Source: Trichuris trichiura (taxonomy: Eukaryota; Nematoda; Enoplea; Trichinellida; Trichuridae). Taken from it: DNA of 64,000 bases. Position 1 is the first letter of the stretch, and the number at the start of each line of letters is the position of its first letter. A program made the translations under genes and the position numbers. The notes under the pieces were generated by a model. It had not been told where the DNA came from, searched no databases, and saw nothing but the letters and a program-made list of their open reading frames with translations. Below are positions 1-64,000 of this stretch, in pieces. The stretch spans positions 2,232,001 to 2,296,000 of the forward strand of contig JBAJFE010000038.1 in assembly GCA_037903355.1 (NCBI GenBank), in the 5' to 3' direction.

Positions 1-1
1 G

Positions 2-2342
2 ATTGCACAGCTTTGCTCCGATTTTGGTGTGCCCCATCTAATCAACAACGCCTATGGTTTACAGTCGGAGAAGATTTGCAATGACATTGAACAGGTATGT
101 AAATGTCGTTGAAGCAAATGTCGAAAGGTTTCCACGAAAAAAACATGATTCCGAGAAACAGAATGGTGGACTTTCCAGAGCTTGCAAACAAATTCGGAAC
201 GCGAGTTAATGAATTCAGAGAAGGAAGCAGTATTTATTAATCAACTAATCGAGAAAGGATGAAAAACTTCTTTCTGTAACGCACCGCATAACAGTATTCC
301 ATTGCATGCTTAGTGGATAACTCTATTTCAGATAGTAAGAGCCACCGAGATTGTGTAAACATTTTCTTGTTGCCTTGCGGACTATGCGTTTGCTGCTGTA
401 AGTTTTAACAGCCTTCTGCGTGCTCGTCAGAAACAATGCAGTGGTGTACTATCTTCGATGTTACAAAATCCTTCCAGTATAATTGTTTAGTGCGATTCCT
501 GTTGATGGATAAATGTATAACAGCAATTTCACAGGGTCCGTTGCTCGGATCAAGTTTAGCGCTGAATATCTGATCGTTTTACCTCTATTATTACTTTTCT
601 GCTTTCCATTTTTCAAGTCATTAAACGCACCGTTGCATTTTGTAAGATCATACATTGTCATAGCATTGTAGAGGCTAAATTCATTTTTACTGATTTTGAT
701 GTTTTTGATTTCCTCTGCATGTGTTAGTTGGTCGTATGGCGAATCCAGGGAAGCGATTGTTGAAGGAAGTTATCACCCATTGCAACACTTCTATAAAAAA
801 TCAGGAAAATGAACGAGCATTCAATTTTTTCATTGGTAAAACTCCTGCTGGTTGTCGTGCTCACTCATTTAAGCTGCAAGCTACTCACATTGTGCACGGT
901 TAATCAGTTTCTTTAGGACGCTTTTCGTGTTCTCTAGAAAAGCAGGTATGTAGGCGAGTCGTTTGCGATCTTGAATAGAAAATGGTGTAGAACAAAATCT
1001 TTTGATGTGCTACCTACGTAGCAGCTTACGCCATGAATTTTTTAACATCTTTGTTTCGCTGAGTACTTACTCTAGCTGAAGGAGGCGCCGCTTTGCTCTT
1101 TGGAAGTCTTAGTAGACTAGACAATGCATTATTTTACAGGAATATTCAGCCTGACAAGTGAAAAACCTTTTTCCATTTGTAAGCGGTTTCTTTAATATAA
1201 TCTCCTTGTTATTAATTCTTGTCCTTTTAACTTCGTATTTCGTCGCTTAATTTTGCACATTGGTTGTATAGTCTCTCAAACATATTACTTTGGCTCCGGC
1301 AGTGCTTTGCTGGCAAAAAGGAAATTGTCCACTTTGGCTTTGCTTGTTAGTATTTTCATTGCTCTGTACTATCAGTAAATGTGGCTGCGCTTCGGCAATG
1401 AATTTCTTTTACTGTTTTATATCAGTTTCAAAGATGCTTATGTGTTTTACAACGATTTAAAGAATATTATTAATATAGAAATGTTGTTGCCTCCAATCGA
1501 AGTTAAACTGTTTGAATTCAAATGGTTCAGAAATAAATTGAAATTTTTTTGTATTATTGTTTTGCCTAGGCGTCGCTCAGAGGACGAGTCGACCTATTCG
1601 TTCAATCTTGCGATAAGAATTTCATGGTACCCGTAGGCGGCGCGATTGTTGGCGCATTTTCTGCAGATATTATCGATGGCATATCGAGAATTTATCCAGG
1701 TTTTTCCCAAGTAAGCATCAAGTTGTTTGGACGTCGAGTAGAATTTTAGGTCGAGCCTCAGCGGACCCCTCGATTGATCTCCTAATTACGCTACTGTCCA
1801 TGGGCACGTCTGGTTATCTATCCCTCATCAAGGAACGAACGACAAAATGCTACCCAGCTCTTAGGGACAGTATTGCCAGATGGGCATCCGAAATTGGAGA
1901 GACCGTTTTGTCCAGTCCAGCGAATCCCATTTCCATCGGTTGGTGTGGGGAAGACTGTTGAATATCCATTATGTTAAATGTTTTTTCAGCAGTCAGCCTA
2001 CGTAATCTGGATGCGCTGTGCATCGACCGCCCGTCGAACGTTTGCGCCCTTGGCTCAATGCTTTTTTCGAGGAATATATCCGGGGCTAGGTTGGTTTTTG
2101 GCTTCCTTTTCTTTTGCCTACCTGATTGGATACGTTTCAGAGTGGTTCCAAAGGAGGCGAATGCAGTTATTGACGGGCTTTCTTTCCAGTGTTGGGGTAG
2201 CCATACTTCGCCACCAACTTGCAGTTACTTAGTAGTAGCCGCCGCCATTGGCATGAAACAGGATGATGTGCCTATGTTTTTGAACGTTCTGTCTGATGCG
2301 TATTGGAAGTTTCGCGCTAAATATGGGCGACCGGTTCAGTAA
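2..2342 (+). CDS. SEPSECS: O-phosphoseryl-tRNA(Sec):selenocysteinyl-tRNA synthase, 3' part (partial at window edge)
   Basis: PLP-dependent enzyme that converts phosphoseryl-tRNA(Sec) to selenocysteinyl-tRNA(Sec), the last step of selenocysteine synthesis in eukaryotes. Five exons are seen: 2-94, 1570-1699, 1750-1938, 1990-2089 and 2141-2342 (TAA). The joined reading gives blocks closely matching the animal enzyme: NNAYGLQ, then [12 protein letters not shown] (the segment carrying the PLP-binding lysine), [44 protein letters not shown] and [11 protein letters not shown] near the C terminus. The second donor is placed before GTTTTT at 1700, not at GTAAGC 1711, because only this restores YPGRAS. 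Introns are 50-51 bp except the first (1,475 bp). The N-terminal half lies left of the window. No frame damage is visible, so the gene looks functional and implies that the organism makes selenoproteins. Family assignment is very secure; exact edges are inferred. Confidence 0.93.
95..1569 (+). other. First visible SEPSECS intron, no recognised content
   Basis: The flanking exons join in phase 0 into contiguous SepSecS sequence, so nothing coding is needed here. The small open frame at 721-903 matches nothing I know and is not needed for the gene. No repeat of the families described elsewhere was seen. Confidence 0.7.
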
Positions 2343-3072
2343 AGTTTGGTTAGATATTATTGCATCCGGCTGATATGCTTTTCGCGGGTGAGGTTTCATC
2401 TGTTGAGGTTTGTGAGCGCTCGCTTAATGACCAAGGCAACTATTGACTTTAAGAAAGTGTTTAATAACGTGGCCCCATCGGGCGTGGCTTGCTTGATCGA
2501 TGCGATAGCAAGTTATTGCAAGCGCGACGTCGTTCAGCCGTGAATGTAAATTGCTTTGATAAAGTTGGGCTATTTGCAAAATTGCTCCATAGTTGGACAT
2601 GAGCACAGAACTAGATAGAATTCTTTTTTGACGTCCTCGTCAATTGGATCATTGCAGCCGTTTTGCCTTAGCGGCAAAAACGATTCTTACGATATAGTCA
2701 GCTAACTAAACTGCTGATCTCGCACCTGCATCGTCCAATAGTTGTTCGCTGGTTGGAACTTGGCCACTTACGACCAATGAAATAGCTGGCATGCAGTGTA
2801 TTTGTTCATCGACGGCGTTTCGCAGCAGTTCAGCTATAATGGCTTGGTGTGACGGAAGTCGCTTTTGTGTCTACCGATACCGTGAGAACCGTCACAGCTT
2901 TCAGAAGAGCTATTGATCCACCGTGAATGGTTACCTCTGGGGAACTTTTCCATTCTATTGACCTCTCAAGGAAGAAATATACGTCGGAAAGTTTTGTTGT
3001 GAGGGAAATCATCGTTTTTTTGTTGCCCACGAACGTATATACCTGCGCACCCAAGGTCTAGCTATTAGTTCA
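2343..3072. other. Intergenic spacer SEPSECS-CNRIP1
   Basis: 730 bp between two + strand genes. I see no convincing exon, RNA gene or repeat. It must hold the SEPSECS 3' UTR and probably the CNRIP1 promoter, but no motif can be singled out by eye. Confidence 0.5.
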
Positions 3073-4018
3073 ATGCAGGCGCCTACTAAATTTGAGATTT
3101 CGCTTCGCTTTCGGTGTTTGAAGCCTGCTATCGAAACTGTCACGTTTAAAGTAGACGGTGGCCGTTTCCCTACGTCTAGCCGGACAATGAAGCTTTATCG
3201 GGATACAAGCTACGATATATCCATTAGCTCAACGGCTGGTTTTCGGATAGAGTAAGTTAGTTTTGTGCTTAAGCTTTTGCCTGTGCAACTAGTCCTTGTC
3301 GAACATTTGCTCCTTGTTTGCTGTATTTGCTTTGAACCTTCCATTGCTGACGCGCACGCTGATCACGACGTTTCGCGTTTACAAGCACAGCAATGTGTAA
3401 TGAGCCGTATTGTCGAAGAATAATAAGCTTAGGCTCGTCGGATTGGTAAATGCGTCGCGATTCTTCTCTTTATGCAACTGCGGATGTTTGCATTTTTGCT
3501 TTCATCTGTCGTCTGAGCAAATTTGATACGCGCAATATGAAATAAATGAAACTTATCTGTCCATAATAAACTCGTTAGAGGCGATGCTAAATTGGGTGAC
3601 CGCCGTCTGTATTCACGCCAGCTGATCTGACGCTTGCAATTGACGAACCTGATCATATTTGCTTTGCTATAGGGATTTCGAAGTGAACGAGGAAAGTATG
3701 ATGTGTGAGCCAAATCCGGACGGATCGCTTCTCATTCATTGGTCTACATCAGGCTTTGGCAAAACGAAAAGCCGCAAGCGAAATGCCATTCGTCTGACGT
3801 TTCGCGTACGTATGAGCGAATGCACATCTGATAAGGTACGATACAGAATTCAGACCTTTCAGGGAGCCTTTGGCGAGTTGAACCATAACTTGCAATGCAA
3901 ATTTTATGATCCAGCCGATTCACACGCTCAATGGGGAGACAAATTCGTTTGCATGAAACTTGAATGCTCATCAGGGGAAGCAGGCATCCCCAGTGTTGTT
4001 CAAGAAGAGCTGAAATGA
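3073..4018 (+). CDS. CNRIP1: CB1 cannabinoid receptor-interacting protein 1 homologue
   Basis: Small cytosolic beta-sandwich protein; in vertebrates it binds the C-terminal tail of the CB1 receptor and modulates its activity. The ligand in an invertebrate lacking CB1 is unknown. Exons 3073-3251, 3673-3805 and 3854-4018 give 158 residues, against 164 in mammals. Family signatures are FKVDGGRF followed by TMKLYRDTSYD near the N terminus, and LQCKFYDPADSHAQWGDKF near the C terminus (mammals: VKFY...CQWG). The first intron (421 bp) is phase 2 and rebuilds IEDFEV. The second, 3806-3853, is 48 bp, starts GTACGT, ends TTCAG and contains no stop; removing it brings length and alignment into line with the family, but if retained the frame stays open and adds 16 residues. 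An AATAAA at 4348-4353 is a possible polyadenylation signal. The ATG at 3073 fits the family's short N terminus. Confidence 0.85.
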
Positions 4019-5226
4019 AACTTTCAATGAAACCCTTCCGTATTTTTATAGGTCGACATGGCTTGTCATATTCAAGCAACGTAGTCAAGCTGCTGCTACC
4101 AGAATTTTTGTATGTGTACAATGTAAAAAAGTTACTTTCTTTTTAAGCTCAAAGTTATCACCATTTTTCCAAACCTTCCTTATTAGAGCCTGGAGCATGC
4201 GCACTCAAGTTTGCCCATTTTGTCCGCGATCAAACTGATGATTTTATTTGTCGCCATTTCCTGGTCGCATACGCTGGTGAGGTCTTCTGCCTTTCAGGCA
4301 CGCGATTTCGCGCCATCTGGACAAGAGTGGCTGCCAAGCGATGTGCAAATAAATCTTAACTCCAGGGCGTATTGACGATTCGTTTCAGATGAGCCGTGTG
4401 ACGGTTATTTGAGCATGCTGCGCTAACGGAATACGAGTTGCTCGTTAGAACAATTTCTCTAAGCGAGTCTTTTGGGCAAATTTTTCCTGTAAACGATCTG
4501 AGATGTCACTTCTTTGCGCACTTGCTAGTCAACATTTTTAGAATTCGTATCAGTCAAACACAACTGATGAAATTTAACTTGTCTCAGCCTGATCGCTGGA
4601 AAAATGTTTAGAAAAACTACGCTTAGCCAATTGTTAGAATGAATAGTGAGAGACAGCTTCTATTTTGACAGCCTCGAAATTATGGTCGTAAGCATCCGTC
4701 TATGGCGTTAGCAACAGCAGCTGAGCGTAGAAGCGCTGATTCCTACTACAAAATAACCCATCCAGCTTTAAAAAAGATTATGTTACGTTTCTTTCTTTCA
4801 CTCTGATTTACACCTTGCCGTCTGTATTTTATAGGCTATGATATGGAGCCAATTTTTAATAACTACCTTTAAGATGAGCAGCATAAGCATTGCTGCCGTT
4901 TTATATATTCTTGAGCTCATATTGACCTAAATTTTTTTCTGAAAAGTTTTCGTGATTTCCTACTTTGATGGGCGTAGAAAAGAGATACTTTTCCGCTAGC
5001 TTTCTAGTTAAGTTGAACGTAGCTATTCCGTTTCCTAACAGTGCGCAGTCGTAATCAGCTTGACGAATCGTAACCGACAGATTAGGTTCGTTTGATTTAC
5101 TGAGCTCATGTATGGATTATTGCATTCTGTCGCAAGCCGTTTTGAAAACGCGTCACTTCACAGATTGTGACGCTAATTTACTTAGAAGCTGCAGGTAGTA
5201 TGAAGCTTCGCGAGATTCGCTTAAGG
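4019..5226. other. Intergenic, 3' flank of CNRIP1
   Basis: AT-rich sequence with the AATAAA hexamer noted at 4348-4353. No convincing exon, RNA gene or repeat seen. Confidence 0.5.
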
Positions 5227-5740
5227 CAGAGGTGGGGAACGACTGGCCCGCGGCCCGGATACGGCCCGTGAGAGCATTCCATCGTGCCCGTGAAGCATTC
5301 ACTTCCACCCGCTGAGGCAACTTCACATGTATGCGAGATTCAGTGAAATGTGACTGTGCGAGCTTATTTTTTGAAAATGCGATAAACTTATTGTATATGA
5401 ATCCTAGTAATAACGTAAATCTTGCGTAACCAGAGGACTTCAGGCTGGCTAGGAAGACTGCCTTGCTATCGGCTGTCTGTCGACAAACCGATGTCTTTGG
5501 TTTTCAGAGGCAAACAGTAGGCGAGGCTAGTGTGCGGGTCGGTAGCATGGACCATTAGCTGCCTACCGACAGGAAGTATTGTTCTTATCTCGCCTTCTCT
5601 CTTTATTTGAGGGGTGACATAAATGAACATACATGCAAACAAAGCAGGCTATGTTTCTCGGTTGAGTATTTTGTACGGCCCGCGAAGTGTCTTATAAACA
5701 TCTGAACGGCCCGCAGCAGCAATAAGATTCACTATCCCTG
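5227..5740. mobile_element. hAT-type non-autonomous DNA element (514 bp)
   Basis: The left end reads CAGAGGTGGGGAAC and the right end ...TATCCCTG (reverse complement CAGGGATA), the CAG...CTG termini typical of hAT elements. It is flanked by 8-bp target duplications GCTTAAGG (5219-5226) and ACTTAAGG (5741-5748), 7 of 8 matching. Subterminal GGCCCG repeats occur at both ends. No transposase is encoded. Confidence 0.75.
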
Positions 5741-5905
5741 ACTTAAGGGAAGTAGCACGTAATGGTTTTCATATATTTAGTCCACTTCCTACTGTAGCAC
5801 ACCGTAGGTTTGCTTTTTTAGCCTATGTAAAATTTTGCGCGATTGCCTGTTGCATTTTTGATGCCGATAAATGAGCGTGGCTCAGTTGTTGTGAACCGTC
5901 TTTAG

Positions 5906-6064
5906 GATGCGATTAAAACGCTTTCATTCAAACGGTCTAAAAGTATCATGTCTAAAGTGGAGAAGCAGTTGCAGCCTTCTGCTGTCAAATCGTCGTCTCT
6001 ATATCTTGCTGCAATGCAACGTCGTCAGCTGGGCTATTCGGAAAACCTGGCCAAGTTTTTATAA
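5906..6064 (+). other. Possible unassigned terminal exon
   Basis: After an acceptor-like CCGTCTTTAG a 52-codon open frame runs to TAA at 6062-6064. Its composition (KRSKSIMSKVEKQLQP, then RRQLGYSENLAKF) looks protein-like, and an AATAAA lies at 6401-6406. I could not find a partner exon or recognise a family. A continuation through a further small intron towards 6120 (reading SNLTFRTLTPSE) is conceivable, but the apparent intron would be too short. It may be a real gene's 3' end or a chance frame. Confidence 0.25.
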
Positions 6065-7108
6065 TCATTTTAGACTCTCTCCGCAGAGCAACCTGACTTT
6101 TCGTACACTTACTCCTTCTGAGGTAAATATACTTATGTGGTTTTGTTATTTTCCTTTACGGTTTACGCTTTACGTTAGCTTGTCCCGTTTCCAGTCGCGC
6201 TTTCTATTCATTTTTACATTGTATTTCGCTAATCGGTTCCATGAAAAGTATTTTAATGGGGTTTCATCTTTCCAGTTCTCTACTGTTGTAGCAAAACGGG
6301 TTAACTTCCAGTTTCAGTTTCACATGGTAGCTTTCCTAATAATGAAAACGTTAAATAGTTAATCTGTTTCTTTTTACAGAGTATGTCCTCCTAAGGATGC
6401 AATAAACTTTTAATCTCCGAAGCTTCCGGGCCGCGCGTTACCCGTCTTCAGCGGTACCAAAAGTCTAAGCAAGTCTAAGCAGAATGCCTGGAAGATAGAT
6501 TAATATCACTATGGTGTGTACTCTTATGATATACAGTGACAGAGTAATAAAGCATTGGTGTACTGTTCGTGTAGGTTAGCTATAAAGTACCTGATTTAAT
6601 ATGATGACACGAGAACATTTACCTTGCTCAAATACAGGTCGAAGTAAGCAAGCTAGCATTTTTATACTGCGACTTGTTTTGTAGTTTTTTTTGATCTTTT
6701 AATCTTATATAACTTTTCGTTATCAAGCAGAACCGTAACAGTTGCCTTTACGAACAACACCACGGGTCTAGTCACTTACCCGTTCCATAGTTTAAAAAAA
6801 TGCAGGTTTCTTGCTTCTAGGTACGCGATTGTACTGTTCTGTGCTTACTAGCAAGTGCACCAGACGTTGTTCTACTCTTACTGAGGCATAGGTTAAAATA
6901 TAAGCCTTTATGTTTGCGCTTAGGCACACTTAAGGGAAGAATAGGTCAGCCGACAAATTTGCAGTATGACGGCGGGTCGGTTAAGAGACAGGAATCAAAA
7001 GTATTTATAGTTCATCGCTAAACTAAATGGCAAAATCTTTGAGAATCTCATGTGTTCTGGCTTGCGACAAAGCGCGCGTATATTATACATGTATGTTATA
7101 CATACATT
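6065..7108. other. Intergenic with one solo copy of the CCGCTGANGACGGG repeat core
   Basis: 6415-6457 carries, in reverse orientation, the stem-loop core found in the palindromic elements (CCGCTGAAGACGGG ... CCCGGAAGCTTCGG). No gene is recognised in the remainder. Confidence 0.5.
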
Positions 7109-7368
7109 AGGTTGCTTCTTTTTTATACGGATTGTGAGTCCCATTGAAAAATTTTACTACTAATTTCTCCGGAGCTTTCGGGTCCAAACGCGACCCGTCA
7201 TCAGCGGTCTTAAAATGATGTAATTACTTCATTTTAAGACCGCTGATGACGGGTCGCGTTTGAACCCGAAAGCTCTGGAGAAATTAGTAGTAAAATTTTT
7301 CAACGGGACTCACAATCCGTATAAAAAAGAAGCAACCAAATGAAACTGTACGGTCCCGTACGAAGGAA
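7109..7368. repeat. Palindromic PLE-related element, family A
   Basis: 7109-7337 is a nearly perfect inverted repeat (arms of about 110 bp, loop about 9 bp). The right arm contains CTGATGA (7243-7249), a stem-loop and GAAA (7268-7271), then AATCCGTA. A tail with GGTCCCGTAC lies outside the palindrome, as in the other family A copies. No clear target duplication was found for this copy. Confidence 0.8.
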
Positions 7369-7527
7369 TTATAGGTTATACCTATACCTATTTGGAAAGT
7401 ATTGCGATCTCAGAAGTAGGAGCTGCACACATTCCATCGAAAACCGCTCAATAACACTTTTCTTTCAGCTTGAATATTGAATGTTTAAAATTATGGAGTT
7501 GTTTTTTATGTTTACCGAAACAACCTA

Positions 7528-7859
7528 CAGTTGAACCTCCAAAGTTGACCACCTCTGTATGGTGATCACCTCCCTAAGTTGACCAGATATTGACCACTTG
7601 GTTTGTTCGTACGTTAATAAGCGCAAGGACAACTTCAGTAAGTGGGAAGTTGACCGCTTTAGCATGACGTGGTATATGGACACAATGCTAGTTTGCTCTC
7701 TGTAAGTTGGCTAGTCTGTTGAGTGAACAACTTACCGTGGTTTAACTGCAATCTATTTAGCCGAGCCACTTATACCCACAGCCTCCATATGTTGATCCCC
7801 TCCGATGTTGACCAGTTTTTCCCAGTCTGCTTTGTGGACAACTTACGGAGGGTCAACTG
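7528..7859. mobile_element. TA-flanked pogo-like MITE
   Basis: Flanked by TA on both sides (7526-7527, 7860-7861). Ends are CAGTTGAACCTCC and GGAGGGTCAACTG. The interior carries repeated GTTGACCACC motifs and an additional internal end-like sequence near 7735, so the copy may be composite. A close relative lies at 60957-61143. No coding capacity. Confidence 0.75.
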
Positions 7860-8203
7860 TATTTTACAAGTGTGACCAACGTGTCCTTTACAAAAAGTTT
7901 GCTTTAGGCTGTTTATCTCTCTGCGGGTTGTTCTGTTTACCAAAGTGCTACTTGTTTATTTTCTTTATCTGTGACCTTAGCGTGACCCGGGCAGCAATAA
8001 CTACCAGGAAAGGGCGCTGATTGGTAGATGCGTACCCACGGGTGACGGTCAAAACGGTTATATAAGCCGACGGTAAAAGCCGGAGGTTGAGTCTTCGAAT
8101 GATCGCATTAAGAAGGAAATTCTCCCATTTGCCTTGTTCGGACGAAATAAAGACTTGTTTTTTCTGTGAATGTGTGAAAATACAAGAAGTCATATTTGCA
8201 AAA

Positions 8204-8412
8204 TAATAGTTTCGAAAGACGAGGTGTCTTTTGACAGGCTTAAGTTGTTTCATAGTTGGTCTTTTGGTTCACGGGTTTGGCCTGTTTGTTGTAGCTGTAA
8301 ATAAACCTCAAAGTGTCCTACCAACGAATTAATGAGCAAATTGTTAGAGAAAATACAGAACAATGCTATACCGTACGTTTCGGAACTGCTCTTGTTCCTG
8401 AGCAGAGTTGCA
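8204..8412. repeat. Solo arm of palindromic element, family B
   Basis: Shares the family B start TTTCGAAAGACGGGGTGTCT (here with a few changes), the block GGTTCACGGGTTTGGCCTG and the block CCGTACGTTTCGGAACTGCT with copies at 22.3, 26.6-27.3 and 48.6 kb. Only one arm is present and it ends inside the core. Confidence 0.7.
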
Positions 8413-9212
8413 TATATTGTACACACCTTTGTTCCCAATTTCGAGGAAGTTTTAGCTAAAATTTTTAATTCTTGTTGTTTATGCTTCGCTAAACTGACTT
8501 CGTAAGATAGTCAAATGACACATCAATGTTAGCAGCCCATTGCAAGTAGTGAACTCATTTTCTTCAAAAATGTTTAAAATTGTTTAAACTATTTATTTAA
8601 ACACTGGGTGACGTTATATTACGCATTCACTTGGCGTATTAGGACTTCCCTGCTGCTAAATGATTTCGATGGAATTTTTTAGACTTTCTACTTTATCAGG
8701 CGTGCTATCTAAGGTAAGCACATTTCATGCAATGAAAAATTCAGCCGGTCTGCAAGGCTGCTTTCGTTTGCAAATCCCTTTTTCTGCAGTGAGAACTGCT
8801 TGATGCTTGTAATGAATACAGAAGTAAATTTTGCAAGTGGATTTTCTCCACTAATTGAAGTGAATGTCAAATGCTTTCTGGCCGTTTCACTGCCCGTTGG
8901 TTTCCATTCTAGTTTTTAATAAGTCGTTTAACATTTACCTTTTTTGCCTCGGTTTACTACTGGCGACTGTTACTTTCAGTTTTCTCTTAAAAAGCATGTT
9001 GCATCACCGCCACTGTCGAAAAAGCCAATAAAGCATGCACTTCTAGAAAAGGAACCTGCCACGCTACAGGTAACCAATGTACCTGCTGGCCCATACTGTA
9101 CAATGTTTAAATTCATTCGGCGCATCCAGGGGTATCATTTAATTGAACAGCCATTGTTGTAGTGTACATTTTGTAGAAATTGGCTGCAACGTTTCTTTTT
9201 CAAAGTCCAAGA
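8413..9212. other. Region upstream of the RhoGAP gene, with a possible extra 5' exon
   Basis: 8971-9069 is bounded by TTACTTTCAG and CAG|GTAACC and is open in one frame (33 codons, lysine-rich, containing SPPLSKKPIKHALLEKE). It could be an upstream exon of the RhoGAP gene, whose relatives have about 45 more N-terminal residues, but I cannot join it in phase to the next exon. Confidence 0.3.
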
Positions 9213-11539
9213 ATGAGCGAGCCTTCCCGGGTTGTGCTGTCGAATCTAAGTTCGTTACCTTATGTGTTCGATGACGGCTTTGCGCTTACAGTTCCCGAGT
9301 AAGCGAAGTTATTCGGTGACAAACGTCCAGCTTTTATGTGCGTTTAGATTTTTGCATGCCGCTTTCACGTTGCTGGAAGAACGGTTTTTGAACCGCGAGG
9401 GAATCTTTCGTAAAGCCGGCATATCCAGCAAGGTCAAGCCATACAGAGTTGAGTGATTTGCTTTGTTTGTACTGCTATCCATGGATCTTCGTTTTTAAGG
9501 TCTTGTTTTGCTCTGTAAACAACAAGCAGAGCGGCTATTCTTTGGAAAATCTTAACGCGTTTGATTTGTGCGACTTGATCAAACTATTTTTCCGTGAGCT
9601 CGAAGAACCGCTTCTTACGTTCGGTCTGCAGGGCCAATTTGTGCGTTTCGTCGACGCGAATACGCCGTCAAACGTCAAAGTTAAATGTCTATTGCAACTC
9701 TGCCATGCTCTACCCCCACGTCATAAGGAGACGTTAGCATTTCTAATGAGAAAGTTGAATAAGGTAAGCAAAGGGACAGCACTTGCTACTGTTGTCAAAC
9801 TTCGCGTCAGTTCAGGTTGCCGAGCACCGAGCACAAAATAAAATGGATATTGTGAATCTAGCTACCATCTTTGCTCCCGTTATTTTTCGCGATAATGCAA
9901 ACGCCTATCAACCAAAAAGCGGTCAGGCACTGACTGATGTGATGTCGGCTTCCAAGTTGGACGTGGCGCTCAAAACTGAAGTGATAAGACTCTTGACAAA
10001 GGCCTGCCGTAGCATTGGTAAGTAGCGTTTCGAAATTTTCCTAAACTTCTATGGTTTCCTCTTGAACAGGCGTTCTGTCGACTTCTGAACGTGTTATGGT
10101 CTCCGCAGGAGCCATTGGTCAACCATACTGTGGTTCAGAAAGCTGCTTTAAAGTTCCGCTACCCGTGCGCCCTTTAGGGAAGCCGAACAGGGCTAGGAAG
10201 GCCGACTTACATCACCATATAACTATGTTGCAAGGGTATGATTTTTCTTACATTATGGTATAACATTTGAAGATTGGTTGGTTTTGGTTGATTGAGCAAG
10301 AATATTCGAGCGCTGAAAACGGAACATGTCAGTTCTGAAAGCAACGCAATTATTTTCAATAAATCGGTGTTTCCTTTTCATTGTGATCAGTAGCATAAAA
10401 CAAGGATTAACGTTAGCAGAGATGGGGAAATAACGGTATAACATATTTAACTAAACCTTTTCAGACCAATTGGTTATGAAAAAACGGGTTGTTCTATTAA
10501 AACTGACGCTATTTCTTCTGGACCATACGCTCAGGCACCGCCTGATTCTATACATTCTCATACTTCTGCTCAACAGCCCGCTCTACCGGAAGGGGATCGT
10601 TTGCAGCTGATAGACGAACTCTGCAAGGTGCGTAGAAAAAAATTTCTATTAGATGCCCTTGTTTTTACTATGTCCATGTAAGAAAACCTCTTCGTTTCTC
10701 GTTAAGTCTTCTTCACTTCAGGCTGGCGACAACAGTTCACTGCTACCAAGGCCTTCGACCATAACTTCAAAGATATCAGCGATGAAGAGAAAACCAGTTT
10801 CGAAAGAAAATGTAATTCTCGATTTGTTGCTGTCTGTTGTATTGATTGGTGATTGTGTTGATTTGTTCTAATATTTTGCGGCATGCAGGTATCGACGAGG
10901 GAGTCGAGAAATGTGCCCGTCTATAAGCCTCCGCTTGTTCGAGAAACCATAGAAAACAAATTCTTGGAAGCAGGAAGTAGCGCAGATAGAAGAAATGTTT
11001 TGAGGAAATGCTCACTTCACCGCTCAAATAGCGATCCAATCAATGGGAGTCCAAAGTTAGCTCTGTCAACGGGTAGCGCGGCCCTTGGCAGCCGGCGTCT
11101 TCGTCGAGGAAGACCCAACTCTTTGAAAGCTGGTCTAAGCGGTGTCAAGCCAAGTAGAGTACAACCTTTGGGGGGTGAGCAATTCACTGACTCGACAATT
11201 ATTGCTCCACAAACATCATGTCAAATATTGACTGAAAAAAGTCCACCGAAGATTCATTTAAGCGTATCGAAGACTTCGCCTAACTTGAAACTGAACGTTG
11301 ACTTCGCTGCCTCTGATGCTAGAAAAGCATCACTACTAAATATGGAAAAGGACAGGTGCATTAATGCTGGCATAGATGATGAAGACTCCGTCTGCATCAG
11401 GCCGAGTATTGCGTTTATTAGAGAGCATCGAAAAGGTATGGTAAGCTGTGCCATTCGGTCATTCAATGAAATGGAATCCACAAGCTCATCATCTGTGTCC
11501 GGTGGTGAGGATAAAAAAGTCAAAAGCGTCATGTTCTGA
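9213..11539 (+). CDS. Rho GTPase-activating protein, ARHGAP11-like
   Basis: Stimulates GTP hydrolysis by Rho-family GTPases. Eight exons: 9213-9298, 9348-9432, 9500-9763, 9816-10017, 10070-10235, 10465-10627, 10722-10811 and 10889-11539 (TGA), about 568 residues; all joins keep phase and introns are 49-229 bp. The RhoGAP domain covers roughly residues 20-210: VPEFLHAAFTLLEERFLNREGI, the arginine finger in GIFRKAG, DLCDLIKLFFRELEEPLLTF, and KMDIVNLATIFAPVIF with the conserved asparagine. The short segment before the domain (LSNLSSLPYVF...VPE) and the basic, serine-rich tail (RRLRRGRPNSLK) resemble ARHGAP11A rather than other RhoGAPs. One acceptor is TTTTTAAG (9499). The ATG at 9213 follows an in-frame TAG, but the N terminus could be longer. 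The C-terminal 350 residues have low-complexity character and no other domain I recognise. Confidence 0.85.
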
Positions 11540-12483
11540 GTGAGAATTCAGTTGAAAAATTTGCATTGATCAACGTTGTTAAAATAGTATTGCTTATATT
11601 GTTAGTTTTCACCATCTCATTGTTTTACGGGAAGAAAAACGTTCACGAAGCATTATAAATATTTTAAGCGTTATGCACTAATTTGGGCAAACTATGCCAT
11701 TCAATTGCTCTATTCTTCATTTACAAGTAAATATTCAACTTCCGCAGCAATGGGCGTTTATCAAACGAGTTTCACTCCCTATTTCAATCAGCTAAACAAT
11801 TTCCTTGTTAATTGTTGATTTTGGTTGTTTATGCAATATTATTTTGTATTATTTTATATTGTATTAACATTTTTACCGTAGTTATTTTCGTTCGTATGCT
11901 GTCCTCTTTTACTTACCTAACTTCATTCCATTCCATTTCGTCTCCTGAAATAAACTCTTCTACTCCATTTCGTTATAATACATAAACAGTTCCCAGTATC
12001 AACAAAGCCAGACAGCGCGTCACCTGTTAAGATTTCAAAATTACAATTATTATAAAGACGGGACCACACGCACGGTGAACGCTTCAAAATTTTAGCAAGA
12101 ATAAAAATGGGTTAAAAGTAACTAATGCGTTTGAGCATCTTTGAGCCTAATAGGACCCTGATGCCGAAAGACTACCGGGAGGCAAAACGAAGAAGTCTCT
12201 AGTGGCGGAAACAGATGAATGAAACATCTGAACGACGTTCTTGACTTGCATCGTGGAACAAGCACGGTCAGAGTTATAGTGCCTAAATGTTTTCAAACCT
12301 AGTTTGGGTGTAATCGATTACGCCGAAATCACCATAAATAAATTTTACCTGCTTTAAACCATGCACGCATGGAATTGTAACCTGCGCGTTCTTATTGCTT
12401 TGTAGTACTGGTTTTTTACAAAGAACACGGAGATTGATGCGGCTCACATAGTTGTGTAGCGTCCTAGGAGTGACTGTATAAAC
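11540..12483. other. 3' flank of the RhoGAP gene
   Basis: AT-rich, with TATTTTA/ATATTG runs around 11,820-11,880 and an AATAAA near 11,949. No exon or repeat recognised apart from the target duplication of the next element. Confidence 0.5.
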
Positions 12484-12936
12484 CAGCCATTCTCAACGTG
12501 GGACCTGGGGCCCCCAGGGGGGCCGAGAGAGTGTCAGGGGGAGGGCAGGAGGCCGTCGAGGGGGGCTGAGAATCGTTATTGGAACAAGCGTAGCTCGGTA
12601 GATCAGAAAGGTGAGAATTTATGCCAATCCTCTATAGAAGATTGGTTAACCGTTAGCAACATTCCTCTTTAGAGAATTGGCACAAATTCTCACTCGACTC
12701 GACGAAATGGTTCCATTGTTAGTTTCAAAGAACCCCAAGTGCTCTTTTCAAATGATTTGACGACTGTATATTCGCATTGTATCAGTGCATTAACTTGATC
12801 CTAGGAGGTTGCCATTGAAAGCTGATTGGCTGCTATACAAAAAACGCAAAAATTAATCGACCAATAGGAAAAGGGGGCCTGGCACCTAAGGACACCTTCC
12901 AAGGGGGCCTAGCGCCGAAAAGGTTGAGAATGGCTG
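12484..12936. mobile_element. hAT-type non-autonomous element (453 bp)
   Basis: Ends are CAGCCATTCTCAACGTGG and ...AAAAGGTTGAGAATGGCTG, nearly perfect inverted repeats with the CTCAACC terminal motif of hAT elements. A perfect 8-bp target duplication GTATAAAC occurs at 12476-12483 and 12937-12944. Interior is G-rich at both ends and includes a secondary hairpin around 12,610-12,705 (GTGAGAATTTATGCCAAT paired with its imperfect complement). Confidence 0.85.
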
Positions 12937-13149
12937 GTATAAACGACCTAGCAAGATATGCGAAGCGTGTATGCAGTTCCATTGCTAGAAATGTGGACTA
13001 ATGAAAACCGAAGGGGGCTCACGTTGAATCACGGTTCAAGGTGACGCGCGAGGGGCTAGGTAGTTACCACTTGTCCATCGTTATTTGACTACGGTCCACG
13101 CGTTTTTTGCCATGCGCAATGGCTTAGACTCATAAAGTTACCGTGGTTC

Positions 13150-15705
13150 TGCGACTTTAGCGCGACTTTCAAGCGTAAGCATGGAACACTTCGACTACTA
13201 GTCAGCAAGGGCAGGCTCAAAATCCTGATAGGACTAGACTGGTTCCGAACACTTGGATTGAACATTTCGAGGGCTAATCTAGTTACGGAAAGCAGTGCTC
13301 TTGAGGACTCCTTCGAGGAGTTCCGGGATATCTTCTCACAACCGCTGGAAAGCTATACGAGTCCAGAAGTCGCTTTGCCACTTGGCCCTAACGTTCCGTC
13401 GAAACATTTAAGGCGAGAAATGCTCCAGTAGCTATCCGTCCACGCATCGAAGACGAGATCGACCGACTGCTAAAAGAAGGCGTCATTGAGCCTATCAGCA
13501 ATCTGAAGTGGTCTACGCTGATTGTTCCTGTCATCAACTCGAACGGCGCAATTCGACTTTGCGGCGATTACAAAGTTACGACCAACACTGCCCTGCGAGA
13601 CAATTCATATCCTATCCCAGCAGTTAATAATCTATAGTCTAACTTGGCAGGAGGACAAGTTTTCGCAAAAATAGACATGGCACAGGCTTACCTACAGTTA
13701 ATCGTGGGCAACAGTTCAGCTGAAGCCCAGATGAGCATCACGCATCATGGGGCATTCAAGATCAAACGTTTGCAGTTTGGGGTGAGCATCGCTCTGAGAA
13801 TTTTTCAGCAGGTTATGGATGAAGCACTCAATAGTGTTCCAGGAGTCACTCCATATTTTGACGAAATCTCCATCAGGGCTGCCCCATCCCAACAACTAGC
13901 ATGCAGACCGAAACAGGTCCTCCAAATGTTTCGAAAGCTGGGTTTCAGAGCCAAGAAGGAAAAATGCCTATTTGAAATCAAGACAGTTGACTTCCTGGGC
14001 TAAAGGATCAATACATCTAGTATTCAACCGTCAGCATCAAAGCTCGAAGCAATTCACACGGCACCAGCACCTAAAAATCAACGGGAACTCTAGGCTTTTC
14101 TATGTCTCCTGAATTTTTACAACAGTTTTTTAGGGGCAGAGCCGCTTCACCATCTCCTGGATAAGACGGCAAAGTGGAAATGGACTAATGTGCATGAAGA
14201 AATTTTCCAGGCAGCAAAGAAGCTACTCACTTCAGAAAGTGTTCTAGCCCCATTCGACAACTCGTTATCAACTACCTTCACTTGTGACGCACCACCTTAC
14301 GGATTAAGAGTTGTCTTGAGCAAAAGGAAGGCAAATGGTCAGGAGATTGCTGTCGCTTTTGCATTGCTGTACTCTTACAATGAGAGAACGCAACTGTGCA
14401 CAGATAGACAAGGAAGCTCTAGCAGTAGTGACAGGAGTAAAGAGGTTCCAACACTTCTTTTGTGGCCGAAAATTCATACTGATAACGAATCACCAACCGC
14501 TTCTTGGAATTTTCACCACCGACAAACTAGCGCCAGAAATCCTTTCACCAAGTAAGTTGAGATGGTCCATCTTTTTGCAAGCTTACGAATTCAACTTGGT
14601 GTACAAGCCATCATCAGAAATCTTTAACACTGATGCGCTAAGCAGGCTGTCTCAAAAGCCGCTTGAGATTGAGGTACCAGGTTTTTCAGAGGTACTTTTC
14701 TTTGAAGAATTACCGGCGTCTCCACTTACGGCATCCAACATTTCTAGGATGACTCTGCATGATCCTGTGTTAAGCCATGTACTAAACTGGGTATAGAAAG
14801 CATGGCTAACTAAGATTGACAAAGCTTTTCAGTCATTCACTAACAAGAAAAACAAACTTTCAGTTCATAAGAATTGTCTCCTTTCAGGAAACAAAGTCGT
14901 TATTCCACGACAAAGGCAACAGCAAGTCCTAGAAAAAAGACATCTAAACCACCCAGGAATCGTTAGGATGAAAAGTGTGGCACGATGCTATGTCTGGTGG
15001 CCAAACATTAATGCAGGCGTTGAAGTGTGCCTATTCAAATGTTTTACCTGTCAGACGACCACCGTTCTCTCCTAAATGCCCCATTTCATCATTGGGAGGT
15101 CCCACAAAACCCATGGTCGAGACTGCATGTCAACTTCGTCGGACCCTTTGAGGGCGAAAGATTTCTCATAATTGTGGACGCTTATTCTAAATGGTTAGGA
15201 GCTAAAAGGACAAAGTCTACTACTGCTGAGAACACTATTATTCAACTGCGGGAAGTATTCACTATTCATGAAATCCCAGATTCCATAGTTTCAGACAACG
15301 GAGCACAGTTTACCTCTGAAGAATTCCAGTTGTTCTGTAGAGGTAATCTCATTAAATCCATCCTAGTGTCACCGCACCTCCCACAAGGCAACGGTCATGC
15401 TGAACGCATGGTCCAGACCGTTAAGGATTTGTTGAAACGAATCATTTATGGTAACTGGCATACAAGACTACGCAGTTTCCTACTGACGAACTTTTTGACT
15501 CCATCAGTTGTTAGTGGTTTGAGCCCAGCAGAGCTACTGATAAGACGAAGACTGGAGACGTTTTCAGACATACTTCACCTAGATACTTGGAAAGAAAGCC
15601 AACTTAAGCAGGATGCTGCTAGGGCCATGACCAGCAGGTACTCAAAAACTTTCCAAGCATGAGATCTTGTGTTCATGAGGAGTTACGATTCAGCTTTCGC
15701 TTGGA
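13150..15705 (+). pseudogene. Decayed Ty3/gypsy retrotransposon pol (protease-RT-RNase H-integrase)
   Basis: Order of domains in several frames: end of an aspartic protease (KILIGLDWFRTLGL, near 13,220), reverse transcriptase (LCGDYKV, then VFAKIDMAQAYLQL and the active-site strand VTPYFDEI, 13,550-14,000), RNase H (KEALAVVTGVKRFQHFF, then TNHQPLLGIF and DALSRL, 14,190-14,660), the integrase HHCC finger (RHLNHPG...KCFTC, about 14,940-15,050) and the integrase core (HVNFVGPF, VSDNGAQF, GNGHAERMVQT, 15,120-15,660). At least four frameshifts or stops separate the pieces. The RT active site reads FDE where FDD or LDD is expected and the first integrase aspartate is asparagine. No gag and no LTR pair could be found, so the ends are approximate. 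The sequence type resembles the gypsy/mag-like families often annotated as K02A2.6-like. Confidence 0.88.
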
Positions 15706-17090
15706 CTTCAGCCAAAGTAACTGCCCAAACAGGGCCTGTTTCATATTAAGCAATTACAGTGGACGAAAGAAAAGTTCATTGACACGTGGATCAAACGAAA
15801 AACGAATCACACTGTATTCTAAGTGCCGTGCCTACTGCAAGTGTTCCTTCTGAAGACAGCGGGCCATCCATGGCAGAGAATACTTTTCGCGCAGAAAAGA
15901 GAAGAATTCGCCAGTTTATCTCGACAGCTATCTCTGATAGCGAAATGAGGTGTTGCGTATTTGAAAATACTGACGCCTTAATTCCTGGTACGCTTATTTC
16001 CCACACCACTTCACAGCTGCGTTAATTGGTGTGGGAAATGTGCATATCAGAAATTAAGGCGGCGGTATCTTCAAATACACAACAGAATCGACAGCGGCAA
16101 GCCAAATTTGGCAGAGCAGAGACAGAAGGCCAAGGAATCCAAGGAGCGGCGGTGGATGAGAAAACAGGGGTGACGCAAATGGATTGAATCAAGCCGAATA
16201 AGTTTAACGCCAGAAAATCAATAGGAATGAACTGGCAAGGTTTGGACAAACGGCGCATGCATTCAGGCAGTGAAGCAATGATCATAACTCCAGCGCAGTG
16301 AGTTAGCAGAGTTGGACGAATGGTCTCAAACCAACGGCAGTGAACTGATAGAGATGGACCAAGGGGGTTGAACATCGAACTAAAGGAGTTGAGCGGTGGA
16401 ATATTAACAAAGAGAAATCATGCATTTGCATTTGGAAAACGATGGCGAATCACAGTTAAGGTATAAATGAGGGGACCGTAAGCTGTTGTATAGAGACGTA
16501 CATCAGCAGTTCGTGGCGAAATACAACCGTTCACTATCTGCCAGATGCGGTACAGCAACGTGAACACTGTGGCAAGGCACCACGGCAAGGAGATCGCTGA
16601 TAAAGTTACTTTCACCCAAAAGTGACTGCTGTTGTACGAAGCATTGCAATCTCTCCGTTTAATTTTCTTAAACTGCTACAGCAAGAAATGTTTTCATATT
16701 TTTTCGTAACAGTGTGCACATATATATGAGAACACAGCACCATTCACTTTAGGAGAAGTCTTTGGTTTCTTCCTTGTTTAAAATGAGGCAATAATAATTA
16801 CGTCGTCGGAAATGCTTGGATCTCCTCAGCCAGTACACAAAACAAGGGTGAAGCAAAAATAGTTGGTAACTGGCAACGCAACAGAGCAAGGAACCGTTTC
16901 GAACAGGGCACAGACAGAGATAAAAGGAAAGCAGAATAGGAATGAGTAACGCTCTTCTAATCGCAGAGCACGATATGCTAATTCTTATGGGACAATGATA
17001 AAAAACCCTCACGCAGCCTTTCGATTTGTTGTGACACGCAGTGATTTATGAACGTATGTTCAGTGTTAGTTCTCTTAGGTTGATGACAGA
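15706..17090. other. Flank of the gypsy remnant with one hairpin
   Basis: Holds the 134-bp hairpin listed separately. The remainder (16,085-17,090) is moderately purine-rich with no recognised coding sequence; it may include uncharacterised LTR or UTR sequence of the gypsy element. Confidence 0.4.
15951..16084. repeat. Imperfect foldback repeat
   Basis: Left arm 15951-16012 and right arm 16023-16084 are about 62 nt each and complementary with scattered mismatches (TTTCCCACACCA pairs with TGGTGTGGGAAA; GCCTTAATT with AATTAAGGC). Loop about 10 nt. Unrelated in sequence to the PLE-type palindromes. Confidence 0.75.
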
Positions 17091-17094
17091 ACCT

Positions 17095-17425
17095 TGAAAA
17101 TCAAAATTTTGGTAGACCAAAATCCTGATAAATCGAAGTGCTGGACGGGTCAAAAATGCACTGTAAAGTTTGGCTTTCCAGCAGTCGTGTATTGGCATTT
17201 TCTAGATAAAGAATATATTTGGGTGGAGGTGTTATCATACAGGTCTTGTTTTTCGGATTACCATCTTTGAGCAAGGCCAGTATAACAGCAACTCTACTCA
17301 AATACATTCCTTATTCGGAAGGTGCCAATGCACGACTGCCTCAGGGCCAAACCTTACACTGCATTTTCGACTTATTCGGGATTTTGATCTATCAACATTT
17401 TGACTCACCAGGATTTTGACCGCTA
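17095..17425. repeat. Foldback element of about 330 bp
   Basis: Arms 17095-17235 and 17299-17425 are imperfect inverted copies (GGATTTTGATCTATC against GATAAATC...; CACGACTGC against GCAGTCGTG), separated by about 60 bp. Both arms contain reiterated AAAATCCTG/CAGGATTTT motifs at their outer ends. Flanking duplication not clear. Probably a decayed foldback-type MITE. Confidence 0.6.
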
Positions 17426-17860
17426 TCGAATTCTTCTATATGATCACTTCAACATGATAATCCCAGTCAGACGCATTCAGCTTATTTCTGAAACTTTCTT
17501 TACAACTTGACTTACTGAGAGAGCTTTAGGACAGAATAGAAAGCTCTTCTTCGCTCCACCGTTTTACAGGAAGAGAATAATCAATGCCTACAACATTGGA
17601 TGCTGCCATGTTGTCACTAGCCATGGTGCTGAAGCGGCCTAACTTTGTTTAACCATGCAGATCTGACGGGATACGGTGCGTTCAACGTAGTGTGATCATT
17701 GGCGTCCATTACACCATTTGAGTGGTGTATAGGACATGCAGCATTAAAGCTGAAACGGCAGGCAAATTGTAGAAATAAAAGTACAGCGGTTCATTGATAC
17801 TGGCTTAGGATGCATGCTGTGTCAAACTGCAAATATTCATTTGTACATGAGTGTCTAGAG

Positions 17861-18346
17861 CAGTTTCTCAAAATCAAGGTCACTAGGGCCCCCCTGTGAA
17901 CGTTTCTGAGCGTTTGGACCCCCCCCCCCCAATTCTGATTAGTCTATTTTGAGCACGCTGATTGGCTGGATGGGAGGACTGAGGGTAGCCGGGACGTCCT
18001 AATGTAGGTGATCCACACAAAGTTCTGTGGGGAAAACGTTTCCTGGGTTGTGTGTCGAGCATTTACTTTCTCACCTCTGAGCCCGCTCCCCTGGTCCTCT
18101 CTTCCAATCAATCAGAATTGCAGGGCGCAACCACATGCAGCTTTCACTTAGGCAGCAGGCACAATATCTGACCCGCAGGCCATACCTTCCTATGTACCTC
18201 AGCACGATGGCCTAGGTGGGGGATGTGCCCCCTACAGCTCAAAAGGGCCCCCCCCCCCCAAGGGCCTCGTTGGCGATTTGAGCCCTCCCCCCTGGACTTC
18301 GAAAGGGCCCCCTGGTGGAGCACATGCCCCACCGTGAGAATTACTG
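17861..18346. mobile_element. hAT-type non-autonomous element, deletion derivative of the 49.9-52.6 kb hAT
   Basis: Ends CAGTTTCTCAAAATC and GTGAGAATTACTG; target duplication GTCTAGAG (17853-17860) and GTCTAGAA (18347-18354), 7 of 8. In reverse complement its two ends match the two ends of the larger hAT: the GGGGCATGTGCTCCACC end corresponds to 49,895-49,960, and the CGCTCAGAAACGTTCACAGG end to 52,588-52,610. It lacks any transposase sequence. Confidence 0.85.
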
Positions 18347-18354
18347 GTCTAGAA

Positions 18355-21300
18355 CTTCCTCAGCGTTTACCTGCAGAGTGCGCAACCCACTTTTAGAATC
18401 CGTTTCAGGTGAGGCCGGATACCTTGGTGAATGTAGTCAGTCAGACAGAATCCATGTTTGATAATGTCGCTATTTAGCAAAGAAATGAAGCTTTTCAGGG
18501 ATTTCTTCGTACGAGAGATGAAGTTCTCACTTCGCAGACAATATCTTTCCTTGTTGTCGTCTGGTTACAGAGTGCAGCGATGAGCACAGTTCGTTTGCCA
18601 TGCATTGGAAGGGTATTCTTCAGTTTTTTCATTGTGATTCACAGAAGACACTCACAGATAGATGCATTCAGTGGATTTCGAAATATGTCCAGACATATTC
18701 ACTTACATAAGGAATTCGAAGAAGAAACTGAAAGCATTGCTATTGTTCCTGTCAAGGAGCATCAGTCTTTTCTGTCTTGTAACGTTTGTGCCTGACATTT
18801 TGCCATCTACGGCAGTGTTCTCCCTGTCATGTCACAGCATTGTGATGATTAATAAGAATAGCTGCTGATGGTCAGTGACGGCGCAGCGTAAGTGGTCATT
18901 ATTTTAAGATGACTTTGGTGTTCCGTTTAGACTGAGCTTCTGACTGTAGGACGCCTTTAGCAAAGTGAATGTATGCAGTCTTAATTCTTCTACTTTCTAA
19001 TTCACGTGGAAGACCAACGACCAGAATCTCTGTTTTGCTTGGTTATGTTATGGATTGGCACCCTGCAAATACTGTTGATGAGTTTTCTGTTCGTGGAGAA
19101 AAACAGTAAGTCCACATTCTGGGTGTGATCGTTACAAAAATTTCAGAAGACTGTTAGACGAACAACCGCAAATGATGACTGCTCTAATTTCAGGTTACAA
19201 CACAGTAATGAATTACTGTACTGGCGAAAAGCGGATTAGATATTATGGAAGCACCTGAAACAGAACGTTGCGTCTTACCTTCAGTAACTTTTAGCTGACC
19301 GCGTCGTTATGAACAAATGGTCACCTGAATTGATGCAAGTTCATCGAAGCGCAATGCAACGTTATTGGTTCAGTTTTTGTGAAATGCTTGTTCACTATGC
19401 TTGAGAGCGTGACAGTTTTTTGCTGCCTTGGATAGAATTTGTGTTAGGTAGAAATAAGACATGGGCATGTCATAGACAATTGTAAAGAAAAAATAGTGCT
19501 TTATGCATGTTGCCGGTCGAGAGTGCGCTGGTTCTAAGATTGGGCAACAAAGTTACTGCCACCCCGCTTAGCGAGAGCGAGATCAGACAGAGTCGAGAAA
19601 AAAGGTGACGCTTTATTGCAACCGAAAGAAGGCCGTAACTTCCGACCACCCAAAACGAGCGCGCGGCCAACAATGAAAGCAGATCGCGAAGGGTGGTAGC
19701 GTTCGCGTATAGGGGTGACGCACAGATGAAAAAATAGCGTGGGTGCGCCCTTTCAACCTGTCATGTTCGAACGAACAGGAAAACTAGTCGGCAACAATGC
19801 ACTCCTCTTATTGTGACGGTGACTTTGATGACTCTTATGCAGTGATGAAACTTGCAATTAGTCATAGCAGTGAGGAATTAAGAATGCCTCACAGTGGTAA
19901 CTCAATGAACTTTTTCAAAGTTCATTTATTTCTCTCGTGGGTAACCCTCTGTATTCCTCAACAAGCTTGCACATATCATGAAAATTTTTAAATCATGTAA
20001 TCTTTTGCCAAAATCAAGAATGCTGTCCTATATTTATGCTCATGTCTGAGAAATTAACTTTTAAGACATTTTGGTTATATGAATTGTTCTTTTCAAAGAC
20101 TTGAATAAGTACAAGTTATTGCTGCATCTCTTTTGCATGAAAATGAAATGAACTTTTCCAATTTTTAGACTTCTTGCTGCATATTTGTGTACCAGAATAG
20201 CGCTTCAGAATTTTTCTTCTTTAAAACATATGCAAACATATATTCTAATTTGTAATTGCTGTGAAGGAAGAACAGTTGCTTAAACATCTATCCTCGTATT
20301 ACGATTTCAAAATGAGCGATGGGCTATGGCTTCATGCGTTCTGGGTCTGCCAACGCTTCTAGTTAAGAGTTAAGATGAGTGGGCATTTTTCATGTCCACG
20401 AAGGACAAGAAAGAGAAGTTGTGAGGGTTGACATAAAAAAACAGAGCGTGTGCAAGGCCGGCTTGACGCGCACGCACAACCAATGATAAGTTATTTTACG
20501 GGTATGCCAGAGCTGCCTATTGCCAGGACGTTGGAAAAACTAATCCGTTGTTTTCCACAGCAGTTTCAACTGATATTTTTCATTCATGTGTTGGTGGAAA
20601 TATCTTATATGCTGTTAGCGAGTTCATAAATTAGCATTACTAAATGTGACTGCTGAGGTTCACCAAGGTTACCGAATATTTGTTATTGTAGTGGAACAGT
20701 GCAACCGTCCATGAGAACAGCACTGCCAATATTCTTGCTTAACGAAACCCATTTCTGAACTCCATTCGCAATTTCAACAATCAATACTGCTGTCTGTTCT
20801 TACCTGCAGCGTTCTTCTCAGAAAAGTAAAAAGATAGGGTCAGTTTGTCGACCACAGAGTTACGCCATAGTTGAAATTTCTGATTTCTGTTCTCTTAAAA
20901 AAGGACTTGAAATATTAGCATTACTGCCTGTAATATTTTCTGTATCCGTGATAGTACCATTGGCTGACTTTTAACTTACTGCGTTACGCGTATTATATAG
21001 TGAAAAGTATGTCCTAATAGGCGTAATTAGGCACTCACTAGCATACAATGTCTACAAGTGGGACAGCAAACCCATGAATACTTAGATGCCACTCTACCGC
21101 AAGCAGTTTCTGATTTTCGAGATAACTGTATCCTACTCATTCATCTAGTTCATTTACGTGTACGATATCTTCCATTATCATACTTTATTTTATTTTAACG
21201 TCTTGCCTTCGTAATCATATCTGGCTTTAACATGGAACAATAAAATAGGGCAACATTTTTAACCAATGTTTAGTGCGATAGGTAAACGCATACGAAAGTA

Positions 21301-22339
21301 GCACTGCTATCGGCGTGCGCGTGTGTGTTAAAACGAACTAGCATTTTCAAATTCAAGTTGCAATAACATTAATATATTTATAATATTAATGCAAGGGAAC
21401 AGAATTATCCATGCATGTTTTTATTTCCAGTCGGTCTAATTACGGCAGCTGCGCCTGAATGGGAGCGTTCTACCTTGCTAAATCTAGCGAACGACCGCAC
21501 ATTCAAATCCCTTCCTAACAAAGGTAATATTATCTTCAAAGAGGCAGTTTCCTTTAAAGAAGCAAAGGGCTTCCTATAACTAAGAGCAATTATTTGCAAG
21601 AGCAAATAATGTGAAACTTTGTGTCTTCGTACTTTGGTTTCTTACTGGACCGGCGGGCGTTTGACAAGTGAATTCTTTTTTGATAACTACTCGTGGGCAA
21701 TTGATTTTTAATTGTTACTATGGTTTACGGGAACAAGTCTTGTGAGAATAATTTTTCAATGTAACCACATGGGAATCTCTGAACTTTCATTAGTTGACTA
21801 TGAAAATTAATCCCATGATAGTCAAGAGCGTAGCATTCAAAGCTTCTTCAAAGTTAGGATTGCTGCGACATAATGCATGAAAGTCGAACGCAAGTTTCTA
21901 CAGTCATGGAGTCAAAGTAAGCTCAAGCATCTTTTCCTTTCTTAGTTTACATTGAAGTGACTTGACTTAGAACTAGCGAATCTGTGTAATAATCATGTTG
22001 AAGTTCATGTAATGACTTGTGCAATACAAATGTGCTTATAAGAGGCATTCTTGTTACTGATCCAGTCTTCGGTAAATTTTTTCATTTCAGATAACTTAAT
22101 TCTTAAGCAAATAAAAGTGTTTAAGGCATGGCTTAACATAAAATAAAGTGCAAACCAATAAATAACTGTCCGTTTGGTTTTAAATGAAATCCTGGTGCTC
22201 CTGGCATACTATAAAGTTTTTATGAATTTCTAACATCTTTTAGCTTTAATCACTCTATTGACTGAATCAATGTCACCTGGTTAAAATGTTCAGTAATTGA
22301 GTGATTTATATATTTTTCTGTCTTGTTTACATTTGCAGT
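18355..22339. other. Long intergenic stretch
   Basis: About 4 kb of AT-rich DNA without recognised genes. 19,480-19,770 is distinctly GC-richer (GAGCGCGCGGCC, GCGAAGGGTGG) and might be a fragment of an unrecognised element, like the GC-rich patches at 23.1 and 47.8 kb. Confidence 0.4.
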
Positions 22340-22352
22340 ATATGGCAGTGTT

Positions 22353-22571
22353 TCGAAAGACGGGGTGTCTTTTAACAGGCTTGAGTCGTTCCACAGTTGG
22401 TCTTCTGGTTCACGGGTTTGGCCTGTTTGATGTATCTGTAAATAAACTTCAAAGTTTATTTACAAATACATCAAACTTCAAAGTTTATTTACAAATACAT
22501 CAAACAGTTTTTCCCCGGAAGTTTATTCACAGATACATCAAACAGACCAAACCCGTGAACCAGAAGACCAA
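22353..22571. repeat. Palindromic element, family B, with 13-bp target duplication
   Basis: Outer arms are inverted copies: TCGAAAGACGGGGTGTCTTT... and TTGGTCTTCTGGTTCACGGG read out again in reverse before 22,571. Flanked by the perfect direct repeat ATATGGCAGTGTT at 22340-22352 and 22572-22584. The centre is shortened: a 26-bp tract (AAACTTCAAAGTTTATTTAC) is repeated and the core with GAAA is missing. Confidence 0.85.
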
Positions 22572-22584
22572 ATATGGCAGTGTT

Positions 22585-23700
22585 AGTTTATATTCGTTTA
22601 TTTCGCCGACAGTAGTTCACATTGATTGCTGATAGTGAACCCACTTGACCATCTGCATTATCCATAAGAAAGTTGTTGATTAAGAGCAGGCTAGGATTTT
22701 TGATCAGATGACTTCGAAGTACATCAAAATTAAGTCATGTTATATTGTAATGCTCACATTTCATCCAAGTTTGCTTTATTACTGGTATTCACTTTACAAA
22801 ACAGGTCGTCTTGCTTTTAATGCCACTCAAATCTTTTCTGTTGTTGCACGCCTTTGTTCTATGTTACTTCATGAATTTAAGCTAATTATTGCTATTAACG
22901 TATAATTTCATAATGTTAGGACGAATAAGTGCAAGTTCTTGTGCGAATATTTCATTTTCACTTGAATACAACCCTCAGGACCAACTTTCTTTTGTGCCCA
23001 GAGTCATGAAGAAATAAGGGCGCTTTATGGAAAAAAAACATTAATGTCTAATGAAGTCAATGTGCGCTCCAAACGGTTGCCAATGAACGGTCGTAGAGCT
23101 TTACTGTCGATGAGAACAACGGTACAGAAATGTCCGTAGCAAAGTTGGGGAAAGCCGGAATGCCTCGTGCTCTGAGCGGCGCGCTTATATACCCTTCCCT
23201 AACCTGCGCGTTGGTCACATGACGGGCACAGGTCAGGGATCAGCGGTCGTCAGGAGATTTGGCCATCAGCCGGCGCGGGTGTTCAGCGACGTCGCAAATA
23301 TGTACGTTCTCGCCTAGGAAAAACGCCCTTCGCAAGCAGGTCGCGCCCGCTTTGGGGTCGTGGACGTGCGCAGCCACCGGGACAGTTATCAAATGCCCGT
23401 CACAAAAAGTTGCATTTGCGAAGGTGTGACCATCTTATTTGGCTAACGAAGTTTACAATTTATGCACCTATTAACTCAAGTTGTCCAGAAAAGCTGCGTA
23501 GATTACTTAGGCCCGTGTGATGACTTTGAATTGAACTGAATCGATGAGTCTTTTTCATTCGAATTGATCTTTGTCTGCATTTGGGTTCCTTTTTACAATG
23601 GTTCAGACGAACTCGTTGTCAGATAAAGGAATCATAAATAGAAAGCATTACTTACTCATTTTTCGGCTAATGACTGAGCTGAAAAAATGCTTCTCAAGCG
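22585..23700. other. Intergenic, with a GC-rich patch upstream of the PLE
   Basis: 23,090-23,410 is GC-rich, unlike its surroundings (GAGCGGCGCGCTTATATACCC, with a TATA-like segment, then GGTCGCGCCCGC). No coding frame recognised. It could be a promoter-bearing fragment of another element. Confidence 0.4.
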
Positions 23701-23758
23701 CACTCAACGATTTCAACCGTAGGACCTCTATTTCTCATCACATCAGCCACGATCGGTA

Positions 23759-24850
23759 ATGCGTGGTATCATCTCTGGCATGATCAATAGAGCGGTCAAT
23801 TTATGCGAACCTGAATTTATCCAATCAGAATTTAACTATATTAGAAAGATCTTTTACAAAAACAACTATCCAAAATCTTTCATCAACCAAGTGTTCAAAG
23901 ACAAGCTCCACAACCGGGAATCACATCAACCAAACATCCTGCCCGACACACGGTTGGTTATCCCCTATGTGGCAGGATTAGGAGAAAAGATCATCCGGCT
24001 AGGAAAACAGTTAGGATTCCAAGTCTTTTTCAAAAGCTTCCCCAACCTCAGGACCATTCTCCGGAAGGACAAAACCAAAATCCCAAAAAACAAAAAAACA
24101 GGACTGGTCTATGCAATCAAATGCCCTTGTTCCGGAGTGTACATCGGGGAAACCGGAAACACCTTAGAACATAGATTCAACGAACATATGAAAGGCCTTA
24201 TCACCCATAAAAACGCAAAAAACATTCTCAACAACGACAACAACCCTACAAGACGACGTGGAAGGAAAATCGTGAACCCAAAAACTACCATGGACAAAGC
24301 GATACAGGCCTCCGCGGTCGTGGAACACGCCGCACGATGCAACGAGACTCTCCATCCAAAAGTCTTATGCTACGAAAGCAATTTGCGCCTACGGAAGATC
24401 AAGGAAGCTCTATACATCAGGCACAATGAGACGTACAATAGAGACCAAGGAGCAGAAATAAACGAACTATGGGCAAACATTGTCACCCGCTCTAAATGCT
24501 GCTCACTTGACTAAACACAAAAAGGAAACAAAGAACTACGGATCAAAACCAACCAAATGGAGAAGTACCTTAAAATGAAATTTCTGAAGAACAACACATA
24601 TTCACAACAAGAAAAATGGCTAGCTAACAGACAGAAGATGAGGACACAATGAAATCTACTTTAAAACTCTTGACTTTAAACAGTGAAAACGTCCCCGTGC
24701 AACACCCGTTACATCATTTTAACACCGTGAATTTTCGTTAAGTCATTGCTTTATATTAACACCGCTGAAGACGGGTCTCGTTTGACCCGAAAGCTATGGA
24801 ATAACAAAAATATTATCTACGGGACAAAATTTCCGTAAAAGAAACTCAAC
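23759..24850 (+). mobile_element. 5'-truncated Penelope-like element with GIY-YIG endonuclease ORF
   Basis: The open frame 23759-24514 (251 residues) is the C-terminal part of a Penelope-like element protein: a linker (DTRLVIPYVAGLGEKI), then a GIY-YIG nuclease with GLVYAIKCPCSGVYIGETG, the CxC pair, and R-FNEHMKG, followed by the distal motifs AVVEHAARC and KEALYIRHNETYNRDQGAE ending in W. The reverse transcriptase domain is absent (5' truncation, as is usual for these elements). The 3' UTR contains the family A core: CTGAAGA (24765-24771), stem-loop, GAAA (24789-24792), then CGGGACAAAATTTCCGTAA. This physically links the family A palindromes to a PLE. The ORF itself is intact from 23759, so this copy is comparatively young. 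Confidence 0.9.
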
Positions 24851-26632
24851 ATGAAACCGCTGGAGCACCATTAAGTTTGGTTCCAATGATAGCACGATTA
24901 AACTTTGCCTGTGTGCATATGATGAAATAATTGCGCCCAAAAATGCGCGTCTGTCTTGCAAATGAGATATAAGTCGAGCGGACAGTATATAAACATTGGG
25001 GAGAACACCTGCAGTTATTTCAGGTCTCTCTCTCAGACTTTTCCCGTTATTTTCCCGTTTGACTTTTTTGACCATTTATAGGAAATAAAGCATTTGTTCA
25101 ACCAATGAACAACTGGACTGTTACTTCAAAAATTCATAGAATGCGGTTTCATTGAAATCAGTCCATTAAGAATGCTCCTGTTCCGCCCTTAACAAAGGTA
25201 AAGAAGAAGAGCACTAACATATATTTGACAGAGCAGAATCCAATCAGAAAAAAACTTCGAATATAGCTTAAGCTTACTACTACTGACTGGGCGTTAAATG
25301 ATTGCATATCTATTAATTTTACGCATGATTAGCGTGTGCTTGTGATATAATGAACGTTCGAACATGAATTTCTTGGAACATCTGTTTTGTGAATAATTTA
25401 GAAATTGTTTGGGACTCTTCAGAGATGTTTATCCCAAGCGACTGTGATTTCACAATATTTTAGGTAGAAGAAACATTAAAAACAGCGACAGTATGTTTTA
25501 CAAGCCTTTTCCATAGCCAAAATTACCCTTCTTGGGACTCAAAATGAACATGTCAGTGGCACCGAATGTTACGAACATAGTAACTGCCTTTTGAAAAAGG
25601 TTTGAATTCGATGCTAAACCTTGACTGAAAAATGCTTGCAACAAAACATGATTGCATGGATGAATCTTTACAGGGAAACTGATAATGTTGTGCATGTTTA
25701 TAGGCAGCAATTCTGGTTCTCTTTTTAGTCGGTGTAGCGCCTGCTAAAAACACAGGATGTCATAAATAACGTGCTTTCATTCACAGGAACCTATCCATCC
25801 GAATCTCATATTTGTCGAAGGATTCTGCTAAACACTGTCAGTCGTCTCATTCACGTTTTATGCACTCAGCAAAACTGCCAAAATATGTTTATGTTATATT
25901 ATCGGAACTTATAAACCAAAGGACCCATTGAAGAAGCAGAAAAAGATATTAGACTTAGAGAACCGAAGGTCTGATACTTCTTCTTACTTCTTTAACAGGT
26001 TTTCAGTAAATAAATTTTATAGTATGAAAACCTATAAAACCGCTACGAAAGATTATATTTTGAAGTACCAAAAGGTGAAACGGCATTGCGGTCTTACTAT
26101 GGTAACACTGCTAAAGCTTAAAGCGATTTAGTTCTTTGTTGGAAAGTAGCAAAAGTTACTTTCGAGAAATCCCAAATATATTTACTTTTTAGATATTTAT
26201 AGGATGCTGATAACAAAAGATCTGTTACAATCTGTACTTTGTCCTCAATATGGCATTGTTTCGGGACAATAATCATTCTATCGCTAGCAATGAAGAATTA
26301 TTCAGTATTATTGATCGGCGGCATTTTTGTGCTAAAGAAGTTGCAGTAGTACCGCAATACCTAACTTTGCTTTCTCTTGGCGAAGTTTCTTCTTTTCACA
26401 AGAGCCGTATAGACTGTTTATCTTTGCTGAGCAATTCTGTTAGTGCTGATAAGTAAACGAAACATCAGAACGAGTTGGTCTGTTGCAACGTTAGTTTAAC
26501 ATGGGTGCTAATGTGAACAAATTACTCTCTGCTAATCATTTGACCAATGCTGGAATAATAGCAAAACAGGTCCAAACCATACACTGTTTAATCGTTCATG
26601 CTGTTCTGCTACCAACCAACCTTATTTTGCTA
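24851..26632. other. Intergenic, no feature recognised
   Basis: AT-rich. Several open frames of 60-95 codons occur but none resembles a known protein or shows splice-bounded structure. Confidence 0.45.
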
Positions 26633-27287
26633 TATGCTTGTTATTTTTCGAAAAACGGGGTGTCTTTTAGCAGGCTTAGGTTGTTTCATAGTTGGTCTTC
26701 TGGTTCACGGGTTTGACCTGTTTGATGTATCTGTAAGTAAATTTCAGAGTGCCCTACCAACGAATTTTGCTATATGCTTGTTATTTTTCGAAAGACGGGG
26801 TGTCTTTCAACTGGCTTAGGATGTTTCACAGTTGGTCTTCAGTTGGAATTCGTTGGTAGGACACTTTGAAGTTTACTTATAGATACATCAAACAGGCCAA
26901 ACCCGTGAACCAGAAGACCATCTATGCTTGTTATTTCAGAAAACTGAACGTCTTGTAACAAACATTTGTGGTTTCACAGTTAATCTTCGTTTCACAGTTT
27001 CAGCCTGTTTTGCTGTATCTGTAAGTAAACCTCAAAATGCCCAACCAGCGAATGGATGAGCAGATTGTTAGAGAATAATACAGGAAAATTGATACCGTAC
27101 CTTTCGGAACTGCTCTTGTTCATTCGTCAACAGTGTAAGGGAGTTCCGTTCTTTACAATTTTCCGAAAGGTACGGTATCAATTTTCTAGTATTATTCTCT
27201 AACAATTTGCTCATCCATTCGCTGGTTGTGCATTTTGAAGTTTATTTACAGATACACCAAAACAGGCCAAAGCCTGTGCTTGTTCTT
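26633..27287. repeat. Tandem array of three family B elements separated by the same target repeat
   Basis: The 13-mer TATGCTTGTTATT occurs at 26633-26645, 26773-26785 and 26923-26935, and a decayed version (TGTGCTTGTTCTT) at 27275-27287. Between the first two lies a single arm of family B (26646-26772), between the second and third a palindromic copy (26786-26922), and then a longer palindromic copy (26936-27274) with two facing cores (CGGTATCAATTTTC arms; TTCCGAAAGGTACGG near 27,165). Arms include GGTTCACGGGTTTG and GATGTATCTGTAAGTAAA. Confidence 0.85.
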
Positions 27288-27965
27288 GAAGAAGAAGCTC
27301 ATTTTGAATAGCTTTTGTCTCACGTTTAGCACATGAGAATTGAAGTAACGTCTTCTGTCATGTAGTAGTGGCGCTGATCGTCATTTGCCGTACTATCAAC
27401 CGCCTAATCTGTCGCAAAATCATGAAACACTAATGGAGCCTTCAGAACTCAGGTAATTCATCAGCATAGTGTAAACAGAATGGAGAGTCAATGAGTACAA
27501 TGGAATAGAGCAACTTACAGTGGGCAAGGAAGTGTAGTTAAAATGACACAGCTGACAAAGTTGTTATGCTAATACGACAGTTATTGCTACAATAGCTAGT
27601 TGGCCTTAACATCGGTAATGAAAGCTTTCGTGCCTGTACATGTTACAGGCTCGCTGTTTATCAAGGAGAGTAGTCAAAAATTATTCTATTAATGCAGCAG
27701 TTAGGGTTTCTTGTAACGGCGGTTTCACTTTTCATGATAAACGTTGCGGTGTGCTCACTTTCCAAAAAGTAAAAGAGCAGGAAATTCTGGAGCCTTCAGG
27801 ATGCCCAAATCTCGTCTTCATCATAATAGCTTGAGAAAACGGCGCCAGTTCATTTTTTAGAAAAAATAATTCTGAAGATAATAAGCTCTTGGAATGGACT
27901 TGTACCGTTTCTGCCTGATGGTAAAGGGTGGCAATGTGATTTACTGAAATGCAGCAAAACCTCTC

Positions 27966-27968
<3 letters not shown>

Positions 27969-28034
<66 letters not shown>
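27969..28034. repeat. (CT)n microsatellite
   Basis: About 33 uninterrupted CT units. Confidence 0.97.
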
Positions 28035-28037
<3 letters not shown>

Positions 28038-31000
28038 CCCTCCCAGCAACATAAATGTAACATTATCGCATTACTCACGCTCATGGTGCGACCTGCTCAG
28101 ATCAATTATTTCCTTTTTCGTTCGATTCTTCTTTAAGTATTTCCATATGAGTTACGTGCCAATGACTTATTATTTGCCCAGAATGTTGAAATAAAACTCG
28201 TATTACCATGTTGTGTTTCGAATCCTTGCTCCCCTTGTGTATGTTCTTCTTTTTATTTCAGAGATCAGCTTTGATTATAAACGTGGCCTTGGAAGAATTC
28301 AAACTGTTTAAAAAGAAAGAAACTGGTCGATTTGCAAATTGTCAAGAGTGTGAGAAATTAGGTTTTGCAGATATTCAATGCACCGTTAGTTATTGCGAAA
28401 GTGCTTTACCAGGATGAGAAAACTACGTTCGTAGTTCAATGTGAACTTCTGTCTTTGGTACTAGACTCCTACTGCCAGATGTGGTTATTAAATGCACGCT
28501 TTTTCAACGCAGACAATTTGCACTTATTTGCTGAGCACTCCTACCGATCGATATAGAACGTGGTCTCTGAACTTGGGAGCGTGTTCGTTCTTAGTTGGTG
28601 AAGACATGATTTAAACATGACTAGACGACTAAAGTTCCATGTTGTTCATACAACCTTTAGATCAACTCCTCGACAACATTACCTTTCGCTGAAAACATGC
28701 ATTCATGGGAGCTTATGTGAGATCGGTCGTTTCGTGAACTCATCAAAGTTTCATTAATTTTCCTTGTCCTTCAACCACCATTTGATTGGTCATTCCGCTA
28801 AATGCACAGTGGATTGACAGCGAAGAACAACGGATCCCTATTTGGCTTGTACGCGGGATTGCTCTTGAATTGAAACTTTCTCGCGCAATGACAAAAATTC
28901 TGCGCTTGAAAGCTTTTATGTCAGTTTGGAGCATAGCCTAAAAGAATCACCCGGATATGACAGCTCTTGGAGAGGTGAGCTTTCGCATTAATTATTGATC
29001 AACAAGCTTCAAAGTATTCTACATTTTATTGTTCTCCTGCCAGTTGCGATCTATTGTTTTCCATTTTGTTTTCCAGAACCGGTTTTCTGGCTAGTGTAAG
29101 ATAATTAGCTGAGGTGTCGACAATCGACGCTTACGCCCACTTTAACATTAAACATCCATCAGGTCGTGCTTAAACCGTTTAGTTGAAGAATGATAATCAC
29201 TTGAGTTGCGAAATTCTGTTTTTGCAGCAGCGGTTTATCCTTATGAACGTGAATTGCTGCTAGCAATAGTCAGATGAGGCAATGAGCTGGCAAGTAAGTT
29301 GCTCTTTTCCCTACCTACGTTGTGTATCGTAGCTATGCGGCAGCGAATAGTAGACACTGATGAACGAGAAGTGGTTCCGCGTGGGTTCAAAATTTTTAGT
29401 ATGAGAGTTGAGGAAAAGAGGCGTGCTCATCACACAAGAATTAGCGAAAGATGCACTTCTTGTGGCACTTGAAAAGCACTTAGGTGAGTGGAATTGATGG
29501 CGTCTAACTTGGCTATCGCAAATGCCTGAAACCTCGCACCGTTTTGCCTTAAGCACCCTTCGCGTAGAGTGGAAGGATCTGGTAAAAGGAAATGTGATTG
29601 TTAGAAGAGTACTAGCTCTGCAGGTCAGATAGCGCTTGCAAGTTATCGATATTGCTTTGCTCTTTGTCAAAGAGCGGTGCAGCTATTTTTCCTAGCTGAA
29701 AATAGAAATACAGTTCGGTTCGACACAGTGTGCATTTCACTTCAGGATCTTTGATAACAAAGTTCAATGGGACAAGCCTACCGATATCATTCGTTATCTC
29801 GAAACAGCTTCAGAGCAGCCGCCTGCGGTCTTCAGGGATACAAGGTGAAAAGTCGCATGTGCGCGAACGTTCTCGTAGTGGTTGTTCAAAGATGCATGCA
29901 GCATGTTCTTAATTTGGAATGGTGCCGAATGTTTATTTTTCTTTTTCTACTTCACTATTCCTTAGCATAACTAAGTCGACTTTACATGATCACTTTCACT
30001 TGTCAGTTCTAAACTGCTTTTCAGGCTTGAATGCTGAAGGCCACGAAAGTGTCACTTTAACGTTTTTTGTAGCGAACAAGCGGAAATGCGTAGGAGAAGT
30101 ATTGTGACGTAGTGTACCGTCAACTATTCTAAACTTGGGGTTGCGTATTTGCTGGAAGTTCATGTCTTAAAGTTTGTTTATACCTCTGCCAAGTAATCAC
30201 TGTTGTGCTGATTCTTCTGACTGCGTAGGTTGGGAACAGCTGTCTTTCATTCGTGAACGTTGCTGCTTGCCATAATAACATGTGCGACGCGGCGAGACCT
30301 GTTTTCTAGCGCCAATTTCTAATAGACCAGCCTCACATTTTCCGCTTGCTGCACTTGTTTTGTATCATCGTTAAGCCCTTACAGAGCGGCTTGTTTCTGC
30401 ATATCATAAGCGAAAGATGTAAGCTAATGCAATTTCACTTTAATATTCATGAAAGGTTGACTTCTGTCGACTGACAGAAAACCAGCCGTTTGCTTTTTGC
30501 CGTTTTAACCTAGAAGGTTAACCGCAAAGAACGCACCGTTTTTTTTTGTTTGGTTACTTTTGCTTTTCATTCGTCAACTTTTACGAAATATGGGTACAAA
30601 CAATCACAGTTCTGCTTAGCATTGTTGTAAAAGTACTAATAAATGCATGCATTCTTTTAAAGTTCAGCCACGTCGTCAAAAGCAATTGTTCGATAAGAAT
30701 ATCTATTGAACTGGTTTTCATCTAAAACGTTTTCGTTTGGCGCGAATTCGTTTGTTTGCGATTTATGAATTAGGGAACGTTTCTTGTGCCGTAATTTGCT
30801 GATGAGAAACCGCAGGGGGCTTGAACAAATTTAACAATGAGGCAGGCATTCGCAATTTCGATGTTCAGGGTGCTTAATGTGCTGACTTATCCACTGGACA
30901 CTTTCCAAGAACTCGAGACATACTGAAGAATTGAAGAATGAGTGAAGTTGGCGAACCAAACCAGAAAACGCCTCAGCAACAGGTAAATGCAGTGCAGAAA

Positions 31001-32399
31001 TACACTAATGCTGAAAGCTAAAGCTCAACACTCTCAGTTACGAGGCAAGATAGCTAGCTATATTGAGGCGTTCGATTGAACCCAGGACCACATGAGCACT
31101 TGATGCATGAAAAAAAGAACAAGATCGAAACAACTAAAGCTGGATTTTTATTTGAAGTAACAGAAGAAAGCGCGCCCTGTAAACCTAAGAACAAAAAAAC
31201 AGTGCTTTTCTTTCAAACTGCAATGTTAAACATATTCTGTTAATGTTGCCTACAAATAAAGCGGACGCTTTTTATTTAGCACTATTCTTTTATTATTATT
31301 TCATTGGTTTCATCTTCTCTTCTCTTATTGTTTGTCACCGAGAAATATTCCGGCCGCGCTGCCGTGAACTCACATCTTCTCTTACTCTAAGCGCCTCCTA
31401 TAAGATTCTCTTCCAGCAACAAATCTATCGCCCGAACGGGGTGCATGGGTATTCGCGGCATGAACGCACTGGGCCCATTTTTATTAAACTCAAATCTATG
31501 GCGGAAATTTTAGGTTTCACTAGGTCACGTCGAAAACGTAAAGCTCAGCGGTGACAATGATTGTTCTGTTGACGGTAAGATTTTAAAGAGCACCAAAAAT
31601 TTAATACATTAGCTTATGTAGTTGTTTTAACTCAGAATGTTCTTCGACCTACGCCTGCCTTGAAATACAGATGTTCGTTATATTAACGTACGTAGAAACA
31701 TGCTTTGCAGCACGATTGTTTTTTATGCGGTCAGGTAGGGCTTACTGGTTATTTACCAAATGTAGTAGCGAAAGTCGATGGGTCTTCTCTTTTCGTACTC
31801 TGTTAGAGTCGAAGCTGGTAAAACAGCTGCACGCTACGCTTAATGAATAAATCGAATGATTTCACAGTTGATGATTTCGGATTATAGAAATTGGAGTAAG
31901 CACTTCCTCAGTTTCCAACTGATTGGGCATTGTGGGAAATTTGGACGCTTGGCGACATGTTCACTGAGCATTCCAAGCAAGCTTTCAATATATAGTGTAG
32001 GTTTTTCATACGGAAAGTCTAGGTAACGCAAATAGTGTGCAAAGTTTCCATGTTGTTGCCAGCGGTTATGTTTGGGACGCCATTCTTCGGTGCACAAATA
32101 GCAAACAGTACTGAGCAACATAGCAATCAATGCAAATATGGCTAATGAATTTGCTTTGACTTAATTTCATTCATTATTCTTTTCTGATTCACTTGTGGTT
32201 ATAATTTGGGCGCTGAGATTTCTTCTGCCTCACATCGCATAGGGAAAACATAAGAAGTAGATTGCGTTGTTAGTCAAATGCCTCAGTAATCATAATTTTA
32301 GTCCATAAATGGCACCGCTGACTGAAATAGATAAATGTAAAATGCTAAGAAAGAATAGTGTTACGATTAAATGTGCACAGCTAAACTGCAAATTTAAGA

Positions 32400-32515
32400 G
32401 TAAGGTCACGAAAATTAATTAAACCGTAAATTGCGCTGATGACGGGCTACAGCGAGGCCCGAAAACTTCGCGATTGACGTTTATGAAATAAACGTCAATT
32501 TGATGAACAGGTTGC
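32400..32515 (+). repeat. Solo family A-like core
   Basis: CTGATGA at 32436-32442, stem CGGGC...GCCC, GAAA at 32461-32464, followed by the hairpin TTGACGTTTAT/ATAAACGTCAA. Unlike other copies the upstream arm is absent, so this is a single, non-palindromic unit. Confidence 0.65.
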
Positions 32516-33131
32516 CAAACCGCAAAAAGTTTCATTTTAAACCGTTCTTTTCACAACTGGACTATGGGAGCATGATCTGCTCGTCTTTTAAAAATTCTAC
32601 GTTGCTATAACACTGAATTAAGCAAGCACAAGTCGTTCAGCTTTCCTTCTGAGCGTTTCTAGAATCTTAGAGAGCATTGCTGTAGGCCGCCCAGAGGAAG
32701 AATGAACAGAAGAATCAACTTGGCACTTTAGAATTGTGATTATCATAACTGATCAAGTCATCTACAGAAAGAGCACTTCTTGGACGCGTCAGTTTTCATT
32801 AAAGCGATTTATGAGTTTGCGTCAGTTTTTTGAGTTTCTTGCCTTACTTTCTCAGCGCCTGACTTTGATAACAGAAATTACCTGGGAACTATTTAACAGG
32901 TATTTAAACACTGAATATTGATTGCTCACCTAAAATCAATGAGCCTGAAATAACCTACGTTTTATGCGGCTCACTTAAATGAAGAAGAATGTACTAGTTG
33001 GAGCCCACTATAGTTAGACTGTCAGCTTCTTACCTGTTACTCATCAACATATTTTGCATTACATGCGAAGTTGTCAAGGTTAATAAGAGAGGGAATCATC
33101 ATACATGCAGGCTTGCCGTTGTTAGTTCATT

Positions 33132-33240
<109 letters not shown>

Positions 33241-34408
33241 TTCAGAACAGTCCTTGAGCTCCCTTATGAACAGATCTCCATATATTACACACGTGGCGGT
33301 GGTTAGATAAACTTTCACGAAAGCCAATGCGGGGAGAAATTTATGGAAGAAACATTATGTTCAAAATGTCCATTAATATAATAGAATAAATTATACCGCG
33401 TTGTAAAGCCTCTTAAACTTATAATGCAAGACAAGAAGCGCCTTTCTAGTTCAGTTGTTTATTATGCTCAGCCAGTGGTTTCAACAGTTTCCATTCATAT
33501 TCTATCCACAGTTATGAAACATGACTCTAACCTACCGTTTTTTCCTGCTCTTTTACACTAAGCAACCTTATTATTGAAAACAAGGCAATTATTGATCAGA
33601 TTAGTGTGTTCCAAGCTTTCCTGAGGTAGGACATCTTTTTGCAACTCAGATTTTTTCACTTCTTCCTAGCTCTTCTTCCTTCCGCTACCTTCATGATTCC
33701 CGTTACTCTTTACAGAGTAGCTCCGTTATAAATTTGGCAAAGTATAATTTATATCACTATAGAGATGAACAAAAACGCTCTTTACTTGTTCAAACCCTCT
33801 GTAAATTTGCTGAAAGGTTTCAGCGCCCCCCGTAGCCACGTTTACTTCCAGGACCCTTTCGATTCTTGCATAAATCCACCGTTTCCGGAAGCTACAGAGA
33901 GAAGATAGGGCAGATTGCATTGAGAGATGTTGCGCTGTCTAAAACAGAACTGTACCGATCAGCCGTAATACAGCAGACATTCGCGTCTTACAAACTAAAC
34001 AGGATGGTTGCCCAAGTGGACCGTCACGAAAGAAGCAGTCTTTGAAATAAATTTTAATAACATTACAAAGTTATTTATTCTAGGTGACCAGTTTCTTGAA
34101 TGAAATTTATTTGCGTTGCTATTTTTGCCGCTGCGAATGCTCTCCCCGTAGTGTGCTAATAATATCTCAAATATCGCGGTTGCACGCTGGCACTTGTTGA
34201 AGTTAACCAGTTGTATTTTTGCTAAGCATATATTTTGCATCATCCTCACAGAATACGGCACTTATTAAAATTGAACATTTTGACAGCTGTCGCTGTTAAT
34301 ATTTACAATGATAAACGTGAAGAAGAAATTGCACGCGTTGCATAAAGAGCAACAGCGTCAACATACCATGCGGTTTAGCGCAGCCGGAACTATTTGCTTC
34401 TTTACTCC
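33241..34408. other. Intergenic, no feature recognised
   Basis: AT-rich sequence without recognisable exon or repeat. Confidence 0.45.
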
Positions 34409-34416
34409 ACTTAGAC

Positions 34417-34654
34417 TAGTGTTTCTCAACGTGGGCCCTGGGGCCACCTGGGGGGCCATGGGAGATTTTAGGAGTGCCCTGGAAGCCAGGGGGGTTCTGG
34501 AGGGGGCCCTGGAGAATAATGCGGCAGGACAATGTCCCAATAAACTGTGGGCCCTTACAAGGGTTAGGGGGGCCCTTACAAGGCCTAGGGGGGCCCTGGT
34601 GGGCCCTGACAAGGCCTAGGGGAGCCCTGCGGCAAAAAAGGTTGAGAAACTATG
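34417..34654. mobile_element. hAT-type non-autonomous element (238 bp)
   Basis: Ends TAGTGTTTCTCAACGTGGGC and AAAAAAGGTTGAGAAACTATG; perfect 8-bp target duplication ACTTAGAC at 34409-34416 and 34655-34662. Interior consists of GGGGGGCCCTTACAAGG-type repeats (three tandem variants around 34,555-34,620). Same general terminal type as the 12.5 kb element. Confidence 0.85.
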
Positions 34655-34662
34655 ACTTAGAC

Positions 34663-36244
34663 CATTAAAGAGAGTAATATTAATAATTTTTGATTAACAT
34701 ACCTGACTAAGTTCTTATGTCACTTTATGCACTGTAAATGACTGCAAGGTTTTATGCCGACTGCTACCTGTTTGCATGCGCACATAAATTAGGTTTTATA
34801 GTGGAAAATAATACATTAATCAAACGTTCTGAGCTTGTTAACTTTTTTGGAAAAGGCTATGCAATTGCAAATTTTGAAACGTTATTTATTCTTTTCATTC
34901 TGTGTTGCTACATTGATTGAAAATTGCCCTTTGGTCAACAAGCGTACCAGTTAAGCAACAGTTACATGTAGTGCTGACCAAGAATATTAACAGATGTGTT
35001 GGAGTCCAAAGTTTTGCTGCTGTCATATTAACCGTGACTTAAGTTTTCTAGGTTACGTATAGTGAATCTTAACTTGGTGAAACTATGATCGAGAGCTACT
35101 TTTGTCCGCTGAGAACACAAGAATGTAATTTCAAAGTGCGCAATTTAAGTAAATATTAATCTGTTTTGCAAAAGCTATTATTTGCTCGTATAACTGCGTA
35201 TCTTACCATCTATGGGAAGATCTGATAACGACAAGGTTTTTCCATCAGTATGATACTTTATGATTGGCATTCGTCAATCTGCTAACGTATACGGCATTGA
35301 CGCGTTTTATTTATTCAGTTGAATTTTTTTTGTTTTGCTTTATAAGGGATTAATTTTAAACAGTGGCAACGAAGTCAGAGAGTGCTCATGAGTCTTTTCT
35401 TCTTGTTACTGATAGTTTTTACCAATATGTTTAACGATTTCCGGTGGACTTCTACGTAATGCAAAATTGCTAAGAAACTCTGTCAGCAGGCAGTAATATT
35501 AATAGTTTTCGAACGCTATATGGCTATGTTCAGCATGACTCCAGAAACTGAACGATCGATTGTTCATGCCTTAAGGTACAGCTGCGTTGTTAACGCTTCT
35601 GGGAAATGAGATCTGTTTGTTTTATTCCAGCCGTAACGATGCATTGGGTTCAGCTTGACTGTTCGGAATTGAAGCAGCAGCTTCCGTACTTGAAACTTAC
35701 AACAGTCTGTCTGATTTCTTTTTTTCTTCGCTCTGCCTTGAAGGACGAGATAGAAAAGTAGCCAGTTAGAATGGATTTATGGCAGCTAACCTATTAACGA
35801 TTAATATTTGCGACTGGCATTCAAGTTTAGCGCACCATTTTAGTTTGTTTCCTTCTTTATAGGAGCACTATTCCTGCACAGATTACTATTAGCATTATGC
35901 ATAACAATTCATACTGCCTTGAGAGCTTCTTTCGTGCCCTATGAATGTCGGTTGCATGACTTTCGTCAGCAGTCATGAAATTCTTTGATGCCAATCTCTT
36001 TTACTTTACACACCACGCAGGAACTGTGTGTACTATCGTCAGCGTTTGAAGATGGTAGAGGACGAGTAATCTCAACTGCGCCTGGTTAATTAATAAAATA
36101 GTTTTCTCCTATAAACTTGCTTACGGTATTAGTCTACTCTTTAATCTGAGCTTATTAAGCGCTACTGAATTGACGCTTTTCTTTTAAGATTGCACTCCAA
36201 CTATTATGACAGAGTTTTTGAATTAAGAGATATCCCTAAAAGTC
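34663..36244. other. Intergenic, no feature recognised
   Basis: AT-rich sequence; no coding or repeat signal that I can support. Confidence 0.45.
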
Positions 36245-36257
36245 ATTTTGAAACCGT

Positions 36258-36477
36258 GAAAATGTGGTTTCTTGGTACGGGAGCGTATGTTTTCATAATG
36301 TAAAAGTTTTATTACGGAAGTATTCCCGTTTAATGTGCTAAATAACTCCGGAGCTTTCGGGTTGACCGAGACCCGCCTGAATTCACAACCGCTGAAGACG
36401 GGTCTCGGTCGACCCGAAAGCTCCGGGGTTATTTAGCACATTACACGGGAATACTTCCGTAACAAAACTTTTACATT
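36258..36477. repeat. Palindromic PLE-related element, family A, 13-bp target duplication
   Basis: Direct repeat ATTTTGAAACCGT at 36245-36257 and 36478-36490 bounds a 220-bp insert. Left outer sequence CTTGGTACGGGAGC is the reverse of the family's terminal GGTCCCGTACCAAG. Arms meet around 36,375; the right side holds CTGAAGA (36392-36398), stem GGGTC/GACCC and GAAA (36416-36419), then ACTTCCGTAA. Confidence 0.88.
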
Positions 36478-36527
36478 ATTTTGAAACCGTATACAAATTC
36501 AGCTGCCTTTTCGCTATGATTATACAT

Positions 36528-36739
36528 TTTTGACTTGTTTGTTCGTGCGGAGTCTGTCCTGTTGAAAACGACAAAATCTTTAATGGAAGGCCATAGCTGA
36601 TCAATCTTTAGTACCGCTGAGGACGATTCACGTGAGGCCCCTATAGCCTTCCATTAAAGGTTTTGTGTTTTTCAACGGGACAAACTCTGTACGAACAAAC
36701 AATTCAAACATGAAAACCTATGGTCCCGTACCAAAAAGT
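36528..36739. repeat. Palindromic PLE-related element, family A, 13-bp target duplication
   Basis: TATGATTATACAT (36515-36527) and TATGATCATACAT (36740-36752), 12 of 13 identical, flank a 212-bp insert that lies only 38 bp from the preceding family A element's right repeat copy. Arms TTGTTCGTGCGGAGTCTGTCC and its complement are clear. The core is degenerate: CTGAGGA (36617-36623) without a following GAAA. Confidence 0.82.
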
Positions 36740-36752
36740 TATGATCATACAT

Positions 36753-39700
36753 GGAAACAAATGTGCACCAAACTAAAAAACAGAACGAATTATCCATTCT
36801 GGTGATGCAAACGTCTTCACCTTTGACTTCACACCATAAGATTGCGCATGCTTTGTTACTTACAAACCGACAGAGCCAACTGGGTGCAGGAATGACTTGC
36901 AAGTCTTCTTGACAGTTGAAAACGCTAAGAGGAGCTTATAGACTAGGCGTAGAAGTTTATTATTTTGGTGAATAAAGTGTGATCGAGATCACATGTTCAT
37001 GTATTTTACAGCTTTTCATCTGCCGAACTTTTTTCCTTAAGCTGCAAAACTTTGCCTGAGTTTTCTCTCAGAGGATATTGTCAAATACTACTGAAGCGCT
37101 TTAGATAGATGCGTTCCAGATTGATTGCTTTGTGCTGAAATTTATCAGGTAACCAAAAGTCTGAACTTGTTTTTTAATTTCTCTGAAAGATAGTTGCGCA
37201 AAAATAAACTTTTTCAAGCTCGCCAGCACCTGCTTCCTCCGATATGGGACAACTTGGCAAAGAGGGTGCACCTAACCTCAACGCACCCACCTTTGCCTTT
37301 CCTTTTAACCGCTAAAACCGTGTGTGTGCGTAAGGTTTTACCATGCGAAGGTCCACCCAAAGCATCGTTATAACTCTTAGAAAAATCACCGTTTGCTTCA
37401 TTAACGCTTGTAGTGGTTCAGCTGGTAGGAGGTTTTTCAAAAAGAAGTCTGGTTACGTATTTTGTCGTATTTGACCTTTTCTGATGCGTCACTTAAAACC
37501 ACTCTACCACTTCTGATGGCAGCAAGAGACCTAGAAATAGGTTTCTACCTTCATACGGGCTAGTTTCGCTGAATTTATTTCTATTAGCGTTTTTGCTCAC
37601 TCTTTACAACGGCTCTTCTCATATGGCAGGCATGAATGAACTAAGTGACCATGAATAGTTTGTTAAGCCTGATTGCAACTGAAGGCTTGCTTTTGTGTAC
37701 TAGATTCTGAATTACTACTTTCTCAGTGTCGCAGGGCGTGTATTAGATCAATTTGTTTCCGGTGATTTAAAATGTAGGAGGCATAAGCGAGCAATTTTGG
37801 AAGCTTTGCCGCAAAAACTAGAATCAGGCAGTTTCTTAACAGAATTTTCCGAAAACAACATTTTAGTGCGTTCGGTTAGATGAGCTTATATATTATTCCG
37901 TAGGAACAAGTCTGGTGCAAAAGTGGACACCATCGTACAGCAGTCCTTTTGACCAATCTGGCGCACGCTCCGTCACCGTCAATGAGTGCTTCGCAAACTG
38001 GTTTGCCCTTTCATCGTTCGTAAGTTAAAGGTTATCCTGAGACTAATCAAGCGTGGTTTAATTCTACTTAGCAACGATGTCAGACTACGTTTTCATTTTT
38101 CAAACTCTGCCTATCCTCCTATGGTAGCAATTAGACCAAGCTCCTATTGCATCTCTTTGTACATGAAATTTATAGCAGCAACTGGCCCTCTGCACTTTCG
38201 CAGATCTTGTAGTGCTTCAAAACATCCATAACAGCACTTAAACCAATTTTTGTCAATTGAATTTTTTCCCCGTAGACCAATTCCGTCCTGCTTTTTTACG
38301 CCATTATTTTTCTGCGACTATACACGCTTCAAACTCATTATACGGCCTTAGCGTTTCTGCTTGTCTACTTGCCCTGAATTCGAATTTTGTTCTTCAACGC
38401 GCTGCGTGGACAATGTCTCTCATGAGTCTATAGAACTGGCCTGCCGTTTTGGACTCTATATGTGACCTAGTTTTTTGATAAAAGCAAATAGCATGCAAAA
38501 ATCTCAGGCTACTGAACGCAGTTACTTTGGCAACGAAATAATTTAAATCGAGTATGGAAACGCTTTTTATCAGCTGTAGGCCTACTTCCAGAATTTCTGA
38601 TGCGTACATGTAGGCCTACAACGTTTGTTCAGATTGCGTGTCACTTAACAGCAGAGATACAATGAACCCTTTCTCGTATTCTCTAGTTACCAATAAGGCG
38701 GAACAAAGAATATTGTTTGTCGTGAAACGCTTCACGCAACAAACCTTTCAGATGCGCTGCATCGTGAATCGGATTATGTTTATTATCAATAGGAAATGAT
38801 GTTCCTTCGACAGGCACTTGCTTGCGTCTTAGTTCATATTGACACCCCGGCAGGCTAGGCAACATAATAGTCTTGAAAAATAGGATACGCAAGTCACTCT
38901 GATAACCTGCTGAAATTAAAATCGAACCATAAGAAGGCAGGGTGAACATTAAGGGAAGTTTTTCCACGTCGATTCCCTTGCGCTTTGCTTCTTGCACGTA
39001 GGCAGTTTTGACAAAGCCGCTGGCTCTAATAAAAAATGTCTCTTATTCCATGCTATATTCACAATATCCGTAATGCTTCTTTTGAAAGTTCTAGACTACA
39101 AGAGTATTTGTGCAACTAACTGGTCACAGCTAGTAGTGTCTAGCTGGCTGACCACGCTTAAATTTTTTAACTCTAGTCTGCTTTAATCGGTGTGATATAA
39201 ATTTGCATAAAAGCCTCAGTTGCACTGTTTCTTTTGCATTTACGCGTCGCAGTCACATTGAATACCCGCTCTTTTTCAATCCCCAGTTGCTACACTTTTG
39301 CATCTTAACGACGCCGGCTTCTTTTTACAAGTGGACTGAACTTCAGCGACTCTCACGCCTTATAAATTTTTATATTTTTGCTATAACGATCGCGACAGCC
39401 ACAGTTATTTTTCAGCCCACCAATCGCAATGTTAGGCAGTTTTAAATTCGAACAGCCTAAAGGAGACTATAACACTATCATGACAGCAGATGGAAACAGT
39501 TCAGACCGCTGCTGCATGCTGTGGCATATGGCAAGAGGACAGTCATTTTCTGGCGTTCAGCGTCCTCAAATGATTATCATTTATCTTACGTAGGTTTCTC
39601 ATCAAGGTGAGGTTAATGGTGTCAAAAGGCTATAAATTGTACTGAAGAACTCCTAGTTGTTCTCCAGTTCGCAAAACTTCTTGTTTCGTTGTCATACTTT

Positions 39701-41618
39701 GTCGCACCCTTCGGCTATTGTTTCCCGTGCTTCTAGCATGGCAGCATTTTGTGCACTTTGCCTTGGACTGCCCGGACGAAGTCAACAAGAGAACGTTGAG
39801 GCGCTACGCTTATGCGTTATTTGAAGTGAAGCCAGATGTTTACTAACAACTTATAGTATAGCAATTTAAGCATTATATAGCCGCTTTTCTCTCCTAAGCA
39901 ATCAGTGCCAGTTCTTCGCTTGGAAGATGGCGACAATATTTACTCTTAAATTTCGGCTTACTGGTTCTTCTGAAAGGTGAACTTTCGTTTCCTCATTTCT
40001 GAAACATTTTAATGCTTCCCTGAGATGGGGTTTTACTTAATTCTTAGCGTAGAAACTGATTTTAAAATTTTTATGTCAAGTATTTGTCTTATGAACGGTT
40101 GGAATTGAGCTGACCCTATCTTTATTATCTTCACTTGAAGCTGACATGCTGAATTTTACTTAACTTTACAATTTTTCTTAATCTTTCATGTATAGCTAAC
40201 ACAGTGTTTCTCTTTAATCGAATAGGATTAACACTTCAGTCGGCGAGAGGGTAAAAGTTGAATGCCACAACAGGCTTATGTTCAAAGGCGCCTTCCAACC
40301 GCTCTAAGGTAAACATTAACAAACGAGATCAGAATTTGTTTGCGCTAGTCCAGATTCCAAAACATTGAGCGACTTTTTCAACATCCTTCTTTTCCCCATT
40401 GAAAGCAACTAATGCACTTCCTTCATTTCTGCGCATTTGCTAATATGCTTGGAACAGCTAACCACAGGCGTCGATTTTCAACTTAAGTGACGTCCGGTCC
40501 CCGCTAGTCAACATAGCTAAATCACAACGTTTGAAGCGACATCGCTGCTCCGAGAAAACACGCGCGTAGAAAGCATATATGCATTCGTCTCAGCCGGGCT
40601 GACGCTTCCAACAAGTACAAGAAGCCGAAGGCACCGGTCGCTTGGGTTGGCCGCAGTTTGCAGTAGGAATTCGCCGACAATTTCTCTTCCATCGTTTTCT
40701 CCTTGATTTTATCGAACAGTGGTAATCAGTTGCCATTGTTCAACTGCTCCTTAATTGTGAATATCCGCCTAATCTGTATATTCGATTTGCAACTTTAATG
40801 ATGTTTGTACGGAGTTGACACAAGTTTCCGAGAAAATATATTGAACCAAGCACTGTCAGCTCCTAATTGAAGAAAACCAAAAATTCATCGTTGAAATCAC
40901 GACAATATTTTCTCACACCAACTCTGGCATTGAACTTCTGCCTAAGCGGACAATTCGCTGATAATGTGCAAAACCGGTAGTAGACAATAAGAACCTGTTT
41001 AGCCTGACGGGACGCACTCGCTCAGCGCATCATTGAGATTTCAAAGCTTGTTCACGTCGTATGTTTCGCTGAACTGAACAGTAGCTGTCCTAAAATTTCC
41101 ACGAACACTTGGTCGCGCAGAAACCTTTCAGTCATTTTTACCTTAGCATAGTTTGCCTTAGAAGACCACGTGGTTTGCAGCCCAATTATTTGTTTATGCG
41201 CTTTGGGAGTATCTTCGCCTGCCAACTTCTCATTAAACCAAAGAAGGACTGACAAAAGTGCTCTCTGAAGATGTTTTACGCTTTAATACAAATGCTTATA
41301 CCAAGTGGCTGGTAGGGTTACTGACTTACAAATCTTTTCGCTTTACCAGCACGGTTACCGCATTGCCAGAAATGAGGGAACACGCGGCCAACTTTTATGC
41401 TTTTTGAATGTACGTTAAAACTAAAATGTAGAGTCCGCTACTCCACTATTGTCATTGTTATGTTAATAGTATCACCTATCAGCCATTCTTTCTCAAACTG
41501 TTAGAATTCACTTCGTAGTTCCTGTGTTCAAAATCATCGCAGTGTGGACAAGTGAGACTAGCTTTACTAATGTTGGTTGTAGACACGGGATGGCAGGCCA
41601 GACTTGACAAACTTGGAA
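36753..41618. other. Intergenic region upstream of the PLD gene
   Basis: Nearly 5 kb without recognised gene. A minus-strand open frame of 104 codons (38683-38997) contains a splice-like TTTAATTTCAG in its middle and reads plausibly (NPIHDAAHLKGLLREAF), but matches no family I know. The PLD promoter should lie near the right end; no motif can be named. Confidence 0.35.
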
Positions 41619-44600
41619 ATGGATCTCTTCGATGTGCGCATGAAGCACTCCACTGAACGGCTAGCTGACAACGAGAAGACATCCGGATGGCACAGAAACA
41701 TTCTGAAACCAGCATGTCTGCCGATTACAATAATAATAATTTTCATTGCAATGGTGATAATGTTTTCGTTGCTCAATGAAGATTACGTAGAAGGCTTTGC
41801 CACGTGGAAAGAAGAACAACAACTGTGTCTTCAGCAGGACTGCCGGTAAGTCCACTGAGTCTGTAGCACAGCTTTTAGCAATAGAAATGCTGTCTTAGCT
41901 GAAGCATGCACTGTGGCATTGATTGTTATTCAGTTTATTTCTCAATTTAAGGGCACATTTGGTAGAGAGCATTCCTGAAGGAATGACCTATCCTGCAACG
42001 GAGAAGAGGCATTTAAGCACGTACGAAGTGTGGCTCGAACTTTTGCAAAGTACCCAGGTTTCCCTACACGCTACTGCGTTCTACTGGACTTTGCGGGCTA
42101 AGGATATGCTCACGGATGACTCAGATGCTCAGGTTGATTTAGTACGGGCACTGGTATTTAATTAAGCATTTTTATTTATGCAGGGAACAGAGATCTACAA
42201 CACGCTCGAAAGGGTAGGTCGGGAACGACAAGTGTTACTAGTTCAAAACTTGGGTACTGAATCAACAATGCAAGAATCCGCACTACTGCAACGGCAGGGT
42301 TAGTTCCAGCAAGTTTTGGCCTGCAGTTTTCTACAGGATTTTTTCAAGGTCTGGCAGAAGTCAGGAGTATGAACCATACTGTTTGGTTCGGCAGCGGCGT
42401 CATGCACACCAAAATGTGGATTGTTGATGATGCTCATCTGTACATTGGCTCGGCAAATATGGACTGGAGGGCATTGACTCAGGTAGTTAGCCTATTCCTT
42501 GACTTAACGTTTGATTATTGATAGTGGATAATGTACCAAAGAGATTTTGCATTCCTTCCCTGGCGTTCGTTACCCAGTTTATTTTAACAGAATTTTTTGT
42601 TGACTCCTCTAGTGAAATCAATTTCAAGGAGCGTTTCCTTGGAAGTGAATCAAATTAGCACAGCGTTCACTTCAGCGCAAGCTACTCTCGCTCGCAGAGC
42701 TCCTGTGTAGCATATGTAGTTGTCAGCATTGTTCAAAAAGTAATTCAATCATTGCGAGTCAAAAACAGTGAACACGTTGCAAACATAAGCATTGAGACCT
42801 AGTCACACTGCAGCATTTACAGCTGATAGATAAATTATTAACACAATGTGCCAAAGACATTCTGGAGTTAGCGTTTTGTCTAAAAATAATGCTTTTTGTC
42901 CTGTAATCGTCAAAAACTACTTTAAACTCAGGCCGCGTCATAACTGCAGAAAATTATAGTCGGATTTGTATTTAGCAACATAACTTTTCCAAACTGGATA
43001 ACCCGTTGAAAACACCAGAAATTGCACCGAAGCATTCAAACCCTTTTTGGGCTGATTTCAGTGGAAAAAATAACGTGGAGTGAAGGGAAGATAAACCGGT
43101 GTGGGAATGTGTGATTGATATTAAAACGTTCAAAAATTGCTGAATTCACCAGTTAGTTGTCTGTGTTGCGCATTAATTTTCCTAAATTTTGTTATAGCGC
43201 CTCTAGTGCCACCTGTTCAGTCTGACGTAACTTTTCGTTCCTTCTTTAGCTCTCTCTTTTTTTCAAAACTGAAACTTTGTATGTTGTCTTCTTGAATTAC
43301 TTTTCCATTGCTGACATGTGCGAGGGAAGTTCGGAAAATTCCCGGAAAAACGGTGCCGTGTCTAACATGACGCTAACGAATGGGCCATAATATGTTTAAT
43401 CTTATCTCCGTTATCTTCGGTCGTGTATGGGGAGGTAGCCTTACCCGACGCTGCGCCAGTGTAGTACAAGCTGCTCCTAACTAATCGTTTTTCTCATGAT
43501 ATGGAAAATCTTCATTTTGGCGTCAGAGCTACATTAAATTTCTCTCCAAGCTTGGTTGGCAGTCGAGGAAAATTATTCAATCTTTGCAGCGGGTTTACGG
43601 AAATAGTGTACCATCTAAATCGCTTGTCTATGAGTGGATAAGGCATTTCAAGGAGGGCAGAAAGGCCATCGAAGACGACAGGAGAGCGGGAAGGCCAGCA
43701 ACCACAACGAGTGAAAGAACTGTGGCCCTTGTCCAGAACATAGTGGAAGGAGACCGTAGAATTACCATCAGGAGGATTGCTATAATGACTGGGATCTCCT
43801 TCCAGTTAGCATTTGGAATTCTGCGTCAAACCCTTGGTCTGAGAAAGCTTTCAGCTCGGTGGGTACCGAAAGCGTTGCGCGAAGAACAGCTAGGTCGACA
43901 CGTTAACCTTTCTCAGGAGCTTTTAACGAAGATTGAAGCAAATGAGACCAGGTTTTTTGACCGTATTGTCACGGGAGATGAAACGTAAATCTACCAATAT
44001 GGCGTTGAAAGTAAGATCCAGTCAAGGCGGTGGTCACCGAGGGGGTCAGCAGGTCTAGTCAAGTTCGAAGCGGAACGGTCGGCTATAAAGATTATGTCGA
44101 CCATATTCTAGGAGACGGACGGAGTAATTCTGACTGACTTCCTCGATAGAGAACGAACAGTCATGGCAAGTTGTTCGTAGCAAAGCTATATTGCAAAAAG
44201 TAAAGACCGCAGTGTCAAGATAACGGCGTAGCAAGTTGCATCTCAGTGTCCTTTTCCATCAGGATAACTAACACGCCCGCTCATTTGTCAAGGACTGTGC
44301 GGACGGTTCTTCGTGAGTTTTGTTGGGAAGTCATTCCACACCCGCCCTACAGTCCAGATCCTGCCTCGTCAGACTTTTTTTCCTTCCAAAGTTAGAAGAA
44401 CATATAAAAAGCACTCTGTTCGAGCCAATGGATGACGCGAAAAGCGCCATCTTGACTTCATGCAATACACAGCCCCAGGATTCTACAAGGAAAGTCTGCA
44501 TAGGTGGGCACACTGTCTGCAGAAGGACGGAGGATACGTTGATAAATAAGTTTGATATCATTGCAAATAAGATTTTTATTTAATTTTTCCGGGAATTTTT

Positions 44601-47279
44601 CGAACCCTTGTATGCTGGCATAACTGCTTCTGCGTTACGCAAAACAGCGTTCTTCGCATATGCAGTGCCAATATTTAAAACACAAATGGAACTAGAATTA
44701 AAGCTTGCAACGCTCTTTTAAGACACCATTCTAAAGTCTTACGGCATTTGTTTATAGAGTTGCATTGCAAATCGTAAAATCAAAGATCTCAAAAGGCGAA
44801 AATCGTAAAAGACAAAAATCTTCCATGACCACATTTGAACCCTAGTCGCTCGTGTGGTTTTCGAAAATCTTTGCCCATGGTATTGCGCGTGCAGGTGTTA
44901 CTTTGCGTGTATATGTTAAAAGCAATTTATGAAATACTGGAATTCTGTAGAAAACATGACGTTTTTACGCGAACTATGAAACGTCTGCAACATTTTAATA
45001 TGGTATGAACTTTGCCTAGGTATTCTATACAACGCCTAGGGACTATACAGAATGCCAAATAATATTTAGGCAAAGCGCGAATCGCACGTTGGCCGTAAAA
45101 AATTGTAGAATCGTGTGACCTACGACTACGCAAACTTACAGTAGCGACACCTGGGAGACAAAGTTTGCTGTTTTACCGCTACGATGTGGCTGCGTTGTCT
45201 TCCTCTTTTGGCTTAGCCTTTGAGTAGGGCAGAGAACGATAGCCGGCAAGGTCATACGGCCAAAGCACCCATTGTTTTTCGTATTCTTGTCGGCTATCCT
45301 CTTTCTCCCTAACCTAAGCTTAAATCAAGACATAAAAGAAATATAACCTGAAAAGCAGCGAAAAAGGACTCATTTTGTCCGTAAGGTGTCGCTGCTGAGG
45401 TCTGCAGGACTGTAACAGTCGATTTAATACTTTGCTGCTTTGCCATTAGGAATTGTATAGAATGCGTAGAAAATGTGTATAATCTCAAGTATTTTGTCCA
45501 TTGTTTTACGAGTTTCGGCGTTCTGTGTGTTGCTTAAGCATTCAGGACAATGAGAGTTTTGTTGGTAACAAACATATAGATCTATAGTAGTACGTATGCA
45601 CGTAAAAGCTGAACACTCAAAATCGTGTGCACCGCACCTTGAGAACAATAACATCGGCAAAAGCAGTCAAGTTTGGTCATTGAGGACTTCAGGAACTTTT
45701 GCTTTCAGAGTTGTTGTTTTCAGGATTTCATGGAAGGCTCATCCTGTAGAGAATCATAATTCGTGGGTGTCCTTGTTCCTTTAGTTTGTTTCCAGCTGCT
45801 AAATCATCCATCGTTTGTTTGACTGATTGGTAAAAAGGAAAGACATTATCATTTTCAGAGCTGCACCGTACGCGAACTTGTCGGAAGCTCTTAATCGATT
45901 GACTAGGAAGTCGTGCCGCGACTTTTGGCTGCATTTTCGTAATCTACTCTCCATGTTTTAGTACTGATGGAAATGGTGCAAGTGAAAGAGTAATGGACGC
46001 CTTTTATCACTGGAAACAAAAACGGCTTTATATTTTTTAAGCTCTATGTTAAGTTGTGTTGGTTTGATTTTCCTGATTAGAGTTTACCTATAAATTTAGC
46101 ATCACCTTGATTTGCCTTTGACCATCAGAAACCTATAATTCACTTTTGATCAGCTACAGAAACTCTGACCTTCATTCTTTAATTTCAGTTATTACCTTCA
46201 CTGGTGTGTAATAAGATGAGTTGAAGCAATATTAATACTTTGCCAACAGTCTGTCTTCTTTTAAGGTGAAGGAAATGGGATTCGCCTTGTTCAACTGCAC
46301 TTGCCTTGCACGGGATCTAGATAAGATATTCCAAGTTTATTGGCACATGGGATATCCCGGCACTTCATTACCAAAAGTGTGGCCGCCTAAGTATACCACC
46401 TTTTTCAATTTTTCCAATCCTGCAAGACTGCAGCTTAATGGCGTGCCAAGCGAAGTTTACTTTACGGTAAGGTTGAGCACGCTTTTTATTTCGGCCCATG
46501 AAATTCCATTTTGCCGTACGTCTAGAGTTCACCCAAACAGTTTTGCTCTCGCAATCGGCAAAGCGATATTAGTGCATTGTTGGAGGTGATAAACAGTGCA
46601 AAGCGATTCGTTAATGTAGCCGTTATGGATTACATGCCTGTTGTTTATTATGCAAAGCCTTCCAGGTGAACACACTCCTATGCATTGTTTGACCCTAATG
46701 GTTGAAACATTCCAGATATTGGGGTGATATTGATGATGCCCTGCGAGCCGCAGCATATGACCGCAAGGTATCCGTCAAATTGTTGATTAGTAAATGGAAT
46801 CATACCAAACTAATGATGTATGGTTTCTTGCACTCTCTGAGTGCTTTTGGTGCTTCCTTGGGCCCAGACATGGTCCAAATAGTAGGCGGACTTATACTTA
46901 TCCATTGTAAGTGATATGTACATAACAGCGTTGCAGAAACTATTCACCATCCCGTCGTACACGGAGCGTCAGTCAAAAATACCTTTCTCTCGGGTCAACC
47001 ACAACAAATACGTTGTAACTGAAAACACAGCATACATAGGTACCTGTGCATTGGGGTATCCGTTTGAATACAATTTAATTTTGCCTTAATTTAGGAACCT
47101 CTAATTTCGTAGGAGACTACTTTTTGACGACAGCGGGAGCAGCTGTGGTCATTCGTCAGCCAATGGAGCTGATTCATGGGAATCGTACTCAAGAGTCCAT
47201 CGTCGCTCAGCTCCAAGACGTATTTCAGCGGGACTGGAATTCGTCCTACGCCTCCTACATGAACACAAACTTTCAATAA
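41619..47279 (+). CDS. PLD3/PLD4-like type II membrane phospholipase D-family protein
   Basis: Mammalian PLD3/PLD4 are endolysosomal proteins of the PLD superfamily acting as 5' exonucleases and linked to lysosomal lipid handling; the same role is inferred here. Nine exons: 41619-41845, 41952-42132, 42184-42298, 42337-42482, 46266-46466, 46541-46665, 46716-46881, 46937-47039 and 47095-47279, giving 482 residues (PLD3: 490). Features in order: short cytosolic N terminus, one membrane span ([18 protein letters not shown]), [21 protein letters not shown], first HKD motif [53 protein letters not shown], then second motif [20 protein letters not shown], in which the aspartate is replaced by glutamate exactly as in PLD3. 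One intron is only 38 bp (42299-42336); the fourth (3.8 kb) contains mariner copy 1. The start ATG follows an in-frame stop at 41580. An AATAAA overlaps the stop codon. Confidence 0.93.
43321..44610 (+). mobile_element. Inactive mariner transposon, copy 1 (in PLD intron 4)
   Basis: 1,290 bp with terminal inverted repeats CGAGGGAAGTTCGGAAAATT / CAAGGGTTCGAAAAATTCCC; TA is kept on the right (44611-44612) and has become TG on the left. The transposase reading has the helix-turn-helix region [33 protein letters not shown], and GDET with the first catalytic aspartate; downstream the frame is broken by stops and shifts ([15 protein letters not shown] remnants near 44,390). Domesticated function is unlikely. 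It is in the same orientation as the host gene. Confidence 0.92.
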
Positions 47280-48572
47280 ACAAAAATCTTTATCCTTTAC
47301 GTCCTTTGCCAATTCTACTCAAGCTGTTGCCGCTATCCATTCCGCCAATGCACTGAAGTGACAATGTCTGTTCAATGTTTCGAACGAATACGAAATGTCA
47401 TTCAATCATCCAACGACTGCGAGAGGTGAACGCAAAACAGTTTTTGCAATACTGCTAATCTAGGTCTTCCGGGTAACATAGGTTCTTACAATTAAGGTTG
47501 TCCATTTAGTTAGTGTGCGAAAATTGGTTTCGAACTGTATTACGCAAGCAACGAAAATTACTACCGAAAACAATAATAATGTATTTCTTGGTTTCGCTTC
47601 TCTACCTTCTGTGAACTAACAAAATTGCAGTAATTATTTTTGCGATAAACAAGTGTTTTAGAAAAAGTGTGCTCACATACACTTGGGGTCTTGTACGTTG
47701 TCTCCCCATCAGAAGTCCGGGTGGCAACTTCAAAGGCGGTCACGTGATCATTACTACGTCACCTGAACGATGGGTGACCTAAGCTATTGTTCACTGTGTA
47801 CAGATGCGAGCGATGCGTATCAGCGAAGGAACGCTGCACACCTGGAAACAGTTGGCTGTTCTGGTAATTGTTTCCAAGTGCGTGCTATAACCCTGCCGGT
47901 CATCCTGTCCTGCCCTAGCGACGCGTGTTCGTTGCTGCTGTTCGGTTTTGCAGTTTTGACCGTGGTGCAAACGACAAGAAGCATAGCGCAAAGTAACGTT
48001 ATTTAGCGATCGCTGAACACGCGAGTAATGAGTAACGCAAAAAGGGAAAAAGCATACGTACTGCTAACGCAGGTGCTCAGCCTGACGAAGGCGACGCGTC
48101 GATTTTGCTGGAGGCGCATCTGACAGGTTCACTCGGATATACCTAATCAGGCAGAAGGCGTCAGTGCCTTCTTACGGTGCCTCCACTTGTCGATGGGAAG
48201 TTGTCACTAGATCCCGGGACAGACAACGCAGAATGAGATTTACCCTGTCTACCAAGGCACGCCGCAGCTCGGACAGTTTACCTGCGATGTTTTTCACGAA
48301 TTGCTAGACGACGTCTCAGCTTGAACACCTGCAGGCCCCATTGTGTTTCCCGTAACTTCAATGCATGCGCAGCTGCTTAATTCCAAGCTTTCACTAAACC
48401 TGACGATAACGTCCGTCCCGTTGCGCCGATAACAACCATTTATTACGCTGTAGAGTCGCAGATTACCCTTTGAAGTAGCCGCCTCAACTTGCGGTGGGGA
48501 GACAACATACTAGACCCAACACTTGGTTAACTGTGTGAATGGAAGCGGAACGTAGTTCGTTAAAAATAGGCG
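47280..48572. other. Intergenic, with GC-rich patch
   Basis: 47,770-48,500 is GC-richer than its surroundings (GCGACGCGTGTTCG, GACGAAGGCGACGCGTCG) and contains a small hairpin GGAAACAGTT...AATTGTTTCC near 47,842-47,877. No coding frame recognised; nature unknown. Confidence 0.4.
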
Positions 48573-48584
48573 TTATCAGATTCT

Positions 48585-48967
48585 TTCGAAAGACTGGGTG
48601 TCTTTTAACAGGCTTTGGTTGTTTCATTGTTGTTCCTCTGGTTCACGGGTTTGGCCTGCTGGATGTATCTGTAAGTAAACTTCAAAATGCCCTACCAACG
48701 AATGGATGAGCAAATTGTTAGAGAAATTACAGAACAAATTGAATACCGTACGTTTAGGAACTGCTCGTGTTCCGTCGTCAGCAGTGTTGGGGAGTATGCT
48801 GACCCAACACTGCTGACGACGGAACACGAGCAGTTCCGAAACGTACGGTATTCGATTTGCTCTGTAATTTCTCTAACAATTTGCTCATCTATTCGTTGGT
48901 AGGGCATTTTGAAGTTTACTTACAGATACATCCAACAGGGCAAACCCGTGATCCAGAGGAACAACTA
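48585..48967. repeat. Full-length palindromic element, family B, with 12-bp target duplication
   Basis: Perfect direct repeats TTATCAGATTCT at 48573-48584 and 48968-48979 bound a 383-bp near-perfect palindrome centred near 48,795. Each arm runs from CGAAAGACTGGGTGTC through GGTTCACGGGTTTGGC, GTAAGTAAACTTCAAAATGC and CCGTACGTTT to the core. The right core has CTGACGA (48813-48819), C, stem GGAAC/GTTCC and GAAA (48838-48841) followed by CGTACGG. This is the best preserved family B copy. Confidence 0.92.
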
Positions 48968-48999
48968 TTATCAGATTCTTATGAAATACCATGTTTCTT

Positions 49000-49883
49000 C
49001 TATAAAAAGGCCACCCCTGAAAATAGGTCCTAGCATGAATTTTTAAGATTCTAGTTTAGATAAGCTTTACCACGAAAATCAGCCCCAGTTGCAGTCGTCC
49101 GCCAGAGAGGCATATTTAGCAAGTCCGCTGGAAAATGTGACAGGCGCATCGTATCTTAAAATATCCAGCTTGCGTGTGGTTAAATTACTGTACTGTAGAG
49201 TTTACGAGTAAAGTGATTTCGTGTATCTGTGTTTCTAGTGATCTTTCATGCAGTTCGTCCGAACGAATTCTCTCAGTAATTTTTGCAATTTCCTGTGCAA
49301 CAGGTTGGTGCAGAAGTGCAATGTTGTTTGCAAAAAGGAGTATTATTTTGACTGTAAGGCAAGATGTTTGCAACAAGGAAGAGTTATAGTGTCGAGTATA
49401 AAAAAGCAATCGAAGAGGACTCTCAAAGCAAGAATCTGACGGCACTGTGCAAACAGAAAAAGCTCGACCTCTGAATAGTTTGAAAATGGCGATCACACTA
49501 CGATTATTTTCATAAACTGATGGATGAGGGAAATGAAAGAAAGTGTAAGTGCGGATCAGGTCGGCAGCCATTATTTCCTGAGCTTGAGGACATCATTTGT
49601 GGCTGAGTTGCTGACAGGAAGGCACAGGCTTTCACCGTGCGCAGGTCTGACGTTCAGGCATTTGCACTTGCAATGGCATCACACTTAGAAAAACTCACAG
49701 AAAAATTCAAAGAGTCAAAGCACTGGCTGGATAGCTTCCTTCAGCAACCTGTACTGTCACTATGAAGATCGACAACGTTGTTCAAGCTTGAAGATAATGA
49801 AGTTATTAAACGTGCATTCAAGCCCTTTGTTGAAAGAATCGATTTTTCTAAATACCAACTGTCCCACAGTATTGCTCCTAGAT
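49000..49883 (+). pseudogene. pogo/Tigger-type transposon, 5' half of an interrupted copy
   Basis: From the ATG at 49364 the reading is that of a pogo/Tigger transposase N terminus: FATRKSYSVEYKKAI (first helix-turn-helix), CKCGSGRQPLFPELEDII, AFALAMASHLEKL, KHWLDSFLQ, LFKLEDNEVIKRAFKPFVERIDFSKYQLSHSIA. Several stops interrupt it (for instance after KKLDL). Upstream (49,000-49,180), CCCTGAAAATAGGTCCTAGC-like sequence with partner sequence around 53,560-53,600 suggests terminal and subterminal regions, but exact ends are uncertain. The gene is cut at 49883 by the nested hAT and resumes at 52635. Confidence 0.8.
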
Positions 49884-52634
49884 CAAAGATTTTTACGGTG
49901 CGGCATGTGCTCCACCGGCGGGGCCTTTTCAAGTCCGGGGGGGGGGGCAAACCGCCAAGGGGGCCCTTGGGAGCCCATTTGAGCTGTGGGGGGCACATGC
50001 CCAACCTGAGCCATCGTGTTGAAGTTTATCGGAAGGTGGGGTCCGAAGGTCAGGTATTGTGCGTACTGGTTAAGATAAAGTTGCATGTTATGCGTGATGC
50101 CGGCTACCCCCCACTCCACTACATAAACCAATCACCGCTCATGAAAATGGCCAATCAAAACACATGGCGGAAAGGACCGCAGGTTTGACACTGCGACCTT
50201 CCTGCCCTAGCCTTGAGCAAGGGAAGCTTTCTGCGAGGAAGCATTGAGCGCAGAGCCCGTGATTCACATCAGAGAATAGTTGCACGGGTTACCAGAATGC
50301 GCCATAGTTTTTGGGTTTATATTTGCACCTGCTTTACAATTCAACCAGCGATTAGCGCATGTTGGCGTAGCTTGGTAGAAATGACTCTGCTTTACAATTT
50401 TGTGAACGATTTCCATCTCTTGCCTTAGCTCAGCAAAAAGTCAGCTCTCTTTTTCTTCCCTCTCTTTCTTCACGTCTATTGTCCACGCAGCTACAATGCA
50501 AGCATACGCGTTAGCGACAAAAAATTGCGTGTTGCTCACGCATTTTCTGCAAACGCTTTGTCTGTACAATTGCTTTTCTTCTACGCTCGCTCCAGTTTTG
50601 CTAGCGCAAATTTAGTAAGCTATATTGTGCGTCGAACATCGTCGCTGTCAGTCTGTGATATACTTGTCTAGTAGATTTTGAGAAGTGACTTTGCAGAGGC
50701 TTAGTCATGGCTCAGGCGAGCACGAAATGTAGGCTATATAGTAGCGAATATCTGCTTTTTGGTTTCGCTGTTACGCCTGGTACGGAACAACTACTAGTAT
50801 GTTTGTTTAGCGAAAAAGTTTTCTCAAATGAGTCTATGAAGCCATCCAGGATGAAATGCCATTTAATGAGGCGGCAGCAGAACATGAGTAATAAGGACGT
50901 ATCCTACTGTCAGGCCCTGAGGGAAAAGGTAATGAAGAAAAGAACACCGAACAGTATGATACCCTTTCTTTCAAAACCAAGTCGTGACAGACTTGCAGCG
51001 TCATATAGAATTTCATTGTTAATTGCGAAGGAGGGTGAGCCTCATACGATCGGCGAGAAATTCATAGTGCCTGCCGTAGCTGATATTCTGGAAACCATGC
51101 TTCAGCAAAACGCACATGATGTTACCAGGAAAATACCACTGAACAATGATACTGTTCAGAGACGAATCAATGCAATGGCTGAGGACAGCGAAGAGACGTT
51201 CTGTTGCATGCTCAGAGAGCGAATTCTCGTTGCAATTGGATGAATCTACATTGCCTGGAAATGAATCGCTTTTACTGGCGTAGGTCCGGTTTGAAATGAA
51301 GAACGGTTTGTAGAAGAATTATTGTTTTCGAAAGAATTGAGTACAGATAAAAGGCGTGGGTCTATCGTTCAAACAGTGGAGGAATTCTTTATGGAAAAAA
51401 CAATTCCCCTTCAGAACATAATAGCCGTGGCAACAGATGGTGCACCAGCTATGCTCAGCCTTCAGCGGGGATTTATATCGTATCTAAAAATCAAGGTTTC
51501 CAACGTGCTGTGCATTCATTGTGTGTTGCATCGGCAGCATCTCGTAGCCCGCCGTTTGAGCGCACGTTTGAATGAATCCCTTCGGTATGTCATCAACGCG
51601 GTAAACAAAATCAGAAGTAATCCACTCAGTGACAGACTTTTTCGACCAGTATGTGATAAAAATAACGAGTACTTCAATCGTCTACTTCTGCACACAGAAG
51701 AGAGATGGCTATCAAAATGTGCCTGCCAGTCGAGGTTTCTCGACCTGTACGAATCCGTTCCTCAATTTTTTGAACAAGAGGACGCTTCGCTGAGCGGACA
51801 TCGCGTTCTTAGACTTGTATTTTAAGTTTAATGAGATGAATAAGCAGCTCCAGGCGGAAGACATAAACTTGATTAAGACGAAATCAGTAATCTCTGCGTT
51901 CATGCCAAAGCTGCTTTTTTCAAGTGCAACTTCGCAAGGGACGCGTTGTCCCAGTTCCAAAGTCTCACCCAAGTGGGAAACGAAGCTGCGATCTCTGAAG
52001 CGCGTGTGAAATCGTACTGTAAGCATCTCCAAGCGCTGCACGACGATTTCACACGTCGTTTTCCGGACATTTTGTCTGTGGTAATCCCAGACTGGGTGAT
52101 CAATCCGCTAACAAATTTAGACGACGAAGAGATATCGCTGCAAGGACAGCTACTGGAGTTGCAGTCGAACGTGGAGCTGAAGGCCAGGTCGTCACAGGGT
52201 TATCAGCCGTTCTGGCTGCAGAAAGAAGTCCAGGGGTTGTACTCTGGCGTATGGGGAGTGGTAAAAAATTTACTGATTTGTCTTCCCTCATCGAGTCTAG
52301 TCGAGCACGCATTTAGTATCGTTACGGACCTAGTGACAAAGAAATGCAGTCGGCTGCAAGTAGTCAGACCCGCCGATGTACGTCTGCGAGTTACCTCTAT
52401 CGAGCTCAACATCGACAAGCTAGTTCGGTCGTATCCGGGCGAGCCAAGCAGCTCTCTCTGGCTTCTCGAAAAACAGTCTGCAGATATAAATCTGTACAGC
52501 CGTAGTTCAGCTTCTGCGTTGCAACCATTTCAGCCAATCAGTGCGCTCGAAATTGGCCAATCAAAATTGGGACACCTAGACGCTCAGAAACATTCACAGG
52601 GGGGCCCAAGCCGTCTTCACCTTGACAAACACTG
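49884..52634 (+). mobile_element. Decayed autonomous hAT transposon (ZBED5/FAM200-type transposase), nested in the Tigger copy
   Basis: 2,751 bp. The left end CAAAGATTTTTACGGTGCGG and right end TTGACAAACACTG are decayed versions of the ends of the 17.9 kb element. The transposase starts at 50707: a BED-type finger (CLFSEKVFSNESMKPSRMKCHL, one zinc cysteine changed to serine), VVADI-like middle, then in further frames IIAVATDGAPAMLSLQRGF and CIHCVLHRQHLVARRLS (RNase H-like core), and the dimerisation tail VEHAFSIVTDLVTKKCSRLQ ... DVRLRVTSIELNIDKLVRSY (52,300-52,440). Frame breaks occur near 51,240, 51,310 and 51,825-51,945. The 8-bp target duplication is badly eroded (TCCTAGAT left, CTATAGGT right). 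Confidence 0.88.
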
Positions 52635-53640
52635 CTATAGGTAAAACTGCAGTGTTTATGGGCCAAAGACTTCAAACAACAATGGACAATGAGGGAATCT
52701 ACATTCCTTCCACTGGTTATGAAAGTGCGCGCGCCACCTGCATTAGGGAATTCGCTTGGACGGAAAGAAAATCTCTCTTCTAATCATTACGAAGCAAAAG
52801 AAAAATGAAAATGACCGTGTTTCAGGTATTTGTTTTCAAACCGAAAAAGCGTGGTGCGCACAGTCAGTTATAAGGAGGTGGGTCGATTTAGTGCTGCCAC
52901 TTATTTTAGTGAAGCCATTATTTATTTATTTTGTGAAGTAGCCAAAGAGGACTGATAATCTGGGATTCAGCCAGCATTCACCGCTCTGAAGAAATGAAGA
53001 ACTTCCTTTCAGAGAGAAGAATAGATCAGGTAATGATTCCCGCAGGAAAGACTGCCTACCTCCAGACTCTTGATATTGGAATAAACAAGCCATTAAAAGA
53101 AAATCTGCAGCGTGAAATCAATTACTACATTGAAAATAAAATGGATAGACATCAGCGTGGAAACTTTATGAGGCCCAGGTTGCGAGACGTTGTGGCATAG
53201 GTGAAGAACTCATTGGATAAAATCACTGACAGCTGTGTTGCCAATGCTCTACGAGCAGGCTACTTGGACAAGAAATGCTCGTTCAAGGAAAACCCTATTG
53301 CAAGACATAAGAGGTTGGACTCAATGGTCCTGCAAGAATTGGAGTCGCATGAAATTCAGGAGAGAATTCAGAATTTGGAGATTTATGAAGACGTTCCAGA
53401 AAATGATGACATGACTATGTTCCAACAAACGTAGACAGTTGTACATTTTTCTTGCCTTACATTTATGGTTCTTCTAAGTGTTTCAATATTTTTTTCCTTG
53501 TTTCTTATAGGCTTCTGCACACAAGTAAATGAACAAGTGTAGAGTGTAGTACCCGAAAATATAAGACATCCTCGGAAAAAAAGCCCTGCCATGTTTTTTT
53601 TGGAACAAATATAAATACAAAACCCAGTCTTATAATAGGG
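52635..53640 (+). pseudogene. pogo/Tigger-type transposon, 3' half
   Basis: Resumes the DDE_1 transposase directly after the hAT: KTAVFMGQ, IPSTGYESARATCI, then DGKKISLLIITKQKKNE, RVSGICFQTEKAWCAQSVI, IIWDSASIHRSEEMKNFL (second catalytic aspartate), MIPAGKTAYLQTLDIGINKP (third), DKITDSCVANALRAGYLDKK, ending near 53434. Frameshifts near 52,745, 52,930 and a stop at 53200 show it is dead. The right terminal region probably lies around 53,550-53,640. Confidence 0.85.
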
Positions 53641-53972
53641 TAAGCACGGCAGTAAAGAGCTATTTACTTATCGTTTAAGGAGGAAGAACATGTTTGCAAT
53701 GTGCTTTCAACAAGTAGAAGAGTAGATTTATATGTTCCTGCATTGCTTTTTCAATTCTTAGAAACGTAAGTACTGTTGCGACTAGACTAGCACAGCCCAG
53801 TAAATCCGAAATCTGCCAGAGAGATGTGTTCAGAAAGCAATAAAATGCTAATAAAAACCGGGCGAAATCGCTTACAAAAGTAAATAGTCAATTTAAATGG
53901 TTTTAAAAATATTGATTACATCTTCGTATCAGAGCGTTGACCAGTGGGCCTAAATAACTCCTAAATACGCGA
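53641..53972. other. Spacer before the Ig-domain exons
   Basis: AT-rich; no feature recognised. Upstream exons of the Ig gene, if they exist, were not found here. Confidence 0.4.
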
Positions 53973-54248
53973 GCTGGCAATTTAATCCACCTGAATTTTT
54001 AAAAGTTTTCACAGATCTAAGAACAACATCCGGCGCCAGCGTGACTCTTGATTGCCCCTCATTGGAGATCCTAAACTTAAGGTAGGATGAAATCCTATTT
54101 TGACGCTCAATTGTATGTTTCAGGTAAGGTGGCTGTTCAACGACAAACTAGTGGAATTTGAAGATAAGAACAATTTTGACACAGCAGATTCATGCCGCCT
54201 AGCCATCCGTCGTCTTTGCGATCATCATAAAGGCCAATATACCATTAT

Positions 54249-54519
54249 CGTAATGAAAAAACTTTATTACGGATCGGTTCCCGTTTATATATATAAAAGA
54301 TACTCCGGAGCTTTTGGGTCATTCGAGACCCGTCATCAGCGGTCTAAAGTTGTAAATATTTATAATATTTACAATATTTACATCTTTAGACCGCTGATGA
54401 CGGGTCTCGAATGACCCGAAAGCTCCGGAGTATCTTTTATATACATAAACGGGAACCGATCCGTAATAAAGATTTTTCATTATGAAAATATATGGTCCCG
54501 TACCAAGACAACACGTTTT
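54249..54519. repeat. Palindromic PLE-related element, family A, 14-bp target duplication
   Basis: Perfect direct repeats CAATATACCATTAT at 54235-54248 and 54520-54533. Arms of about 110 bp meet in an AATATTTATAATATT-rich centre. The right side contains CTGATGA (54394-54400), C, GGGTC/GACCC stem, GAAA (54418-54421), then CCGATCCGTAATAAAG, and ends with GGTCCCGTACCAAGA. The left side has the mirror core with GCTTTTGGG replacing GCTTTCGGG. Confidence 0.93.
54392..54463 (+). ncRNA. Hammerhead-like motif (hypothetical)
   Basis: CUGAUGA, one C, a 5-bp GGGUC/GACCC stem with a loop, then GAAA mirror the order of the hammerhead ribozyme core (box 1, stem II, box 2). A hammerhead normally has no nucleotide between CUGANGA and stem II, or has a purine-first pair there; here the additional C either is unpaired or pairs with the G of GAAA. 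The recurrent TC|CGTAA downstream (54460) would be the natural NUH cleavage candidate. Activity is not shown by sequence alone. Confidence 0.3.
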
Positions 54520-54572
54520 CAATATACCATTATAGCTGAAAATGAAGTGGGATGGGCAACATGCTCAGCTAG

Positions 54573-55247
54573 TATATCTTGGCAAGATCATCACGATTTT
54601 TGAGTCCCCACGATTGGAAGCAGGCTTCATTTTTCAATGCTCATACTTTGAGTTGCATCTTTTTCTTTCTAGACTTTTTGTGCATAGTTTCCCATCATTT
54701 ACGGTGTCCCGAAAATTTTCAGACTAACTGTAATGCGTAGCCATTAATGAAATAAAAACGCCACATTCTACTTTTTGTCAGAACGTTTACAGTTCATAAT
54801 GTTCACAAAGCTTGAAAACGATTGCATTTGTCCATAACACTTCAATCAAACTAGATTCCTGCACTGATTTGATTTTCGTTTCTTCCATGCAGGGAGAACG
54901 CTCTAACATAAAGTCATGCTGCACGTGGCAAAGGACACTTTCAGTAGGAGCTAAGTTTTTTTCCCACCTGTTTATATGCTATTCGTTCACAGAGTTCACT
55001 TCCGACATTAAAGTAAATATGCAAAATAATCCCACGGACAAAGATAAAAGTAAATAAAAGTGCATAAATAAACGTATTGAACGATTTCGTGAGCAATAAC
55101 TTATGTCTGATTTGTTTAATCCCAACTTTCTGGCAGCGAAGAAAAGAATTCCATAGCCTTTCATCGTTGGACAGAAAGCTGTACAAACGCACGGAATAGA
55201 TACAGCTGATACAGTGGCGCAGAAGTTAATTATATTCATCTGATATA
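54573..55247. other. Intergenic, no feature recognised
   Basis: AT-rich sequence between the Ig fragment and mariner copy 2; nothing recognisable. Confidence 0.4.
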
Positions 55248-56481
55248 CGATGGTTGTTCGAACAGTTCCCGGAAAAGTTAAATAAAATTTTAATTGCAAT
55301 GATATCAAACTTATTTATCCATGCATCTTCCGTCAACTTCTAGGCACTCCTGCAGGCGGTGTCGCCACTTTTGCAAACCTCCCTTGTGGAGTCCTGGGGG
55401 CCGTATATTGCACGAAGTCGAGACGGCGCGTTTCTCGACATCCATCGACACGAACAGGATGCTTTCTAAATGCTCTTTTAACTTTGGGAATAGGAAAAAG
55501 TCTGACGGGGCAAGATCTGGACTGTAGGGTGCGTTATCGTGATGGAGAAGGACACTGAGGTGCAACTTGCCACACCATTTTCTTGCCACTGCGATCTTTA
55601 ATTTTTGCAATACCGCTTCGTAATAGCTTGCCGTGACTGTTCGCTCTCCTTCGAGGAAGTCAGTCAGAATTACTCCGTCCGAGGTCCCAGAATGTGGTCG
55701 TCATAACCTTTCTAGCTGACCGCTCCGCTTTCAACTTGACTGGACCTGCTGACGCCCTCGGTAACCAGTGCTTGGATTGGATCTTACTCTTGGTGTCATA
55801 CTGGTAGTTCCACATTTCATCTCCCATGACGATGCACTCAAAAAAAAAACCCGGTCTCATTTGCTTCAATCTTCGTTAAAAGCTACCGAGAAAGGTTAAC
55901 GCGTCGAACCAGCTGTTCTTTGCGCGACACTTTCGGGACTCACCGAGCTGAAAGCTTCGTCCGACCAAGGGTTTCAAGCAGGATTCCAAATGCTGAATGG
56001 AGGGCGATCCCAGTCATTATAGCAATCCTCCTGATGGTAATTCTACGGTCTCCTTCCACTATGTTCTGGACAAGGGCCACAGTTCTTTCACTCGTTGTGG
56101 TTGCTGGCCTTCTCGCTCTCCTGTCGTCTTCGATGGCCTTTCTGCCCTCCTTGAAATGCCTTATCCACTCATAGACAAGCGATTTAGATGGTGCACTATT
56201 TCCGTAAGCCCGCTGCAAAGATTGAATAATTTTCCTCGACTGCCAACCAAGCTTGGAGAGAAATTTAATGTAGCTCTGACGCCAAAATGAAGATTTTCCA
56301 TATCATGAGAAAAACAATTACTTTAGGAGCAACTTGTACCACACCGGAGCAGTGTCGAATAAGGCTACCTCTCGTAAAAGCCTGAAAACAACAGAGATAA
56401 GATTAAACATGGTTTGGCCCATCGGTCGGCGTCCTGTTAGACACTGCACTGTCTTTCTGGTAACTTTCCGAACATCCCGTG
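55248..56481 (-). mobile_element. Inactive mariner transposon, copy 2
   Basis: 1,234 bp, opposite orientation to copy 1 and clearly of the same family (helix-turn-helix [20 protein letters not shown] and [13 protein letters not shown] are shared). Ends CGATGGTTGTTCGAACAGTT and, at the other side, CACGGGATGTTCGGAAAGTT; left TA kept (55246-55247). Transposase pieces on the minus strand: 55940-56218 (DNA-binding part), 55660-55869 (GDEMWNYQYD with the first catalytic aspartate) and 55311-55610 (HHDNAPYSPDLAPSDFFLFP). The second and third catalytic aspartates are too close: about 25 residues normally lying between HDNAP and PYSPD are missing, so the DD34D spacing is destroyed even apart from the frameshifts. 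Confidence 0.92.
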
Positions 56482-56671
56482 AGTTGTGCGCGTTTTTTAT
56501 TACGGAAGGGTGCAAAACGTTTACTTTCACTTACCGGTAAGGAGTCCTTTGAAGCGTTCAGAGCTTTCCATGCTCCGTCGTCAACGGTAACAATAACAAG
56601 ACCTACGTGCGATGATTAGTATTGGATCAGAACGGTGTTAGTTCAGAGTTACAAGGAGTGGAGGTGAAAAA

Positions 56672-57850
56672 AGTGTTTAAATTTTTCTGATACGGCTGGT
56701 TAGCAGGACTGTCCATGTTGCTGACCTTGTCGTGCTTGGCGTTGTGTTGAAACTGAAATGTGATCCCTTCCACCACGTGGAGGGTTGATGAAGGTAGTTA
56801 GCGAGAAGGATTGAAGCGTAATTGGTAATCTGAATTAACAGCAAAAAGAGGTTTAGGTTAAAAAAGGAAGAAACTGAAATCGTTGGGTTCAGAACGGCTG
56901 TAATGCATTCCCGGCTGGTACAATCGCGATGCAGGGAAAAAGGAAAAGAAGAGGAAGAGAGAAACCACGCTAGGCCACAAGCAGTTCCCGCTAACATAGC
57001 CATGGAGCGCGCGTTGGTTTCGTCGGCGGTTGCCGAACACGCTACATGCTGCTCTGGCTCACTTCAGACACGCGTCATCTGCAAAGAAGCGCACTTGCCC
57101 TGTAGATGTATAAAAGCTTTCTCCATACAGCACGATGCAAACATAAACCGGGATGGAGGAGTCGAGATTAGTGAAACTTGGATGAACCTAGTTTATGTCA
57201 CAAACTGTTGCTTTCTTACATGACCTTCTCCTTCCTCTCTTTTTTCCTTTCTTTTTTCCTCCCTCGTCCTTTCTCTCTCTCCCCTCTTCTTTCCTGCATC
57301 GCAATCACGTCAACTCTGAATGAATTATAGCTGTTCTCAATCGAAAATCTCAGTTTCTTCCGTTTTTAAACCTCTTTTCGTTGTTGTGTTAGACAGGAAT
57401 GGGGAAAACAGTAAAAGATCTAGAAAACTATGAAACATCATTCAGTTTTCAAAACCTTTTCGTTGTTAATTTAATTCAATTTAGTTTAATTCAGTTCCTC
57501 AATTACGCTTCAGTCCCTCTCAAAACTATCTTCACCGACCCTACACGCAGTGGAAGGGATCACATTTCAGAGTTTCTACTTGCACCAAGCACGACAAGGA
57601 CAGCAGCATGGACAATCCTGCTAACCAGCCATATCAGAAGAAAAAACTAGAAAACTTTGAACATGTTTTTTCACTTCCACTGCTTGTGACTTTAAACTAA
57701 CTCAATTCTGACCCAATCATAACCATTGCATGTAGGTCTTCTTATTGTTATCATTGACAACGGAGTATGCAAAGCCCCGAAAGCTTCGAAGGACTGTTTG
57801 TTGGCAAGAGAAAATAAACGCTTTGTACCGTTCCTTGATAAAAGACGTTC
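56672..57850 (+). mobile_element. Second Penelope-like element fragment with inverted 3'-UTR flank
   Basis: A coding remnant at about 56965-57223 reads AMERALVSSAVAEHATCCSG, then VICKEAHLPCRCIKAFSIQHDANINRDGGVEISETWMNLV in sections, matching the distal end of the GIY-YIG protein at 23.8-24.5 kb. The 3' UTR to its right (57,263-57,660, starting with a pyrimidine tract) is present again in reverse on the left (56,672-56,963), giving a head-to-head arrangement. A decayed core with CCCCGAAAGCTTCG lies near 57,775. The protein differs strongly from the other PLE, so it represents a distinct lineage. Confidence 0.8.
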
Positions 57851-58081
57851 GTGAAATTTAAAAACAGTGTTAAAAAGTCATCTGTTTTCAGCTGATATAT
57901 TACTAATTACATTGGTTGAAGTATTAGTGTAGCTCCGCAAAAGCGAAAAATTTTTTAATCCGTTAACATTAATACATTCTTTAAAAACCACTGCTTAAGC
58001 AGTTTCTTTCTATGTATTGCAGTGGTGTCACTTCACACTTTCTTTAACGTGGCCATACTAATGGTGCTGATTTGCGGCTAA
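57851..58081. other. Upstream flank of BBS7
   Basis: Short AT-rich spacer that should include the BBS7 promoter and 5' UTR; no specific motif such as an X-box could be confidently identified. Confidence 0.4.
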
Positions 58082-61000
58082 ATGAACTTGATTACACCAC
58101 CACTGTTGTGCTGTTGCCAGGTAGCAAAATCGATTTGCTGTACGTAGTAGGCGACGTTTACAATGGGCTGGCATGTGACCGAGATTTTTCAGGTAATGAG
58201 TATAAATCGCGTTCAGATGCTCTGCTTAATTTACACTTCTGCAGTCCTCTTCAACAAGCAAAAACTGTATGCGACTTCTGCCTCACCTGTCCAAAGGAGA
58301 CAGTACGCAACAGGTCGTTTTGGCCAATCAGAACGGTGTAGTCTGGTGCCTGCGCTGGAAGAAGCAACCGCTAGTGCGAAATGCCTCCTTAATGTTCCGC
58401 AGCTGCTGAATGCCTTTGCAGGTAGAATTCAAAACCTTTCCGGGCCCAAGAATAGACGCACTAACTCTCGGAGGTGATGATGTTGGAGCCGACAAAATTT
58501 TCTTTGCTAGTGGAAGCGTTGTTAATGGATACAACCGGCGGGGCAAACATTTCCTGGCATTTGAAACCAACAAAACTGATTTAATTAACTGCATGTAAAC
58601 AGTAGTCGTTTGCACTCTGTCGCTAGTCTTTTTCTTTGATTCCAGTGCAATTCACGGAGTGGAAATGGTTCTCTGCTCTTCCCATACAATGACTCACTAC
58701 CACGACTGCACCGAGTCTTTTCATTATTTTAGTGGCGATGCCATTCTAGATGTTGCTTGTTTTGAAACTGCGGCAGAGTTCAATGAAGGCAGGGAGTTAA
58801 GCATTGTTTTAGCATGCGAAAATCATTCTTTCAAACTGCTGAGCGGGAAACGCTTAGCAGCTGAAATTGAAATTTCCGCAGCCCCCAACATTCTGTATTT
58901 GATTTCGATGAATGCAGGTAAAATCGCTGTGTTAAAATAGCAGCGTCAGCTCACGTTAGATTTCCAGAAACACAAGAACTCACAGAAGATAGACTGCTGG
59001 TCTACGGAACGTTTGCGGGATCTATAGGTGAACTTGCAGTGGGCAGGTACACAATAAGCTATTGTTTTTAAAATTTTAAAAGTAGCTTCTTTGCAGCAGT
59101 TGCATAGAGAATAAATGGGAATTGCCTTCCCCCAATGGCAGTGCAGTGATCAACGCGATCGAATGCCACGACTTGAAGGGCGACGGTTCGCTAAATCTGC
59201 TAGCGGGCCGAGACGATGGCATTATAGAAATTTATTATTATATGATCAGGCAGGGAGTTATTTTGATTGACTGCGTAGTACGTGTGCAAATCACAGATTA
59301 CACAGTTCCTGCATGAAAACATTTTCAGAAATGCTCTGGAAACGTCGTAGCAGTTCAAAGCGGTTACTTCACTACGACGACCAAACAGGAAATTCTTGCT
59401 TGCACTTATTCAGGTAATACTGGCAGTTAGTTCTTAATTCAACTCGGATTTGCATTGTCTCAGGCAAATTATTTGCTTGTACAATGGATGAACCATTCAC
59501 TAGTATGGAAAAGGATGAAAACGCAGGCGCTTTAGAAGACAAGTTCAGTTCTTTAAGGTAAAAGTTGATCTCCCTGACAGCATGCTAGATTCCTGGCACT
59601 CACTCATTAGGGCAGAAATTGACGGGCTAAGAGAAGAAGTGAAATGTAAAAGAGCCGAACACGCTATGGCTAATCAGCAAAAGGCGGCCATGTCTCGTTT
59701 GCCCATTTTTCCCATAGAAGAAAGACTATTCTTGAATGATCAAGATACTGTTCACCAGTTGAGCATGGAGCTGCCAGTTTCCATTGATTGGGTGCTACTT
59801 AGAGTAAGCTTCTTAGATGTTAATTTGTTAATACTACTTTAATTCCGCGAATGTTTAGAGTGAAGTTGCCATTGATCTTTTAGATGTGAAGCAAAACTCT
59901 GCCATCTTTAGCCCCATAGCAATTGAAGGAATAGTAATATTTAGCTCTAGTCAACGATATGCATCTCTTGGATAACTGTTCTAGTCATCGGATGCGCTCA
60001 TAGCAACTTATCGATGTCAGGCCAATATGACGAGGTTTGAAATGAGTGTGCGTACAATTGAAGGCAAATATGGTAACCTGGAGCTTTACGTGTGCCCAAG
60101 AACGAGCCCCAGTGTCTGTCAGCTGCGGGCATACCCTATCAAAGCACTGTCGCTCCACAGAAGAACGTTAGCATTTGATGAAAGTCGGCCAAAGAACAAA
60201 CTGTCAATTAAAGGAAAGTTTGGGCTTTTTGAAGCCTATGATATAATAACTTTTTGCTTACCTGGGATGGCTGAACAACCACCAGAAACTGAAGAGATTT
60301 CATCCTGCTTCGTTTCCTGCTTTACAGGCACACAGCTGCAAATAACTTGCAGGTAAGCTGCTGGTCCTCCGCTGAATGATTGCTTTGCTCCGAGCTATAT
60401 TACTCTAGAGACCCGCAATGCCATATAGTAACATTGCCATTTGAGAAGCAAAAAAGATAATCAGAAATAATTTTAGCATTTACGGATGACGCAGCTTCCA
60501 TTTGTTGTACAAAGCCCTTATTTACTGTTTTTCAAAATCCTTTCCATAATAACATATTAAAACTGCAACGTCTCGCCTGGTCCGCTCACTATCTGAGGAC
60601 ATTTTTTCGAAATGCTTTTATTTGCTGACAAGGAGAAATCAAAACGTGCGACCTTCAATAGCAAAGGAGAGTGCCTACATACTACAAAAAGCCCCAAGAC
60701 GTTACCCTCGTCGTTTCCTTTACCGTATATCGACTCGCAAGTTCTACTTGTAGGTCAGCCGGTTAGCATACGAGAATGGAGCACGTGCTCCAGTCTCCAC
60801 AATACTTTTCTCTTGTGACTTCTAACCTTGCGGTGTTTAAGTCAGTTTCTTCCCATGCTTTACTCTGCTAAGTACCTTAGTTTTCGATAGCCTTGTATTC
60901 TCTTCTGACGCTTACATAATTTTTACCCTTATGCTTTCCTTTGTTTTTTGCTAATACAGTAAAACCCCCGTAAGTTGACCACCCAACGGACTGGAGAAAA

Positions 61001-62694
61001 CTGGTCAACATAGGAGGTGGTCAATATATAGGAAGTGGGTATATATAGCTTGGCTAACGTGCGGACAAATCGACTGGCCAAAATTCGGTCAACTTAGGGA
61101 GGTGGTCAACATATAGGAGTAGTCAACTTCGGGGGTTTTACTGTATTTGCCTAGCCTCATGCCACCGGTAAAAGGCTTGTTGTATTAGTATAAATTATTG
61201 GTCTTCATTCCTGTTTTTTCATAAGTTGGTCAGCGCACCGGTTATGTTCATTTAAACAATGCAGATTTTGTTTTTAATAATAAGACTACATTCTCATGCC
61301 CACTACTTTGCTTAGTTTTGTTTTTCCAGAGAGCTTTGGTCACGCGTACGGCCTCATTTAAGGGCATCAGCTCATCCGCTTTAAATTTTGAATTCATTGG
61401 GTTGATGGTAGAACGCTCAGTCTACGGAATTTCAGGAGTAGTAACGCCTCAACTGGAGAAGCAGGTAGGTAGATGTGAACAAATTAATTTGTATTAACAG
61501 ACAGACACCACTACCATTAAGATGTTGTCTAAGCTAATGTGCTAGTATTGAACTATGTTTTTCTTTTTTTTCTATTTTTTTCTTCGTATTTCTTTTTTAG
61601 AAAAAAAACTTTTACAGCTTTTAACCCGTTTTTCATATAACGTTTATTGTTATAAACGCTGCCTACGCAGCTTTCGGGTCCTACCTTGACCCGTCTTCAC
61701 CGTAAAGGGTATCCGCCGTCGGGCCGCTCTTCCTGTTTGAAAGTCCTTCTATCCGTTCAGCTTTGGTCGGGACCGCAACTGTCAGCTCTATCCTGAGCCA
61801 TCGAGCTTTGATCCCGTTTCGTCAGTCAGACGTCAGAGCGAGCTCCCAATTGACCTACCGCGACGGCGACTGAGCAACAATGGAGCGACAACGAGTAAAT
61901 AAAAGATGCAAACCTGTCCGTTTTAAACGAAACGGGTTTTAAATTACATTATTATATTTCTAACAACTTGCGTGCGCTATTCTGTACTTAAGGAAAGATT
62001 GTTTTAAACAGCAAGGCATTTTAATAAATTAGGAAGAGTGAAGGCTTACGCTCTCTACAGACCAGATGTGTTTACGGCTCGGGATAGAGCTGACAGCTGC
62101 GGTCCCCGCCAAAGTTAATCGGGTAGAAGGGCTTGCAAACAGGAAGAGCGGCTTGATGACGGACACATTTCACGCTGAAGACGGGTCAAGGTAGGACTTG
62201 AAAGCTCCGTAAGCAGCGTTTATAACAATAAACGTTATATGAAAAACAGGTTAAAAACCGTAAAAGTTTTTTGTTCAAAGTGTTGAACTGCATCCTGAGA
62301 CAAATTTTTCATGATGACACTTCTAAGTAAATCATGCACAATTTAGCACTGTTTGAACCTTCTTACAGGCTCTCCACGCGTTTGCAATGACGAATAGAGC
62401 TAAAAGGAAAATGTTTAATTAAATACGCAAATCCCATACTTAAGGAGCGAGCCTGTATCAGTACCACTTGGCAAGTGATGTTAAAAGCAAGTGCCGTTGT
62501 GCCGTTTTTCCGTTCGACCAATGCAAACTGTTCAGCAGCAGTCTCTTTTGATACACAGAACTGAATGAATGGTTTTTATTTCAGGCTGAATGAAATCATC
62601 GCGCTGTCAGACAATTTATCAACGATAACTATTTTGCAAGACGTTATCAACCGTGAAGCTAGCAGCCGCGGGTGGAAGTTAGATATCAGCTATG
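58082..62694 (+). CDS. BBS7: Bardet-Biedl syndrome 7 protein, 5' part (continues beyond the window)
   Basis: Subunit of the BBSome, the coat complex that moves membrane proteins in and out of cilia; BBS7 has an N-terminal beta-propeller, a coiled coil, a GAE domain and further C-terminal domains. Exons: 58082-58120, 58245-58373, 58422-58594, 58646-58917, 58968-59046, 59100-59277, 59329-59413, 59464-59557, 59611-59803, 59859-59933, 59985-60352 and 62585-62694. Recognisable blocks: NGVVWCL, FKTFPGPRIDALTLGG, RRGKHFLAFETN, KGDGSLNLLAGRDDGIIEIY, ACTYSG, KFSSLRAEIDGLREEV (coiled coil), AIDLLDVKQNSA, ALIATYRCQANMTRFEM, YVCPRTSPSVCQLRAY, IKALSLHRRT, FCLPGMAEQPP and SDNLSTITILQDVI. The start MNLI and the distance to MRLLP match the human protein exactly. 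Most introns are about 50 bp; the one after 60352 is 2.2 kb and filled with repeats. The C-terminal exons lie past 64,000. The donor at 59277 could equally be 59274. Confidence 0.92.
60957..61143. mobile_element. TA-flanked pogo-like MITE in BBS7 intron
   Basis: 187 bp, TA at 60955-60956 and 61144-61145, inverted ends CAGTAAAACCCCCG / CGGGGGTTTTACTG, interior with repeated GTCAACTTAG/GGTGGTCAACAT motifs. Related to 7528-7859. Confidence 0.88.
61595..62275. repeat. Large palindromic PLE-related element in BBS7 intron
   Basis: About 680 bp. Arms 61,600-61,810 and 62,090-62,275 are inverted copies (AACGTTTATTGTTATAAACGCTGC against GCAGCGTTTATAACAATAAACG, quoted in part; CAGCTCTATCC against GGATAGAGCTG). 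The right arm holds CTGAAGA (62175-62181), stem GGGTC/GGACTT and GAAA (62200-62203). The unique centre of about 280 bp is larger than in other copies, so this may be a longer relative or carry an insertion. Confidence 0.75.
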
Positions 62695-63150
62695 GTAAGC
62701 TCCTTTAGTCAATCTTCATTAGGGTACAGTTACTGACAGTTTTGAGTACTATGGAAAGCTACAGGCAAAATGATTTCTCAGAAACGCTGTAAAGGTTAAC
62801 TTTTTACTGATTATATGCAATAAAACCTGCCTAATCCGAATTCCTCTCTAATCCGAACTCGTGTAAAAGAACAATAGAACGACCGTGTACATTAAAGATA
62901 ATTAGCTTACCAGTGCGAAATGCGCAGTCACTTGGCGGCAACGGCTATAAGGGCAGTAAACAAACTGCCAATGGTCCTTTCGGTATACGTTAACGTAGGC
63001 GCAGGCTAGCCACGGCTCTGCCGAACCAATGTCAACCAATAAGTTGATTGCAGCAAGGTACCTCCAGACCTAGGTTTCCCCAAATAAACGGAATTGTGGA
63101 TCAAAAACTTACTGTTTTTCAGTCATATAAAACTACAATCTGTTTTCAGT

Positions 63151-63341
63151 TAGGTTTCTTTTACGGAATGCTTGTCCCGTTGAAAAATTGATCATTTTAA
63201 TACCGCTAAAGACGGGTCGGGTCGCGTTGACCCGAAAGCTCTGGAAAAACTGAAATTAAAATTTTTCAACGGGACAAGCAGTCCGTAAAAGAAACCTAAC
63301 ATGAAAATCCCCGGTCCCGTACCAAGAAGTTGCATCTACAA
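63151..63341. repeat. PLE-related element, family A, 14-bp target duplication
   Basis: Direct repeats AATCTGTTTTCAGT at 63137-63150 and 63342-63355 bound 191 bp. Outer arms GGTTTCTTTTACGGAATGCT / AGCAGTCCGTAAAAGAAACC are inverted, but the core is present only once and mutated (CTAAAGA for CTGAAGA). It ends with GGTCCCGTACCAAGAAGTT. Confidence 0.88.
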
Positions 63342-63379
63342 AATCTGTTTTCAGTATAAAAATTTCAATATAAAATTTC

Positions 63380-63509
63380 AGAACGAACTAACATTTTTGG
63401 ACCTTTTGGGACCAACTTTGTCCCGTCGTCAGCATTAAAGGCATTACTATCATCGCTAACGACGGGACAAGGTCGATCCTGTGAGTTCTGAAAGTGTTAA
63501 GTTCGTTCT
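63380..63509. repeat. Palindromic element of a third sequence type
   Basis: Arms AGAACGAACTAACATTTTTGG / ...TGTTAAGTTCGTTCT (quoted in part) meet at about 63,445. The left arm, read in reverse, has CTGACGA, C, GGGAC ... GTCCC, AAAA; the right arm has CTAACGA, C, GGGAC. The architecture equals families A and B, but the sequence outside the core differs. Confidence 0.7.
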
Positions 63510-64000
63510 CAATTTTCCTTAATAACGATCATCCATCCGTTGGTAGGGCATTTGCTTTGGCTATTTCAGAAACCAACAACGGGCAAAGACATAAAGCCGT
63601 GAGGAAGAGAACTCCATCTTAAAAACCCATAGACCCGTTAAGAAGCATCCGGCGTTCATCAGGTAGCCCAGTCATTATCCTTAATGTGTACAGTCGTTCT
63701 GTTGTTCTCATCCATGAGTTCGGATTAGGGAAGTATCCGTTTTATGGGGGTCTGAATTAAAGTTTCACTGTACTGACGGTGAATCCCGTTATGAAAATGA
63801 ATTTTCTTAATAGTAGGACCCTTTGACCCATTAAGGACTATGCTCGTCGTAGTAGCCTGACTTCATAAAGTTCATGAAAAAATCACGTTAGAACATTTTT
63901 TCATTATTTACGTCAAAATTACGACGGAGTTTCAGGGATTCACCAAATTCTCTTTATCAGTGTCCATAGTTGTTACGTGGGTGTAGCGTCCACTAAGGGC

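Follow-up and report, generated by a model that had tools for sequence, protein, structure and literature searches.

Hammerhead-like palindromes in Trichuris trichiura are probably head-to-head double insertions of Penelope-like elements

The stretch of Trichuris trichiura DNA analysed here (the window: 64,000 nucleotides, contig JBAJFE010000038.1, positions 2,232,001 to 2,296,000) contains nine inverted pairs whose arms are 86-96% complementary (7105/7342, 22391/22577, 26687/26926, 27003/27267, 36295/36479, 36525/36712, 48626/48968, 54244/54489 and 61596/62279). The elements recognised in the window are as follows, strand being given for solitary arms and for individual arms where assigned.

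7105..7377: family 1 dimer whose short arm (minus strand, core at 7204) spans 7105-7207 and whose tail arm (plus strand, core at 7243) spans 7240-7377; at best a decayed target duplication, under threshold
8211..8398, minus strand: family 2 arm ending in the tail, for which no inverted partner was detected
22353..22571: family 2 dimer whose arms are cut short at model positions 97 and 102; 13-bp duplication ATATGGCAGTGTT
24762..24859, plus strand: family 1 short-ended arm with its core at 24765; neither a partner arm nor, within 3.5 kb upstream, a duplication of 11 nt or more was detected
26647..26922: family 2 dimer, both arms from model position 82 and an internal stretch tandemly duplicated; target duplication of 14 bp, TATGCTTGTTATTT
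26936..27279: family 2 inverted pair adjoining the preceding dimer; no target duplication called
36258..36477: two family 1 leaders head-to-head, with the tail arm on the left (minus) and the short arm on the right (plus); 13-bp duplication (36245-36257 and 36478-36490) ATTTTGAAACCGT
36528..36739: family 1-like dimer, core decayed, tail arm 36614-36739; 13-bp duplication (36515-36527 / 36740-36752) with 1 mismatch
48586..48967: family 2 dimer, tail arm left, short arm right, core CTGACGACGGAAC..GTTCCGAAACGTACGG; 13-bp duplication TTATCAGATTCTT
54249..54519: two family 1 leaders head-to-head, with the short arm on the left and the tail arm on the right; duplication of 14 bp, CAATATACCATTAT
61603..62268: two inverted arms (61603-61702, minus; 62173-62268, plus) from a related but third leader family; no target duplication called
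63151..63341: family 1 dimer, short arm truncated, tail arm full; 14-bp duplication AATCTGTTTTCAGT

An earlier note on this DNA had placed direct repeats of 12-14 bp around the palindromes at 22353, 36258, 36528, 48585 (here 48586), 54249 and 63151, all of which are borne out by these calls, with 26647 as an addition; its seven cores (7243, 24765, 32436, 36392, 48813, 54394 and 62175) are likewise present. Every arm follows one order: a hammerhead-like core, a hairpin, the start codon of an open reading frame and, optionally, a tail of ~37 nt. Two cores illustrate the motif.

54391..54428, plus strand: hammerhead-like core (from sequence and stem statistics) composed of CCG / CTGATGA / extra C / GGGT..ACCC / GAA / AGCT / C17 / CGG, with cleavage predicted between 54425 and 54426
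32433..32471, plus strand: third type of hammerhead-like core, standing alone (from regex and stem statistics), stem I GCG/CGC, stem II GGGC/GCCC

The strict core pattern is not a product of chance, since the host genome (72.7 Mb) contains it 1,441 times (732 + 709) but the reversed control not once; a scan of viral_contigs found 0. Within the window the core regex also matches at 7204 (minus strand) and at 60593, the latter lacking stems by eye. Stem II is paired at all four positions in 117 of 139 distinct cores, and 98 of these 117 pair 3/3 in stem I at the expected place, as compared with at most 1 at five other offsets. Covariation support is modest, because shuffled stem I partners already give a mean of 82.8 and a maximum of 89; H17 is G in 1 of 100 AGCT cores. 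The elements of a type I hammerhead core are all found (CUGANGA...GAA, stems I and II, an NUH cut site), except that A9 is not directly followed by stem II: an additional base, which the earlier note had described as an extra C, intervenes in all 117 cores with a 4-bp stem II (C in 110, T in 7). We call the motif 'hammerhead-like' because of this base and because Rfam scans returned no hammerhead match at E<=1 over the window and nine loci. Those scans did yield microRNA-precursor look-alikes and one bacterial sRNA model for the palindromes, identities that we rejected on scores below the curated cut-offs. Judged from its sequence the core is a putative ribozyme, with a predicted cut site at AGCTC|CGG or ACGTA|CGG, and not in general at TC|CGTA as had been suggested.

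The arms are leaders (pLTRs) of autonomous Penelope-like elements (PLEs). The ~37-nt tail corresponds to the first codons of the RT/GIY-YIG open reading frame, and the core lies ~100 nt upstream of the ATG. In all three open reading frames tested (L047, L048 and L049) both RVT_1 and GIY-YIG scored over cut-off, and the five top protein matches are Trichuris RT proteins at 47-50% identity. Host HSP70 matched Soboliphyme at 95% (the best among named nematodes), unnamed metagenome entries at 97% and C. elegans at 91%; together with the Trichuris relatives of the PLE this makes the host a nematode, perhaps from clade I. A RhoGAP exon of the host found no homologues, and a search with RPB2 gave no usable frame. 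A single frame with RT and a C-terminal GIY-YIG, together with pLTRs that carry the ORF start and an optional tail of ~30-40 nt, is what defines EN+ PLEs. Penelope machinery had been proposed for these palindromes, and indeed such frames adjoin the arms. Elements from 175 to 2955 bp share a common anatomy, two head-to-head arms inside a target duplication; one with an 854-aa RT and GIY-YIG frame is built in the same way, and the 2955-bp L047, which encodes RVT_1 and GIY-YIG, has a 12-bp duplication.

It was also proposed that the palindromes form a separate non-autonomous family, modelled on metazoan retrozymes, in which the palindromic unit spreads via small hammerhead-processed circular RNAs. 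The hammerhead-like core, the 190-380 bp size and the coexistence of PLEs would all suit such elements; nevertheless we regard this as very unlikely. The arms run without interruption across the predicted cut site, and the outer ends fall at start sites in the PLE frame and not at that cut site; the long coding insertions, up to 2955 bp, end just as the palindromes do. Metazoan type I hammerhead retrozymes, which resemble our elements in hammerhead type, small size and coexisting PLEs, are described in the available part of PMC7229834 as direct tandem repeats with expressed circles and canonical loop-loop contacts; the elements here pair PLE leaders with minimal cores in inverted orientation, and are neither direct tandem monomers nor canonical hammerheads. 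The inverted arrangement, already part of the original claim, is evident among neighbours less than 600 bp apart, of which 48 are head-to-head, 8 tail-to-tail and 4 direct (core-selected loci plus the window). Head-to-head cores number 165, a figure to which the 0 for the tail-to-tail pattern is no fair counterpart, as that pattern was confined to at most 51 nt between cores, too small for intact arms. Nor is the palindrome itself a replicating unit: centres are distinct in 49 of the 50 listed. On balance we think it fairly probable that the palindromes are integration products of autonomous PLEs, tiny head-to-head double insertions, and constitute no independent ribozyme family.

The outer ends obey a simple rule. 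Among 76 minus/plus neighbour pairs of family 1, 58 have a duplication score >9, a threshold exceeded by 10 of 748 mismatched controls, and all 58 combine one tail end with one short end. Family 2, to which the same threshold was applied (with mismatched controls from family 1 alone), gave 18 pairings and 8 rows over threshold, representing 7 elements, again tail plus short in 7/7. In total, 65 duplication-verified dimers from two PLE families have one end at each start site. Most tail ends lie at ...ACNACNTTTTC(AA), and the short ends are spread over ~10 nt around the ATG. The commonest duplication lengths in family 1 are 13 bp (20 dimers, the mode) and 14 bp (15 dimers), and 57 of 58 fall within 10-18 bp, the remaining one being 22 bp in a simple repeat; variable duplications in AT-rich targets are also a property of EN+ PLEs. 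Read outward, the first base is A at 64% and 59% of the two ends of the 58, and such A-rich starts fit primers ending in T. A palindromic DNA-transposon MITE would share the inverted repeats and target duplications, yet here one terminus has ~37 nt from the start of the PLE ORF that the other lacks, and arms and centres vary among copies; we give this explanation practically no credence.

The arms of a dimer are closely matched (mean identity 0.958, minimum 0.874 in 46 verified dimers), while 91% of 400 random arm pairs fall below 0.85. Inner-end statistics cover 23 of 42 dimers, 14 being unassignable and 5 with long gaps being left out: the inner end lies 9-19 nt upstream of stem I in 19/23 short arms and in 19/23 tail arms, and the two differ by at most 2 nt in 18 of 23 dimers. 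Because arms match, centres differ and inner ends cluster, the palindrome is made anew at each insertion. Two independent PLE RNAs, each copied from one target strand, could account for head-to-head arms and for the A-rich start at both ends. This is improbable, as none of the 46 verified dimers has arm identity below 0.87 and two RNAs offer no reason for exactly one tail in 58/58, although the idea is viable if both RNAs come from one locus. Three mixed-subfamily pairs were seen (L091, L092 and one in L039), none with a duplication call; L091 and L092, considered as mixed-subfamily dimer insertions, were left uncounted accordingly.

A somewhat stronger but still unlikely alternative is self-priming, or snap-back, in which a cDNA or antisense transcript folds at its end and is copied, and the hairpin is inserted. 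Self-priming on an antisense template was preferred for bdelloid Penelope by Arkhipova 2013 (PMC3846280, in the part available); it explains near-identical arms and inner ends equal within 2 nt, and 43 of 50 centres have a spacer of at least 3 nt, room for a hairpin loop. Against it, back-copying would be expected to continue to the first cDNA's end, whereas the outer ends are at or close to two start sites, one of them tailless in 58/58, and both have the A-rich start. Moreover, 7 of 50 centres have spacers of 0-2 nt, too short for a loop, and 15 of 23 dimers contain filler matching neither arm's upstream reference.

The regular end structure suggests that the PLE begins copying at both strands of the cut target. 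Most likely the palindrome arises when a single RNA is reverse-transcribed from two start sites, with both cut target strands as primers. The PLE protein, with its RT and GIY-YIG, would bind its own RNA at the ORF start and cut both target strands ~13 nt apart, and both target 3' ends would serve as primers. One cDNA would begin ~37 nt into the ORF, giving the tail end, and the other at about the ATG, giving the short end, presumably on a single shared RNA. Both would head toward the RNA 5' end through the core and leader and in most cases stop at one shared position, ~15 nt upstream of stem I, where transcription probably starts and where they would run off; some may extend further on read-through or tandem RNA. 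Host end joining would then link the two cDNA ends head-to-head, and gap filling would yield the 12-15 bp duplication. Arms of unequal length split 10:6 by which is shorter (23 equal, 19 unassigned), so that a tail arm that is always shorter was not established, and the split is no proof that one RT leads and another trails.

This reading accords with biochemistry of the anole PLE (PMC11167929, from the part available to us), in which ATT is preferred on each strand, both strands are extended, and RT starts at two sites, the tail being the interval between them. In vitro, start sites did not differ between strands, so that some additional cause must lie behind the one-tail rule. We tentatively propose, at slightly less than even chances, that two-sided integration is normal for PLEs: a PLE dimer would hold one RNA and reverse-transcribe it twice, from two fixed starts, each time off a different target strand. 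The one-tail rule would then be the footprint of two polymerases on one template, and leader-only palindromes the same reaction on the 5' start-site copy in PLE mRNA.

Inverted pLTRs and the tail of PLEs are already known. The bdelloid EN+ PLE Pen2a_Av, as described in the available part of PMC3846280, likewise has an RT and GIY-YIG ORF, pLTRs with first codons, a ~31-bp tail optionally on one inverted pLTR, and an inverted pLTR that completes the insert, flanked by TSDs; its TSDs are 8-10 bp whereas ours are mostly 12-15 bp, and our leader-only head-to-head dimers are present in large number, unlike there. PAc (Poseidon, Anolis carolinensis) also carries a hammerhead where leader and ORF meet, its two RT start sites account for the tail, and both strands are cut and extended with ATT preference, but there the hammerhead overlaps the ORF start; the accessible part of that paper (PMC11167929) contains no analysis of head-to-head dimers. 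Minimal PLE hammerheads without helix III, according to the portion of PMC6155905 at hand, share with ours a minimal type I core in the pLTR; the extra base that precedes stem II in ours is a possible difference. The PLE literature searched, in the parts available, does not describe a strict one-tail rule or a mass of leader-only dimers. The integration route of PLEs is an open question: self-priming was proposed in 2013 (PMC3846280), and the 2024 biochemical paper (PMC11167929), as far as its available part goes, leaves later integration steps to validation. The host genome supplies a large natural set of insertions, and the 65 verified dimers, with matched arms in the 46 tested, make dual-strand target-primed reverse transcription directly testable. 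Short hammerhead-bearing palindromes may otherwise pass for ribozyme elements, MITEs or microRNA precursors.

Two cDNAs do not seem obligatory, because 4 of 64 unpaired arms (L006, L044, L055 and L066) resemble single-arm insertions with an 11-13 bp candidate duplication (uncontrolled). Separately, the arms L057 and L058, which share their inner end, stand around ~2.4 kb of other DNA, and their flanks match over 16 bp with 2 mismatches (also uncontrolled).

All seven hammerhead-like cores cited in the earlier note were recovered where it had placed them in the window, the palindromes proved to be real inverted pairs, and target duplications were confirmed at 22353, 36258, 36528, 48586, 54249 and 63151. 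Across the host genome (72.7 Mb in 62 contigs, the window included), the strict core pattern occurs 732 + 709 times, against none in the reversed control, and another type of core, CTGCTGACGACGGAAC..GTTCCGAAACG, is found 144 + 156 times (control 0). Alignment of the arms shows, in order and in RNA sense, about 15 nt, the hammerhead-like core, about 60 nt, a hairpin (ACGGGA..TCCGT), an ATG and an optional tail, this tail being the start of a Penelope-like element (PLE) open reading frame (MKLYGPVPRS... in the fetched locus L050). A genome search scored 71 GIY-YIG matches; seven of the eight such loci fetched contain the core by regular expression, in the eighth, L042, the profile detects two arms, and frames in L047, L048 and L049 carry RVT_1 and GIY-YIG above Pfam cut-offs. 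The top five protein matches are Trichuris RT proteins (47-50% identity). When the 94 arms from short dimers were compared with 19 arms from 10 PLE loci, median identity was 0.874; 75 reach 80% or more with one of these, and the 19 below 0.8 have no close coding partner among the 10 loci compared. That the insertions are PLEs is firm, and the new retrozyme family proposed earlier is not upheld: the PLE insertions form a genuine and informative set, their arms being leader copies in which the tail, where present, is the start of a PLE frame.

A dimer consists of two head-to-head arms inside a target duplication; an arm may reach about 37 nt into the RT/GIY-YIG frame (tail end) or stop near the ATG (short end). 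The family 1 sample was the window plus fetched loci L001-L110, minus L003, L011, L016 and L024 (overlapping others), L043 (within L050) and L041 (a second copy of L040). Profiles gave 76 neighbouring minus/plus arm pairs, 58 with a duplication score above 9, a threshold exceeded by 10 of 748 controls (highest 15.5); duplication lengths in these verified dimers peak at 13 and 14 bp. Every one of the 58 combines a single tail end with a single short end (38 from core-selected, 14 from head-to-head-selected and 3 from GIY-YIG loci, 3 from the window; two, side by side in L090 with nearly the same duplication, may not be independent). The full set of 76 comprises 71 tail/short pairs, four short/short and one tail/tail. 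In family 2, scored at the threshold for which the controls come from family 1, 8 of 18 pairings exceed it, two of them sharing one element, and all are tail/short. A separate search added two further dimers, in L005 and L056. Elements range from 175 to 2955 bp with ends alike throughout, the longest (L047) holding an 854-aa frame. In many family 1 subfamilies AATAAA lies shortly upstream of the short end (leaders ...CCGTAATAAAG...); it is absent from others.

A published account of an anole PLE (PMC11167929) describes a protein that in vitro cuts and extends both target strands, reverse transcription from two start sites whose interval is the tail, and a target preference for ATT. Read outward, the two ends of the 58 verified dimers have A as first base in 64% and 59%, implying that T tends to be the last base of both primers. 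The best reading, to which we lean, is that two primers served one RNA: each of two cDNAs would be primed from a different target strand, and both would be copied from that single RNA. A 2013 bdelloid study already reports inverted pLTRs (PLE leaders), one with a 31-bp tail, as well as head-to-head palindromes, and prefers self-priming on an antisense template (PMC3846280). By such self-priming or snap-back, a cDNA or antisense transcript would fold back, be copied and be inserted as a hairpin; we think this improbable here, and it leaves unexplained why both outer ends fall at start sites and why there is exactly one tail.

Arms within a dimer have a mean identity of 0.958 (minimum 0.874; 46 verified dimers tested), against 0.718 for random arm pairs. 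The head-to-head pattern has 165 matches genome-wide, and among the 50 centres in the matches listed 49 are distinct, the sole shared one being an identical pair on two contigs. Arms so alike around centres so rarely shared indicate that the palindrome is made at insertion, not inherited. Neighbouring arms in the core-selected loci and the window are head-to-head in 48 cases, tail-to-tail in 8 and direct in 4; a genome-wide tail-to-tail pattern gave 0 matches, but the spacing it allowed was too short for intact arms, which makes it unsuitable as a control. Inner ends were placed in 23 of the 42 verified dimers with a core in both arms, namely those whose upstream references were usable and whose gap was short (5 others had long gaps and 14 were unassignable). 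In 19 of the 23 the short arm ends 9-19 nt upstream of stem I, the tail arm likewise in 19, and the inner ends of one element lie at most 2 nt apart in 18. In L066, a single-arm insertion at 578 that has a duplication starts at the same point. Three family 2 dimers have arms truncated at nearly equal model positions (82/82, 122/121, 121/121), in others the agreement is looser (97/102, 41/32, 1/12), and 4 of 12 truncated family 1 arms end at model positions 28-32, just ahead of stem II in the direction of polymerase travel. These observations are compatible with two cDNAs running off one RNA, and the run-off would lie at the transcript start.

Some dimer centres (L001 1095-1606, L064 508-902, and those in L061 and L076) are filled with simple repeats or copied arm pieces, and resemble templated insertions of polymerase-theta end joining. 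At C1:1808100-1811700 (L057 and L058), about 2.4 kb of other DNA lies between two PLE arms that share one inner end, and the flanks match over 16 bp with 2 mismatches; the enclosed stretch is possibly foreign DNA captured between two cDNAs.

Stem II is a perfect 4 bp in 117 of 139 distinct cores, and all 117 have one extra base before it (C in 110, T in 7), which the earlier note had flagged as an extra C. A viroid hammerhead with an extra core nucleotide is reportedly known. Stem I can form where predicted in 98 of the 117, and at five other offsets in at most one; shuffled partners average 82.8 (maximum 89), values that are high because CCG/CGG dominates, so that covariation lends stem I genuine but modest support. 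Of 100 AGCT cores, one has G at position 17, consistent with the hammerhead rule. Folding four cores gave z values between -0.01 and -2.59, unremarkable to moderate. Rfam scans of the window and nine loci did not recognise the core as a hammerhead. In most cores stem III is a loopless AGCT or ACGT that is complementary to itself, a hint that the predicted ribozyme may act as a dimer, much as newt and viroid hammerheads do in a published description (PMC6155905).

In the Rfam scan, palindromes at 7185-7262 and 54320-54413 match microRNA precursor models at E of about 1e-9 (mir-4529; MIR7807 over 7125-7322), and such palindromes are likely to give rise to false microRNA annotations. Three other features of the window were noted.

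Other features of the window
17585-17703, minus strand: 5S rRNA-like match that exceeds the Rfam gathering score
14094-15662, plus strand: LTR-retrotransposon remnants, an RT RNase H-like domain and an integrase core in separate frames
43479-43958 and 55844-56323: 480-nt inverted repeat, its two copies 11.9 kb apart and 95% complementary

The inverted repeat is perhaps two mariner-like copies; in its frame at 43.5 kb, HTH matches (one of them from Mos1 transposase) fall short of the Pfam cut-off.
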